Assembly: GCA_021770005.1 (NCBI GenBank)
Contig: JAETRV010000018.1
Location: forward strand, 1-49,627
DNA: 49,627 bases
Reading direction: 5' to 3'
DNA from: Anaerotruncus sp.
Lineage (GTDB): Bacteria; Bacillota; Clostridia; Oscillospirales; Ruminococcaceae
The notes below the pieces were generated by a model. It was given only the letters and a program-made list of their open reading frames with translations. It was not told where the DNA came from and made no database searches. This document shows, one piece after another, positions 1 through 49,627 of the stretch. Each line of letters opens with the position of its first letter. The first letter of the stretch is position 1. Position numbers and translations under genes: made by a program.

Positions 1-117
1 GACAGCCCGCAGGGTCGTCGCGGCGGATGCCGCGCTTCGGGCCAGAGGCCCGAGAAGACCCGAGGAAGGCGCCTTGCGCCTGGACGTTTGGTCAGGAGCC
101 AAACGTCCGCTGTCCTG
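1..117 (+). repeat. Composite hairpin element R1 (3' part of module C)
   Basis: This is the tail of a mosaic intergenic element that recurs through the window. Its closing stem pairs GACAGC (1-6) with GCTGTC (109-114) and encloses several hairpins, ending with GGACGTTTGG/CCAAACGTCC. It abuts the stop codon of the minus-strand PilZ-like gene. Positions 1-108 are identical to 49520-49627 at the other end of the window, so the sequence was probably cut inside a repeat. Confidence 0.85.
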
Positions 118-768
118 TTATCGGAAGCTGTTGTTTTGGGTGCTCAGATAGCTGATGTAGCTTTCGAGGTTGGAGCGGGAGGCCGCGTCGATGCTGGTGA
201 TCGAGCATTTGTATCCGCGCTTGGACTGCCCGAGATCGATCATGTGGTTGATCGTGAGCTGTACATTCTTGAGCAGCGGTTCTTCGAGCGAGAGCAGGAG
301 CGGCTGGGTCTCGTCGAGCAGCTCTTCAGAGGTAAACTTGATGTGGCGCAGGGAAACCGCGTGGACCTGTACATTCAGGATTTCCTCGTGGGGCTGCGGC
401 TTGCGGTGGAACAGGCCGAACTTGCCCTTTTGCGGGCGGGTCAATTCGGCTTGGAGCTTGGCGGGCAGGTCGACGTCATAGAGGAACACGCTGCGCGCGC
501 CGGGCAGCATCTCTTCGGTGACCGAGACGATCCGCAGCATCTGCGGCGACGAGAGGTAGACCTCCCCGGTATAGCTAATGACCTCCACCCCCTCCTGGGT
601 GCGCACGATCTTCAACCGTTCGCCGCGGTTATAGAGCGGGACAAATTCCCCCCGGAATTCTACGCTTTTGTTCTCCTGGGAAACTGTGATGGTGCCGCTC
701 TCCACCGGGCGGTCATCCAGCGTCTTGATCACGCCGGGAAATTTCGGGTCGGTTTTGCTATAGCTCAA
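118..768 (-). CDS. PilZ-like domain protein (degenerate), 216 aa
   Basis: I read a 216-residue cytoplasmic protein starting at TTG (766-768), with AAAGGAGG about 9 bases upstream on the minus strand, which decides the start. There is no signal peptide or membrane segment. The N-terminal half is beta-rich and resembles the YcgR_2-type domain that precedes PilZ. The C-terminal end (SITSIDAASRSNLESYISYL) resembles the last strand and helix of PilZ domains. The c-di-GMP signature (RxxxR plus D/NxSxxG) is not visible, so ligand binding is doubtful. PilZ proteins near flagellar genes often act as c-di-GMP brakes on the motor; applying that here is inference. It is the only minus-strand protein gene and is divergent from the FlgN-like gene. 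A + strand ORF over the same bases begins inside the repeat and lacks a ribosome binding site. Confidence 0.55.
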   Translation of the reverse strand: MSYSKTDPKFPGVIKTLDDRPVESGTITVSQENKSVEFRGEFVPLYNRGERLKIVRTQEGVEVISYTGEVYLSSPQMLRIVSVTEEMLPGARSVFLYDVDLPAKLQAELTRPQKGKFGLFHRKPQPHEEILNVQVHAVSLRHIKFTSEELLDETQPLLLSLEEPLLKNVQLTINHMIDLGQSKRGYKCSITSIDAASRSNLESYISYLSTQNNSFR

Positions 769-842
769 GGCAGGTTCCTCCTTTGATAACGAAAAACGGG
801 AGAGGTCTCCCGCAACGGTTCATTTGATCCACTATTATGATA

Positions 843-864
843 ATACAAAAAAACAGTTTTGTAT
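843..864. promoter_or_regulatory. Inverted repeat in the divergent intergenic region
   Basis: ATACAAAA (843-850) and TTTTGTAT (857-864) form a perfect 8-bp inverted repeat with a 6-base spacer. It lies between the PilZ-like gene and the FlgN-like gene. Its AT content stands out in a GC-rich window. It could be an operator or part of divergent promoters, but I see no clear -35/-10 pair. Confidence 0.35.
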
Positions 865-910
865 AGAGGGCTTCGGCCAAAAAAATCCAAGAGGGAAGGG
901 AGAGGTTTTT

Positions 911-1384
911 ATGCAGGAGTATGACGGCCTGCTCCGCCTGCTCAACGAGAAAAAGCAGCTGTTGGAACGGTTTGAAGAGGTGTCGCTGCGGATGCTCCTC
1001 TGCGAAGACGACGACTTGGAGGACGGCATGGAGGAGCGCGGCCGGCTGATCGAGCGGGTGGACGAGGTAGAGGCGCAGATGCGCGGCTTCTGCGAGGGCG
1101 CGGGGGAACCCGCTTTGGCCCGCGTGCTCGACCCGTCTGTTTCGCGCGGGGAGCTGCCCGGCTGGGCCGCCCCGCTCTACGATGCGGCGCGCGCTGCCGA
1201 TGCAATCGGGGTGCGCCTACAGGAATCCAACGCGCAGCTGCTGATCCGGCTAGAGGAGGTGCGGGAACGTACCCTCGCGCAGATCCGGGAATCCAACCGC
1301 GGGCAGGGCGCACAGGCCGCGAAATATTACGGCTCGATGGGCGCGCGCGGCGGCTACCCCGGCTCGCCGCTGGGCAAAGCTTAG
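911..1384 (+). CDS. FlgN-like flagellar export chaperone candidate, 157 aa
   Basis: This is a small acidic cytoplasmic protein. Its first ~75 residues are strongly helical (LLNEKKQLLERFEEVSLRML, then a run of acidic residues and another helix), followed by a second helical stretch around residues 95-135 and a Gly-rich tail. This layout is typical of FlgN, the chaperone for hook-filament junction proteins FlgK/FlgL, and such genes often sit near fliD/fliS. No signature residue proves it. The start is ATG 911 after GGGAGAGG; an upstream in-frame ATG at 824 lacks a ribosome binding site. It is followed by a composite hairpin element and then fliD. Confidence 0.45.
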   Translation: MQEYDGLLRLLNEKKQLLERFEEVSLRMLLCEDDDLEDGMEERGRLIERVDEVEAQMRGFCEGAGEPALARVLDPSVSRGELPGWAAPLYDAARAADAIGVRLQESNAQLLIRLEEVRERTLAQIRESNRGQGAQAAKYYGSMGARGGYPGSPLGKA

Positions 1385-1392
1385 GGCTTTTT

Positions 1393-1790
1393 TAAGAAGA
1401 ATGCCGCCTTCTGCGGCATGGAATGCGGGGGGTTCGGCCCCGCGCGCCGAGTTCCTTTTCGGATGCACGAAAAGGAACCAAAAGTGCACGTAAGGGGGAA
1501 CCCCCTTACGTATCCCCCGCGCCCCCAGACAAAGCGTTCATGCTCAAGGCTGACTTGCACCCTCTTTCGCCCCCAGATATCGAAGCCATATAAAGCTTGG
1601 AAACAGACAAAGCACTCAGCCTGGAAGGGTGGGGCACACGGGGAGGGGTCGCCGACCCCTAGCCCGTGAGACAGCCCGCAGGGTCGTCGCGGCGGATGCC
1701 GCGCTTCGGGCCAGAGGCCCGAGAAGACCCGAGGAAGGCGCGAGCGCCTGTCCGTTTGGTCAGGGGCCAAACGGACGCTGTCTTGTTGCA
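1393..1790 (+). repeat. Composite hairpin element R2 (modules A-B-C, forward)
   Basis: The element fills the gap between the FlgN-like gene and fliD. Module A carries ATGCCGC/GCGGCAT (1401-1419), a GTTCCTTTTCG/CGAAAAGGAAC hairpin and a GTAAGGGGG/CCCCCTTAC hairpin. Module B is the near-invariant stretch around TGCTCAAGGCTGACTTGCAC. Module C is closed by AGACAGC (1669-1675) with GCTGTCT (1777-1783) and ends in TCCGTTTGG/CCAAACGGA. No protein is encoded. Confidence 0.85.
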
Positions 1791-1809
1791 CACTTTTTAA
1801 ACAAGTCCC

Positions 1810-1836
1810 TTTAGTTTGGGGCATTTCGTACGATTA
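1810..1836 (+). promoter_or_regulatory. Candidate sigma28 (SigD/FliA) promoter for fliD-fliS
   Basis: TTTAGTTT (1810-1817), 11 bases, then TACGATTA (1829-1836) fits the sigma28 pattern TAAAGTTT-N11-GCCGATAA with 6/8 and 5/8 matches, including the central CGAT. Cap and chaperone genes are classic late-class targets of this sigma factor, which is encoded later in the window. The predicted start is near 1843. Confidence 0.45.
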
Positions 1837-1878
1837 TTTTTAATAGAAGCAATTTATGCAGCATCGGAGGTCTGAAAT

Positions 1879-4197
1879 ATGAATGTAAATTCTACCAGCA
1901 GCTACGTAAACAATGCGAGCAGCAATAAAGGCTTTTCAGGCATGGCGTCCGGAATGGATACCGAGAGCATGGTTGAGGCGATGCTCTCCGGGACCCAGGC
2001 AAAGATCGACAAGCAGAATGCCCTGAAACAGCAGACCATCTGGAAACAGGAGATCTACCGCGACCTGATTACCCAGATCAACAGCTTCCAGAGCAAGTTC
2101 TTTAAAAAGAGTTTCAGTGATTTTTCCAGCACCAGCTTGATGAGCCCGTCGTTCTTCAATGCGATGAGCGTAGCTTCGACTGCGGCCTCGATCCGCGCTT
2201 CGGTCGATAGCTCCGCCGCAGTGGGGAGCCATTCGGTCAAGGTTTCGCAGCTCGCGACCGCATCCAAGGTCACCTCGACCCCGGGGGCGGGCAAGCACGA
2301 CCTCGAAGGCACCGCCGATATCGCCGAGATGTACAAAACTGCGATGAAAGACGCGCTCGCCGAGGAACGCACCATCTCGCTTTCGGTGAACGGTAAGGCG
2401 ATCGATGTGGATTTCAGCGACCTCGTGAAAGAGGACGCCGCAAACAACAAGGTCGAGTACCCGACCCCTGAACAGATTGCCGCCCGCCTGAACGAGGCGC
2501 TCTCCAAGTTCGACGGGATCACCGCAGACGTCAACGCGGACGGCAAGGTGGTTATCACCAGCACCAATACCGACGACAAGGGCAAATATACCGATGAGGT
2601 CAAGGTCCTGTCCTCCTCCTCGAGCGAAGGGCTCGCGATGGCTGGCCTGACCGTCGGCGCGTCGCTCAAGGACGGCACCCTCACCGCCGCTGCCGCGCCC
2701 AAGGTGGAGGGCGATGTCACCTTTGATGTGGACATCACCTACGACGGCGCGAAAACCACTGTCCAGATCGATATGGAAAAGGTCATGGCGCAGGCGGATG
2801 AAGCGGCACAGCGCGCGGAGATTCAGCGGCAGTTCCAGGAGCAGGTGGACTTTGCGTTCGGTGAGAACAAGGTCAAGATGGGCATGGATACCGCTACCGG
2901 CAAATTCAGCCTGACCACCCAGTATAAGACCAGCACAGTGATGATCTCGGGCAACAACGCCAACAAGGACACGCTCGGTGTGCTCAACGGCGAAAGCAAC
3001 CGGATCGGCATCGGCGGCGACCTGGGGATGTACTTCAAAGACGCGTTCGACGCGGACGGCAAAGCCAGCTTTACGATCAACGGCGTCCAGATCGAGGTCA
3101 ACAAGGATATGACCATCTCGGAGATGATGCGCGCGGTCAACAACAGCGGCGCCGGGGTCACGATGACCTACCAGTCCAACTCGGGCACCTTCTCGCTCAC
3201 CTCCAACAACAGCGGCGACGGCTTTAAGATCGACATCCAGGACGACAACGGCAGCCTGATGGCGTCGGTGTTTGGCTCCAACGGCGACAGCACCACCTAT
3301 GAGACCGACCTCGACGCCGGGACTTCGACCGAGACAAAACAAACCGGGACCGGCCGGATCGGCAACTTTGTGGAAGGCAAGGACGCAATCTTCGAGTTTG
3401 ACGGGGTGACGATGGCGCGCAGCAGCAATACGATCACCCAGGACGGCCTGACCATGACCTTTACCAACACGACCGACCAGGCGGAGACGCTCACCGTCAA
3501 CCGCAACACCGACCAGATCGTGGACGGTATCAAGAGCTTTATTGAGGATTATAACGCCCTGCTCGATAAGATCAACGGGCTGGTAGATGCGGACGCGGAA
3601 TACCGCGATTACGCCCCGCTGACCGAGGCGCAGAAAAAAGAGATGACCGAGAAAGAGATCGAGAAGTGGGAAGAGAAGGCCAAGACCGGCCTGCTCCGCC
3701 GCGACAACGTGCTCGAGGGCTTCTTGCAGTCGATGCGTTCGGTGCTCTATGAGCGGCCGTCGGATGCGGCGTACGCGCTCTATGATCTCGGGATCGATAC
3801 CGGCGATTACACCCAGAAGGGCAAGCTCTTCATGGATGCAGACGGTGAAGCCAAGCTGCGCGCGGCGCTCGAGAGCAACCCCGACGAGGTCGCCAAGCTG
3901 TTCACCAGCGAGGACGGCATCGGCAATAAGATGAATGAGATTCTCACCGGCGTGGCCAACACCAGCTCGGGCAGCCCGGGCACCCTGGTGCAGATTGCGG
4001 GCGTCAAGGGCGGCGCAACCGAGGCCCAGAGCGATTATACCCAGCGCCTGAGCGAGATTGAGCAGAAGATCAAGAACCTCAAGAGCGCATATGAGCTGGA
4101 GAAAAACCGCTATTGGAGCAAGTTCAACGCGATGGAGAAGCTGGTTTCCCAGATGAGCTCCCAGAGCGCGTGGCTGTCTCAGCAGTTCGGCTATTAA
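1879..4197 (+). CDS. fliD: Flagellar filament cap protein FliD (hook-associated protein 2), 772 aa
   Basis: FliD forms the cap that folds and inserts flagellin at the filament tip. The N-terminal segment (GMASGMDTESMVEAMLSGTQAKIDK) matches the FliD_N domain, including the 'SGxDt..mv..lm..q...id' pattern. The C-terminal FliD_C domain is seen around residues 545-770, with the usual closing coiled coil (IEQKIKNLKSAYELEKNRYWSKFNAMEKLVSQMSSQSAW is its core region). At 772 residues it is longer than many FliD proteins (about 450-670), the extra length lying in the variable, surface-exposed middle. GGAGG lies 8 bases before the ATG. fliS follows after 36 bases, as in many flagellar systems, and a sigma28-like promoter lies upstream. 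Confidence 0.95.
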   Translation: MNVNSTSSYVNNASSNKGFSGMASGMDTESMVEAMLSGTQAKIDKQNALKQQTIWKQEIYRDLITQINSFQSKFFKKSFSDFSSTSLMSPSFFNAMSVASTAASIRASVDSSAAVGSHSVKVSQLATASKVTSTPGAGKHDLEGTADIAEMYKTAMKDALAEERTISLSVNGKAIDVDFSDLVKEDAANNKVEYPTPEQIAARLNEALSKFDGITADVNADGKVVITSTNTDDKGKYTDEVKVLSSSSSEGLAMAGLTVGASLKDGTLTAAAAPKVEGDVTFDVDITYDGAKTTVQIDMEKVMAQADEAAQRAEIQRQFQEQVDFAFGENKVKMGMDTATGKFSLTTQYKTSTVMISGNNANKDTLGVLNGESNRIGIGGDLGMYFKDAFDADGKASFTINGVQIEVNKDMTISEMMRAVNNSGAGVTMTYQSNSGTFSLTSNNSGDGFKIDIQDDNGSLMASVFGSNGDSTTYETDLDAGTSTETKQTGTGRIGNFVEGKDAIFEFDGVTMARSSNTITQDGLTMTFTNTTDQAETLTVNRNTDQIVDGIKSFIEDYNALLDKINGLVDADAEYRDYAPLTEAQKKEMTEKEIEKWEEKAKTGLLRRDNVLEGFLQSMRSVLYERPSDAAYALYDLGIDTGDYTQKGKLFMDADGEAKLRAALESNPDEVAKLFTSEDGIGNKMNEILTGVANTSSGSPGTLVQIAGVKGGATEAQSDYTQRLSEIEQKIKNLKSAYELEKNRYWSKFNAMEKLVSQMSSQSAWLSQQFGY

Positions 4198-4233
4198 AAC
4201 AGAGTGATTAGGATAACGAGGTGAAGGAAACGA

Positions 4234-4614
4234 ATGCCAGTGAACCCCTACCAGAAATACCAGCAGCAGTCGGTCATGACCATGACGCAGGGGGAGATGC
4301 TCACCAAGCTCTATAATGAGATCATCAAGCAGTTTAGCGGCGCCGCGATGTATATGCGCGAGCCGGAACCGAACATCACCGAGATCAACCGGGCGCTGCA
4401 AAAGGGCCAGCGCATCCTCAACCACCTGCGGGCGACCCTCGACCACCAGTATAAAATTTCGGCTGAGCTGGATGCCTTTTACGACTATTTTATCCGGCAG
4501 GCGATTCAGGCCAACCTCAAAAAAGACCCCAAACTGATTGAAGAGGTCATCCCTCTGGTGACAGAACTGCGGGATGCGTTCATCCAGGCGGACCGCAACG
4601 CAAGAAAACATTGA
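4234..4614 (+). CDS. fliS: Flagellin export chaperone FliS, 126 aa
   Basis: FliS binds the C-terminus of flagellin in the cytoplasm, prevents premature polymerisation and hands it to FlhA for export. The sequence has the family start (NPYQKYQQQSVMTMTQGEML) and the helical-bundle pattern through residue ~115, at normal length. It follows fliD by 36 bases and is closed by a strong terminator, so fliD-fliS is probably a two-gene unit. Its flagellin client is not in this window. Confidence 0.95.
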   Translation: MPVNPYQKYQQQSVMTMTQGEMLTKLYNEIIKQFSGAAMYMREPEPNITEINRALQKGQRILNHLRATLDHQYKISAELDAFYDYFIRQAIQANLKKDPKLIEEVIPLVTELRDAFIQADRNARKH

Positions 4615-4622
4615 TATGTTTG

Positions 4623-4657
4623 AAATCCCCCGGAATTTTCCGGGGGATTTCCTTTTT
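4623..4657 (+). terminator. Intrinsic terminator after fliS
   Basis: A 13-bp perfect stem, AAATCCCCCGGAA (4623-4635) with TTCCGGGGGATTT (4638-4650), is followed by CCTTTTT. It ends the fliD-fliS unit. Confidence 0.85.
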
Positions 4658-4697
4658 GCGCAGCTGAAAAGAGGAGCGGAAAATTCCTTCCTTTTTA

Positions 4698-4727
4698 TTG
4701 ACTGGAAAGTCCCCCCCATGGTAGAAT
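4698..4727 (+). promoter_or_regulatory. Promoter of the type I toxin mRNA
   Basis: TTGACT (4698-4703), an 18-base spacer and TAGAAT (4722-4727) fit a housekeeping promoter. The predicted start near 4734 opens the transcript with AAGGTGCTACC, which recurs in inverted form at 4966-4976. The same promoter block is preserved in the relic copy at 44864-44892. Confidence 0.7.
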
Positions 4728-4817
4728 AAGGACAAGGTGCTACCACAACGGTTGCAGGCGGTTGGCCCCCCATGAAACGGGGGTTTCCCCCGTTTCGGAA
4801 GAAAGGGGGGATTGCTT

Positions 4818-4904
4818 ATGGTTACATATTCGGAACTGTTTCAGTTTTGTCTGGTAATTCTAGGCGTTGTTGCTCTTGTTTTAGATGCAACAAAAAAGAA
4901 ATAA
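4818..4904 (+). CDS. Holin-like type I toxin peptide, 28 aa
   Basis: A 28-residue peptide runs from ATG 4818 to TAA 4902-4904: a short polar start (MVTYSELFQF), one hydrophobic membrane segment (about residues 10-22) and a KKK tail. This is the form of the small holin-like membrane toxins of Firmicutes (Pfam Hol_Tox-type), which depolarise the membrane when over-expressed. The ribosome binding site (AAAGGGGGG, 4802-4810) faces a CCCCCC run at 4766-4771 across a perfect hairpin (GAAACGGGGG/CCCCCGTTTC, 4774-4796), so it is likely masked in the folded mRNA. A strong convergent promoter drives an antisense RNA over the 3' end. The toxin reading rests on architecture and family resemblance. Confidence 0.7.
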   Translation: MVTYSELFQFCLVILGVVALVLDATKKK

Positions 4905-4981
4905 CCGCCACACGTCCCAAGTGATGCGGTTATTTCTGCAACCACAAAGGGGCTGACCGTCTGCCGGTAGCACCTTTCTTT
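4892..4981 (-). ncRNA. Antisense RNA antitoxin of the type I locus (~90 nt)
   Basis: On the minus strand a consensus promoter is followed by about 90 bases ending in an intrinsic terminator: stem arms at 4926-4937 and 4897-4908 (AGAAATAACCGC paired with GCGGTTATTTCT) followed by a run of six T (4897-4892 on the minus strand). The terminator overlaps the last codons of the toxin gene, so the RNA is fully complementary to the toxin mRNA 3' region. Its 5' part carries AAGGTGCTACC, the same sequence as the mRNA 5' end. Masking or RNase III cleavage of the mRNA is the expected mechanism for such pairs. Confidence 0.7.
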
Positions 4982-4987
4982 ATCTTT

Positions 4988-5016
4988 ATTATATCCCGCA
5001 ATCCGGGCGTTGTCAA
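4988..5016 (-). promoter_or_regulatory. Perfect consensus promoter of the antisense RNA
   Basis: Read on the minus strand: TTGACA (5016-5011), a 17-base spacer, TATAAT (4993-4988). This is an exact housekeeping consensus, stronger than the facing toxin promoter, as expected when the labile antitoxin RNA must be in excess. Confidence 0.9.
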
Positions 5017-5068
5017 GCAATGAAAAAGAAGGGGACTTGCAGGTTTGCCGGGGAGGGGCTGGGTGCTG

Positions 5069-5465
5069 CCATTCGATCGAGCAGCGACGTGGAGGCGTTT
5101 TGCTTCTAGCCCGGGTCGAGTGGGCAGGGCTTGTCTGTCCAAAAAAACAGGTAGAGGCGAGCGCTGACATGCGTGTCGTTTCCACCCAGCCCGGGTCGGG
5201 CACCTTTCCGGGGAGTTCCATAAGAGGGGTGGAACCCCGCTTATGTGTGCTTTTTATCTTGCTTTTTGCACAAGCAAAAAACAAGCCGTCCGCCCGGACG
5301 GGACCGGGCATCTCGTGCCGCTTGCGGCACACCTCTTAAAAAAGGTAAGGTGCTGCACCGCTGCACAAAAACAATCCCAGCCCGGACGGGACCGGGCATT
5401 TCCTGCCGCTTGCGGCACACCTCTCAAAAGAGTAACGTGCTGCACCGCTGGACAAAAAAACCTCC
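5069..5465 (-). repeat. Composite hairpin element R3 (module D reversed, E duplicated)
   Basis: The element starts right after the antisense promoter region. It shows module D in reverse: the GACGTGGAGGCGTTTTGCTT segment, the AAAAAAACAG tract, the CATAAG-type stem, the CTTG/CAAG stem around TTTTTGC-ACAA-GCAAAAA, and GCCCGG-ACGGGA-CCGGGC. The terminal unit E (GTGCCGC/GCGGCAC, then GGTGCTGCACCGCTGCAC) is present twice in tandem. The rest of the gap to the next gene (5466-5761) holds only small GC hairpins and no convincing promoter. Confidence 0.85.
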
Positions 5466-5761
5466 CGCCCGGGCTTGTGTTTTGCGGCAGGCGGTCGAAA
5501 AGTGTAGTGTAAGGTATATCAAATAGCTTGCGCCCGGCTTTCCGGCTGGGTTCAGGTGATAGCAGCGGTTTTTGCCGCGGAAGGCCGCCTAGAGCGGTCT
5601 TGTTTTGGACTTGTGGCCAAAGGGACGTTTCTCTGTCAGCGGGTTTTGCCCGCCGTCCGGAAACAATGGAATGTTCCCGGCGCTTTGGCCAAACGCAAAA
5701 ATGCAGGGTGCATGAGGGGCGCACCTTTGCGGAATCTGGATGGTTGAGAGGTAATATAGAT

Positions 5762-8700
5762 ATGAGCTGGAAAAAAATTACGGCTTTTTGTTTGGCGTTC
5801 GTGATGGCGGCAGGCGTATCCTCCGGGCTTTCGCTCGAGCTGGATGCGGCTCCGATCAATGTCGCGGGCGGTTCTTCGCGTGCGGCTGGGGATGCCCGCG
5901 CCACCACCGAACAGGCCGCGACGCTGGCCTTTACCAAAGACCCGTGGGACAAAAACCCCACCGACACCGAAACCCGTACCGCGGTGAGCGGCACGATTGT
6001 GAATTTTACCGAGACCACCAAGGCAGGATACGCCAAGGACGTCAACGACAACTTTACCTGGGACGCCCAGGGCGGCGCGCCCGAACCGGAAAAGGATAAG
6101 GATTTGGTCATCCGCGACGCGGGCGGCAACAAGCGCCGGCTGACGATCGCGCCGGACTACCCGGCTGACGATTTTAAAGGCTCAGATGTCACGATCATGT
6201 TCAACGGCAACTACTACACCCTGCGCGGGACAGGTATCGTCATCCAGAAGCCGAGCGGACAGCCCGCCATCCCGGAGGAGGTCGCAACGATCAACCCCAC
6301 CCGTGTGCAGGAATACGGCGAAATCCAGCTGAAGGTCACACGGGGCGAGCAGCCGGTCGATGGGAAGCCCGGCGGCGTGGCGATGGGGATCGAGATCACC
6401 AAAAAGGACGGCGTGTTCGCGAATGTAACCGATGTGCGCGCCCTGCGCCAGCAGGACGGTCGGCTCCAGATCGAGCTGGTCGGCGTCCAGACCGAAACCG
6501 GAAACCAGTCGTTCTTCTTCCGGCCGTACGGGCAGTATCAGGGCTACCGCGACCCGGACAACACCAAAGATACCGATAAGGACGGAGCTGAATGGGGGAG
6601 CAAGCCCGAGCATTTTGAAGTGGATGAAACAACGGGGGCCGTCACAACGACCAAACTGCCTGTGCCGACCGACACCAACGACATCATCCGCGCAGGCACC
6701 GAGTTCACCCTCATCCTGCGCAAGCCGGTTTCGAATACCCTTGCGCTCACCATCAAGCCGCCGATGACCGCGGTCAACGAGATTGCCGAGCGTGTAGATG
6801 CCGGCGTGCGCGAGGACGGCAAAAAGGTCGGCATGACCGACAGCCAGTACATCACCCTCGACCCGCGCAACTCCCTCGAATTTATCACCGAGGATTTTTG
6901 GTTGGTCAAGAAGATTAAGGATTGGAACGCCCAGTTCGATATTGAATGGACGATCGGCGCGACGACCGAGAACAACGGGCAGAATGTCACGCTCAACGAC
7001 CTGCTCACCGTTGTGACCACCTCGCCGCCGCCGCCCGACGACCCCAATGCGCAGAACGAGGTCACCCAGCAGGTGATCCTCAACAAAGAACGGCTCCCGG
7101 AAAAGAACGTAGAGGGCGAGCTGAATATGGTCGTCCATTATACCACTGCGGACGGCAAACAGGTCTTTGATTCGGATGTGAAGGTCGCAATTCCGATCAT
7201 CGTCCGCGGCAAGGGCGTCAAGCCCGAGACGGTCGAGTTCCGGACCATCAACCCCGAAGGCCCCACGGTGATCGACGCCGCGCTCGCCGGCAACAAACGC
7301 CTTGAAATGGATGTGTTCCAAGGCGGCATTCCCGGCTACCGCGACCCGAAAAAGCCCTACCAATATGACCTCAGCCTCATGATGGGCTCGGGCAACGGCT
7401 GGGCGGAATATGTGCGGATCGATGTGGAGCACACCTCCCAAAAGGAGACCGATGAGGAGGACTTCACCGGGGACGAAGAGGTGGTGCAGATCCGCGCGAA
7501 CGATGAAATTCAGCAGGGGACCAGCATCAAGCTGAACAACCCCGGGCGGCAGGAGGCGGATGTCGAGCCGAAAAAGATCGCGCTCGAGCTGGTCGCCGCC
7601 CACAAGGGCCGCGCGGTTTTGACCATCAACTACGGACAGCTCACCGCCACCGGTGAGTATGTTGACGACCCCGCGCTCATGCGGGTGATTACCCTCGATA
7701 TCGACAACACCTCCCCCAGCGACGACGCGCGGCTCAAGTCGATCGTGATCGAAAACCAGGAGGGGAAGATCGTCGGCTTTGAGTCGTCCTCCTCCAATCC
7801 CTGGCAGTTCGACAAGGACAATACCGGCCAGTATATCATTGAGGTGCCCTACACCTCGACCGGCCTTCAGTTTATCCCGACCAAAAACCACCCGCTTGCC
7901 CAGCAGACGGTGGATATCCTCTGGCAGGCGTACTACCTCGACGCCACCGGCAACCGGGTGTTCCTGAACAAGAGCGACTCGGGCGATGATGCCGACCCGT
8001 GGTCCAAGGTCAAGAGCGGCAACCGCACCGATTCGATCGGCGAGGGGATCACCCTGCTCTTCTTCCGGCAGGGCCAGCCGCTGCCCGACGGGGTCCCGAT
8101 TACGGTGACCTTCCGCACCACCGCGCAGAACCCCACCATCCATATGGACTATATCCTCCAAATCATCCGGCGGTCGCCGGGTGTTGACGCGAGCCTGGTC
8201 AAGGTGGAGGGCTACCGCGACGGCGACCAGGAGGAGAAAACCACCAACCTGTTTACCCCGTTTGACGGCACCACCCTCGTCCAGCCGACCCTCTATACCG
8301 TCCCGTATATGACCGACTGGCTCTGGCTAAGCGCCACCCCCACCGACCCGAATGCAAAGGTGGAGTTCGACCCGCCGCTCAAGCAGTATAAGACCCAGCT
8401 GTTCGGCCAGAAGGAATGGCTCCAGCTCGCCGATATTCCGCAGCTGGCAAACGGCCTTTACAACCTGAAGGTCAAGGTCTGGTCGGAGGCGACCCGGTAT
8501 GACCAGCTCGCCAACCCCGACCGGGTCTACGAGCTGCAAATCCGCCGCGCCGACCCCTCCAAACATTCCGGCCTCGGGATGCTCGAGCTTGCGAAACTCG
8601 ACGGGACAGCCGTCCCCTACACCCCGTCGGTCAACGAGAACACGCTGACCTATGTGGTCAAGGACCTGCCCTACTCGGCTGCAAAATTGCAGATCAAGGC

Positions 8701-10762
8701 GGCGCAGTCCCCCGACCCCGAGAACCCGCTCAGCAGCATCTACAAGATTCTCTGCGTCTATAACCTCAAAAAGCCGAACGGCGGCGGACGCAAGTTTGTG
8801 GACATCACCTCGGATTTCTCGATCAAGAACGCGGTCGATATCGACTTCCTCCGCGAGGACGAACTCCCCGATGTGCTGCATCTGATCGTGGTTTCGGAGG
8901 CGGGCTACGGCAAATCCGACCAGCAGATTTGGGAGGCGGTCCAGAAGAACGATCCCGCGGACAGCGACTGGTTCACCGATTATACCATCGAGGTCAACCG
9001 GGCGCGCCCGAGCGAGATTTCCGACCTGCTCAACCTCAAGGTGAAGGGCAAGGACAAGGCGGACCAGGAGCACGACCTCAGCCTCAATTTCCGCGGCGAC
9101 AACTACGACACCTACTACCTCGACGTGCCCTACTCGATGACCAAGGTCAACTTCACCCCGTTCCTCGGGCAGGAGGGGCAGAAAATCTGGATCAAGAGCA
9201 ACCAAGGCCTGCTCGGGATGCTGCCGGGCCTGGGCAACCAGATGAAGGACGCCGACACCAAGGGCAGCTCCACCTCCCGCGACTACGAGCTGAACCGGTA
9301 TGAGGATAACCCGCAGACCGAGTTCACCATCACGGTGCGGGCGGAGGATTACGAGGAGTATAACCCCGGCCACGAGTCGATCTATAAAGTGGTGGTCCGC
9401 CGGGCCGCGCCGAGCAGTGACGCGCGCCTGCGCAACCTGACCGCCACCAATGTCGAGCTCGATGAGCTGCTCTATCCGGCCGGATTGCGCCCGCCGTTCA
9501 CCGCCTCGACCTACGACTACGAGGCAACCCTGATCGCGGGCGCGGTGGATACGGTGGTCACCGCGACCGCCAATGACGCCAACGCCACCATCGAGATCGA
9601 GGAAATCCTCACCCCGAGCGGCGTCGGCTCCGACCCGATTGCAATCATCTATGTCGAGCAGACGGTGACGATTGTGGTCACGGCTGAGGACGGCGTCACC
9701 ACCGAGACCTATACGATCACCTTCACCAACCCGAACATGATCGAGAAAACCACCAACGCAGACCTGAAATATCTGGATGTCAACTACAGCTACCTCAACC
9801 CCGATTTCCAGATTGGGTTCAGCTCCAAGACCGGCTTCGGGCAGATGACGCCCGAATTCCGGCCCGCCACCACCGATTATGAGGTCGTGGTGCCCGAGGA
9901 CTGCTATCAGGTGGAAATCCAGGCGAAGCCGGCCGACAAATACGCGACCATGGAAATCTTCCAGGGCACCCGCTCGATCGGCGACTACAACGGCAACTAT
10001 TCGGCTTCGGTGCAGGATGGCGAGAACCAGTTCTCGATTGTGGTCACCTCGAGCGCGGGCGAGAAATACACCAAGACCTATAACATCAGTGTGTTCCGCA
10101 ACGACGAGGAGAACATGAAGAACCTCACCCCGCTCGACGTCGAGGACATCGATTTCGAGAATTCGGGCGACGTGATCCTCGTTGCGATCGACGAGCATCC
10201 GCGCGTCAACGCGAACGTGTTCGAGGAGCTGAAAAAATACCCCGAAAAGACCATCATCTTCCAGGGCAACGACTACTCGATCGAGTTCAAGGCGTCCGAT
10301 CTGACCCGCGTGGTCCCGCAGCAGGAAATCTTTGATTTCAGAATGTTCTTTACAACCCCGCAGGAAGATGCTATCATGGAGATTATAGACCGGCGCAGCA
10401 GCAACGACGACCTGCGCGGCAACCGGATCGTCATGATGTACTTCCCGTACCACGGGATGCTGCCCGGCACTGCCACGCTGCATCTCAACCTGGGCTACCG
10501 GTACCACGACGACACCCTCTATTGGCACTACTACAACGAGGACCGGGAGCGGATCGACTATTACGGCTCGATCCTCGCCAATTCGCAGGGCACCTTTGCC
10601 GTTTCGATCGACCATTTCTCGACCTACATCGTCACCCGCCCGCACTATATCTACGGCGCGGAGCTGATGTACGGCGTGGAGGGCAACGAGAACGACCCGC
10701 TGCTCAACAGCGACTTTAACAAGGTCAACCCGTGGACGGGTGTCCCGGAGGAGAACCCATGA
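5762..10762 (+). CDS. Giant secreted protein with cadherin-like beta-sandwich repeats, 1666 aa
   Basis: The start is ATG 5762 after GAGAGGT, giving a signal peptide (MSWKKITAFCLAFVMAAGVS, cleavage near AA-P at ~residue 30); a longer ORF reading upstream has no start signal. About six repeats of the cadherin-like beta-sandwich type (bacterial PF12733-like, 'dA.L..L.v..........f.....Y...VP') begin near residues 646, 803, 930, 1078, 1210 and 1329. A separate C-terminal domain follows from ~1445. The protein ends in ..NPWTGVPEENP: NPWTG resembles a class B or LPXTG-like sorting motif, but there is no hydrophobic anchor after it. The stop overlaps the start of a sortase-like lipoprotein gene (ATGA). 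Role inferred: surface adhesin or scaffold produced with flgB-flgC. Substrate unknown. Confidence 0.8.
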   Translation: MSWKKITAFCLAFVMAAGVSSGLSLELDAAPINVAGGSSRAAGDARATTEQAATLAFTKDPWDKNPTDTETRTAVSGTIVNFTETTKAGYAKDVNDNFTWDAQGGAPEPEKDKDLVIRDAGGNKRRLTIAPDYPADDFKGSDVTIMFNGNYYTLRGTGIVIQKPSGQPAIPEEVATINPTRVQEYGEIQLKVTRGEQPVDGKPGGVAMGIEITKKDGVFANVTDVRALRQQDGRLQIELVGVQTETGNQSFFFRPYGQYQGYRDPDNTKDTDKDGAEWGSKPEHFEVDETTGAVTTTKLPVPTDTNDIIRAGTEFTLILRKPVSNTLALTIKPPMTAVNEIAERVDAGVREDGKKVGMTDSQYITLDPRNSLEFITEDFWLVKKIKDWNAQFDIEWTIGATTENNGQNVTLNDLLTVVTTSPPPPDDPNAQNEVTQQVILNKERLPEKNVEGELNMVVHYTTADGKQVFDSDVKVAIPIIVRGKGVKPETVEFRTINPEGPTVIDAALAGNKRLEMDVFQGGIPGYRDPKKPYQYDLSLMMGSGNGWAEYVRIDVEHTSQKETDEEDFTGDEEVVQIRANDEIQQGTSIKLNNPGRQEADVEPKKIALELVAAHKGRAVLTINYGQLTATGEYVDDPALMRVITLDIDNTSPSDDARLKSIVIENQEGKIVGFESSSSNPWQFDKDNTGQYIIEVPYTSTGLQFIPTKNHPLAQQTVDILWQAYYLDATGNRVFLNKSDSGDDADPWSKVKSGNRTDSIGEGITLLFFRQGQPLPDGVPITVTFRTTAQNPTIHMDYILQIIRRSPGVDASLVKVEGYRDGDQEEKTTNLFTPFDGTTLVQPTLYTVPYMTDWLWLSATPTDPNAKVEFDPPLKQYKTQLFGQKEWLQLADIPQLANGLYNLKVKVWSEATRYDQLANPDRVYELQIRRADPSKHSGLGMLELAKLDGTAVPYTPSVNENTLTYVVKDLPYSAAKLQIKAAQSPDPENPLSSIYKILCVYNLKKPNGGGRKFVDITSDFSIKNAVDIDFLREDELPDVLHLIVVSEAGYGKSDQQIWEAVQKNDPADSDWFTDYTIEVNRARPSEISDLLNLKVKGKDKADQEHDLSLNFRGDNYDTYYLDVPYSMTKVNFTPFLGQEGQKIWIKSNQGLLGMLPGLGNQMKDADTKGSSTSRDYELNRYEDNPQTEFTITVRAEDYEEYNPGHESIYKVVVRRAAPSSDARLRNLTATNVELDELLYPAGLRPPFTASTYDYEATLIAGAVDTVVTATANDANATIEIEEILTPSGVGSDPIAIIYVEQTVTIVVTAEDGVTTETYTITFTNPNMIEKTTNADLKYLDVNYSYLNPDFQIGFSSKTGFGQMTPEFRPATTDYEVVVPEDCYQVEIQAKPADKYATMEIFQGTRSIGDYNGNYSASVQDGENQFSIVVTSSAGEKYTKTYNISVFRNDEENMKNLTPLDVEDIDFENSGDVILVAIDEHPRVNANVFEELKKYPEKTIIFQGNDYSIEFKASDLTRVVPQQEIFDFRMFFTTPQEDAIMEIIDRRSSNDDLRGNRIVMMYFPYHGMLPGTATLHLNLGYRYHDDTLYWHYYNEDRERIDYYGSILANSQGTFAVSIDHFSTYIVTRPHYIYGAELMYGVEGNENDPLLNSDFNKVNPWTGVPEENP

Positions 10763-11625
10763 AGAAATTTTTGTGTACCTTTTTGGCCCTGACGCTGGCG
10801 GCGGGGCTGGGCGGATGCAGCGCGGTGAAAAACCTGCTCCCGTCCAGCGCCCCGGCGCAGGCCGGCCCGGCTTCGTCCGCGGCCTCGGCCCCCCAGCAGC
10901 AACAGCCGAATTCCCCCTCCCTGGGGGTGCGCAAACGCCCCCAGACCGATCTTGACGTGGTCGAGGCGCTCAACTATGAGCGGTCACAGAACCCGGATAC
11001 CGTCGCCTGGCTGCGGATTTTGGACACCGATGTCAACGACAGCGTGTTACAGGGGATGGACAATGTCGAGTATCTGCGCCGGACCGAGCGCAAAAAGGAG
11101 GATGTGTACGGCTGCTACTTCGCAGACTACACCAACTCGATCGGCCCGCGCGCCAAGCTCTCGCCCAATACGGTGATCTACGGGCACAGCGACCTGAAGG
11201 ATAACCCCGACGGGCCGCGGTTCTCCCAGCTGTTCAAGTTCACCGACCCGGAGTTCGCCGCGTCCCACCCGTATATCGAGCTGACCGTCCTCGGTGAGAC
11301 GATGCAATGGGAAATTTTTGCGGTGTTTTACCCGCATGTGAGCCTCGATTACATCAAGACCGACCTCTCGGGCAGCGAGCTGACCGCACTCGCGCAGGCC
11401 GCGGCCGACCAATCGATCTATGACTACGGGGTGACGGTCGGCCCGGACGACAAGATTCTGACCCTTTCCACCTGTACCATCAAATTTGGCGAAGGGGATA
11501 CCCAACACCGGTTTGTGGTGATGGGCAGGCTGCTCCCCAAGGACAGCCCGCTCGCCGAACAGGTCGCGATCAAACAGAAGGACGGCGCGCAGGCCACCGC
11601 TTCCGCGCCCCAAACGGAGGGATAA
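10759..11625 (+). CDS. Class B sortase-type transpeptidase, predicted lipoprotein, 288 aa
   Basis: The N-terminus is a lipoprotein signal with lipobox L17-G-G-C20. After a Pro/Ala/Gln linker comes a sortase domain of class B type: NTVIYGHS with catalytic His143, LTLSTCT with catalytic Cys239, and HRFVVMGRL with Arg251. Sortases join surface proteins to the wall or to each other. A lipid-anchored sortase is unusual, since most have an N-terminal membrane helix. ATG 10759 overlaps the stop of the giant secreted protein, with GGAGG just upstream, so the two are translationally coupled and the big protein is the obvious substrate. flgB starts 3 bases after this stop, placing the pair in the flagellar operon. 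Confidence 0.85.
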   Translation: MKKFLCTFLALTLAAGLGGCSAVKNLLPSSAPAQAGPASSAASAPQQQQPNSPSLGVRKRPQTDLDVVEALNYERSQNPDTVAWLRILDTDVNDSVLQGMDNVEYLRRTERKKEDVYGCYFADYTNSIGPRAKLSPNTVIYGHSDLKDNPDGPRFSQLFKFTDPEFAASHPYIELTVLGETMQWEIFAVFYPHVSLDYIKTDLSGSELTALAQAAADQSIYDYGVTVGPDDKILTLSTCTIKFGEGDTQHRFVVMGRLLPKDSPLAEQVAIKQKDGAQATASAPQTEG

Positions 11626-11627
11626 CG

Positions 11628-11996
11628 ATGCTTTACAATTCTCTGGCGTTCAACGCGATGAAGAGCGGGCTGGATGGCCTGGCGATCGAGCAGAAGATGA
11701 TCCTGCACAACCTCGCCAACTACGAAACCCCCGGCTTCAAATCCAAGTCGGTGACCTTCGACAAGGTGCTGCACAAGGAGAAGGAGAAGGGCGGCGGGGT
11801 CGGCGGGTCCTACCGGTTCCAGGCCACCATCCACACCAATGACGCGGTCGAGCTGCGCCCGGACGGAAACAACGTCGATTCGGACGTCGAGAGCATGAAG
11901 CTCTATGAGAACTATGTCCGCACCCAGTACCTCTACACCAAGATCAGCGGCCAGTTCGCCAACATGAACTACGTGCTGGATCAAACGGCAAAATAA
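11628..11996 (+). CDS. flgB: Flagellar proximal rod protein FlgB, 122 aa
   Basis: FlgB is the first rod subunit, built on FliE and the MS ring. The sequence shows the rod/hook N-terminal pattern (IEQKMILHNLANYETPGFKSK, here residues ~21-41) and the FlgB C-terminal helix with YVRTQYLYTKISGQF. Length is normal. GGAGGG precedes the ATG by 6-7 bases, and the gene follows the sortase by 2 bases. Unusually, a 0.53-kb composite hairpin element separates it from flgC, its usual immediate neighbour. Confidence 0.93.
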   Translation: MLYNSLAFNAMKSGLDGLAIEQKMILHNLANYETPGFKSKSVTFDKVLHKEKEKGGGVGGSYRFQATIHTNDAVELRPDGNNVDSDVESMKLYENYVRTQYLYTKISGQFANMNYVLDQTAK

Positions 11997-11997
11997 G

Positions 11998-12530
11998 AGT
12001 GTGCAGCGGTGCAGCACGTTACCTTTTTAAATAAGAGTGCCGCAAAGCGGCACCAAAATGCCCGGTCCCGTCCGGGCGGACGGCTTGTTTTTTGCTTGTG
12101 CAAAAAGCAAGGTAAAAAGCACACATAAGGGGGAGCCCCCCTTATGTATCCCCCAGAATCCGGCCCACCTCGAGCAGGGCGGAAACGACGCTCATGTCAG
12201 AGCCTGCCCTTACCTCTTTTTTTGGCCAGACAACCCCTGCCCACTCGACCCGGGCTAGAAGCAAAACGCCTCCACGTCGGTGCTCGAGCGGTTTTCTCTA
12301 TTCTGCGCGGCTTTGGCGCCTGGGGGCGGAAAAGGGTGCAAGTCAGCCTTGAGCATGAGCGCTTTGTCTGGGGGCGAGGGGATCTTTAAGGGGCTTGCCC
12401 CTTAAATGCACTTTTGGTTCCTTTTCGTGCATCCGAAAAGGAACCCGCCGCGCGGGGGCGGATACCCCGCATCCTGTGCCGCCTCGCGGCACACCTATTA
12501 AAAAGGTAAGGTGCTGCACCGCTGCACAAA
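11998..12530 (+). repeat. Composite hairpin element R4 between flgB and flgC, with inverted terminal E units
   Basis: This is the best-delimited copy. It begins 1-2 bases after the flgB stop with GTGCAGCGGTGCAGCAC and a GTGCCGC/GCGGCAC hairpin, and ends with the inverse (GGTAAGGTGCTGCACCGCTGCAC) just before the flgC ribosome binding site. Between them are D forward (GCCCGG 12060-12065 with CCGGGC 12072-12077, loop TCCCGT), B reversed and A reversed. The terminal inverted repeat is about 45 bases. No ORF with a ribosome binding site lies inside. Confidence 0.88.
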
Positions 12531-12547
12531 CAAGGAGGGATTCTGAT

Positions 12548-12982
12548 ATGTCATTTTTGGATTCGATGCATACCGTCGGCTCGGCGCTGACCGCTGAACG
12601 GTTCCGGATGGACACGATCCTGCAAAATATGACCAACGCCAAAACCACCCGCACCGCGAACGGCGAGCCTTACCGCCGCAAACAGGTGATCTTCCAGGAG
12701 CGGGCGTTCGATTTCCAGTCGGCGCTGGATAACGCGAGCGCCAAGGTGGAAAATGCAGGCGTGCGGGTGACCGAGATCGTCGAGAGCGACCGGGATTTCG
12801 TCCCGGTGTTTGACCCGACCCACCCCGACGCCAACGAGGACGGATATGTCATGTACCCGAACGTCAACATGACCGAGGAGCGGGTGGACCTGATGGCCGC
12901 GTCCAACGCCTACGAAGCCAATTTCACCGCTTTGCAGATCGTCAAGACACTCGCGCTCAAAGCGCTCGAAATTGGCAAATAA
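12548..12982 (+). CDS. flgC: Flagellar proximal rod protein FlgC, 144 aa
   Basis: FlgC is a proximal rod subunit. It carries the N-terminal rod motif in a modified form (RMDTILQNMTNAKTTRT, in place of the usual 'N.aN..T'), and the C-terminal signature YVMYPNVNMTEERVDLMAAS followed by NAYEANFTALQIVKTLALKA is typical of FlgC. The start is ATG 12548 after AAGGAGGG; longer readings run into the hairpin element. The MotA-like gene follows after 45 bases. Confidence 0.93.
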   Translation: MSFLDSMHTVGSALTAERFRMDTILQNMTNAKTTRTANGEPYRRKQVIFQERAFDFQSALDNASAKVENAGVRVTEIVESDRDFVPVFDPTHPDANEDGYVMYPNVNMTEERVDLMAASNAYEANFTALQIVKTLALKALEIGK

Positions 12983-13027
12983 TCTTGGAGAGGATCCGGC
13001 GCGTGCCGGCAGCAGGCTAGAATACGA

Positions 13028-13507
13028 ATGAGAAACGGCATTGATACAGAATTTTTTGTGCAGCATATCCAGTGTACCCGGGAACAGAAGATGGAGTGCC
13101 TGGATACCGTCCGGCTGCTGCTCGATATCGCGTTTACCGCGCGGGAGTTCGGGCTGCTCAAGCTGGAGGAGCTGATTCAGGACCACGTCAAGTTTTCGGA
13201 CAGGTTCCTGCGCAAGGCGGTCAACCTGACCATCGAAATCTCCAAACCCGAAAACATCCGGGAGGTCTTGTACAACTATCTGTTTACATCCTGCTACGCC
13301 TCCAACCAGCAGTTCCTCAATGGGGTCATCATCACCGAAACGATGGTGGCGGTCGGGCAGTCGGAAAGCCTCGACTACATCTTCACCTACCTCATCCCCT
13401 CCTATTTTGGGCTGGACTACGAGGGGGATGCGATCCGCATCTACCGCAACTACCGCGCGGGCCTGCGCAAGCTGGACGCCGCAAAGGCCAAGGCGGAGGA
13501 ACAGTAG
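13028..13507 (+). CDS. Soluble MotA-cytoplasmic-domain-like protein, 159 aa
   Basis: I do not recognise a named family. The first ~90 residues (DTVRLLLDIAFTAREFGLLK, then LEELI..DRFLRKAVNLTIE and PENIREVL) resemble the cytoplasmic domain of MotA/PomA stators (compare LATEARINGLLSLETKL..FLKNSMMLVVDAVDPEKVKTLL in this window's MotA). The MotA membrane segments are missing. The second half (FLNGVIITETMVAVGQSESLDYIFTYLIPSYFG) is also helical and loosely MotA-like. A soluble stator-domain relative directly after flgC could regulate or compete with stator docking; that is inference. The ATG has only a weak ribosome binding site. It is followed by a truncated repeat and a terminator. Confidence 0.5.
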   Translation: MRNGIDTEFFVQHIQCTREQKMECLDTVRLLLDIAFTAREFGLLKLEELIQDHVKFSDRFLRKAVNLTIEISKPENIREVLYNYLFTSCYASNQQFLNGVIITETMVAVGQSESLDYIFTYLIPSYFGLDYEGDAIRIYRNYRAGLRKLDAAKAKAEEQ

Positions 13508-13577
13508 ACAGCCGGATGTTTGGCCAGACAAACGTCCGGGCGCAGAGCGCTCTCCTCGGGGCTTCTCGGGCCTGACA
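13508..13577 (-). repeat. Composite hairpin element R5 (truncated module C, reversed)
   Basis: Only the end of module C survives, reversed: ACAGCC, then GGATGTTTG/CAAACGTCC with one G-U pair, a GGGCGC/GCGCTC-type hairpin and the TCGGGGCTTCTCGGGCC segment. It abuts the stop codon of the MotA-like gene. Confidence 0.75.
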
Positions 13578-13600
13578 AAATGATAAACAGTCTTTTTAAG

Positions 13601-13642
13601 TTGCCGGGACGGTGTTCACACCTTTCCGGCATTTTTTTTGAG
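13601..13642 (+). terminator. Intrinsic terminator after the flgB-flgC unit
   Basis: TGCCGG pairs with CCGGCA around an inner GGTGT/ACACC hairpin and is followed by eight T. It ends the transcript that carries the secreted protein, sortase, flgB, flgC and the MotA-like gene. Confidence 0.75.
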
Positions 13643-13740
13643 ATGTATGCCGCGCTGTTACATAAAAAGGAGCGCGCATAGGCGCTTGGGCCGGCGTAAG
13701 ACCGGGGGGAGAATTTGTGGGAATTTTATTTGACAATGTA

Positions 13741-13769
13741 TTGCAAAAAAGCGCGAATTGTGTTACAAT
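13741..13769 (+). promoter_or_regulatory. Promoter of the RelB/DinJ-like gene
   Basis: TTGCAA (13741-13746), a 17-base spacer and TACAAT (13764-13769). It lies 25 bases before the coding start, so the leader is short. A TTGACA at 13730-13735 has no -10 at the right distance. Confidence 0.55.
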
Positions 13770-13793
13770 ACCTCGAAGAAAGGGTGGTTTTCT

Positions 13794-14021
13794 ATGGCTC
13801 AAACAACCTTGAGTGTGCGGATGGATGAGGAGGTCAAGCGGCAGTTCGACGCATTTTGCGCTTCGGTCGGGATGAATGCGTCGGTTGCGGTCAACCTTTT
13901 CGCCAAGGCGGTCTTGCGCGAGCGGCGTATCCCGTTTGAAATCTCCGCCGATTCGTTCAGCAAAGAGGAGCAGGTCTCGTCTTTGCACCGGGGGAACGCC
14001 AAGCCGGAAGAGATGCTCTAG
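13794..14021 (+). CDS. Orphan RelB/DinJ-family antitoxin-like protein, 75 aa
   Basis: The sequence MAQTTLSVRMDEEVKRQFDA, followed by FCASVGMNASVAVNLFAKAVL, is the ribbon-helix-helix DNA-binding segment of the RelB/DinJ antitoxin family, with RERRIPFEI as the usual continuation. The C-terminal toxin-binding tail is short. No RelE/YafQ toxin follows: 14022-14318 has no plausible ORF. It may be a solitary regulator or the remains of a type II toxin-antitoxin pair. Start ATG 13794 follows AAGAAAGGGTGG. It has its own promoter and separates the flgBC unit from the fliE operon. Confidence 0.75.
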   Translation: MAQTTLSVRMDEEVKRQFDAFCASVGMNASVAVNLFAKAVLRERRIPFEISADSFSKEEQVSSLHRGNAKPEEML

Positions 14022-14318
14022 GCGGCTCTCAAAAACCGCTGGCCCAAGGGCAATCCGGCGCCGCCGTTTTCCGGGATTTTTTCCAGCTGCGGTCTGCGCC
14101 AAAAGCCCCCAAACCACCTTTCAAAGGGGGAGTACGGCCCGGCCCCGGCCTATTTGCACGCAGGCGTTTTCCAGTCATTTTTCAGGCCTGTCCAGCATAG
14201 TTTGTAATGTCAGAGGCAGGGCCTGACGGAATTGGTTTTATTTCACAGTATGCAAATTGGAATTGGATGGCTTTTGGGTAAAAAGGGCTAAATTTTAAGA
14301 AAAGGCAGAGCTTTCATA
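14022..14318. other. Gene-free stretch between the antitoxin-like gene and the fliE promoter
   Basis: No coding region with a ribosome binding site is visible. A long-range inverted pair TCAGGCC (about 14178) and GGCCTGA (about 14220) encloses ~35 bases, and a CCACCTTTCAAAGGGGG hairpin lies near 14115. I checked for a decayed toxin gene in all + frames and saw no recognisable protein. Confidence 0.4.
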
Positions 14319-14347
14319 TTTACATACCAGTTCTTTTTATGTATAAT
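14319..14347 (+). promoter_or_regulatory. Promoter of the main fliE-flhA operon
   Basis: TTTACA (14319-14324), a 17-base spacer and TATAAT (14342-14347) make a near-consensus housekeeping promoter. The predicted leader to fliE is about 155 bases. From here genes run on the + strand with no strong terminator until the xanthine dehydrogenase region, apart from hairpin elements. Confidence 0.7.
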
Positions 14348-14511
14348 GGTATAGAGTCAAAATGCGAAAAAAGTCGTAACAAGCGGCTTTCTGGGTTCTA
14401 TTTGGGAACTATTTTTCACAGGATCATCATTCAGGGAACAAGTTTCACAGCAGCCAGGAGGATTGCAAAAGCGGGCCAGCCCCGCAGAAAAAAAGGGAGA
14501 TGGGCGAGACC

Positions 14512-14826
14512 ATGTTTATTGTACCGATGAGCCGTTTGGAGCGGATGGATGGAATGAGAACGAGCGAAGGGGAAGCAGCCTCTCAGCAGCAGAGGCTTCA
14601 GGGGAATTCCTTCGCGCAGATGTTTAATGAATCGCTGAGAAGCCTGGAGCAGGCGCAGCAGGCCGCCGACGAGGATGCGCTCGACCTTGCGATGGGAGCA
14701 AGCGGCGCTGACCTGCATACCATTATGATAAATGCCGCTGTTTTGGAAAGCGCGGTCAAGACCACAGTCCAGCTGACGAGCAGGGCCGTCACCTCCTATA
14801 AGGAAATTATGTCAATGCAGGTCTGA
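14512..14826 (+). CDS. fliE: Flagellar hook-basal body protein FliE, 104 aa
   Basis: FliE joins the MS ring to the rod. The sequence matches the family in its C-terminal two thirds: FAQMFNESLRSLEQAQQAAD, then LDLAMGASGADLHTIMI and ESAVKTTVQLTSRAVTSYKEIMSMQV. Start ATG 14512 is preferred because GGGAGATGG lies 9-12 bases upstream; the ATG at 14500 sits inside that site. It heads the main operon, 155 bases after the promoter. Confidence 0.92.
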   Translation: MFIVPMSRLERMDGMRTSEGEAASQQQRLQGNSFAQMFNESLRSLEQAQQAADEDALDLAMGASGADLHTIMINAAVLESAVKTTVQLTSRAVTSYKEIMSMQV

Positions 14827-14860
14827 CAGTATTCCAAAATGAAAAGAGCGGGCTAGTGGA

Positions 14861-16456
14861 ATGAAAGAAAAATTCAAAGAATGGATCGAAAAGATCAAGG
14901 CTTTTTGGGCCAAACGGTCTAAAAAGCAGAAAATAGGCATCATCTCAGGCGCGGCCGGCATCCTGCTGATCGCGCTGGTGGTCACTTTGATGCTCAACGC
15001 GAGGCCGGACGATAGCCGAGTCCTCTTCCCGGGCATGTCCACCACTGAGACCCAGCAGGTTTATGCGCTGCTCAAGGAGCGGGAGGTGGATGCCGAGATC
15101 AACCGGCAGGGCGAGCTGATCGTCCCGGCGGACCAATGGGATACGCTGACCTTTGAGCTGGCGGGCGCCGGCTATCAGCCGACTTCCCCCAACTACAACT
15201 TTTTCCTCGATAACTCGGGCTTTACCAAGACCGAGCTGGAACAGCAGGCCACCCTCAAGTTCCAGATGGAGGACCGGATGCGCCAGCTGCTGCTCGCCCA
15301 GACCGGGGTGGAGTATGCGGATGTCTCGTTCAACATCGCCGAGGAGAGCAACTATATCTGGGATCAGAGCAAAAAAGAGGAGGGTTCCGCAGCCATCACC
15401 ATCCGGATGCGGGAGGACTTCGAGCTGACCCCCGAACGGGTGCAGGCGGTGAAAAACCTGACCGCTTATGCGGTCCCGAGCATGAAAGCCGATAACGTCG
15501 TCGTGATCGATGGGCGTACCGGTTTGGAAGTGCTGGGCACCGACGACCCCGACACCAACCAATATAGCACCAAACAGCTGGAACTCGAGCGGGAGGTTGC
15601 CAAGAGCATTGAGGACAACATCCGGCGGCTGCTCACCCCGACCTATGGGCCGGACGGCGTGACCGCGGTGGTCAAGGTGGTGCTCAACTTTGAAACCCTG
15701 CGCACCGAGCAAAAGCAGTATGTGCCCGAGGACAACGGCAAGGGCGTCATCAACCACTATGAGGACCGGTATTCCCAGGGCGGCACCGTCCCGGCGGAAG
15801 GGCTGGTCGGCGAAGAGAACAACACCGATATCCCCAAATACGGAAACAATGTAGCCGGCAACGGGGACAACGCGATTACCAATTTTGAGAGCAGCGTCGA
15901 TTACTCGATCAGCGAGGTCCTGACCCAGATGGAGCGGGGCGCGCCGGTGCTCGAGCGCGCGACCGCGGCGGTGGTGGTCAAAGACCCGAACTTCACCACC
16001 GAGCGGGAGGAGCTGTTGGTTGACCTTGTTTCCAAGGGGACCAACATCAGCGCGGAGAATATCCGCGTCACCAACCTCGATTACACGATCGACACGGTGC
16101 CCACCGATACCGAGCCGCAGCCGGGCGCGGCTGATTATACCCTCTTGATCATCATCGGCGTGGGCGGGGTCGTTCTGCTGCTGCTCCTGATCCTGTTCCT
16201 CATCCTGCTGATCCGCCGCCGCAAGAAGCGCAAGAAGGACGCCGAAGCCCAGGCCCTCCTGGATGAGGCCGAGGAACAGCGCCAGCAGATGGAAAAGGAG
16301 ATCGCCGAGCACAAGCTCGCCTTGCAGGCCGAGGCGCTTGCCAATGTCAACGTCAAGGAGGACGCGATTGTGGAAGAGGTCCGCGCTTTCGCGGAGCAAA
16401 ACCCCGAGATCACCGCAAATCTGGTACGTTCACTTTTGAAGGAGGAGAAGAAGTGA
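14861..16456 (+). CDS. fliF: Flagellar MS-ring protein FliF, 531 aa
   Basis: FliF builds the MS ring in the cytoplasmic membrane. A first membrane helix lies at residues ~27-45, a YscJ/FliF ring-building domain follows (VYALLKEREVDAEINRQGEL and downstream), and a second membrane helix (LLIIIGVGGVVLLLLLILF) sits at ~425-450. The cytoplasmic tail ending ENPEITANLVRSLLKEE is the conserved FliG-binding segment. Length is normal. fliG starts 1 base after the stop. Confidence 0.97.
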   Translation: MKEKFKEWIEKIKAFWAKRSKKQKIGIISGAAGILLIALVVTLMLNARPDDSRVLFPGMSTTETQQVYALLKEREVDAEINRQGELIVPADQWDTLTFELAGAGYQPTSPNYNFFLDNSGFTKTELEQQATLKFQMEDRMRQLLLAQTGVEYADVSFNIAEESNYIWDQSKKEEGSAAITIRMREDFELTPERVQAVKNLTAYAVPSMKADNVVVIDGRTGLEVLGTDDPDTNQYSTKQLELEREVAKSIEDNIRRLLTPTYGPDGVTAVVKVVLNFETLRTEQKQYVPEDNGKGVINHYEDRYSQGGTVPAEGLVGEENNTDIPKYGNNVAGNGDNAITNFESSVDYSISEVLTQMERGAPVLERATAAVVVKDPNFTTEREELLVDLVSKGTNISAENIRVTNLDYTIDTVPTDTEPQPGAADYTLLIIIGVGGVVLLLLLILFLILLIRRRKKRKKDAEAQALLDEAEEQRQQMEKEIAEHKLALQAEALANVNVKEDAIVEEVRAFAEQNPEITANLVRSLLKEEKK

Positions 16457-16457
16457 A

Positions 16458-17471
16458 ATGGCTGACAAGAAACTGCGCCTGAGCCCGATCCAGCGTGCTG
16501 CTACGGTTATCATCTCGCTCGGTGCACAGCGTGCCTCGGATGTCTATAAATATCTCAGCGAGGACGAGGTCGAGATGCTCTCGCTCGAAATCGCCAAGAT
16601 GCAGCGCCTCTCCGAGGAGGATGTGCGGGAGACGATGGAGGATTTTTACGGCCTCTGTGTCACCCAAAAGGTCATCAACGAGGGCGGCGTGCTCTATGCG
16701 CGCGATGTCCTCGAAAAGGCGTTCGGCCCCGAGCAGGCTGCCTCCCTCATGGAGCGGCTCTCCAAGTCGCTGAAAACACAGGCGTTTGAGTTCATCCGCA
16801 AGGCGGATTACAAGAGCCTCCAGATGGCGCTTGCAAACGAACATCCCCAGACAATCGCGCTGGTGCTCTCCTATGCGCGCTCGGACCAGGCTTCGATGAT
16901 CATTGCCGAGCTGCCCCGCACCATGCAGATCGACGTCATCAAGCGGATTGCGAACCTCGACCGGACTTCCCCGGAAATTGTCAGCATTGTGGAAAAGACC
17001 CTCGAGCGCCGGTTCGATTCGATCATCTCTTCCGACCAGGTCGAGGTCGGCGGCGTACCATATATCGCGGATATCATGAACCGGGTCGACCGCAGCACCG
17101 AGAAATTTGTCTTCGACGAGCTGGGCGCACAGGACCCGAAACTCGCCGAGGAGATCAGAAAGCTCATGTTCGTGTTCGAGGACATTGTCAACCTCGATGG
17201 CCTCGCAATTCAGCGGTTCATCCGCGAGGTCGACAGCAAGGACCTTGCGGTCGCGCTCAAGGCCGCAAACGAGGATGTCAAGGAAGTCATCTTCCAGAAT
17301 ATGTCCTCGCGTGTGCGTGAGACAATCCAGACAGACATCCAGTACCTGCATAATATCCGTCTGCGCGACGTCGAAGAGGCGCAGCAGAAGATTGTTGGCG
17401 TGATCCGCCAGCTCGAGGAAGCGGGCGAAATCGTGATTGCGCGCGGCGAAGGGGAGGAGATCATTGCTTAA
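16458..17471 (+). CDS. fliG: Flagellar motor switch protein FliG, 337 aa
   Basis: FliG couples ion flow through MotA/MotB to rotation. It has the N-terminal FliF-binding domain (IQRAATVIISLGAQRASDVY), the middle EHPQ motif near residue 128 (ANEHPQTIALVLSYARSDQA) and the C-terminal torque domain (MFVFEDIVNLDGLAIQRFIR) with its charged helix VDSKDLAVALKAANEDVKEV. AAGGAGGAG in the end of fliF serves as ribosome binding site. It overlaps fliH by 8 bases. Confidence 0.97.
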   Translation: MADKKLRLSPIQRAATVIISLGAQRASDVYKYLSEDEVEMLSLEIAKMQRLSEEDVRETMEDFYGLCVTQKVINEGGVLYARDVLEKAFGPEQAASLMERLSKSLKTQAFEFIRKADYKSLQMALANEHPQTIALVLSYARSDQASMIIAELPRTMQIDVIKRIANLDRTSPEIVSIVEKTLERRFDSIISSDQVEVGGVPYIADIMNRVDRSTEKFVFDELGAQDPKLAEEIRKLMFVFEDIVNLDGLAIQRFIREVDSKDLAVALKAANEDVKEVIFQNMSSRVRETIQTDIQYLHNIRLRDVEEAQQKIVGVIRQLEEAGEIVIARGEGEEIIA

Positions 17472-18195
17472 CGTCATCAAACGCGGCGGGGTGGCGGTCT
17501 CCGACCAGGTGGTCAAGATCCCCGACCTGCCCAGGAAACGCATCGTTTCCTCCTCTGGGGAGGAGGGCGGCGGGCTGAGCTTCGACCCATCTGACACCGA
17601 ACAGATGGTGATTGAATCGGCGATCAAAAGCGCCGAAGCCCGCACCCGCGAGATCGTCGGCAAGGCGGAGGAGCAGCGCTCGCAGATCCTCATGCAGGCG
17701 GGCGCGGAGGCTGAGCAGATTCGCCAACAGGCGCGCCAGCAGGGCTATTCCGATGGGTATCACGAGATGTGCGGGCAGATATCCGACTGCATCGCACAGA
17801 TCGGCCAGACCCTTGACCAGATGCGGGCGCATCAACAGGAGTTCATCCATCAGTATGAACAAAATTTGCGCCTGTTATCCGTAGATATCGCTGAAAAAAT
17901 CCTCAACAAGCGGATCGCTGCCGACGGTACCGACCTGCTTGAGCTGGTCCGGCAGGCGGTCTCCTCGATCAAGAATGCCGACTGGATCGAGGTGGAGGTT
18001 TCCGACAAGCTGCCTGCACTGGTCGAGCGGCTTCAGACCGAATACGCGGTGCAGGCGGGCGGCCCACAGGTTGACGTCGTGATGCGCGACCTGCCGCCCG
18101 GCGGATGCACCGTCCATACGCCCGAGGCGATTGTGGACGCGTCGGTCCAGGTGCAGCTCGACAACCTGCGCGAGATCTTCGCGGACATCGAGTAA
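17464..18195 (+). CDS. fliH: Flagellar assembly protein FliH (ATPase regulator), 243 aa
   Basis: FliH binds and restrains the export ATPase FliI and docks it at the C ring. The central part is a long charged coiled coil (AEARTREIVGKAEEQRSQIL, then QAGAEAEQIRQQARQQGYSDGYHE), including the family GYSDGYHE-like turn. The C-terminal domain (LLSVDIAEKILNKRIAADGT) is the FliI-binding, VATPase E-like region. I place the start at TTG 17464, 6-7 bases after GGGGAGGAG; the ATG reading at 17437 has no ribosome binding site. It overlaps the fliG stop by 8 bases, implying coupling. A 293-base hairpin array separates it from fliI. Confidence 0.9.
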   Translation: MLNVIKRGGVAVSDQVVKIPDLPRKRIVSSSGEEGGGLSFDPSDTEQMVIESAIKSAEARTREIVGKAEEQRSQILMQAGAEAEQIRQQARQQGYSDGYHEMCGQISDCIAQIGQTLDQMRAHQQEFIHQYEQNLRLLSVDIAEKILNKRIAADGTDLLELVRQAVSSIKNADWIEVEVSDKLPALVERLQTEYAVQAGGPQVDVVMRDLPPGGCTVHTPEAIVDASVQVQLDNLREIFADIE

Positions 18196-18470
18196 CCATC
18201 CTGCGTTTTTGTGAGGGGCTTTTTCTCTTGCAAAAAGCCCCTCTTGCCGCTTCGCGGCAATTCACCAAAAAAGCGCTTCACAGGATAAAGCGCTTCGCCG
18301 CGTGCGCGCGGCGACCAAAGGCGCTGCCTTTGGAATCCGCAGCCTTTGAAAAGGCTGGCGAAACTTTTCGTTTGTCCCAAAACCAAAAGTTTTACTCGAT
18401 TTTTTTCAAAAAATCGCGGGGTCAAGGGGCGGCGCCCCTTGAAAACGGCTTCATGCTCCGGACTTTGCGC
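18196..18470 (+). repeat. Second-type hairpin array between fliH and fliI
   Basis: Consecutive hairpins fill the gap: GAGGGGCTTTTT/AAAAAGCCCCTC, TTGCCGC/GCGGCAA, AAGCGCTT/AAGCGCTT, CGCCGCG/CGCGGCG, CCAAAGGC/GCCTTTGG, CAGCCTTT/AAAGGCTG, AAACTTTT/AAAAGTTT, CGATTTTTT/AAAAAATCG and CAAGGGGC/GCCCCTTG. It shares no module with the 14 composite elements. It interrupts genes that are normally adjacent. No ORF is present. Confidence 0.8.
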
Positions 18471-18488
18471 GGAAGGGGGTGCGTCCAG

Positions 18489-19808
18489 ATGAGCTACCGG
18501 CCGGGATATAACCTGATGAGCTACCGCAGGGCGGTGAAGCTCAACGACCTGTATGCTTATCAGGGAAAGATCAGCAAGATCGCTGGGATGACTGTCGAGG
18601 CGACCGGGCTGGTCAGCAACATTGGGGATATTTGCAACATCATGGTAGACCCCCATCGTTCGGTTTTGGCGGAGGTGGTCGGCCTGAAGGGCAGTTCGAT
18701 CCAGCTGATGCCTTACGAAGACGTAGACGGCATCGGCTTTGGAAGCGTTGTAGTGCCTACCGGCGAAAAGCTCACCATCCGGATGGGGGAAGGGCTGATC
18801 GGCCGGACGGTCGACGCGATTGGCAACCCGCTCGACGACGGCCCGCCCATCGAATCGGACGCGCGCTACTCGATCAACGGCACCCACTCCAACCCCATGA
18901 ACCGCCCGCCGATCACCCAGACCATGCAGATCGGCGTCAAGGCGATCGACGGCCTGCTCACCATCGGCAAGGGGCAGCGTATGGGCATCTTCGCGGGAAG
19001 CGGCGTCGGGAAATCCACCCTCATGGGCATGATCGCCCGCAACATCAAGGCGGACGTCAATGTGATTGCGCTGGTGGGCGAGCGTGGGCGCGAGGTGGTC
19101 GAGTTCATCAACCGCGACCTCGGCCCCGAAGGGATCAAGCGGTCGGTGCTGGTCGTCGCGACCTCTGATACCCCCGCGATGATGCGCTCCAAATGCGCGC
19201 TCACCGCCACCGCGATTGCCGAATATTTCCGCGACCAGGGCAAGGACGTCCTTTTGATGATGGATTCCCTCACCCGTTTCTGCATGGCACAACGCGAAAT
19301 CGGCTTGAGCATCGGGGAACCGCCGGTGGCGCGCGGATACACCCCCTCGATCTATTCGGCGCTGCCCAAGCTGCTCGAGCGGTCGGGGAACTTTGAATGC
19401 GGCTCGATCACCGGCATTTACACCGTCCTCGTCGAGGGCGACGACACCAACGAGCCAATCTCCGACACGGTGCGCGGTATCGTCGACGGGCATATCGTCC
19501 TCTCGAGGCAGGTCGCCATGCGCAACCATTATCCCGCCATCGACGTGCTGGCCAGCGTCAGCCGCTTGATGAACGAGATCGCCGCGCCCGAACACAACGC
19601 CATGGCCGGCAAGCTGCGCAACATGCTTTCGGTCTACCAGGAGAATCAGGACCTCATCCTGATCGGCGCTTACAAGAGCGGCAGCAACCCCGCGCTCGAC
19701 GAGGCCATCCGCCACATCGACGCGATCAACAAGCTGCTCCAGCAGCGGGTGGACGAGAAGGTGGGGTTTGACGAAACGGTCGCACAGATGCAGGAGATTT
19801 TGAGTTAA
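18489..19808 (+). CDS. fliI: Flagellum-specific export ATPase FliI, 439 aa
   Basis: FliI is the hexameric ATPase of the type III export apparatus. The Walker A motif GIFAGSGVGKST is near residues 166-177, the Walker B region VLLMMDSLTRF near 255-265, and the FliI/F1-beta signature PPVARGYTPSIYSALPKLLE around 278-297. Start ATG 18489 follows AAGGGGGTG; the longer reading upstream runs through the hairpin array and is not real. It is followed after 22 bases by fliJ. Confidence 0.96.
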   Translation: MSYRPGYNLMSYRRAVKLNDLYAYQGKISKIAGMTVEATGLVSNIGDICNIMVDPHRSVLAEVVGLKGSSIQLMPYEDVDGIGFGSVVVPTGEKLTIRMGEGLIGRTVDAIGNPLDDGPPIESDARYSINGTHSNPMNRPPITQTMQIGVKAIDGLLTIGKGQRMGIFAGSGVGKSTLMGMIARNIKADVNVIALVGERGREVVEFINRDLGPEGIKRSVLVVATSDTPAMMRSKCALTATAIAEYFRDQGKDVLLMMDSLTRFCMAQREIGLSIGEPPVARGYTPSIYSALPKLLERSGNFECGSITGIYTVLVEGDDTNEPISDTVRGIVDGHIVLSRQVAMRNHYPAIDVLASVSRLMNEIAAPEHNAMAGKLRNMLSVYQENQDLILIGAYKSGSNPALDEAIRHIDAINKLLQQRVDEKVGFDETVAQMQEILS

Positions 19809-19830
19809 CCAAGGAAGGGAGGCGGTCCGG

Positions 19831-20295
19831 ATGAAAAAATTCAAGTTTACCCTCGGCAGGATGCTCGACTATAAAGACCAGCTTCTCACCGAGGAGAAAA
19901 ATAAGCTCGCGGTGGTGCGCAAGCGGCAATCCGACCTCGAACAGCGGATCGATTCGCTCGAAAGCGAGTCCTGCCGCATCTCCGAGGAGATGAACCGCGG
20001 CCAGAAAAAGGGGATTGCGGTCTTCCAGCTGGTCGCTTTCCAGGCCCAGCGGGATAACATCCGCCAGCAGGTCGGCCAGCTCCGGCAGGACCTGAAGCTC
20101 GTCCTGCTCGAGGTCCAGAAGCAGACCTCCGCGGTCGTGCTCGCCACCCAGGAGGTCTCCAAACTCGAAAAGTTGCAGGAGAAACAGCTCGAGGCTTACC
20201 GCAAAGGCGTCGCCAAGGCGGAGGAGCTTTTTATTGAGGAGTTCGTCTCCGCAAAAATGATCCGCGAATCTGAGGAATATTTAGAAGGGGCGTGA
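19831..20295 (+). CDS. fliJ: Flagellar export protein FliJ, 154 aa
   Basis: FliJ is the central stalk of the export ATPase. The gene encodes an almost continuous antiparallel coiled coil beginning KKFKFTLGRMLDYKDQLLTE, the typical FliJ opening, at normal length. Ribosome binding site GGAAGGGAGG lies 9 bases before ATG. The hairpin TTTAGAAGGG/CCCTTCTAAA (20280-20307) overlaps its stop codon. Confidence 0.92.
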   Translation: MKKFKFTLGRMLDYKDQLLTEEKNKLAVVRKRQSDLEQRIDSLESESCRISEEMNRGQKKGIAVFQLVAFQAQRDNIRQQVGQLRQDLKLVLLEVQKQTSAVVLATQEVSKLEKLQEKQLEAYRKGVAKAEELFIEEFVSAKMIRESEEYLEGA

Positions 20296-20320
20296 GTCCC
20301 TTCTAAATTCCTTTGTTTTG
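20280..20320 (+). terminator. Hairpin overlapping the fliJ stop (weak terminator or attenuator)
   Basis: TTTAGAAGGG (20280-20289) pairs with CCCTTCTAAA (20298-20307), followed by TTCCTTTGTTTTG. The tail is only partly T-rich, so partial termination or mRNA processing is as likely as full termination. Confidence 0.4.
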
Positions 20321-20712
20321 TAGGGGTGTACCGCAAGCGGCACAAGATGTCCGTTCCCGCACGGACGGGCGGCTCTCTTTTTGCTCGTGCAAAAAGAAAG
20401 GCAAAAAGCACGCATAAGGGGGAAACCCCCTTATGGATCCCCCTCGCCCCCAGACGAAGCGCTCATGCTCAAGGCTGACTTGCACCATTGGATGCCCCCA
20501 AACCCCGAAGCCGCGCAGAATCAGGGGACAGACGAAGCACCCAGCCCGGAAGGGAGGGGCACACGGGGAGGGGTCGCCGACCCCTAGCCCGTGAGGCAAA
20601 CCGCAGGGTCGTCGCGGCGAAAGCCGCGCTTCGGGCCAAGGGCCCGAGAAGACCCGAGGAGGGCGCTTCGCGCCCGGAAGTTTGGTCAGGAACCAAACTT
20701 CCTTTGCCCTGA
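20321..20712 (+). repeat. Composite hairpin element R6 between fliJ and fliK
   Basis: Order: E/D start, B, C, all forward. The D-start hairpin is of the second type, GTCCGT (20349-20354) with ACGGAC (20361-20366) and loop TCCCGC. Module C closes with GGCAAA (20595-20600) against TTTGCC (20703-20708), replacing GACAGC/GCTGTC of R1 in both arms. The fliK ribosome binding site begins 3 bases later. Confidence 0.85.
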
Positions 20713-20730
20713 AAGGAGGTGAAACAGAAA

Positions 20731-21861
20731 ATGGAACAGATGATGGTACAGGCAACAGCTCCGGTACAGGGTGTACAGGGCGTGAGCTTCCGCGCGCTGC
20801 AAGGGGCGCTTGCAGGCCAGCAGCCGGTGGGCGACGGGTTCGCGATGCTCTTCCAGCAGCTGATGGGCGCGCTCAACGGTGAAGGCGACCCGATGGCCGC
20901 GCTGCTCGCCCAGATGGGGCAGATGCAGGACGACGCGGAGGATGAGGGCGTTGAACTGGGGATGCAGATGATGGCAGAAATGCTGCTCTCGGGCAACCCG
21001 CAGGCGATGCAGATTCTCGAACAGCTCGGGCTCGAGCCAGAGCAGGTGCAGGCATTGGCACAGGCAGGCCAGAACGCGGGCCGGGTGGCGCAGATCGAAG
21101 AGATGCAGAACCCAGCAACACAGCAGGCCGACGCGGCCGCAGGCGAACAGCCGGCGGAACAGGCACAGGACACCATCCAGGTCTTTGCGGCAGGGCAGAA
21201 CAGCCAGCCGGAGGAATCGGGGGAGGACGGCAGCCTGATGCAGGGCGAGCACCAGTTCCGCAATGCGGTGCAGATCGCGCGGGAGAAGCTGGGCGGGCAG
21301 TCCAAAGAGGAGACCCAGCAGGTCGATGTGGACGCTTTGCAGGCGCACGCCAACAGCTACCGGTTTGAACCGGCGCAGCCGATGCAGAAGCTCGAGGCAA
21401 CCATGCGGCCCGACCCGCAGGAGGTGGTCAACCAGCTGCGTGACGGCATCCTCGACCGGCTCGGCAAGCAGGACGAATTTGTGGTCAAACTCAAGCCCGA
21501 AGGGCTGGGCGAAATCACCGTCAGCCTCACCCAGCAGGACGGCGGTATCTCGATGAAGCTGCTGGCTTCCAGCCCGCAAGTGGCGAAGCTCATCAGCGAG
21601 CAGGTGATGTCGCTGCAAAACGCGCTCCGGCCGCTCCATGCGGAGGTCACCGAGATTTCGACGATCGCCCCGCAGGCTGCCGAGAACGCCGCGCAGTATA
21701 GCGCCTTCTCCGAGCAGCAGCAACAGTTCAGCCGTCAGCAGCAGTTCACCGGCAGCGGTGCGCAGTCGAACGCGCGCGGCAGCAGTATGGACGGCGGCGA
21801 GGAACCGGCTGAATGGGACCCGCAGGTCCGGTTGGACGAAACCCTCAACGCCTACATCTAA
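20731..21861 (+). CDS. fliK: Flagellar hook-length control protein FliK, 376 aa
   Basis: FliK measures the hook and switches export specificity through FlhB. The N-terminal two thirds are Gln/Ala/Met-rich and poorly conserved, as in this family. The C-terminal domain is clear: LKPEGLGEITVSLTQQDGGI followed by SMKLLASSPQVAKLISEQVM and the Gln-rich tail. Start ATG 20731 follows GAAAGGAGGTG; the GTG at 20719 lies in that ribosome binding site. flgD follows by 21 bases. Confidence 0.92.
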   Translation: MEQMMVQATAPVQGVQGVSFRALQGALAGQQPVGDGFAMLFQQLMGALNGEGDPMAALLAQMGQMQDDAEDEGVELGMQMMAEMLLSGNPQAMQILEQLGLEPEQVQALAQAGQNAGRVAQIEEMQNPATQQADAAAGEQPAEQAQDTIQVFAAGQNSQPEESGEDGSLMQGEHQFRNAVQIAREKLGGQSKEETQQVDVDALQAHANSYRFEPAQPMQKLEATMRPDPQEVVNQLRDGILDRLGKQDEFVVKLKPEGLGEITVSLTQQDGGISMKLLASSPQVAKLISEQVMSLQNALRPLHAEVTEISTIAPQAAENAAQYSAFSEQQQQFSRQQQFTGSGAQSNARGSSMDGGEEPAEWDPQVRLDETLNAYI

Positions 21862-21882
21862 ACGAAAGGAGGCGAACGCTGA

Positions 21883-22839
21883 ATGTCAGTTTCCATGGGC
21901 AACACCAACACCAGCTATGGCTACCGCGACTGGTGGAACGAAAACAAGTATAAGGACCCGTCCGAATGGTCCTCGACCGATGAGATCACCGACATCAAAA
22001 ATTGGGGAAACGTCAAATTCGAGGAGGATGACAAGGCTGTAAAGGTCGACGACTTCCTCAACCTGATGGTCGCACAGCTCCAAAACCAGGACTTCATGAA
22101 CCCGGTGGACGACACCCAGTATGTCACCCAGCTCGCGCAGTTCGCGACTATGCAGCAGATGCAGGAGCTGGCCGAATACCAGAAAACCAACTACGCTATC
22201 TCGCTGGTCGGCAAGAACATCACCGCGGCAAAGTTCGGCGTCTCGGGCGACCTCATCAAGGAAACCGGCGTGATCCAAAAGGTTTCTCTGGTGGATAACT
22301 CCTACGAGGTCACTGTAAACGGAAAGAACTTTACCCTTGACCAGATCATGGAGATCAACGAGAACAAGGCCAACACCGGCTCCAACACCAACACCGGCCT
22401 CGACACCGATAAGCAGGCCTACCTGCTCTCGCTGATGGGCAAGAATGTGGAGGTCAAGACCACCGACGAGGACGGCAAGACGGTCAACGTGCAGGGCATC
22501 GTCAACAAGGTCTCGAGCGAGGACGGCAAGTATCAGGTCCAGATCGGCGACAAGTGGTATGCCCTCGACAACGTGATCTCGGTGGACGGCGAGGAACCCG
22601 ACGTCGAGCTCGACCCGGATAAGGTCAGCGAGCTGGCCGCGATGGTCGGCAAGGAGGTCACCGTCAAGATCAAGGACGAGGACGGCGATCCGGCTGAGAA
22701 AACCGGCAGGGTGACCAAAATCTCGACCAAGGGCGGGGAATACCGGCTCATGATCGGGGACGAATGGTACCTGATGTCCGACGTGGTGAACGTGCGCGAG
22801 AGCAGCGACACCCGCAATGTCTGGTACGAAGAGCCTTAA
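21883..22839 (+). CDS. flgD: Hook capping protein FlgD with three tandem C-terminal domains, 318 aa
   Basis: FlgD scaffolds hook assembly. The N-terminal FlgD signature (VDDFLNLMVAQLQNQDFMNP, then TQYVTQLAQFATMQQMQELA) is at residues ~48-95. After it come three copies of a ~55-residue beta domain starting LVGKN (~107), LMGKN (~183) and MVGKE (~253), each with a 'G.v.kvs....Y.v.i....y.ld.v..v' pattern. Usual FlgD proteins have one such region, so this one is expanded. AAAGGAGG lies 13 bases before the ATG. Confidence 0.93.
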   Translation: MSVSMGNTNTSYGYRDWWNENKYKDPSEWSSTDEITDIKNWGNVKFEEDDKAVKVDDFLNLMVAQLQNQDFMNPVDDTQYVTQLAQFATMQQMQELAEYQKTNYAISLVGKNITAAKFGVSGDLIKETGVIQKVSLVDNSYEVTVNGKNFTLDQIMEINENKANTGSNTNTGLDTDKQAYLLSLMGKNVEVKTTDEDGKTVNVQGIVNKVSSEDGKYQVQIGDKWYALDNVISVDGEEPDVELDPDKVSELAAMVGKEVTVKIKDEDGDPAEKTGRVTKISTKGGEYRLMIGDEWYLMSDVVNVRESSDTRNVWYEEP

Positions 22840-22866
22840 CCTAATTTTTCAGAAAGGGGTGGGCGG

Positions 22867-23256
22867 ATGGATCAGCTTCTGATTCAGCGCAGACTGAATA
22901 TCCCGGTTGTGACCGGAACCCCCGCTGCAAGCCCGGTCGCCCCGCAGCAGGAACAGGCGCAAACCTCCTTCCGGGAGGTCCTGGACGAGCAGCTCGCCAA
23001 AGCCGGCGGACTCGCGTTTTCCAAGCACGCGGCCGCAAGGGTGCAGCAGCGGAGCATTGAGCTGACCGAAAATAGCTTGGAACGGCTCTATGAGGGGGTG
23101 CGGATCGCGCGGGAAAAGGGCATGGACGATACCTTGATCCTTGTCGATTCGACCGCATTTATCGTCAGCGTGAAAAACGGCACTGTGATCACCACGCTCG
23201 GCGGCGACCTCCGGGGCAGCGCAATTACAAACATCAACGGGACGGTTATTGTCTGA
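22867..23256 (+). CDS. Flagellar operon protein of the TIGR02530 type, 129 aa
   Basis: This small protein is regularly found between flgD and flgE in Firmicutes. The family core is visible: FREVLDEQLAKAGGLAFSKH, AARVQQRSIELTENSLERLY, and LVDSTAFIVSVKNGTVITTL. Its role is not established; position suggests help in hook assembly or export. The first ~35 residues are Pro/Gln-rich and variable. Ribosome binding site AAAGGGGTGGG. Confidence 0.88.
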   Translation: MDQLLIQRRLNIPVVTGTPAASPVAPQQEQAQTSFREVLDEQLAKAGGLAFSKHAAARVQQRSIELTENSLERLYEGVRIAREKGMDDTLILVDSTAFIVSVKNGTVITTLGGDLRGSAITNINGTVIV

Positions 23257-23269
23257 CCGGACTTCTCTG

Positions 23270-23315
23270 CAAGAGGTCAGCGCGGGCCTCGACTGACCGA
23301 AAGGCCCGCGCCCGT
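23270..23315 (+). promoter_or_regulatory. GC-rich hairpin before flgE
   Basis: CGCGGGCCT pairs with AGGCCCGCG around a ~12-base loop, with no T tract. It lies between the TIGR02530 gene and the flgE ribosome binding site (AAGGAG). It is likely an mRNA-stability or processing structure near the highly expressed hook gene; this is inference. Confidence 0.35.
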
Positions 23316-23347
23316 CCCGGCGTTATAAAACAAGGAGAAACAGATAG

Positions 23348-25060
23348 ATGGTAAGATCAATGTATTCCGGTGTTTCCGGCCTGCGTTCGCATCAGCAGCG
23401 GCTGGACGTCATCGGTAACAACGTTTCGAACGTCAACACCTACGGTTTCAAATCCAGCCGCGCCACCTTCCGCGACATGTTCTATCAGAACGTGCGCAAC
23501 GCGGCGCAGGGTACCTCCAGCCGCGGCGGTATCAACCCGTCCGCAATCGGTTACGGCGCGTCCCTCTCGAGCGTCGACCTGCTGATGGAGGTTTCTTCCA
23601 TGACCCCCACCGGCAACCCGCTCGATGTGGCGATTACCGGCGAGGGCTTCCTTCAGGTTATGGACAATGACGGAAATATCTTCTATACCCGCGCGGGGAT
23701 GCTCGACGTCGACCCCACCACCGGCTACCTCGTGGACGGCAACGGCTATTTTGTCCTCGGCACCCAGGCAAAGGACGCGACGGTTGGTATCGTCGGGCAG
23801 GAGCCGGGCACCAGCCGCATCAAGATCGAGCTGCCCACCCTTGACGCGAAACAGGCGTCGGTCACCAAGCAGATCGGCGGCAACGAATTCACCATGACCG
23901 CCAGCAACATCGGCGACGCGGGCAACGCAAGCATCAACTTCTCGCTCGCCTACGATATGCCTGCCGGCGAGAAGATCGAGGTAATCATCTCGGGCAACAA
24001 CATCGAGGTCAATGTCAACCCGAACGCGACCTTCGATAACCTCGGCGCGTTTATGGATCAGGTCAACAGCGCAATCACCGATAAGTTGGGGGAGACCCAT
24101 CCGGCGGGCACCTTTAATCTGACCATGGATCCACCGATCACCATGCCGAATACCGACGTCTATCCGAACGGCATCACCGGCGAGCAGCTCATCAAGAGCG
24201 ATTCCGGCCCGGTCGGCGGCGGGATCGTGCTGAGCGACGCCGCAAAGGATATCGGTATCCAGTTCATTGCCAAAAAATTGGGTTCCGCTTTCACCGCAGG
24301 GGATGCCCCCGACACGAAACCTGTTGACCCATTTGGGAAAGTGGAGATTTCTGTAAACGCCAATGACGCGACCCTCTGGGACGTTAAAGTCGGTGATTAT
24401 GAGCAGAAGGGTCTCACCCTTGCCGCGCTGACCGGCTCTTCGGGCGTCAAGCTCGAGAGGACTGCTGCCGCTGGCGGTGGCGGTGCAGGCGGCGGTGCGG
24501 CTACCACCGACCCGAACGACTATTTTGTCATCAGCATCCCGAAATCTTATTTGAAGTATGATGAAGCGACAGAGAAATATAGTCCGCCGGATGCAGCTGA
24601 CCAGGTTGAACTCGGAAGCGCGACCAAGCAGCGTCCGTCCGGAAACCTCGGCCTGAACGCGGGGTTCCAGCTGGAGGGCGGCACCGAGGGCGGCCCGCAG
24701 ACGATTATGAACATCACCGGGTTCGGCATCGGCGCGGACGGCACGCTGACCGGCCAGGCGGGCGGCGAGCGGCTGATCTTCGGGCGGATCGACCTTGCGA
24801 ACTTCGACAACCCCAAGGGCCTCCAGCAGAGCGGCAACAGCTACTTTGCCGAGACCCAGAACTCGGGCAAACCGCAGTATGCGGTGCCGGGCGAGGATGG
24901 CACCGGCGCGCTTAAGAACAGCGCGCTCGAGATGTCCAACGTCGACCTCGCGCAGGAGTTTTCGGATATGATTACCACCCAGCGCGGCTACCAGGCGAAC
25001 TCGCGGCTGATCACCGTTTCAGACACCATGCTCGAAGAGCTTATCAACTTAAAGCGGTAA
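23348..25060 (+). CDS. flgE: Flagellar hook protein FlgE, 570 aa
   Basis: FlgE forms the universal-joint hook. The N-terminus (MYSGVSGLRSHQQRLDVIGN followed by NVSNVNTYGFKSSRATF) is the rod/hook motif; the C-terminus (ALEMSNVDLAQEFSDMITTQ, then RGYQANSRLITVSDTMLEELI) is the matching hook coiled coil. The middle domain holds a Gly/Ala-rich loop (AAAGGGGAGGGAA) around residue 372. AAGGAG lies 11 bases upstream. A composite element follows the stop directly. Confidence 0.96.
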   Translation: MVRSMYSGVSGLRSHQQRLDVIGNNVSNVNTYGFKSSRATFRDMFYQNVRNAAQGTSSRGGINPSAIGYGASLSSVDLLMEVSSMTPTGNPLDVAITGEGFLQVMDNDGNIFYTRAGMLDVDPTTGYLVDGNGYFVLGTQAKDATVGIVGQEPGTSRIKIELPTLDAKQASVTKQIGGNEFTMTASNIGDAGNASINFSLAYDMPAGEKIEVIISGNNIEVNVNPNATFDNLGAFMDQVNSAITDKLGETHPAGTFNLTMDPPITMPNTDVYPNGITGEQLIKSDSGPVGGGIVLSDAAKDIGIQFIAKKLGSAFTAGDAPDTKPVDPFGKVEISVNANDATLWDVKVGDYEQKGLTLAALTGSSGVKLERTAAAGGGGAGGGAATTDPNDYFVISIPKSYLKYDEATEKYSPPDAADQVELGSATKQRPSGNLGLNAGFQLEGGTEGGPQTIMNITGFGIGADGTLTGQAGGERLIFGRIDLANFDNPKGLQQSGNSYFAETQNSGKPQYAVPGEDGTGALKNSALEMSNVDLAQEFSDMITTQRGYQANSRLITVSDTMLEELINLKR

Positions 25061-25066
25061 TCTGAT

Positions 25067-25612
25067 AAGGGTGCCGCCTATCGGCGGCAGGGGATGCGGG
25101 GAGTCCGCCCCCGCGCGGCGGGTCCCTTTTCGGATGCGCGAAAAGGGACGAAAAGCGCATTTAAGGGGCATGGGCGCGCGGCGTTTTGGAATCCAGACCA
25201 AAACGCCCCCACTCGCGGCTTTCTCGCGCAAGCGCGAAGCGCGGCTACGCCGCGACAGCCGCTCAGCGCGCCTCACAAGAGGGGCGGCAGCGCCCCCCTC
25301 TTGTGGAAACTCCCCCGGCAAGCTTTGTGCTCCGATCGGTTCGAGCACCGACGTGGAGGCGTTTTGCTTCTAGCCCGGGTCGAGTGGGCGAGGTTTGTCT
25401 GTCCAAAAAAACAGGTAGGGGCAGGCTCTGACATGCGTGTCGTTTCCGCCCTGCTCGAGGTGGGCCGGATTCCGGGGGAATCCATAAGGGGGGTGGAACC
25501 CCCGCTTATGTGTGCTTTTTATCTTGCTTTTTGCACAAGCAAAAAACAAGCCGTCCGCCCGGACGGGACCGGGCATTTTAGTGCCGCTTGCGGCACACCT
25601 CCCAGGCGGCGG
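25067..25612 (-). repeat. Composite hairpin element R7 (A forward, C reversed, D reversed)
   Basis: Same order as R8 but inverted. Module C closes with GGCGCGC (25173-25179) and GCGCGCC (25266-25272), a further fully compensated variant. Its apical hairpin is GGCGTTTTGG/CCAAAACGCC. Module D reversed ends with GCCCGG-ACGGGA-CCGGGC and the GTGCCGC/GCGGCAC unit. Confidence 0.85.
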
Positions 25613-25693
25613 CCGCAGAATGGCCGCCGCCCGCAGGCAAGCAGACATATTGGTTTGCAGATATGCCTGTTTGCCTGTGGAATTGCTGCAATT
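25613..25693 (+). promoter_or_regulatory. Hairpins in the flbD leader
   Basis: GGCGGCGGCC and GGCCGCCGCC form a 10-bp stem with a 7-base loop (about 25611-25637). An imperfect palindrome follows (CAGGCAA..ATAT with ATAT..TTGCCTG, about 25641-25680), and AATTGC-T-GCAATT lies at 25681-25693. They belong to none of the repeat modules. They could attenuate transcription or stabilise the flbD-motAB segment. Confidence 0.4.
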
Positions 25694-25736
25694 AGGGGCA
25701 GCGGAAAAATACGGGAAAGAAAGAAGGCTCATCCTT

Positions 25737-25928
25737 ATGATAGTTTTAACCAAGCTGCGCGGAGAGAGGTTCACCCTCAACTGCGACCTGATCGAGACGA
25801 TCACCGAAAACCCGGATACCACCATCCTGCTGACCAACGGCAGCCTGCATATCGTGAAGGAACCGATGCAGGAAGTGATTGATAAGACCGTCGCGTTTCG
25901 CAGGCGGATCTATACCCGGGAATTTTGA
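25737..25928 (+). CDS. flbD: Flagellar protein FlbD, 63 aa
   Basis: This short conserved protein precedes motA in many Firmicutes. The family core is visible: MIVLTKLRGERFTLNCDLIE, then ITENPDTTILLTNG and KEPMQEVIDKTVAFRR. The start is ATG 25737, placed by family alignment; GAAAGAAGG lies upstream. Its biochemical role is unsettled, possibly in stator or motor control. motA follows after 34 bases. Confidence 0.9.
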   Translation: MIVLTKLRGERFTLNCDLIETITENPDTTILLTNGSLHIVKEPMQEVIDKTVAFRRRIYTREF

Positions 25929-25962
25929 GTCCCATTTACCGGAGAAAGGATAGGGAATTTTT

Positions 25963-26811
25963 ATGGATTTAATGACTCTGATAGGGACCCTCGGCGCATT
26001 CGCAGTCTTGTTTTTCGGTATCGTTTTTGATAAGACCAACGGCCTCGTATTTGAGAACTTCCAGAACTTCTTTGACGTCCCGAGCTTGATTATCACGGTC
26101 GGCGGCGTTATCGCGGCTTTGATGCTCTCGTTTCCGGTGAAGATTTTCACCAAAATCCCCAAGCATATCAAGATCTGCCTGATGCCCAAAAAGTATATCC
26201 CGCAGGAGTACATCATGCAGATCGTCGACCTTGCGACCGAAGCGCGCATCAACGGCCTGCTCTCGCTCGAAACCAAGCTGGAGGAGACCAGCGACACCTT
26301 CTTAAAAAACAGCATGATGCTGGTGGTCGACGCGGTGGACCCCGAGAAGGTTAAAACATTGCTTGAAACCGAGCTGGATTACCTGGACGAGCGCCACGCA
26401 CAGGACCGCGGGTTCTACGACAAGGGCGCTTCCTACGGCCCGGCTTATGGTATGATCGGCACCCTGATGGGGCTTATCAACCTGCTCAAATCCCTCGACG
26501 ACCCGAGCAAGGTCGCGCCCGCGATGGCGGTTGCGCTGGTCACCACCTTCTATGGCTCAATCCTCGCAAACATGATCTTCCTGCCGATCTCGAACAAGCT
26601 GAAGGTCCGCCACGAGGAGGAATACCTCTGCAAGATGATCGTGGCCGAGGGTGTGCAGGCGATCCAGGCGGGCAACAACCCCAAATTCATCCAGGAAAAA
26701 CTCACCCAGCTGATCCCTGGCTACCTCGCCTCCAAGATGGAGGGCGCAGCCCCGGCGGGCGGCGGCGGAGACGACGGCGGCAAGGGCAAAAAGAAAGGCA
26801 AGAAAAAATAA
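25963..26811 (+). CDS. motA: Flagellar motor stator protein MotA, 282 aa
   Basis: MotA forms the pentameric outer ring of the stator ion channel with MotB. Four membrane segments are visible (residues ~5-23, ~38-56, ~160-180 and ~195-215), with the conserved TM3 stretch YGPAYGMIGTLMGLI. The cytoplasmic loop carries the torque region (ATEARINGLLSLETKL). The C-terminus is an unusual Gly/Lys-rich tail (GGGGDDGGKGKKKGKKK). AGAAAGGA lies 10-15 bases before the ATG. motB follows by 33 bases. Confidence 0.95.
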   Translation: MDLMTLIGTLGAFAVLFFGIVFDKTNGLVFENFQNFFDVPSLIITVGGVIAALMLSFPVKIFTKIPKHIKICLMPKKYIPQEYIMQIVDLATEARINGLLSLETKLEETSDTFLKNSMMLVVDAVDPEKVKTLLETELDYLDERHAQDRGFYDKGASYGPAYGMIGTLMGLINLLKSLDDPSKVAPAMAVALVTTFYGSILANMIFLPISNKLKVRHEEEYLCKMIVAEGVQAIQAGNNPKFIQEKLTQLIPGYLASKMEGAAPAGGGGDDGGKGKKKGKKK

Positions 26812-26844
26812 ACCATGCGTTTTGGAAAAGGCAGGTGAGCGACC

Positions 26845-27867
26845 ATGGCTAAAAAGCAGCGTGAGGAGCCGAATACTTCGGAATGGATGAATACCTATTC
26901 CGACCTTGTGACCCTTCTGCTCTGCTTCTTTGTACTGCTGTTCAGTATGTCAACGATCAACGCCGAGAAGTGGGAAAACTTCGTTAAGGCGTTCGCCAAC
27001 CCGGGTGATAAGACGATGCAGATCGTCATTGACGCGCTCGAGGACCAGGGCGACAAGCTGGCAAACCCGATGGGGGAATCGACGCCCGCGCAGAGCGATT
27101 CGATGCCCCGCACCGACCTCGAGCTACCCGCAAGCTTCGATGAGCTCTATGAATATATGAAGAGCTACGCCGAAGAGAACGGGCTGAGCGAATCGGTGCA
27201 GGTGAGCAAGGGCAAAAACACCGTTTATATCCGCTTCAAGAACAACCTCTTCTTTGACCCGGATAGCTCGGATATCCGCCAGGCGGCATATCCGGTGCTC
27301 GATTTCCTCGGCGACTGCCTGCATTCGGTCCAGGATGAGATCATGACCATCAACATCAACGGCCATACCGCCTCGGTCGCCAATGCGGAGTGGTACGCGG
27401 TTTCCGACTGGAGGCTCTCTTCCGAGCGCGCCAGCGAGATTGCGATCTACTTCGAGGAAAACGGCGAGGTGGAGCCGACGATCATGCGCCCGATCGGCTA
27501 CGGCAAAAACTACCCGGTCGAGAGCAACGATACCACCGAGGGCCGCGAGGCGAACCGCCGCGTGGATATGGTGATTGTGAGCAAGAACGCGGCGCTCAGC
27601 CCGGACGACCCGATGTATCAGGAGCTGGTCGGGCTGTTCGACCCGGGCGCGTTCCCCTCCTCGGCTTCCGCAGACGAGATCCTCGTCCCGCAGGATGCGT
27701 TTGAGGCGCTCGCGCAGCAGACCGCGCTGGACGCCGGGCTGGATGCCGACGACCTGATCGCGGCAGCCCCGGATAATACGCCGGAGACCAGCCCGGAGGC
27801 AGAGCCGGGCGGGATCGGGGTCAGCCCGGAACCCCCCGCTCCCCCGGATGGGGAGACTACAGAATGA
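26845..27867 (+). CDS. motB: Flagellar motor stator protein MotB, 340 aa
   Basis: MotB provides the ion-binding site and anchors the stator to peptidoglycan. A single membrane helix with the ion-binding aspartate D20 (TYSDLVTLLLCFFVLLFSMS) is followed by the plug region and an OmpA-like domain (residues ~125-245) with NINGHTAS, SSERASEIAIYF and GREANRRVDMVI. A ~75-residue acidic, Pro-rich tail is longer than usual. The 'YSDLVT' context does not let me decide between H+ and Na+. fliM starts 20 bases later, with no fliL between. Confidence 0.95.
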   Translation: MAKKQREEPNTSEWMNTYSDLVTLLLCFFVLLFSMSTINAEKWENFVKAFANPGDKTMQIVIDALEDQGDKLANPMGESTPAQSDSMPRTDLELPASFDELYEYMKSYAEENGLSESVQVSKGKNTVYIRFKNNLFFDPDSSDIRQAAYPVLDFLGDCLHSVQDEIMTININGHTASVANAEWYAVSDWRLSSERASEIAIYFEENGEVEPTIMRPIGYGKNYPVESNDTTEGREANRRVDMVIVSKNAALSPDDPMYQELVGLFDPGAFPSSASADEILVPQDAFEALAQQTALDAGLDADDLIAAAPDNTPETSPEAEPGGIGVSPEPPAPPDGETTE

Positions 27868-27887
27868 AGGAGCTGGATGATTAGCTT

Positions 27888-28964
27888 ATGGCAGAGCAAC
27901 TATCACAAGCACAAATTGACGCGCTGCTTGCCAAGATGAGCTCCGGAGAGGAAGTAGTCGAAGAGGAGACGCAGAAGGTCAAGGAGTACGATTTCAACTC
28001 CCCGAAAAAGTTTACCAAGGAACAGCTCAAGGCGCTCGACAGCATCCACGAAACGTTCGGCCGCCTGCTTTCCTCCCAGCTTTCAGGCATGCTGCGCAAC
28101 GTCTGCGACGTGCAGGTCATGCAGATCGAGGAGCAGCGCTATTATGAGTATAACAACTCGCTGCCGGACACTTCGCTTTTCGGGCTGATCAACTTCAAGC
28201 CGGAGGGTGAGCACTACAGCGACAGCATCCTCATCATGAATATGGATTCGGGGATCGGCTTTTATCTGATCGACCGGCTGCTCGGCGGCTCGGGCGAGCT
28301 TCACAACCTCACCCGCGACTATACCGAGATCGAGCTTGCGATTCTGGAGAACGTGCTCGGCAAGGTCGTGGTGAAGCTGCAGGACGCCTGGCGCAACAGC
28401 ATCGATTGTACCGCCAGGCTCACCAGCGTGGAGACCAACGCCCGTCTCTTGCAGGTAATCGCGCCGGAAGAGATCATCGTTATCGTGATGCTCAACGTCA
28501 AGATCGGCGACATGACCGCGCCCATGACGATCTGTATCCCCGCGGAGAGCCTCGAAGAGGTCATTGACAAGTTCAGCGTCAGGTATACCCGCACAAACAA
28601 CCGCAGGCTTGACCCGGATCACGAGCGGATCAAGAAGGAGATCCTCCTTCAGGGCGTCTGCAACACGGATATGAAGATTCAGGCGACTTTCGACCGGCTG
28701 GAACTCAAGCTCTGGGAGATCATGCAGCTCCAGCCGATGGATGTCATACCGCTGAACAAGCGGATCGACGACGATGTCGATATCACGCTTGGCGGGGTGC
28801 CCTGGTTCACCGCAAAGCTCGGTGAGCTGGACGACAAAAAGGCCATCAAGTTAAACCGCTGCATAAACCCGGTTGAGGAACCGGCCCTGCCCGGGGAGGA
28901 CCCGGAAGAGGACGGGGAGGACGCCGGGCTGGTCGGCAGCGAGATGAGAGAAACGAGGAAATGA
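27888..28964 (+). CDS. fliM: Flagellar motor switch protein FliM, 358 aa
   Basis: FliM forms the middle of the C ring and receives CheY. The N-terminal CheY-binding peptide (LSQAQIDALLAKMSSGE) is clear, followed by the CheC-like middle domain (residues ~45-235) and the C-terminal SpoA domain (VDITLGGVPWFTAKLGELDD). An acidic tail ends the protein. Length is normal. It is followed after 9 bases by fliY. Confidence 0.96.
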   Translation: MAEQLSQAQIDALLAKMSSGEEVVEEETQKVKEYDFNSPKKFTKEQLKALDSIHETFGRLLSSQLSGMLRNVCDVQVMQIEEQRYYEYNNSLPDTSLFGLINFKPEGEHYSDSILIMNMDSGIGFYLIDRLLGGSGELHNLTRDYTEIELAILENVLGKVVVKLQDAWRNSIDCTARLTSVETNARLLQVIAPEEIIVIVMLNVKIGDMTAPMTICIPAESLEEVIDKFSVRYTRTNNRRLDPDHERIKKEILLQGVCNTDMKIQATFDRLELKLWEIMQLQPMDVIPLNKRIDDDVDITLGGVPWFTAKLGELDDKKAIKLNRCINPVEEPALPGEDPEEDGEDAGLVGSEMRETRK

Positions 28965-28973
28965 GGGAAACCA

Positions 28974-30392
28974 ATGGGTGAAGCACAGACAAGCGTCCTT
29001 CTTGAGGACTGGGAGATAGACGCGATCGGCGAAATCCTGAATATCAGCATGGGTTCTTCAGCAACAGCGATTTCCAGCCTGCTCGACCGTCAGGTCATCA
29101 TCTCAACCCCCACGGTTGAGATGCGCACCTTCCGCAGCCTGGATTACGCGGCGCTCGAGCCTGCCATGCTGGTCAAGATCGAGTATGTCGAGGGCATCTC
29201 GGGCAATAACGTAATGATTTTCCGGCAGCGGGATATGCAGATCATCCTGAACCTGCTGATGGGCAACGAAGAGGAGCCGACCGACGACTTTGTCTTTGAT
29301 GAACTGAGCATGAGCGCGGCCTGTGAGGTCATGAACCAGATGATGGGCGCTGCGGCTACCGCGCTTTCCGAGTTTTTGAGCAAGGTGGTCAATATCTCCA
29401 CGCCGGTTGCGTCGGTCATTGATTCGGACGAAAACTATTATCAGTCGCTCGGCGCCGACGAAGGCTCCGAGATCGTCTCGATCTCGTTCCATATCTCGAT
29501 TGAGGGGGTCATGGACAGCGATTTCAGCAGCATCATGAGCTGCGAGCTGGTCAAGGACATCGTAACCTCGGTTTCGGGCCAGCAGGAACAGGAGATCGCG
29601 CAGGTGGAGATGCTGCCTTCCAACGCGGCGGCAGCACCGGCGCCGGCAGCACCGCAGCCCGAACCGGCTGCACCTCCGATGGGCTATCCTCCGCAGCAGC
29701 AGCCTGCGCCGGGGTATCCGCCCCAGCAGCCTGCCGCAGCGCAGCAGCCCGCGCCCGGCTATCCGCCCCAGCAGCCTGCCGCGGCACAGCAGCCTGCGCC
29801 GGGGTATCCGCCCCAGCAGCCTGCACCCGGCTACCCGCAGCAGGCCCCGGGCTATCCTCCGCAGCAGCCCGCGCCCGGTTATCCGCCCCAGCCGGATATG
29901 TCCGGCTACCAGCAGCAGCCTGCACCCGGCTATCCGCCCTATCCGCAGATGCCGCCCTATGGCTATCCGGCCTACCCGGGCTATCCTTACCCGCCCTACG
30001 GCTACGGGATGCCCCCCGAGGCCGCCGCGCTGCCCAACCAGGTGCTGAAACAGCCGCTCAACGTGCAGAACACCCAGTTCCCGGCGTTCGGCGTCCAGCA
30101 GACCGACAACCCCGCCTCCAATTCCAACATGGACCTTTTGATGGGGGTTTCGCTGGATGTGTCGGTTGAGATCGGGCAGACCAAGCGCAAGATCAAAGAT
30201 ATCATCGACTTTGGGCAGGGGACCGTCATCGAGCTGAACAAGCAGGCAGGCGCGCCGGTGGACATCGTGGTCAACGGCAGGCTGCTTGCGCGCGGCGATG
30301 TGGTGGTGATCGGCGACAACTTCGGCGTGCGCATCACCGAGATCGTCGGCACCAAAGAGCTGATGGAAAGCCTCAAGGCGGGCATCAACTGA
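28974..30392 (+). CDS. fliY: Flagellar switch protein FliY (CheC-like plus FliN domain), 472 aa
   Basis: FliY dephosphorylates CheY-P and completes the C ring. The N-terminal CheC-like domain (residues ~5-205) shows EILNISMGSSATAIS and SMSAACEVMNQMMGAAATAL; the second motif keeps E..N, but in the first the order IGEILNISMG is also E..N-like, so both phosphatase sites look intact. Residues ~219-345 are a very long low-complexity linker of repeated PAPGYPPQQ units. The C-terminal SpoA/FliN domain starts around residue 385 (LLMGVSLDVSVEIGQTKRKI). The linker is far longer than in typical FliY and corresponds to tandem DNA repeats at about 29690-29960. Confidence 0.94.
   Translation: MGEAQTSVLLEDWEIDAIGEILNISMGSSATAISSLLDRQVIISTPTVEMRTFRSLDYAALEPAMLVKIEYVEGISGNNVMIFRQRDMQIILNLLMGNEEEPTDDFVFDELSMSAACEVMNQMMGAAATALSEFLSKVVNISTPVASVIDSDENYYQSLGADEGSEIVSISFHISIEGVMDSDFSSIMSCELVKDIVTSVSGQQEQEIAQVEMLPSNAAAAPAPAAPQPEPAAPPMGYPPQQQPAPGYPPQQPAAAQQPAPGYPPQQPAAAQQPAPGYPPQQPAPGYPQQAPGYPPQQPAPGYPPQPDMSGYQQQPAPGYPPYPQMPPYGYPAYPGYPYPPYGYGMPPEAAALPNQVLKQPLNVQNTQFPAFGVQQTDNPASNSNMDLLMGVSLDVSVEIGQTKRKIKDIIDFGQGTVIELNKQAGAPVDIVVNGRLLARGDVVVIGDNFGVRITEIVGTKELMESLKAGIN
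29690..29965 (+). repeat. Tandem repeats within fliY coding for PGYPPQQ units
   Basis: Units such as CCGCCCCAGCAGCCTGC recur with small changes and encode about ten copies of a Pro-Gly-Tyr-Pro-Pro-Gln-Gln pattern. Copies differ mostly at third positions, which points to older duplication kept under protein-level selection, though unit-number change by slippage is likely. Confidence 0.8.
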
Positions 30393-30395
30393 CCC

Positions 30396-30417
30396 ACCGG
30401 GCGCGCTCCGCGCCCGG
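30396..30417 (+). promoter_or_regulatory. GC hairpin between fliY and cheY
   Basis: CCGGGCGCG pairs with CGCGCCCGG around CTC just after the fliY stop. No T tract follows (CAAAACCCC), so it is more likely an mRNA-processing or stabilising structure than a terminator. Confidence 0.4.
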
Positions 30418-30513
30418 CAAAACCCCGGAGAACCCCGCTTTTCAGCGGATCAGATATAGGAAGAATCTCAATGCTTACTTTCAGAACAGCTTTAGAAGGA
30501 GAGAATTTAGAAA

Positions 30514-30876
30514 ATGGATAAGAAAATCATGCTTGTGGATGACGCTGCATTTATGCGAATGACGATTAAAAACTGTCTGACCAAAGCGGGCTACACCAAC
30601 CTGGTCGAGGCGGGGGATGGTCAGCAGGCGGTCGACACCTTCGCGAAAGAGAACCCCGACCTCGTAATCATGGACATCACCATGCCCAACAAGGACGGCA
30701 TCCAGGCGCTTCAGGAGATCAAGGCCAACAACCCGGCCGCCAAGGTGGTCATGTGCTCGGCCATGGGCCAGGAAGCAATGGTCGTGCAGGCAATCCAGCT
30801 CGGCGCGCTCGACTTCATCGTCAAGCCGTTTAAGCCCGACCGCATCCTCCAGACCGTCTCGAAAATCCTCGGCTGA
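30514..30876 (+). CDS. cheY: Chemotaxis response regulator CheY, 120 aa
   Basis: CheY-P binds FliM/FliY and changes rotation. All receiver residues are present: D9-D10, phospho-acceptor D54 (VIMDITMP), the Thr/Ser switch region (VVMCSAMG) and Lys in FIVKPFKP. It is a stand-alone receiver of normal length. AGAAGGAGAG lies about 11 bases upstream. Its stop overlaps the fliO start (TGATG). The kinase CheA is not in this window. Confidence 0.96.
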   Translation: MDKKIMLVDDAAFMRMTIKNCLTKAGYTNLVEAGDGQQAVDTFAKENPDLVIMDITMPNKDGIQALQEIKANNPAAKVVMCSAMGQEAMVVQAIQLGALDFIVKPFKPDRILQTVSKILG

Positions 30877-31274
30877 TGCCATCCGGTTCTGCGCAGGGCG
30901 CCGCCTCTGTCCTGACAGTGTTCGGCGGCCTGCTGATGTTCCTGCTGGTGGTCGTGGCGGCGTGGGCCTGTACGCGTTTTGTGGGCAGGCGGTTTTCAGC
31001 CGGTGCGGGCGCGGGCAGCGGCAGGCTGCGGGTGGTCGAGCGGGTTGCGCTCGGGCCGGACCGCGCGTTGGTCCTGGTGCGGGCCGGGGGCCGGGTGTTC
31101 CTGGTCGGGTCGGCGCCGCAGCAGCTCACCCTGCTTGCCGAGCTGGACGCGGATGCGTTCCCGGAAAGCGGCGGGCAGCCGGAACCTGCCCCGGCCGATT
31201 TTGCGTCGCTCTTTGAGGCGGTGCGGCGGCAGGGGGGGAAGTTTAGGGGGAAGAAGGAAAAACCGGATGGATAA
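30876..31274 (+). CDS. fliO: Flagellar biosynthetic protein FliO/FliZ, 132 aa
   Basis: FliO assists assembly of the FliP export ring. One membrane helix (VLTVFGGLLMFLLVVVAAWA, residues ~12-31) is followed by a small cytoplasmic domain with the family pattern RLRVVERVALGPDRALVLVR and GRVFLVG. The tail is Pro/Lys-rich. The start overlaps the cheY stop by one base and the end overlaps fliP by 8 bases. Confidence 0.9.
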   Translation: MPSGSAQGAASVLTVFGGLLMFLLVVVAAWACTRFVGRRFSAGAGAGSGRLRVVERVALGPDRALVLVRAGGRVFLVGSAPQQLTLLAELDADAFPESGGQPEPAPADFASLFEAVRRQGGKFRGKKEKPDG

Positions 31275-32079
31275 GGTCAACGAAAACAGAAAGGTCCTCA
31301 AAAAACAGCTCCGGCGGTTCGGGATTTCTGCCCTGGTAACGCTGGTGCTGGCTGTGGCCTGTCTTTCTCTGCATGCGTTCGCTGCGCCGATGGTCACCCT
31401 CGACCTTGGCAGCGGCGATGGGGCCGGAAGTTCCTTCGGTATCCTCGAGATGCTTTTTACGCTGGTTTTGATCGCGCTTGCGCCTTCTCTGCTCATCATG
31501 ATGACCAGCTTCACCCGGATCATCATTGTGCTCTCGTTCCTGCGCAACGCGATGGGAACCCAGCAGTCTCCGCCCAACCAGGTTCTGATTGGGCTTGCGC
31601 TCTTTTTAACCCTCTTTATCATGTACCCGGTGTTCAGCCAGATCAACGACCAGGCTTACCAGCCCTACAGCCGCGGGGAGATTACCCGTACCGAGGCGGT
31701 GGAACGGGGCGCGCGCCCGCTCAAAGAGTTCATGGTGCGCCAAATCTACACCGACGACGCGGCCATGTTCCTTTCCATTGCGAACGAGCGGCGTCCGGAG
31801 GAGGAGTGGATCACCATCCCTGAGGACCTCACCGACCTCAGCTTTGAGATCGTCGTCCCCGCTTTCATCACAAGCGAACTCAAACGCGCGTTCCTGATCG
31901 GCTTTTTGATCTTCCTCCCGTTCCTCATCATCGATATGGTCGTTTCAAGCACCCTCATGTCAATGGGTATGGTCATGCTGCCGCCCTCGATGATCTCGCT
32001 CCCATTTAAGATTATGATGTTTGTCCTCGTGGATGGCTGGGGGCTGCTGCTCGGCAACCTGGCGCGCAGCTTCCATTAA
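31267..32079 (+). CDS. fliP: Flagellar export gate protein FliP, 270 aa
   Basis: FliP forms the core of the export gate. A cleavable signal peptide (to about AFAAP, residue ~38) and four membrane segments are seen, with family stretches MTSFTRIIIVLSFLRNAMGT, QQSPPNQVLIGLALFLT and FLIIDMVVSSTLMSMGMVML. Start ATG 31267 lies inside fliO after GAAGGAAAA. A composite element directly follows and separates it from fliQ, normally its neighbour. Confidence 0.96.
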   Translation: MDKVNENRKVLKKQLRRFGISALVTLVLAVACLSLHAFAAPMVTLDLGSGDGAGSSFGILEMLFTLVLIALAPSLLIMMTSFTRIIIVLSFLRNAMGTQQSPPNQVLIGLALFLTLFIMYPVFSQINDQAYQPYSRGEITRTEAVERGARPLKEFMVRQIYTDDAAMFLSIANERRPEEEWITIPEDLTDLSFEIVVPAFITSELKRAFLIGFLIFLPFLIIDMVVSSTLMSMGMVMLPPSMISLPFKIMMFVLVDGWGLLLGNLARSFH

Positions 32080-32081
32080 GG

Positions 32082-32650
32082 CGTGCAGCGGCGCAGCACC
32101 TTGCTTTTTTCAATCAGTGTGCCGCAAGCGGCACGATGATGCCCGGTCCCGTCCGGGCGGACGGCTTGTTTTTTGCTTGTGCAAAAAGCAAGGTAAAAAG
32201 CACACATAAGGGGGAGACCCCTTATGTATCCCCCGGAATCCGGCCCACCTCAGGCAGGGTGGAAACGACACGCATGTCAGAGCCTGCCCCTACCTGTTTT
32301 TTTGGCTAGACAGGCCTCATCCACTCGACCCGGGCTGAGACGCAAGACCCCACTATATGGATGCTCGATCGGATGGAAGCACTCAATCCCGGAAGGGTGG
32401 GGCACACGGGGAGGGGGCGCTGCCCCCTAGCCCGTGAGGCGCATCCTGCCCGAGCGTCGCGCGCAAGCGCGCTTCGGGCTGAAAGCCCGAGAAGCGAAGG
32501 GCGTTGTTTTGGTCGGGATTCCAAAACAACATGCGCCCCATGCCCCTTAAATGCACTTTTGGTTCCTTTTCGTGCATCCGAAAAGGAACCCGCCGCGCGG
32601 GGGCGGACACCCCGCATAACTGTGCCGGTTACGGCACAAAAAAGCAAGAT
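32082..32650 (+). repeat. Composite hairpin element R8 (D, C forward; A reversed)
   Basis: Begins 3 bases after the fliP stop with GTGCAGCGGCGCAGCAC. Module C is closed by GGCGCAT (32438-32444) with ATGCGCC (32531-32537) and its apical hairpin is GTTGTTTTGG/CCAAAACAAC. A reversed ends with GTGCCG-GTTA-CGGCAC. It is the mirror arrangement of R7. Confidence 0.85.
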
Positions 32651-32691
32651 ACTTCGCAGATGTATGATGTAGAAAGAAAGGTGGTGGTTTT

Positions 32692-32958
32692 ATGATGACA
32701 CAAGGTCAGATCATGACCATCTTTCAGGAGGGGATGCTGCTGGCGATGAAGCTGGCAGCGCCGATCCTGGTGGCGAGTATCGCAATCGGCCTGGTCATCG
32801 CGATCTTCCAGGCCGCCACCCAGATCCACGAGCAGACGCTCACCTTCGTCCCGAAGGTGCTGGTGATCTCCCTGCTGCTGTTGCTGCTCGGCTCGTGGAT
32901 GATGACCCTATTCAGCGAGTTCATCCACCGGCTGTTCGCGCTGATCCTCACCCTCTAG
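32692..32958 (+). CDS. fliQ: Flagellar export gate protein FliQ, 88 aa
   Basis: FliQ wraps the FliP-FliR gate core. Two membrane hairpin helices (LLAMKLAAPILVASIAIGLV and LVISLLLLLLGSWMMTLF) flank the conserved FQAATQIHEQTLTFVPK segment. The length of 88 is typical. The start could be either of two adjacent ATG codons (32692 or 32695) after AAAGGTGG. fliR follows by 4 bases. Confidence 0.95.
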   Translation: MMTQGQIMTIFQEGMLLAMKLAAPILVASIAIGLVIAIFQAATQIHEQTLTFVPKVLVISLLLLLLGSWMMTLFSEFIHRLFALILTL

Positions 32959-32962
32959 ACCG

Positions 32963-33724
32963 GTGGGCGCGGTATTCGGCGCTGCATTGCCGGTCTATCT
33001 GCTCGTGTTTGTGCGGATGGCCGGGATGTTCGCTTTCAACCCGCTGTTTGCCCGCCGCAATGTCCCCGCCATTGTCCGCGCGGGGCTGGCGCTGGTCTGT
33101 ATGGCGGTCATTGCGCCGGGCGTCCCTTACGCCCCGCAGGTGCAGGACCGGCTGGCCTCCGCCGCTCTGCTCGAATTGGTGATCGGGCTGGCTTGCGGGT
33201 ATATCTTCCAAGCGTTTTACTACATGCTCTTCATGGCCGGCGATTTCATGGATATGCAGTTTGGCATGGCGATGTCCAAGGTGCTCGACCCGGGCACCAA
33301 TATGCAGCTCTCGACGAGCGGCAGCTTCCTCAACGTCCTCTTTTCGCTCTATTTCTTCGCCACCAACAGCCATCTGGTTATGATCCGCATCCTTTCCGCC
33401 TCGTTCGATCTCGTACCGGCGGGGGGCAGCTCGGTCCCGATTGGGCTGCCCGGCTACCTCATCGACCTGACCATCGAGGCGTTTTCCCTCGTCCTGCGGC
33501 TGGCGCTGCCGTTCGTGGCGGTCGAGTTTGTGCTCGAGCTTTCGATGGGCATCCTGATGAAGCTGATCCCACAGATTCACGTCTTTGTCATCAACATCCA
33601 GTGTAAGGTGCTGCTCGCGTTGGTCATGCTCTACACCTTCGCCATCCCAATCGGCTCCTTCCTTGACAACTATATCCAAACGATGCTGGGGTATATGCAG
33701 AACACCTTGCAGGTGTTCCGCTAG
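32963..33724 (+). CDS. fliR: Flagellar export gate protein FliR, 253 aa
   Basis: FliR completes the FliP5-FliR1 core of the export gate. About six hydrophobic segments are present, with the family stretch GYIFQAFYYMLFMAGDFMDM and the C-terminal AIPIGSFLDNYIQTMLGYM. The start is GTG 32963, four bases after the fliQ stop and with no clear ribosome binding site, suggesting translational coupling. A composite element lies after the stop. Confidence 0.94.
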   Translation: MGAVFGAALPVYLLVFVRMAGMFAFNPLFARRNVPAIVRAGLALVCMAVIAPGVPYAPQVQDRLASAALLELVIGLACGYIFQAFYYMLFMAGDFMDMQFGMAMSKVLDPGTNMQLSTSGSFLNVLFSLYFFATNSHLVMIRILSASFDLVPAGGSSVPIGLPGYLIDLTIEAFSLVLRLALPFVAVEFVLELSMGILMKLIPQIHVFVINIQCKVLLALVMLYTFAIPIGSFLDNYIQTMLGYMQNTLQVFR

Positions 33725-33725
33725 G

Positions 33726-34190
33726 GGTGTGCCGCGAGCGGCACGGGGTGTCCGTTCCCGCACGGACGGTGGTTCTTTTTGTGCAGCGGTGCAGCACCTT
33801 ACCTTCTTTAAGAGGTGTGCCGCGAGCGGCACGAGGCGTCCGTTCCCGCACGGACAGGCGGCTTGTTTTTTGCTTGTGCAAAAAGCAAGATAAAAAGCAC
33901 ACATAAGGGGAGACCCCCTTATGGATCCCCCCTCGCCCCCAGACAAAGCGCTCATGCTCAAGGCTGACTTGCACCCTCTTGCGCCCCCCAAGCGCCGAAA
34001 CTGCGCAGAATAGGGGGACAGACAAAGCAACCAGCCCGGAGGGGGAGTTCCCACAAGAGGGGGGCGCTGCCGCCCCTCTTGTGAGGCGCATCCTGCCCGA
34101 GCGTCGCGCGTAAGCGCGCTTCGGGCCGAAGGACCGAGCAGCGAAGGGCGTTGTTTTGGTCTGGAACCCAAAACAACATGCGCCCAAAGG
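33726..34190 (+). repeat. Composite hairpin element R9 (E duplicated, D start, B, C forward)
   Basis: Begins 2 bases after the fliR stop. Unit E with the GTCCGT/ACGGAC stem occurs twice in tandem. Module B is followed by a variant of the C entry hairpin (CACAAGAGGGG/CCCCTCTTGTG, replacing CACGGG/CCCGTG of other copies). Module C closes with GGCGCAT (34085-34091) and ATGCGCC (34178-34184). The flhB ribosome binding site begins immediately after. Confidence 0.85.
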
Positions 34191-34200
34191 AGGTGGTTTT

Positions 34201-35262
34201 ACGGCTGGCGAGAAAACCGAGAAAGCAACACCCAAGCGACGACGGGACGAACGCAAAAAAGGCAACATCTTCCAAAGCAAGGAGGTCGTGACGGTCACAA
34301 CGCTGCTCGCCGGGTTCTACGGCTTCAAGCTGCTCTGGCCGCTCTTCTACAACACCCTCCGGCGCACCCTCTTGCGCGGGTTCGGATTGATCTCCCAGAT
34401 CGACCACCTCGATATGGCGCAGCTGCGGGTGCTCATGATCCAAGCGTTTATCGCGTTCGCGGTGGCGGCGCTGCCTCTATTGGTGATCGGCGGGCTGGTC
34501 TCGATCCTGTTCACCGTCGCCCAGACCCGCGGCCTGTTCGCGTGGGAGTCGCTCAAGCCCAAGTTCAACCGCCTGAACCCGATCGAAGGGATCAAAAAGC
34601 TCTTTTCGCTGCGCGGGTTCATCGAACTGCTGAAATCCCTCGCAAAAATCTTCATCCTCGCATATATTATCTACCGTTCCCTCAAAGACAAATTCATGCT
34701 CATGCCCCGCCTGATGCAGATGGAGGTCCCCGGCGCGATGGCCTATACCGGGGAGATCATCCTTGATCTGGCGCGGACAGCGGCCATCATCATGGTGTTC
34801 GTGGCGGCGGCAGACTACCTCTACCAATGGTACGAATACGAAAAAAACCTTCGGATGTCCAAGCAGGAGATCAAAGAAGAATACAAACAGACCGAAGGCG
34901 ACCCGCAGATCAAGGGAAAGATCAAGCAGAAACAGCAGGAGGTCGCCCGGCAGCGTATGATCCAGGCGGTCCCCACTGCGGACGTCGTCATCCGAAACCC
35001 GACCCATTACGCGGTCGCCCTGAAATACAGCCCCGGGGAGCAGCTCGCCCCTACGGTGGTCGCCAAGGGCACCGACAGCCTCGCCCTGCGCATTGTGAAG
35101 GTAGCGGAGGAAAATGGGGTCGTCACAATGGAGAACAAGCCGCTCGCGCGCGGCCTGTATGAGTCGGTGGACCTCGACCGGGAGATCCCCGAACAGTTTT
35201 ATCAACCGGTCGCGGAAGTGCTCGCTTTCGTGTATAACTTGAAGAAAAAGGATTTGAACTAG
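34201..35262 (+). CDS. flhB: Flagellar export switch protein FlhB, 353 aa, apparent ACG start
   Basis: FlhB switches export from hook to filament substrates by self-cleavage. The family start 'AGEKTEKATPKRR' is present, four membrane segments follow, and the cleavage motif NPTH is at residues 266-269. The expected initiator codon is ACG (34201-34203), 7 bases after a perfect AAAGGAGGTG. No ATG, GTG or TTG lies nearby in frame except a TTG at 34156 inside the repeat, which would misplace the ribosome binding site within the gene. Compare fliQ, with the same leader but ATG. Either ACG initiates here or a base differs. flhA follows by 1 base. Confidence 0.93.
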   Translation, partial: TAGEKTEKATPKRRRDERKKGNIFQSKEVVTVTTLLAGFYGFKLLWPLFYNTLRRTLLRGFGLISQIDHLDMAQLRVLMIQAFIAFAVAALPLLVIGGLVSILFTVAQTRGLFAWESLKPKFNRLNPIEGIKKLFSLRGFIELLKSLAKIFILAYIIYRSLKDKFMLMPRLMQMEVPGAMAYTGEIILDLARTAAIIMVFVAAADYLYQWYEYEKNLRMSKQEIKEEYKQTEGDPQIKGKIKQKQQEVARQRMIQAVPTADVVIRNPTHYAVALKYSPGEQLAPTVVAKGTDSLALRIVKVAEENGVVTMENKPLARGLYESVDLDREIPEQFYQPVAEVLAFVYNLKKKDLN

Positions 35263-35263
35263 T

Positions 35264-37318
35264 TTGAAGCTGTTTAACAACACAGTCTCGGTGTTCGTCA
35301 TCGCTGTGGTCGCCCTCATCATCATACCGCTTCCGACCCCTCTGCTCGACTTCATGTTTGTGGGCAACCTCACCCTGTCCTTTATCATACTGCTGACCAC
35401 CATGTACATCCGGGAGTCGCTCGAGTTCTCGATCTATCCCTCGATCCTCCTGATCACCACCCTCTTCCGGCTGGCGCTCAACATCTCGTCCACCCGTTCG
35501 ATCCTCACCAAGAACGGCTACGCCGGCGAAGTGGTCAAGACGTTCGGTGAGTTCGTCATCCAGGGCAACGTGGTCGTCGGCCTGGTCATCTTCCTGATTA
35601 TCGTCTTGGTCCAGTTCCTGGTCATCACCAAGGGTTCGGAACGTGTCGCGGAGGTCTCCGCCCGGTTCACCCTCGATGCGATGCCCGGTAAACAGATGGC
35701 GATTGACGCCGACCTCAGCTCCGGCTTGATTGACGAACAGGAGGCCCGCATCCGCCGCTCGAAGATTCAGCGGGAAGCCGACTTCTTCGGCGCCATGGAC
35801 GGTGCTACCAAGTTCGTCAAGGGCGACTCGATCATGTCGATCGTCACCACCTTTATCAACCTCGTGGGCGGCGTGATCGTCGGTTTCATCAACAACGTCG
35901 GCAGCTTCAGCGAGATCATGAGTATCTATTCGACCTCCACGGTCGGCGACGGGCTCATGTCCCAGATTCCCGCGCTGCTCATCTCGGTTGCAACCGGTAT
36001 GATCGTCACCCGCTCGGCCTCCGAGGCCAACCTCAACGAGGATATTTCCCACCAGCTGTTCTCTCAGCCGCGGGTGCTCATCATGGCCGGTATGGCGATG
36101 CTCTGCACCATGTTCATCGGGTTCCCCAAGGCCCAGGTGACCACCGTTTCGATCGCCATGATCGCGCTCGGGTTGATCCTGATGCGTCAGTCGAGCGTGC
36201 GGCAGGCCGCAGCAGCCGCCACCGAGGCCGGCCCGGTCCCGATGGAGGAGGTCACCAACGAGGCTGCCTTCTACAAGAACATTGACAACGTTTACAACCT
36301 CCTCAACGTCGACCAGATTTCGATGGAGTTCGGCTACAGCCTGATCCCGCTGGTGGATGAGGCGAGCGGCGGCAGTTTCGTGGACCGAGTGGTCATGTTC
36401 CGCAAACAGTTTGCACAGGAGATGGGCATGGTCTTCCCGTCGGTCCGACTCAAGGACAGCGGCCAGCTCAACCCCAACCAATACGCCATCAGCATCAAGG
36501 GGGAACAGGTCGCACAGGGCGAGGTGCTCACCGACCACTACCTCGCGCTGATGCCCGCCGACGGAGATGACACGGTCGACGGGATCGAGACGGTCGAACC
36601 CGCGTTCGGCATCCCGGCCCGCTGGATCAGCGAGGACAAACGGGTCAAGGCCGAGCTTGCCGGTTACACCCTCATCGACCCAACCTCGGTCATCATCACC
36701 CACCTTTCCGAGGTGGTCAAGGCGCACGCCCACGAGCTGCTTAACCGGCAGGAGACCAACAACATGCTCGCCAACCTGCGCAAATCCAATGAGGCGATCG
36801 TCAATGACACCGTCCCGGCGATTGTCTCGGTCGGAAACCTCCAGAAAATCCTCTGCAACCTCCTACAGGAGGGGGTCCCGATCCGCGACACCGAGACCAT
36901 CCTCGAGACGCTCGCCGATTATGGCCCGACGGTCAAGGATATCGACATGCTGACCGAATATGTCCGGCAGTCGCTCCGCCGCACGATCACCCACCGGTTC
37001 TCCGAGGCGGGCCAGCTCAAGGTCATCAGCCTGGACGGCAACATCGAAAACCAGATCATGGGTTCGGTCAAGAAGGTGGAAAGCGGCTCCTACCTCGCGC
37101 TCGACCCGCAGACCATCCAAGCGATTATTGCATCCACCACCCGCGAGGTCGACAAGATCCGCGACCTCGTGCCGGTGCCGATCATCCTAACTTCCCCGAT
37201 CGTGCGTATCTACTTCAAAAAGCTGGTTGACCAGTTCTATCTCAATGCGGTGGTGCTCTCGTTCAACGAGATCGACTCGGATGTCAAAATCCAAGCCCTC
37301 GGGAATATCACCATTTGA
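35264..37318 (+). CDS. flhA: Flagellar export gate protein FlhA, 684 aa
   Basis: FlhA forms the nonameric ring that receives export substrates. Eight membrane helices lie in the first ~330 residues with the FHIPEP-type signature region (RVAEVSARFTLDAMPGKQMA, IDADLSSGLIDEQEARIRR, and KFVKGDSIMSIVTTFINLVGG). The C-terminal cytoplasmic domain occupies ~345-684. The start is TTG 35264 after AAAAAGGA, one base past the flhB stop. flhF and flhG, which usually follow in Clostridia, are absent; a 0.6-kb composite element comes next. Confidence 0.96.
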   Translation: MKLFNNTVSVFVIAVVALIIIPLPTPLLDFMFVGNLTLSFIILLTTMYIRESLEFSIYPSILLITTLFRLALNISSTRSILTKNGYAGEVVKTFGEFVIQGNVVVGLVIFLIIVLVQFLVITKGSERVAEVSARFTLDAMPGKQMAIDADLSSGLIDEQEARIRRSKIQREADFFGAMDGATKFVKGDSIMSIVTTFINLVGGVIVGFINNVGSFSEIMSIYSTSTVGDGLMSQIPALLISVATGMIVTRSASEANLNEDISHQLFSQPRVLIMAGMAMLCTMFIGFPKAQVTTVSIAMIALGLILMRQSSVRQAAAAATEAGPVPMEEVTNEAAFYKNIDNVYNLLNVDQISMEFGYSLIPLVDEASGGSFVDRVVMFRKQFAQEMGMVFPSVRLKDSGQLNPNQYAISIKGEQVAQGEVLTDHYLALMPADGDDTVDGIETVEPAFGIPARWISEDKRVKAELAGYTLIDPTSVIITHLSEVVKAHAHELLNRQETNNMLANLRKSNEAIVNDTVPAIVSVGNLQKILCNLLQEGVPIRDTETILETLADYGPTVKDIDMLTEYVRQSLRRTITHRFSEAGQLKVISLDGNIENQIMGSVKKVESGSYLALDPQTIQAIIASTTREVDKIRDLVPVPIILTSPIVRIYFKKLVDQFYLNAVVLSFNEIDSDVKIQALGNITI

Positions 37319-37324
37319 CAGCTT

Positions 37325-37908
37325 GTGCAGCTGCGCAGCTAAGGGTGTGCCGCCTGTCGGCGGCAGGGGATGCGGGGTATTCGGCCCCGCGCGCCGAGCA
37401 CCTTTTCGGATGCACGAAAAGGTACCAAAAGTGCACGTAAGGGGGAGACCCCCTTACGTATCCCCCTCGCCCCCAGACGAAGCGCTCATGCTCAAGGCTG
37501 ACTTGCACCCTATTTCGCCCCCAAGCACCAAAGCCGCATAGAATGCGGAGAACCGGTCGAGCACCGACGTGAAGGCGTTTTGCTTCTAGCCCGGGTCGAG
37601 TGGGCGAGGGTTGTCTGGCCCAAAAAACAAGTAGGGGCAGGCTCTGACATGCGTGTCGTTTCCGCCCTGCTTGGGGTGGGCTGGATGCCGGGGGGATACA
37701 TAAGGGGGGTGGAACCCCCGCTTATGCGTGCTTTTTGTCTTTCTTTTTGCACGAGCAAAAAGAGAGCCGCCCGTCCGTGCGGGAACGGACATCCCGTGCC
37801 GCATCGCGGCACACATCTTTGAAAAAGGTGAGGTGCAGCACCGCTGCACAAAAAGAACCGCCGCCCGTGCGGGAACGGACATTTGGTGCCGCTTGCGGCA
37901 CACCCCAT
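37325..37908 (-). repeat. Composite hairpin element R10 (A, B forward; D, E, E reversed)
   Basis: Follows the flhA stop. D reversed uses second-type stems: GTCCGT-GCGGGA-ACGGAC and a TTTCTTTTTGC-ACGA-GCAAAAAGAGA hairpin in place of the CTTG/CAAG version. Unit E is duplicated in tandem; the second copy has GCCCGT/ACGGAC, one pair short. A carries CACCTTTTCG/CGAAAAGGTAC. Confidence 0.85.
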
Positions 37909-37935
37909 CCCAACCCTTGAAGGGAGTGATGTAAA

Positions 37936-38721
37936 CTGGATACCGCAGTGCGGGACCGTCGCAAGGAGGCGGAGGACCCCGACAAGCTGATGGAAGAATA
38001 TAAGCAGACCGGTTCGCTCGATCTGCGCAACCAGCTGGTGATGCATTACAGTTACATCGCCAAATCGGTTGCGATCGAGATGAGCAATATGTACCACAAA
38101 TACGCGGCGGTTGAGGAGATGGTCAACCAAGGGATTCTCGCGATCATCGATAGCCTCGACCGGTTTGACCCGGGGCATGGTGTAAAGTTTTCCACCTATG
38201 CATTCACCAAGGTCAAGGGCGCGATCATCGACTACGTGCGCAAGCAGGACTGGCTGCCCCGCCGGGTGCGCCACAACGCGATCCGGCTGAATAATGTGAA
38301 CAACGAGCTGACCCTCTCGCTCGGGCGCACCCCCACCCGCGCCGAAATGGCCGAGCGGATGGGCATGAAACCCGAAGAACTCGACAAATGTGTCTACGAG
38401 GTCTCGGGGGAGAGCATCTTCTCGTATGAGTCGCTGCTGGTGGACGGCGCGCAGATCGGCGGGCTGCTCTGGCAGAGCGACAACCGCGACTCCGACCCCG
38501 AAAGCCGGGTGGACGCGCAGGAGCTGCGGCAGCAGTTGATTGACGGAATCGACGCGCTCAACGAACAAGAGCGCCTGGTTCTTTCGATGTATTATTATGA
38601 AAACTTGACCATGAAAGAAATTGGCGGTATACTGGGGGTAAGCGAACAGCGGATTGGGCAGATCAACCGCAAGCTGATCCAGAAACTGCGCGACAAGCTC
38701 GAACGATATATGAAAGGTTGA
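37936..38721 (+). CDS. fliA: Flagellar sigma factor sigma28 (FliA/SigD), 261 aa, apparent CTG start
   Basis: This sigma factor drives late flagellar and chemotaxis genes. Region 2 (LVMHYSYIAKSVAIEMSNMY, then FDPGHGVKFSTYAFTKVKGA IIDYVR), region 3 (TPTRAEMAERMGMKPEELDK) and region 4 (LNEQERLVLSMYYYENLTMK and EIGGILGVSEQRIGQI) are all clear. CTG 37936 stands 7 bases after GGGAGTG; the next candidate, GTG 37948, is 19 bases away, and an in-frame stop lies just before. So CTG is the better start. The gene ends 5 bases before a rod gene. No anti-sigma factor FlgM is in the window. Confidence 0.94.
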   Translation: MDTAVRDRRKEAEDPDKLMEEYKQTGSLDLRNQLVMHYSYIAKSVAIEMSNMYHKYAAVEEMVNQGILAIIDSLDRFDPGHGVKFSTYAFTKVKGAIIDYVRKQDWLPRRVRHNAIRLNNVNNELTLSLGRTPTRAEMAERMGMKPEELDKCVYEVSGESIFSYESLLVDGAQIGGLLWQSDNRDSDPESRVDAQELRQQLIDGIDALNEQERLVLSMYYYENLTMKEIGGILGVSEQRIGQINRKLIQKLRDKLERYMKG

Positions 38722-38726
38722 GAACT

Positions 38727-39500
38727 ATGCTGAGAGGATTCTATACCGCCGCATCCGGCATCCTGATGCAGGAACGGACGCTGAATGTGCTCACCAACAA
38801 TATGGTGAACTCCCAGACCCCTGGGTTTCGTGCGTCCCGGGTGGTGAGCACCACCTTTGACCAGGAATTTATGACCCGTTACGAACAGATCAACGGCCCG
38901 AGCGCGATTGGTGTTGGCTCGCCGATCCGGGTGGTTTCGGATGTGCCCACCCAGTTCGACCCCAGCTCGCTCGAGGAGACCGGCAGGCCGTTCGATGTGG
39001 CGATCAATGGGGACGGGTTTTTCAACTATCAGGTCACCGACGCCGACGGCAACCAGACCCAATATCTCGGCCGCAACGGCAACTTCGATATCGACGCCGA
39101 GGGCTTCCTGGTGCTGCCGGGGGTCGGGCGGGTGCTTGGCGAGAAAGGCCCTATCCAGTTCGAGGAGCTGAACACCAAATTTGTCATCGAGACCGATGGG
39201 CAGGTCTACGACGAGGAGGGCACCGTGATCGACCGGCTGCTCATCACCCAGCCGCCCCAGGACGCCCAGATGGTCGTGACCGAAAACGGGATGTTCCAGG
39301 TGCAGGACATGGCGCTGAACGAGCAGATCAACGACCGTACCATCCTCGTGCAGGGCTGGACCGAACGCTCCAACGTCGACCTCAACCGCGAATATACCCT
39401 CGCCATCGAGGCCCAGCGGGCGTTCCAGGCGTGCAGCTCGGCGCTCCAGATCGTCGACAAGATTAATCAGAAGGCTGCGCAGCAGATTGCGTCCCTGTAG
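38727..39500 (+). CDS. Flagellar rod protein of the FlgF/FlgG family (first copy, FlhO-like), 257 aa
   Basis: This is a distal-rod type protein. The N-terminal motif (YTAASGILMQERTLNVLTNN followed by MVNSQTPGFRAS) and the C-terminal motif (TERSNVDLNREYTLAIEAQR, AFQACSSALQIVDKINQKAA) are intact, around a beta-rich middle with GDGFFNYQV. Firmicutes often carry two such genes (flhO and flhP in Bacillus). I cannot say which of the two here is FlgF and which FlgG. ATG 38727 lies 5 bases after the sigma factor stop. Confidence 0.9.
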   Translation: MLRGFYTAASGILMQERTLNVLTNNMVNSQTPGFRASRVVSTTFDQEFMTRYEQINGPSAIGVGSPIRVVSDVPTQFDPSSLEETGRPFDVAINGDGFFNYQVTDADGNQTQYLGRNGNFDIDAEGFLVLPGVGRVLGEKGPIQFEELNTKFVIETDGQVYDEEGTVIDRLLITQPPQDAQMVVTENGMFQVQDMALNEQINDRTILVQGWTERSNVDLNREYTLAIEAQRAFQACSSALQIVDKINQKAAQQIASL

Positions 39501-39529
39501 TTTGGGAAGCAATCCCATGATGCTTTTTA

Positions 39530-40034
39530 TAAGGATGCCGCCGATCGGCGGCAGGGGATGCGGGGTGTCCGCCCCCGCGCGGCGGGTTCCTTTTCGGATG
39601 CACGAAAAGGAACCAAAAGTGCACGTAAGGGGGAACCCCCTTACGTATCCCCCTCGCCCCCAGACAAAGCGCTCATGCTCAAGGCTGACTTGCACCCTAT
39701 TTCGCCCCCAGACGTTCGCATGCCGTTTCAAAAGTCAGAATCGATCGAGCACCGACGTGAAGGCGTTTTGCTTCTAGCCCGGGTCGAGTGGGCGAGGTTT
39801 GTCTGGCCAAAAAAACAGGTAGGGGCAGGCTCTGACATGAGCGTCGTTTCCGCCCTGCCTGAGGTGGGCTGAATGCCAGGGGGATATATAAGGGGGGCTC
39901 CCCCTTATGTGTGCTTTTTATCTTGCTTTTTGCACAAGCAAAAAACAAGCCGTCCGCCCGGACGGGACCGGGCATCATCGTGCCGCTTGCGGCACACCTC
40001 TCAAAAAAGGTAAGGTACTGCACCGCTGTACAAA
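39530..40034 (-). repeat. Composite hairpin element R11 (A, B forward; D reversed)
   Basis: Sits between the two rod genes. A has GCCGCC/GGCGGC, GTTCCTTTTCG/CGAAAAGGAAC and GTAAGGGGG/CCCCCTTAC; B holds the invariant GCTGACTTGCACCC segment; D reversed ends with GCCCGG-ACGGGA-CCGGGC, GTGCCGC/GCGGCAC and GGTACTGCACCGCTGTAC. Confidence 0.85.
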
Positions 40035-40083
40035 CAGTCCTCCTGCCCGCAGAGCATAGATTTTAGAAATGAGGTGTTCGATT

Positions 40084-40881
40084 TTGAATATAGCATTTTA
40101 CAACGGCGTATCCGGTCTTGTGACCTTCCAGAACGAGATGGACATTCTCTCCCACAACATCGCCAACGTCAATACCAACGGATACAAGGCGTTCCGCGGG
40201 ATGTTCAAGGAGCTGCTCTATGACGAGATGTATGTCAACCCGGACGACGGCGGGCAGGCAGCAACCGAAGCCGCGCAGGCGGGGCAGGAATACGAAGAGC
40301 CGTTCGGCAGCCGCCACCTGAACGGGCATGGGGTGCGCTTGGAGCAGGCAAACCTGGTGTTCCGGCAGGGGAACCTGGTTTCGACCGAGCAGAACCTCGA
40401 CCTCGCGCTGGTCGGGGACGGTTTTTTCGCGGTCGAGCGGCGGGACGGCACCGTCCAGTACACCCGCAACGGCGCGTTTGACATCGGGCTGGAAGGGGAG
40501 AAGAACGGCTACCTCGTCACCTTCGACGGCTCGTTCGTGCTCGACGCCAAGGGCGCGCGCATCAAGCTCGACCGGGAGCCCAACGGGATGTTCAACACCA
40601 AAAACCTGCCCGACAAGGTGGGGGTCTATGTCTTCCCGAACCCATACGGGGTGGAATCGGTGGGGGAGAACAACTACCGCGAAACCGAGCTTTCCGGCAT
40701 CCCCGAAGCCCCCGACAAGGACAAACCCTACCGCATTGTCAGCGGCGCGCTCGAGCGCTCGTCCACCGACCTTGCGGAGGAGATGACCAATGTCATTGTC
40801 ACCCAGAAAGCGTTCTCTTTCAGCGCAAAGATGGTACAGACCGCTGACGAGCTCGAGCAGACGGTCAACAGCCTGCGGTAA
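40084..40881 (+). CDS. Flagellar rod protein of the FlgF/FlgG family (second copy, FlhP-like), 265 aa
   Basis: A second distal-rod type protein. The N-terminus (AFYNGVSGLVTFQNEMDILS, then HNIANVNTNGYKAFRGMF) and C-terminus (ERSSTDLAEEMTNVIVTQKA and FSFSAKMVQTADELEQTVNS) match the family. The start is TTG 40084, 7 bases after GAGGTG; the ATG reading further upstream overlaps that site. It heads the cheC-cheD-receptor stretch, with cheC after 33 bases. Confidence 0.9.
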   Translation: MNIAFYNGVSGLVTFQNEMDILSHNIANVNTNGYKAFRGMFKELLYDEMYVNPDDGGQAATEAAQAGQEYEEPFGSRHLNGHGVRLEQANLVFRQGNLVSTEQNLDLALVGDGFFAVERRDGTVQYTRNGAFDIGLEGEKNGYLVTFDGSFVLDAKGARIKLDREPNGMFNTKNLPDKVGVYVFPNPYGVESVGENNYRETELSGIPEAPDKDKPYRIVSGALERSSTDLAEEMTNVIVTQKAFSFSAKMVQTADELEQTVNSLR

Positions 40882-40914
40882 ACAGACAATCATTTTTAGG
40901 AGGATTGCAATAAG

Positions 40915-41541
40915 ATGGATTACGAGAAAATGGACAGTCTCCAGATCGATGTTTTGCGGGAGATCGGGAATATCGGTTCTGGCAATGCGGCCACCTCGCT
41001 TTCGGAGTTTCTAAGCTGCCCGGTCAATATCGGGGTGCCATCGGTTCAGATCCTCGACTACGACCAGGTTGTTGAGGCGCTGGGCGGCCCCGAAACCATG
41101 ATGGTCGGGCTGCTGCTCCAGCTGGAGGACGATATTAAAGGGATGATCATGTTCCTGCTCCACAAGGAGTTCGCGCATATGGCGCTCAGCGCGCTGATGG
41201 GCGATATGTACAACAGCTTCGACGAGATGGACGAGATCAGCGCTTCGGCGATGCAGGAGGTCGGCAACATCATGGCCGCGTCCTATGTCAACGCGATCGC
41301 CGAGATGACCGGCCTTTCGATCAATATTTCGGTGCCGTCGATCTGCATGGATATGGCGGGCGCAATTGTCAGCGTGCCGGCGGTTTATTATGCGGATATC
41401 AGCGATAAAATCATCTTTATCGGGGACGATTTCGTGCGGGACGACGACCATCACGCGGCAAACTTCAACAGCCACATCCTGATGATTCCAGAAAGTGACT
41501 CCCTCGAAAAGATTATGACAAGCTTGGGGATAGAGATATGA
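40915..41541 (+). CDS. cheC: CheY-P phosphatase CheC, 208 aa
   Basis: CheC removes phosphate from CheY-P and binds CheD. Both catalytic helices are present: E16 and N19 in REIGNIGSGNAATS, and E115 and N118 in MQEVGNIMAASY. Length is typical. AGGAGG lies 9-10 bases upstream. It overlaps cheD by 4 bases (ATGA), the usual coupled arrangement. Confidence 0.95.
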   Translation: MDYEKMDSLQIDVLREIGNIGSGNAATSLSEFLSCPVNIGVPSVQILDYDQVVEALGGPETMMVGLLLQLEDDIKGMIMFLLHKEFAHMALSALMGDMYNSFDEMDEISASAMQEVGNIMAASYVNAIAEMTGLSINISVPSICMDMAGAIVSVPAVYYADISDKIIFIGDDFVRDDDHHAANFNSHILMIPESDSLEKIMTSLGIEI

Positions 41542-42026
41542 GCAAAACGGTAACTGTTGGCATTTCAGACCTGAATGTGGTGAAAGCCCCTGACACACTG
41601 GTGACCTATGCATTGGGGTCGTGTGTAGGAATCTGTATGTACGACCCGGTTACCAAGGTTGCAGGACTTTCCCATATCATGCTGCCTTCCAGCTCCCTGA
41701 CCGGCAGCGACCCCAAACAGACGATGCGGTTCGCCAATACCGCGATTCCGATGCTGCTGAAAAAGATGGAATCCGCGGGGGCGCAGCGGCCGCGGATCAA
41801 GGCAAAAATCGCGGGGGGGGCGCAGATGTTTGCGGCAACCGGCAACTCCGCAATCTCGAATATCGGGCAGCGCAATGTCGCCGCGGTGAAGCAGGCGCTG
41901 GCGGCGCTGCGGATCCCGATTATTGCCGACGATACAGGCAAAAACTACGGGCGCACCCTCTATCTCACCGCCGAGGATGGGGTCATGCGGATCAAGTCGG
42001 TCAACCGCGGGGAGTGGACCTATTGA
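41538..42026 (+). CDS. cheD: Chemoreceptor glutamine deamidase CheD, 162 aa
   Basis: CheD deamidates receptor glutamines and stimulates CheC. The catalytic Cys29 (ALGSCVGIC), His46 (GLSHIMLP) and Thr23 are present, along with the conserved KIAGGAQMF and NIGQRNV segments. It overlaps cheC and lies 166 bases before the receptor gene. Confidence 0.95.
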   Translation: MSKTVTVGISDLNVVKAPDTLVTYALGSCVGICMYDPVTKVAGLSHIMLPSSSLTGSDPKQTMRFANTAIPMLLKKMESAGAQRPRIKAKIAGGAQMFAATGNSAISNIGQRNVAAVKQALAALRIPIIADDTGKNYGRTLYLTAEDGVMRIKSVNRGEWTY

Positions 42027-42192
42027 CCGCTTGGGCCTGCGTAGACGAGGCTGCATTCCCTACATATGCAGGGCTGTCTTACGGCAGCCCCCATTTTCTC
42101 TAGCGGCGGGATACCTAAACTTCTTTTGGACCAGGGGAAAACCGAGTAGAACATTCTCTTCTCAGACACATATCAAGGAGGGCATCTTCGCT

Positions 42193-44172
42193 TTGACCAG
42201 CATTCGCAAAAAAATTGTCGCCAATACGGTTGCAATCGTCATGATCCTTGCAGCCACTGTGGTGGGAATCCTTTTCGCAACCACCCGGTATATGACCGAA
42301 TCTATCATGCTCAATGTCATGAACCCGTTGGTGCGCACCGCCGCTCAAACGGTGGAGGGCAACCTGCATCTGCTTGCCGACCGGGTTTATCTGATCTCGG
42401 ATAACCATGAGCTCACCGACCCGGATTCCACCTGGGCCGAACGTAAGGCCCTGCTCACACGGGCGGTTTCGGGGATTGAGTTCCTCTCGCTCGCCCTCTA
42501 TAACTCAGAGGGCTATTTGGATGTCGGCGAAGGGGACGCCCCGCTCGATATCCGCAGCGAGCCCATCTATCATACGATGCAGGAGACCGGGTATCTCGTG
42601 ATCGACGACACCCGCACCCGTGAGGACGGCAGCCTGCAAATCACAATTGGCACCCCAGTCCTCGATAGCGAGGGCAGCATCCGGTATTATCTGGTCGGCT
42701 GCTACAAATACGATGTGCTCAATGATGTGATAACCAACATCAACCTCGGGCGCACCGGCAAGGCATACATCTTCAACCAGACAGGGCGGTTAATGGCAAG
42801 CCCGGACCGGCAGAAGGTGGCAGAGGAGGCGAACGTTTTTCAGGGCATCGAGCAAGGCGGGGAACTCTACGACCGGATGAACCGGGGGGTGAGCGGGGAG
42901 ATCGGCGCGGCCTGCCTGGAGATGAACGGGGAAGCCACCTTCCTTGCCTATGCGCCGGTGCGGGGCACCAACTGGACGCTTTGCATCGCGGTGCCGCGCG
43001 CCGATTTCATGCAGACCGGCAACAACGCGATCCTTTGGACGCTGGTGGTTATCCTACAGCTGCTGGCTGCCGCGCTCCTCCGGATCAAGAGGTTCAGCCG
43101 GAAGATTTCCGATTCGCTGGGCAGTGTCACCGGGCGGATCCAAAAGCTTTCCGAAGGGGACCTCGCCAGCCCGGTCGAAGTGCTGCCCACCCGCGATGAG
43201 GCCGAAACCCTCGCCATCGCGCTGCGCGGGACGGTCGGGGACATCAACCAATACCTCGGGGAGCTGCGCGACACCCTCTCCCGGCTCTCCAAGGGGGACC
43301 TGGACGTGACGGTCAGCGGGGAATTTGTCGGTGACTTCGTGGTGATGAAAGAGTCGCTCAACCATATCATCGAGTTCCTCAACGGCGTCATGACCGAGCT
43401 GCAATTGATGTCAGCTCAGCTTCTGAGCGAATCGCTTGAGGTGGCGGGCAGCGCCCAGCGGGTGAACAACTCGTCCGAGAGCCAGGCCGCGTCGGTGAGC
43501 CACCTGATGGGGGAATCGGAGACGATCTCGAGCAACATCCGGATGGTGAACGACAACGCGCTCCAGGCGGAAAAGCTGATGGAGCGGGTCAACGACCAGC
43601 TCGAACAGGGCGGCAGGCAGATGGAGCTGCTGCTCACCGCGATGGACCGGATCGACCGCAACGCACAGGAGATCGGTAAGATTGCCAAGCTGATGGAAGA
43701 TATCTCGTTCCAGACCAACCTGCTTGCATTGAACGCCTCGGTGGAGGCGGCGCACGCGGGCAGCGCGGGCAAGGGATTTTCAGTGGTGGCCGAGCAGGTG
43801 CGTCTGCTTGCCAACCAGAGCGCCGAATCGGCGCAAAAAACAAGCGAGATGCTCGCGCATTCCCAGCGCCAGGTGGCCGAAGGGGTGGACTTTGCCCACC
43901 AGAGCGCCCGGACGATGGGGGAGATCGCCGGGATCTCCAAAGAGGTTGTCGAGATCATGAACGGGCTGGTCCGTTCGGTGCAGCAGCAGGATGCATCACT
44001 CGGCGAGATGCTCAGCGAGATCAACGAGATTTCCAGCCTGAGCGATCAGAACCTAAGCGCGAGCGCGGAATCCGCCGCGGCCAGCCAGCAGATGACCGAA
44101 CAGGCCGAGGTGCTCAAGCGGATTTCCGAGCAGTTCAACCTGCGCAAATCGCAGGACACCGTTCAGGTGTGA
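42193..44172 (+). CDS. Methyl-accepting chemotaxis protein with periplasmic-type dCache sensor, 659 aa
   Basis: The receptor has a first membrane helix (residues ~10-32), an extracellular double-Cache-like sensor (~35-275; YYLVGCYKYDVLNDVITNIN and GRTGKAYIFNQTGRLMASPD are typical), a second helix (~279-298), a HAMP region and a signalling coiled coil. The tip sequence DISFQTNLLALNASVEAAHA GSAGKGFSVVAEQVRLLA is conserved. The start is TTG 42193, about 10 bases after AAGGAGG; longer readings overlap cheD. The ligand cannot be told. No CheA or CheW lies here, so signalling partners are elsewhere. Confidence 0.93.
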   Translation: MTSIRKKIVANTVAIVMILAATVVGILFATTRYMTESIMLNVMNPLVRTAAQTVEGNLHLLADRVYLISDNHELTDPDSTWAERKALLTRAVSGIEFLSLALYNSEGYLDVGEGDAPLDIRSEPIYHTMQETGYLVIDDTRTREDGSLQITIGTPVLDSEGSIRYYLVGCYKYDVLNDVITNINLGRTGKAYIFNQTGRLMASPDRQKVAEEANVFQGIEQGGELYDRMNRGVSGEIGAACLEMNGEATFLAYAPVRGTNWTLCIAVPRADFMQTGNNAILWTLVVILQLLAAALLRIKRFSRKISDSLGSVTGRIQKLSEGDLASPVEVLPTRDEAETLAIALRGTVGDINQYLGELRDTLSRLSKGDLDVTVSGEFVGDFVVMKESLNHIIEFLNGVMTELQLMSAQLLSESLEVAGSAQRVNNSSESQAASVSHLMGESETISSNIRMVNDNALQAEKLMERVNDQLEQGGRQMELLLTAMDRIDRNAQEIGKIAKLMEDISFQTNLLALNASVEAAHAGSAGKGFSVVAEQVRLLANQSAESAQKTSEMLAHSQRQVAEGVDFAHQSARTMGEIAGISKEVVEIMNGLVRSVQQQDASLGEMLSEINEISSLSDQNLSASAESAAASQQMTEQAEVLKRISEQFNLRKSQDTVQV

Positions 44173-44345
44173 GGTGTGCAGCATGTTGCTTTTTTGAGAG
44201 AGGCGCCGCCTGCCGGCAGCAGGGGATGCGGGGAGTTCGGCCCCGCGCGCCGAGTCCCTTTTCGGATACACGAAAAGGGACCAAAACCGCCTTAAAGGGT
44301 AAGCCCCTTAAAGATCCCCCCGCCCTCAGGCGGAGCGCTCATGCG
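44173..44345 (+). repeat. Composite hairpin element R12 (E start, A, fragment of B)
   Basis: A short copy directly after the receptor stop: GTGCAGCATGTTGC, a GCCGCC/GGC-type stem, CCCCGC stem, GTCCCTTTTCG/CGAAAAGGGAC, an imperfect CTTAAAGGG/CCCCTTAAAG stem and the start of B (GAGCGCTCATGC). It ends at the ribosome binding site of the FMN lipoprotein gene. Confidence 0.8.
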
Positions 44346-44365
44346 CCAAGAATGGAGGTTTTCGG

Positions 44366-44818
44366 ATGAAATATAAATTTTGCGCCCTGCTGCTGGCGGT
44401 GGTGTTGGCGTTCTCCGCCGCCGGATGCAGCAAGGGCGGCGATGTCCTGAATGACGGCTACTACACCGCCCAGATGTCGGAGTATTCCCATGGCTGGATA
44501 GAGTTTGTGACCATCTGCGTCAGCAATGGGGAGTTGGTCTCGATTGAGTACAACGCCAAAGGCCCCAGCGGCTACCTCAAGTCCTGGGACATCCCGTATA
44601 TGCGCACGATGGGCAGCCTGAACGGCACTTATCCGAACGAGTACACCCGCAGTTACGGCGCACAGTTCCTCGAGGCGGGCGGGGATGTCTCACAGGTGCA
44701 GGCGATCGCCGGTGCATCCAGCTCCTATAAAAATTTTGTGCGGCTCGCGGATGCCGCCATGGGGCAGGCTCGGGCGGGGGATCCGTCGGTTGCGATTGTT
44801 GCGGCTGGCCAATCATAG
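44366..44818 (+). CDS. FMN-binding domain lipoprotein, 150 aa
   Basis: A lipoprotein signal with lipobox A-A-G-C21 is followed by an FMN-binding domain. The motif GASSSYKNFVRLADAAM at residues ~115-131 matches the site where FMN is covalently bound to a Ser/Thr by the ApbE transferase in this family (NqrC, RnfG, PplA relatives). The short form, one domain on a lipid anchor, resembles surface flavoproteins that pass electrons outside the cell. Role here is unknown. Start ATG 44366 after ATGGAGG. A terminator follows. Confidence 0.8.
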   Translation: MKYKFCALLLAVVLAFSAAGCSKGGDVLNDGYYTAQMSEYSHGWIEFVTICVSNGELVSIEYNAKGPSGYLKSWDIPYMRTMGSLNGTYPNEYTRSYGAQFLEAGGDVSQVQAIAGASSSYKNFVRLADAAMGQARAGDPSVAIVAAGQS

Positions 44819-44835
44819 CCGGGAAAAGGGCAGAA

Positions 44836-44864
44836 AAAAGGAGGGGAATTCCCCCTCCTTTTAT
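44836..44864 (+). terminator. Intrinsic terminator after the FMN lipoprotein gene
   Basis: AAAAGGAGGGG (44836-44846) pairs with CCCCTCCTTTT (44852-44862) around AATTC. It abuts the -35 box of the relic toxin promoter, exactly as a weaker hairpin abuts the intact locus at 4670-4697. Confidence 0.8.
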
Positions 44865-45155
44865 TGACTGGTAAGTGGTTCCATGCTAGAATAAGGATAA
44901 AGTGCTGCCACAACGGCTGCGGGTGGCTGTTCCCCGATCTGAGCGGGGGACAGCACCTTTCTTTGCCTTTACGATACCATCATCGCGGAGCGATTTGGCA
45001 GAGTGGGCCATCGGAACGGGAGCGGGCGGCCGCCCGCGGATCGTTCTGGCCATAACCCCGGTATCATAGCCGCTTTGCGGCTATGATACCCTACAATATG
45101 GGCGCTGTCAATCAATGAAAGAGAAGAGGACACGCGGGTTTTCCGGGGGAGGATA
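44864..45155 (+). pseudogene. Toxin-less relic of the type I toxin/antisense locus
   Basis: The promoter block is nearly the same as at 4698: TTGACT (44864-44869), 17 bases, TAGAAT (44887-44892), then AGTGCTGCCACAACGGCTGC. The toxin ORF and its ribosome binding site are gone: the leader goes straight into CTGTTCCCC/GGGGGACAG and then CAGCACCTTTCTTT, the counterpart of GGTAGCACCTTTCTTT. The GTGCTG/CAGCAC pairing of transcript ends survives. About 100 bases of unrelated GC-rich sequence (44972-45060) and a perfect 14-bp palindrome (45060-45090) interrupt the antisense part. The convergent promoter remains. Confidence 0.7.
45060..45111 (-). promoter_or_regulatory. Convergent promoter of the relic, -10 inside a perfect palindrome
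   Basis: On the minus strand TTGACA (45111-45106), 17 bases, TATCAT (45088-45083). The -10 lies in one arm of GGTATCATAGCCGC (45060-45073) and GCGGCTATGATACC (45077-45090). A transcript would start in the loop or the second arm. Confidence 0.6.
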
Positions 45156-45640
45156 GGGGCAGCATCCGTTTGGCCCCAGACCAAACGGACAGGCGCTCGC
45201 GCCTTCCTCGGGGCTTCTCGGGCCTGTGGCCCGAAGCGCGGCATACGCCGCGACGCCCCTGCGGGCTGCCTCACGGGCTAGGGGTCGGCGACCCCTCCCC
45301 GTGTGCCCCACCCTTCCGGGCAGGGTGCTTTTCCTGTTTCCCGCATTTTACGCGGCTTCGGATGCCTGGGGGAGGAAGAGGGTGCAAGTCAGCCTTGCGC
45401 ATGAGCGTTTGTCTGTGTGCTTTTTATCTTGCTTTTTGCACAAGCAAAAAACAAGCCGTCCGCCCGGACGGGACCGGGCATCTCATGCCGCTGCAAGGGC
45501 GGCATTCCCCTTGAAAAAGTAACGTGCCGCACCGCCGCACAAAAAGAACCACCGCCTGGACGGGACCGGGCATTTTAGCGCCGCATCGCGGCACACTTCT
45601 CAAAAAAGTAAGACGCTGCACCGCTGTATAAAAGACAGGA
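45145..45640 (-). repeat. Composite hairpin element R13 (C, B, shortened D, E, E; all reversed)
   Basis: Module C reversed closes with GGCAGC (45158-45163) and GCTGCC (45265-45270). B reversed passes directly into the end of D, skipping the CATAAG-type stem. Unit E is duplicated; one stem reads GCCTGG-ACGGGA-CCGGGC with a T-G pair. It ends just before the ribosome binding site of the xdhB-like gene. Confidence 0.82.
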
Positions 45641-45648
45641 GAGGGAAC

Positions 45649-46446
45649 GTGTATACAATCAAGACCTATCTGATGGCGCAGACGCTGGATGAGGCGTACA
45701 GTGCGCTGCAAAAGAACAAATCGAATGTCGTGCTGGGCGGCTGCGGGTGGCTGAAGATGGCCCGCAAGCGGTTCTGGACAGGCATCGACCTGAGCAGGCT
45801 CGGGCTGGACCGGATCGAAGAGCGGGACGGCTGGCTGGAGCTGGGCGCGATGGTGACCTTGCGGCAGCTCGAGACCGACCCGGCAGCGCGGGCTGTGTTT
45901 GGCGGGATTTTGCCGCAATCGGTCGAGCGGATCGTGGGGGTGCAGTTCCGCAACTGCGCCACGGTGGGCGGCTGTGTTTGGATGCGGGCGGGATTCTCCG
46001 ACCTGCTCACCGCTCTGCTGGTGCTCGAGACCGAAGTGGAGCTGTACCACGCGGGCCGGATGCCGCTGGAAACCTTCCTCGCGCTGCCCCAGAGCCGGGA
46101 GACGCGGGACATCCTCACCCATGTCCGGGTCAAGCTGGACGGCAGGGACGCGGCCTACCAGTCGGTCCGCAATACGGCAACCGATTTCCCGGTTGTGACA
46201 GCGGCGGCCGCGCACCTCGGCCAAAGCTGGATGGTCGCGGTCGGCGCGCGCCCGATGCGCGCGGTCCGGGTGCCGGCGGCGGAAACCGCCCTCTCTGCGG
46301 GGGCGATGCCCGAGGCCTGCCGGGCGGTTGCGGCGCTCGGCTACGCGGGCAATCTGCGTGGCTCGGCGGACTACCGCCGCAAGGTGGCACAGGTGCTGGT
46401 GCGGCGGGCAGCCGGGGAGATACTGCAACGGGAGGGGAAACAATGA
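45649..46446 (+). CDS. xdhB: Molybdenum hydroxylase FAD-binding subunit (XdhB/CoxM type), 265 aa
   Basis: This subunit passes electrons from the iron-sulfur subunit to its acceptor through FAD. The FAD-binding motif near the N-terminus is present in modified form (VVLGGCGWLKMARKR, usually 'aGGT.l....'), and the second motif appears as QFRNCATVGGCVWMRAGFSD (usually 'iRn.aTiGGn...a.p.sD'). The C-terminal CO_deh_flav_C region follows from ~165. The start is GTG 45649 after AGGAGAGG. It overlaps the next gene by 4 bases. The changed first FAD motif is worth noting. Confidence 0.85.
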   Translation: MYTIKTYLMAQTLDEAYSALQKNKSNVVLGGCGWLKMARKRFWTGIDLSRLGLDRIEERDGWLELGAMVTLRQLETDPAARAVFGGILPQSVERIVGVQFRNCATVGGCVWMRAGFSDLLTALLVLETEVELYHAGRMPLETFLALPQSRETRDILTHVRVKLDGRDAAYQSVRNTATDFPVVTAAAAHLGQSWMVAVGARPMRAVRVPAAETALSAGAMPEACRAVAALGYAGNLRGSADYRRKVAQVLVRRAAGEILQREGKQ

Positions 46447-46898
46447 GGATTAAACTGACCGTCAACGGCAGGCAGTTCGATAAGCACGTCCCCGCGGACA
46501 TGATGCTGCTCGACTTCCTGCGCAAATATGGGTTTGTCAGCGTGAAGCGGGGATGTGAAACCTCCAACTGCGGCCTGTGCACCGTCTGGGTGGACGAGCG
46601 CCCGGTGCTTTCCTGCACCTACCCGGTCGCCCGGGCCGAGGGCAGGCGGGTCACCACCATCGAAGGGGTGGTCCCCGAGGCGGAGGAGTTCGGAAAGTTC
46701 CTCGCGGCGCGCGGGGCGGAACAGTGCGGTTTTTGCAGCCCGGGGCTGGTCATGACCGTCCTCGCCATGAAGCGGGAACTTCGCAGCCCGGATGAACAGC
46801 AGGTGCGCGCCTACCTCGCGGGCAACCTCTGCCGCTGTTCCGGCTACACCTCCCAGCTCGACGCTGTGATGTCGTTCCTGAAAGGGGGAGCCCGATGA
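46443..46898 (+). CDS. xdhC: Molybdenum hydroxylase 2Fe-2S subunit (XdhC/CoxS type), 151 aa
   Basis: This subunit holds two [2Fe-2S] clusters. The plant-ferredoxin-type set is C38, C43, C46 and C58 (CETSNCGLC then SC); the second set is C95, C98, C130 and C132 (CGFCSPG and CRC). Length is normal. ATG 46443 overlaps xdhB by 4 bases and the end overlaps the catalytic subunit by 4 bases, so all three are co-translated. In many Clostridia the 2Fe-2S subunit is called XdhC; naming varies. Confidence 0.93.
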   Translation: MRIKLTVNGRQFDKHVPADMMLLDFLRKYGFVSVKRGCETSNCGLCTVWVDERPVLSCTYPVARAEGRRVTTIEGVVPEAEEFGKFLAARGAEQCGFCSPGLVMTVLAMKRELRSPDEQQVRAYLAGNLCRCSGYTSQLDAVMSFLKGGAR

Positions 46899-49153
46899 AC
46901 GCTGTCAACCGCCGCATCCCCAAGCTGGATGCCCGCGCCCTTACCACCGGTAAGGGCGTCTACACCGACGACCTTGTCCCGCCCGGCGCGCTGGTGGTCA
47001 AGGTGCTGCGCAGCCCGCACCCGTTCGCGCGGATCACCGGCATCCGCACCGATGCCGCCCGCCGGCTCAACGGGATCGAGTGCGTGCTCACCTATGCCGA
47101 CGTCCCCAAAATCCGGTTCACACAGGCGGGGCAGAGCTACCCGGAGCCCAGCCCGTACGACCGGTATATCCTCGAAAACCTCGTGCGGTATGTGGGGGAT
47201 CCGGTCGCGATTGTCGCCGGGCAGGACGAACAGGTGGTGGACCAGGCGCTCCGGATGATCAAGGTGGACTATCAGCCGCTGGCCCCGGTGCTTGACTACG
47301 AAACCGCGCTGGACAACCCCGCGGTAGTCCACCCGGAAGCGGACTATTTCAACAACTTCCCGGTTGGCGGCGACCCGTGGCGGAACCTCGTGGCCTCGGG
47401 GGAGCGCACGAGCGGCGACCTCGAACAGGTCTTTTCCGAGTGCGACCTGGTGCTTGAGGAGACGTTCCACACCAAAGCGGTGGCACAGGCCATGATGGAG
47501 ACATTCCGCACCTACACCTGGCTCGACCACAACAGCCGGCTGAATGTGCTCACCTCCACCCAAATCCCGTTCCACTGCCGGAGGCAGATCGCGCGGGCGC
47601 TGGGGATCCCGCAGGCCCGGGTGCGGGTCATCAAGCCGCGGATCGGCGGAGGGTTCGGCGCCAAGCAGACGATGTGCAGCGAGCTGTTCCCGGCGGTGGT
47701 CACGATGAAAACCGGCAAGCCCGCCCGGATGGTTTTTTCGCGGCAGGAGAGTTTCACCGCCTCCAACAGCCGCCACGAGATGCGGGTAACTGTCCGGATG
47801 GGCGCGGACAAAGCGGGGAACATCCGCGCAATCGATATGTACGCCCTCTCCAACCAGGGGGCTTACGGCGAACACGGCCCCACCACGATCGGTCTGGTGG
47901 GGGGGAAGTCGATCGCCCTTTACACCCCTGAGGCGTTCCGGTTCCGCTATGACGTGGTCTACACCAACACGATGGGCGCGGGCGCGTTCCGCGGCTACGG
48001 CGCGACACAGGGCTGTTTTGCGCTCGAATCGCTGGTCAACCGGCTGGCCGAACGCCTTAAGATCGACCCCACCGAGCTGAGGCTGCGCAATATCCCCGAG
48101 GTGGGCGACCCGATGGAGGCCTACGCGGACGGCGCACTCGCCAGCAGCCGGTTGGAGGACTGCATCCGGCGGGGACGGGAGATGATCGGTTGGGAGGAGA
48201 AGTTCCCGTCGGTGCGGGTGGACGGGCATACGGTGCGCGGGGTCGGCATGGCAATCAGTATGCAGGGCTCGGGCATCGCCAATATCGACACCTGCTCCGC
48301 TGTGATCCGGCTGAACGACAACGGGTTTTACACCCTGATGATTGGTGCAACCGACATGGGCACCGGCTGTGACACCATCCTCGCGCAGATGGCCGCCGAG
48401 GTGCTTCACTGCCCGGTCGGACGGATCACCGTCGACGGGGTGGATACCGACCATTCCCCGTTCGACAAGGGGTCGTACGCCTCGGGCACCACCTACCTCA
48501 CCGGGATGGCGGTCGTCAAGGCGAGCACCAAGCTGGCGGCGGAGATCCGTCAGAAGGGCGCTGACCGGTTGGGGGTACCGGTGATGCAGGTGATGTTCAA
48601 TGGGGATGCGGTCGTCTCCAAGACCGACCCCGACCTCAAGATTTCCCTCTCCGAGCTCGCCCAACAGCTGGTTGTGGGGGACGGGGAGTGGCTCCAGTGC
48701 ACCGCCACCCATTCCAGCCCGGTTTCTCCGCCGCCCCTGATGGCCGGGTTTGCCGAGGTCGAGGTGGACACCGAGACCGGCAAGGTCACGGTGCTCGATT
48801 ATGTCGCGGTCGTCGACTGCGGTACGGTCATCAACCCCAACCTGGCCACCGTCCAGACACAGGGCGGCATCGCACAGGGAATCGGGATGGCGCTCTGGGA
48901 GGACATCCAGTACAACAAGCGCGGACGGATGCTCAATGATTCGTTCATGCAGTACAAGATTCCCTCCCGGCTCGACCTGCCCGATATCCGTGTCGAGTTC
49001 ATGCCCAGCTACGAGCCAACCGGCCCATTCGGCGCCAAGTCGATCGGCGAGATCGTCATCAATACCCCCGGCCCCGCCATCGCGGCCGCGGTCGCCAATG
49101 CCACCGGGGTCTGGTGCAATGAATTGCCTATCAAACCAGAACAGCTGATTTAA
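46895..49153 (+). CDS. xdhA: Molybdenum hydroxylase catalytic subunit (xanthine dehydrogenase type, XdhA), 752 aa
   Basis: This is the molybdopterin subunit. Moco-binding motifs are RIGGGFGAKQ (about residues 249-258) and GAFRGYGATQ (about 366-375), and the catalytic glutamate is E719 in GPFGAKSIGE. The second-shell segment MMETFRTYTWLD replaces the 'EP' type loop of other hydroxylases and matches clostridial purine-type enzymes as I know them. Likely substrate: a purine such as xanthine, but another N-heterocycle is possible. Accessory genes for Mo insertion (XdhC-like chaperone, MocA) and purine transport are not in the window. A terminator follows the stop. Confidence 0.9.
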   Translation: MNAVNRRIPKLDARALTTGKGVYTDDLVPPGALVVKVLRSPHPFARITGIRTDAARRLNGIECVLTYADVPKIRFTQAGQSYPEPSPYDRYILENLVRYVGDPVAIVAGQDEQVVDQALRMIKVDYQPLAPVLDYETALDNPAVVHPEADYFNNFPVGGDPWRNLVASGERTSGDLEQVFSECDLVLEETFHTKAVAQAMMETFRTYTWLDHNSRLNVLTSTQIPFHCRRQIARALGIPQARVRVIKPRIGGGFGAKQTMCSELFPAVVTMKTGKPARMVFSRQESFTASNSRHEMRVTVRMGADKAGNIRAIDMYALSNQGAYGEHGPTTIGLVGGKSIALYTPEAFRFRYDVVYTNTMGAGAFRGYGATQGCFALESLVNRLAERLKIDPTELRLRNIPEVGDPMEAYADGALASSRLEDCIRRGREMIGWEEKFPSVRVDGHTVRGVGMAISMQGSGIANIDTCSAVIRLNDNGFYTLMIGATDMGTGCDTILAQMAAEVLHCPVGRITVDGVDTDHSPFDKGSYASGTTYLTGMAVVKASTKLAAEIRQKGADRLGVPVMQVMFNGDAVVSKTDPDLKISLSELAQQLVVGDGEWLQCTATHSSPVSPPPLMAGFAEVEVDTETGKVTVLDYVAVVDCGTVINPNLATVQTQGGIAQGIGMALWEDIQYNKRGRMLNDSFMQYKIPSRLDLPDIRVEFMPSYEPTGPFGAKSIGEIVINTPGPAIAAAVANATGVWCNELPIKPEQLI

Positions 49154-49184
49154 AAAAAGGAGGGGATATTTCCCCTCCTTTTTT
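49153..49184 (+). terminator. Intrinsic terminator after xdhA
   Basis: AAAAAAGGAGGGG (49153-49165) pairs with CCCCTCCTTTTTT (49172-49184), loop ATATTT. It overlaps the last base of the stop codon and is symmetric, so it could work in both directions. Confidence 0.88.
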
Positions 49185-49194
49185 CTCCCCCTTT

Positions 49195-49627
49195 TGAGAG
49201 GTGTGCCGCTGTACGGCACGATGATGCGGGGAGTCCGCCCCCGCACGGCGGGTCCCTTTTCGGATGCACGAAAAGGAACCAAAAGTGCACGTAAGGGGAG
49301 AACCCCTTACGTATCCCCCGGCATCCGGCCCACCTCAGGCAGGGTGGAAACGACGCTCATGTCAGAGCCTGCCCCTACCTGTTTTTTGTCCAGACAGGCC
49401 CCGTCCGCTCGACCCAAACTAGAAGCAAAACGCCTTCACGTCGGTGCTCGATCGAATGAAAGCACTCAGCCCGGAAGGGAGGGGCACACGGGGAGGGGTC
49501 ACCGACCCCTCGCCCGTGAGACAGCCCGCAGGGTCGTCGCGGCGGATGCCGCGCTTCGGGCCAGAGGCCCGAGAAGACCCGAGGAAGGCGCCTTGCGCCT
49601 GGACGTTTGGTCAGGAGCCAAACGTCC
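49195..49627 (+). repeat. Composite hairpin element R14 (A, D, C forward), cut by the window end
   Basis: A forward, then the middle of D forward (GGCCCACCTCAGGCAGGGTG onward) and C forward. It stops inside module C before the closing GCTGTC. Its last 108 bases equal positions 1-108. The A stem GGTCCCTTTTCG/CGAAAAGGAACC has one C-A mismatch that would be a G-U pair on the other strand. Confidence 0.85.

Follow-up and report, generated by a model that had tools for sequence, protein, structure and literature searches.

A mosaic intergenic repeat family with covarying pseudoknots in a flagellar gene region of Anaerotruncus sp., and its possible origin as mobile DNA

The stretch of Anaerotruncus sp. 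DNA analysed here (49,627 nucleotides, contig JAETRV010000018.1; the window) carries repeats at 14 sites, R1–R14, whose outward-facing end module, K, contains two pseudoknots supported by compensatory base changes. We propose, with about even confidence, that a single non-autonomous family of mobile DNA with folded-DNA ends gave rise to these repeats, some as whole copies, others truncated or recombined.

Results

Self-BLAST of the window recovered repeated blocks at all 14 sites listed in a preliminary description of this DNA, agreeing with its boundaries to within about 45 bases and with its summed length of about 5.7 kb. The BLAST blocks at R8 (32083–32627), R9 (33722–34186), R10 (37340–37906) and R14 (49152–49627) differ somewhat from the limits given in Table 1. 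The fourteen copies claimed there are better read as fourteen places, as R1 and R14 are cut by the contig ends, R5 is a fragment and R12 is a lone K (Table 1). Bases 1–108, in R1, are identical to 49520–49627, in R14, and these two truncated sites with 108 shared bases may therefore represent one kind of repeat broken by the contig ends rather than two copies. The fourteen blocks have a G+C content of 58–69%, and several begin at or just past a stop codon and finish before the next gene of a co-directional operon. Elements do occupy many gaps of the flagellar operon, as had been described, but they also run through chemotaxis, ParA and other genes, and the gaps after 21861, 23256, 26811, 30392, 35262 and 40881 hold none.

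Five modules (K, M, D, E and O) make up R1–R14. K, of about 120 bp, presents in order a hairpin, pseudoknot A, pseudoknot B and a second hairpin; the middle of an element is M or D, E is a closed multi-branched domain and O is an outer hairpin. Profile HMMs bear out the varied order and both orientations reported for the earlier modules A to E, and the mosaic of hairpin modules stands, although it can be reduced to a single unit, O-K-(M or D)-E, and the two pseudoknots in K formed no part of that description. Within the window K stands at both ends only in R4, R7, R8, R10 and R11, R4 consisting of two half-elements with K outward on either side, and element ends are ragged, with outer hairpins in tandem.

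Table 1 Positions and composition of the repeat sites in the window, and of the K fold in R11
Feature	Position	Strand	Composition or pairing
R1	1..119	+	3′ part of E1 domain, cut by contig start
R2	1386..1787	+	K2 (1399-1518) - M (1520-1578) - E1 (1623-1779)
R3	5056..5472	-	D (5071-5209) - K1 (5211-5332) - O - partial K1 (5367-5420) - O; all minus, K facing right
R4	12000..12533	mixed	O - K1 (12036-12154,+) - D (12155-12293,+) - M (12318-12377,-) - K2 (12378-12495,-) - O
R5	13500..13574	-	E1 fragment only (13514-13573), 60-75 bp
R6	20316..20711	+	K1 (20326-20443) - M (20444-20503) - E1 (20548-20706)
R7	25065..25604	mixed	K2 (25069-25169,+) - E2 (25172-25316,-) - D (25335-25473,-) - K1 (25475-25598,-)
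R8	32082..32640	mixed	O - K1 (32117-32234,+) - D (32235-32374,+) - E2 (32385-32540,+) - K2 (32542-32636,-)
R9	33722..34187	+	partial K1 (33727-33784) - O - K1 (33815-33931) - M (33933-33991) - E2 (34035-34187)
R10	37325..37906	mixed	K2 (37344-37466,+) - M (37467-37526,+) - D (37551-37689,-) - K1 (37691-37814,-) - O - partial K1
R11	39516..40049	mixed	K2 (39533-39653,+) - M (39654-39713,+) - D (39739-39877,-) - K1 (39879-39997,-) - O
R12	44176..44344	+	lone K2 (44201-44320), between stop codon and next ribosome-binding site
R13	45160..45633	-	E1 (45161-45317) - M (45364-45416) - K1 (45413-45493, inner end cut) - O - partial K1 - O
R14	49190..49627	+	K2 (49200-49319) - D (49320-49457) - E1 (49473-49626), cut by contig end
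Pseudoknot A, K2 of R11	39569..39585	+	39569-39572 (H2 loop) with 39582-39585; A1 columns 42-45 with 55-58
Hairpin H3, K2 of R11	39586..39613	+	39586-39596 with 39603-39613; A1 columns 59-69 with 76-86
Pseudoknot B, K2 of R11	39599..39623	+	39599-39602 (H3 loop, TGCA) with 39620-39623; A1 columns 72-75 with 93-96
Hairpin H4 (AAGGGG...CCCCTT), K2 of R11	39624..39645	+	A1 columns 97-106 with 110-119

R6 and R11, the only two elements folded, each beat all 100 of 100 shuffles (z -4.8 and -8.2). The K alignments draw on two genomes only, from which 98 K hits gave 62 full-length and 60 distinct aligned copies. Across the 29 copies of K2, 97.9% of 1188 cells are paired (0/500 shuffles as high), with both sides changed at 10 pairs (3/500) and in 70 cells (0/500); across the 31 copies of K1 the corresponding values are 98.8% of 1237 cells (0/500) and six pairs (3/500). 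Counts of further pair types did not rise above shuffles for either K2 (381/500) or K1 (464/500). Pairing letters have changed on both sides in both pseudoknots. Changes found in a single copy are scarcer in paired columns of K (six in 70 paired against seven in 29 unpaired for K2, one in 70 against six in 27 for K1), so that the copies may still be constrained in place; the E1 counts, 25 in 91 against 20 in 55, are less clear. For E, 52 of 128 hits were near full-length, and one divergent E1 row and one truncated row of 23 E2 rows were left out.

Pseudoknot B, whose second arm is preceded by a CAAAAG linker in K2 of R11, lies outside the covariance model and was therefore scored separately, each loop against its own linker. 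The mean Watson-Crick run across genera is 3.87 for 31 distinct pairs, one with a run of 2, compared with 2.70 when permuted (0/5000). At order level it is 4.08 against 3.04 (0/5000) in 12 rows, one with a run of 1, nine of the 12 coming from one genus and three shadow rows of an original 15 being set aside. These 31 loop–linker pairs, like the 26 H3 stems considered below, are distinct and were hand-picked from 38 rows; duplicate, shadow and truncated rows were dropped, as was one stem whose arms differ in length (L187/L206), and the window family contributed four more pairs. Statistically supported covariation among aligned copies, on which the preliminary description had staked its proposal, is strong and backs the structures named here, the pseudoknots included.

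Scans with the K model retained the best eight candidates per genome under strict filters, so that copy numbers are lower bounds and absences are soft. With the source genome counted, the bacterial family has matches in at least 19 of its 396 genomes searched (at least 12 of 126 genera), the order in at least 20 of 394 and the phylum in at least 3 of 398. DNA searches, in which up to 40 candidates per genome were scored, place at least 142 matching pieces in genome G004. Profile HMMs of E, D and M gave no hit beyond the genus, their hits being confined to loci of G000 and the sister genome G006 and to weak E matches in G004. Outside the window, 11 of 12 two-K loci (nine genomes, 33 loci scanned) are facing pairs, K...K' on opposite strands and turned inward as the inverted ends of a MITE would be, 352–859 bp in length. 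No gene was recognised by eye among the open reading frames of the longest, L182, and eleven elements of other genomes have 44–67% G+C. Among the affinities suggested earlier, a MITE-like nature fits this architecture in other genera best.

The family is apparently unnamed so far. As had been claimed, no Rfam family reaches its gathering score, either in the window or in nine related loci; matches of R6 and R8 at relaxed E-values fall far below threshold (for example, Thermales-rpoB at 22.6 bits against 77.3) and were rejected as identifications. With the terms tried, including REPs together with Oscillospiraceae, the literature collection searched returned no paper on this repeat family. Around FlhA in 80 loci from named genomes (up to 10 kb per side), no hit was listed at E 1e-3; there was no relative of R10 in plasmid or phage collections and no exact match to the K1/K2 core patterns in viral contigs.

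In the sister genome, which belongs to a different species, elements occupy nine of the 11 gaps corresponding to R2–R12 (not R5 or R12), and module order is changed in eight of these nine, R10 being the sole exception; the place of R12 is a 12-base gap. Ten of 15 gaps measured in the siblings G001 and G005 are 8–68 bases long and the remaining five 115–166, and these short gaps place the elements between genes that are left unbroken, which upholds the earlier statement that no gene is interrupted. No clear target-site duplication was seen in the places compared, R12 against the 12-base gap and the flanks in G004. R10 and its counterpart in the same gap of the sister genome are 98.4% identical, compared with 80.5% at silent sites of 19 genes. 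This is suggestive of purifying selection, but the near identity extends slightly into both flanking genes, so that a recombination tract is an equally possible explanation and selection was not adopted.

Discussion

We envisage the following mechanism. The K ends, as single strands, would fold into the hairpin, pseudoknot A, pseudoknot B and hairpin described above, and an enzyme supplied in trans would act on this folded single-stranded DNA. The family would then, in this lineage, have filled one replicon-sized region bearing flagellar genes, settling in gene gaps and leaving the genes unbroken, and later recombination between copies may have swapped middles and ends to give the mosaic. Enzymes that read a folded single strand are familiar from IS200/IS605 ends and integron attC sites, and the proposed mode of recognition would be analogous; neither is known to be a double pseudoknot. 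A bolder version of this proposal is more speculative, and we consider it possible but rather unlikely as a whole: an order-wide mobile family whose ends are a tandem double pseudoknot of single-stranded DNA, moved in trans by a fold-reading enzyme, with end letters free to vary as long as pairing is kept, and with one flagellar replicon colonised as a module-shuffling workshop. Small bacterial repeats are usually described through simple hairpins; the ends of the present ones bear two covarying pseudoknots, one of which, B, persists across genera despite altered letters. Recognition of the fold as DNA would imply a recognition mode and an enzyme still to be discovered.

The main rival to a mobile element is a role in RNA, in which K and E would be structured mRNA elements, serving as stabilisers or insulators in 3′ UTRs and operon spacers or as a terminator/antiterminator switch. 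In the switch form, the U-rich 5′ side of H3 comes after the preceding hairpin and would be masked once H3 forms. We regard such a role as unlikely, though a good deal is consistent with it: the covariation extends to pseudoknots, the linker on the K strand is A-rich and would suit an RNA pseudoknot, several elements run from stop codon to next gene in a co-directional operon, changes in single copies avoid the K stems and R10 is unusually conserved. Moreover, 32070–40060 holds 24 terminator-like sites where shuffles give 7.4, and 20 of them fall within elements. Structured RNA should tolerate G-U above A-C on its functional strand, whereas here G-U pairs are sparse and occupy no more positions than A-C. 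The 26 distinct H3 stems comprise 284 Watson-Crick, two A-C and no G-T pairs (286 in total), and across K2, K1 and E1 there are 18 pair positions with G-T and 22 with A-C (46 against 38 cells); 28 of the 46 G-T cells come from one K1 pair, which takes this form in 28 of 31 copies. In the distant rows (33 of 38, with five shadow or truncated rows set aside) the modelled pairs divide into 935 Watson-Crick, nine G-T, six A-C and 24 other. Covarying pairs speak for the structured RNA suggested earlier, but the tolerance of wobble pairs that RNA should show is scarcely seen. The short gaps in siblings that share the operon, the altered contents of eight of nine gaps common to the sister genome, the absence of R12 from that genome and the use of both orientations also count against it. 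Were the RNA role nevertheless correct, the elements would constitute a widespread, unlisted RNA family within polycistronic messages.

A mobile origin need not involve a folded strand. The elements could form an ordinary MITE family tied to a classical (DDE-type) insertion sequence, K being read as duplex and its hairpins and pseudoknots arising as by-products; the facing K pairs of 352–859 bp with no recognised gene, and the intergenic, dispersed placement in both orientations, are as such MITEs would have them. We nonetheless judge this improbable, since the terminal repeats are about 120 nt long and their loop and linker letters vary by genus with pairing kept, which is unexpected if duplex sequence alone matters; in addition, no cognate insertion sequence came to light, short of a systematic search, and no clear target duplication was found at the R12 and G004 flanks. 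The bacterial MITEs described in the consulted part of PMC2229807 (Correia/NEMIS, ERIC, RUP and others) are likewise small, intergenic, highly paired, inverted at their ends and present in many copies. From that account the present elements differ in the length and two covarying pseudoknots of their K ends, in the size of the two-K elements, in the G+C content of those in the window and in showing no clear target duplication at the flanks compared. MITEs are stated to be A+T-rich in the portion of PMC3049150 consulted, and neither the window nor the other genomes agree with this. The streptococcal BOX elements treated in the same portion are also composite, with interchangeable modules (boxA-boxB-boxC) and predicted stem-loops, and lie in and beside operons, with which they are co-transcribed. 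Compared by description, the present family differs in having modules in both orientations, outward ends and a K that spans an order, and a term search of that text returned no mention of a pseudoknot in BOX.

The perfection of the stems might alternatively owe nothing to selection and be kept by a mutational process, either template switching at quasi-palindromes or gene conversion between copies. Nearly perfect stems, changes on both sides, few wobble pairs and the close likeness of copies within the replicon would follow, but the pseudoknot helices, of 3–4 bp, covary too, and do so between stretches that are not arms of one hairpin, making this explanation very improbable.

Least credible, and largely refuted, is movement of REP/BIME elements by a RAYT transposase: the elements are palindromic, intergenic, mosaic and repeated in alternating orientation, as in the REP/BIME systems of the part of PMC2817692 consulted, and G000 and G006 have one Y1 transposase match each, but PF01797, the sole enzyme family searched, has no match in the element-bearing genomes G004, G014 and G076, so that the elements do not depend on a RAYT (Y1) transposase, while G005 has ten Y1 matches and no element match among the candidates scored. 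The REP/BIME-like affinity raised earlier is therefore not supported in its strict sense. The REPs of that source are short, RAYT-linked palindromes, most of which bear GTAG or GTGG close to their start, and both traits fail for the present elements, as K is a unit of about 120 nt that contains two pseudoknots, and no GTAG-type tetranucleotide is invariant at its 5′ end (29 and 31 aligned copies).

Under the preferred mobile-element reading, the sister genome, in which the corresponding gaps hold elements of other composition, and the siblings, whose gaps are mostly short, make insertion and shuffling directly testable. That the family is so strongly concentrated on a single replicon is also relevant to the question of why such repeats build up in particular places. 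In the two genomes dense in K, all 33 distinct K cores of one and 30 of 37 of the other lie inside one flagellar region of about 126 kb, which is probably one molecule, a circular flagellar replicon. The figure of 33, for G006, is reached from 36 matches listed by the pattern scans after removal of three copies seen twice, since C11 lies inside C10 and the end of C10 overlaps the start of C4.

Grammar and fold of the elements

Self-BLAST of the window found repeated blocks, 5.7 kb in total, at the places where the preliminary description had put fourteen repeat elements (R1 to R14, left to right), and the modules proved to be shuffled in both orientations, as had been claimed. Profile HMMs of the modules give a single grammar for them, O-K-(M or D)-E, copies of which run in either direction, are truncated, or consist of two half-elements tail to tail. 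K is oriented outwards, left ends being K+ or E- and right ends K- or E+; the exceptions in the window are the left end of R3, which is D-, and R12, a lone K. The contig ends cut both R1 and R14, which have 108 identical bases in common, so they are perhaps not separate copies. E also stands alone outside the flagellar region, both in the source genome (G000) and in that of a sister species (G006). Elsewhere in the genome, E without K forms tandem arrays and E- E+ pairs (L043, L044, L045, L176-L178).

K occurs as two subfamilies of one module, K1 and K2, since an HMM of either detects the other; the alignments (31 and 29 copies, respectively) are both drawn from two genomes. Its fold comprises, in order, hairpin H1; H2, whose loop pairs downstream to form pseudoknot A; H3, whose loop pairs with 3-4 bases 3' of an A-rich linker to form pseudoknot B; and H4, AAGGGG...CCCCTT. 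In K2, 97.9% of 1188 alignment cells are paired, and both-side changes occur at 10 pairs (reached in 3/500 shuffles) and in 70 cells (0/500), including the swaps, loop and partner together, of TTCGGC/GCCGAG in 6 copies versus TCCGCC/GGCGG in 23, and of TGCGC/GCGCA in 3 versus TGCAC/GTGCA in 25. The corresponding figures for K1 are 98.8% of 1237 cells, 6 pairs (3/500) and 26 cells (0/500). The count of ‘further types’ of pair gave no support in either K2 (17 against 17.4 in shuffles, 381/500) or K1 (464/500). Module subfamily E1 forms a closed domain that combines a long-range closing stem, a multi-branched inner part and terminal hairpins; 98.0% of its 1171 cells are paired, both-side changes affect 15 pairs (0/500 shuffles), and all five measures lie outside every shuffle. 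We also note that a short hairpin is possible in K 5' of H3, and that the U-rich arm of H3 comes after it, much like a terminator that competes with another fold.

Distribution of K

A K2 covariance model without pseudoknots (E 1e-6, best 8 candidates per genome scored) matched at least 19 of 396 family genomes, spread over 12 of 126 genera, at least 20 of 394 of the order and at least 3 of 398 of the phylum, our own genome being counted each time. HMMs of E, D and M gave no hits beyond the genus, which leaves K as the shared core of the family. In these distant copies the sequence varies in the lower part of the H3 stem, in the loop and at the end of the linker, while the loop-linker end pairing is kept: over 31 distinct pairs the longest run of pseudoknot B averages 3.87 (18 runs of 4, seven of 3, five of 5 and one of 2), against a mean of 2.70 and a maximum of 3.16 in 5000 permutations of loops and linkers. 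A second, order-level set gave 4.08 versus 3.04 permuted (0/5000) over 12 rows, nine of them from one genus, and two of them, in L245 and L246, weak matches, one of which shows no pairing. Among 33 loci scanned, 12, from nine genomes, have two K copies on opposite strands, and in 11 of these the copies face each other, spanning 352-859 bp; in the lone exception, L185, they lie back to back.

Probable insertion at gene gaps

The orthologous gaps in two sibling genomes, G001 and G005, are mostly short, with 10 of 15 values below 70 bases (R2 135/125, R4 18/68, R6 8/62, R7 166/115, R9 26/34, R10 131/45, R11 21/9 and R12 11/-; lengths are approximate and count the stop codon, R3 and R5 are left out, and the figure for R8 spans another gene). 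Elements of G006 occupy nine of the eleven gaps R2-R12, some of which contain Ns there, and are absent at R5 and at R12, where the gap is 12 bases. Module order differs in eight of the nine filled gaps; that of R2, for example, is K2-M-E1 versus K2-D-E1. The exception is R10, 98.4% identical between the two species over 628 aligned bases, when fourfold-degenerate sites are 80.5% identical over 19 genes and 82-85% in its two neighbours. Because this near identity continues into the flanking genes on both sides, selection and recent recombination are indistinguishable at R10. Two genes elsewhere in the window are 98.7% and 99.5% identical at fourfold-degenerate sites, the other 17 ranging over 65-90%, and probably reflect a recent exchange between the species.

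Relation to known repeats

In architecture the K elements are closest to MITEs, although no clear target duplication accompanies them (R12 versus the G006 gap; flanks in G004, another element-bearing genome), and in modularity they recall BOX or BIME repeats. The earlier suggestion of REP/BIME-like or MITE-like behaviour stands for MITE-like architecture and BIME-like modularity. REP elements moved by a RAYT are not supported: Y1 transposase gave no match in three element-bearing genomes, G004 (at least 142 element-matching pieces), G014 and G076, so the K family does not need a RAYT. G000 and G006 have one Y1 match each, and G005, in which, as in G001, no element matches were found, has ten. 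We file the K repeats as a variant of known repeat kinds, new in their double-pseudoknot ends, which are undescribed for known repeats in those parts of the literature compared; such ends may be read, as folded DNA, by a putative enzyme.

Pairing in DNA or RNA

Functional RNA stems usually contain many G-U pairs. In the 26 distinct H3 stems, 284 pairs are Watson-Crick, two are A-C and none is G-T. Counted over K2, K1 and E1, 18 pair positions show G-T and 22 show A-C; in cells the counts are 46 and 38, with 28 of those 46 coming from a single K1 pair that is fixed as G-T. Taken together, the modelled pairs in 33 distant rows comprise 935 Watson-Crick, nine G-T, six A-C and 24 others, and neither strand has clear wobble tolerance. 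This scarcity of wobble suggests that pairing is maintained in the DNA, or that copies decay neutrally once inserted. On the other side are the singleton changes, which avoid the stems of K (7 in 140 paired columns versus 13 in 56 unpaired), and the linker, which is rich in A on one of its strands, as RNA pseudoknot linkers are. In E1, singletons number 25 in 91 paired columns and 20 in 55 unpaired. We rank DNA over RNA, though not heavily.

Genomic setting

The same flagellar region lies on contig C4 of G006 (121,174 bp), where 41 element clusters take up 16.1 of the first 118 kb. By whole-genome pattern scan, all K cores of G006 (14 K2 and 22 K1 matches, 33 distinct) fall on C4, C10 and C11, the last wholly inside C10. 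In G000, 17 of 22 K2 and 13 of 15 K1 cores fall on the contigs syntenic with C4 (C141, which is the window, C142, C111, C87 and C14), 3.8% of the genome; synteny is broken by about 10 kb inside C14 and by that end of the window which bears the xanthine dehydrogenase genes.

The start of C10 overlaps the end of C4 by 95 exact bases, and its end overlaps the start of C4 by 168. The second join is independently supported, as the window runs from genes of the start of C4 to genes of C10; the first falls in a toxin-like locus to which at least seven other stretches of C4 are related (74-91% identical), and the 95-base overlap has one match in C4 at 93% or above. Together with the ParA and primase-helicase encoded in the region, these exact overlaps suggest that the flagellar and chemotaxis genes are probably carried on a secondary replicon that is circular and about 126 kb long, as read from the contigs (window and C4, loci L147-L152, L173 and L174). 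The sibling flagellar genes lie in large contigs, the whole of G001 being a single one of 3.56 Mb.

Features of the window beside the repeat elements
Position	Feature	Remark
4818-4904	reading frame for a holin-like toxin of 28 aa	Hol_Tox at E 0.0068, short of the Pfam cut-off
5528-11625	1744-aa protein with cadherin-like domains; sortase-domain protein	in the flagellar region
~27.9-32.1 kb	two genes nearly identical to G006	
29681-29956	45-base tandem repeats	inside a flagellar-operon gene; proline-/glutamine-rich by eye
44830-44938	diverged repeat of the holin-like toxin locus	at least seven related in G006 C4
45414-49309	match to G006 C10	85.6%; xanthine dehydrogenase end
45649-49153	xanthine dehydrogenase-type genes (FAD, 2Fe-2S, molybdopterin subunits)	same putative replicon

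On contig C7 of G004, 32 of 38 element sites (merged by hand, from the best 40 of 111 candidates) lie in the dnaA-proximal half, with p about 1e-5 if sites are assumed independent.
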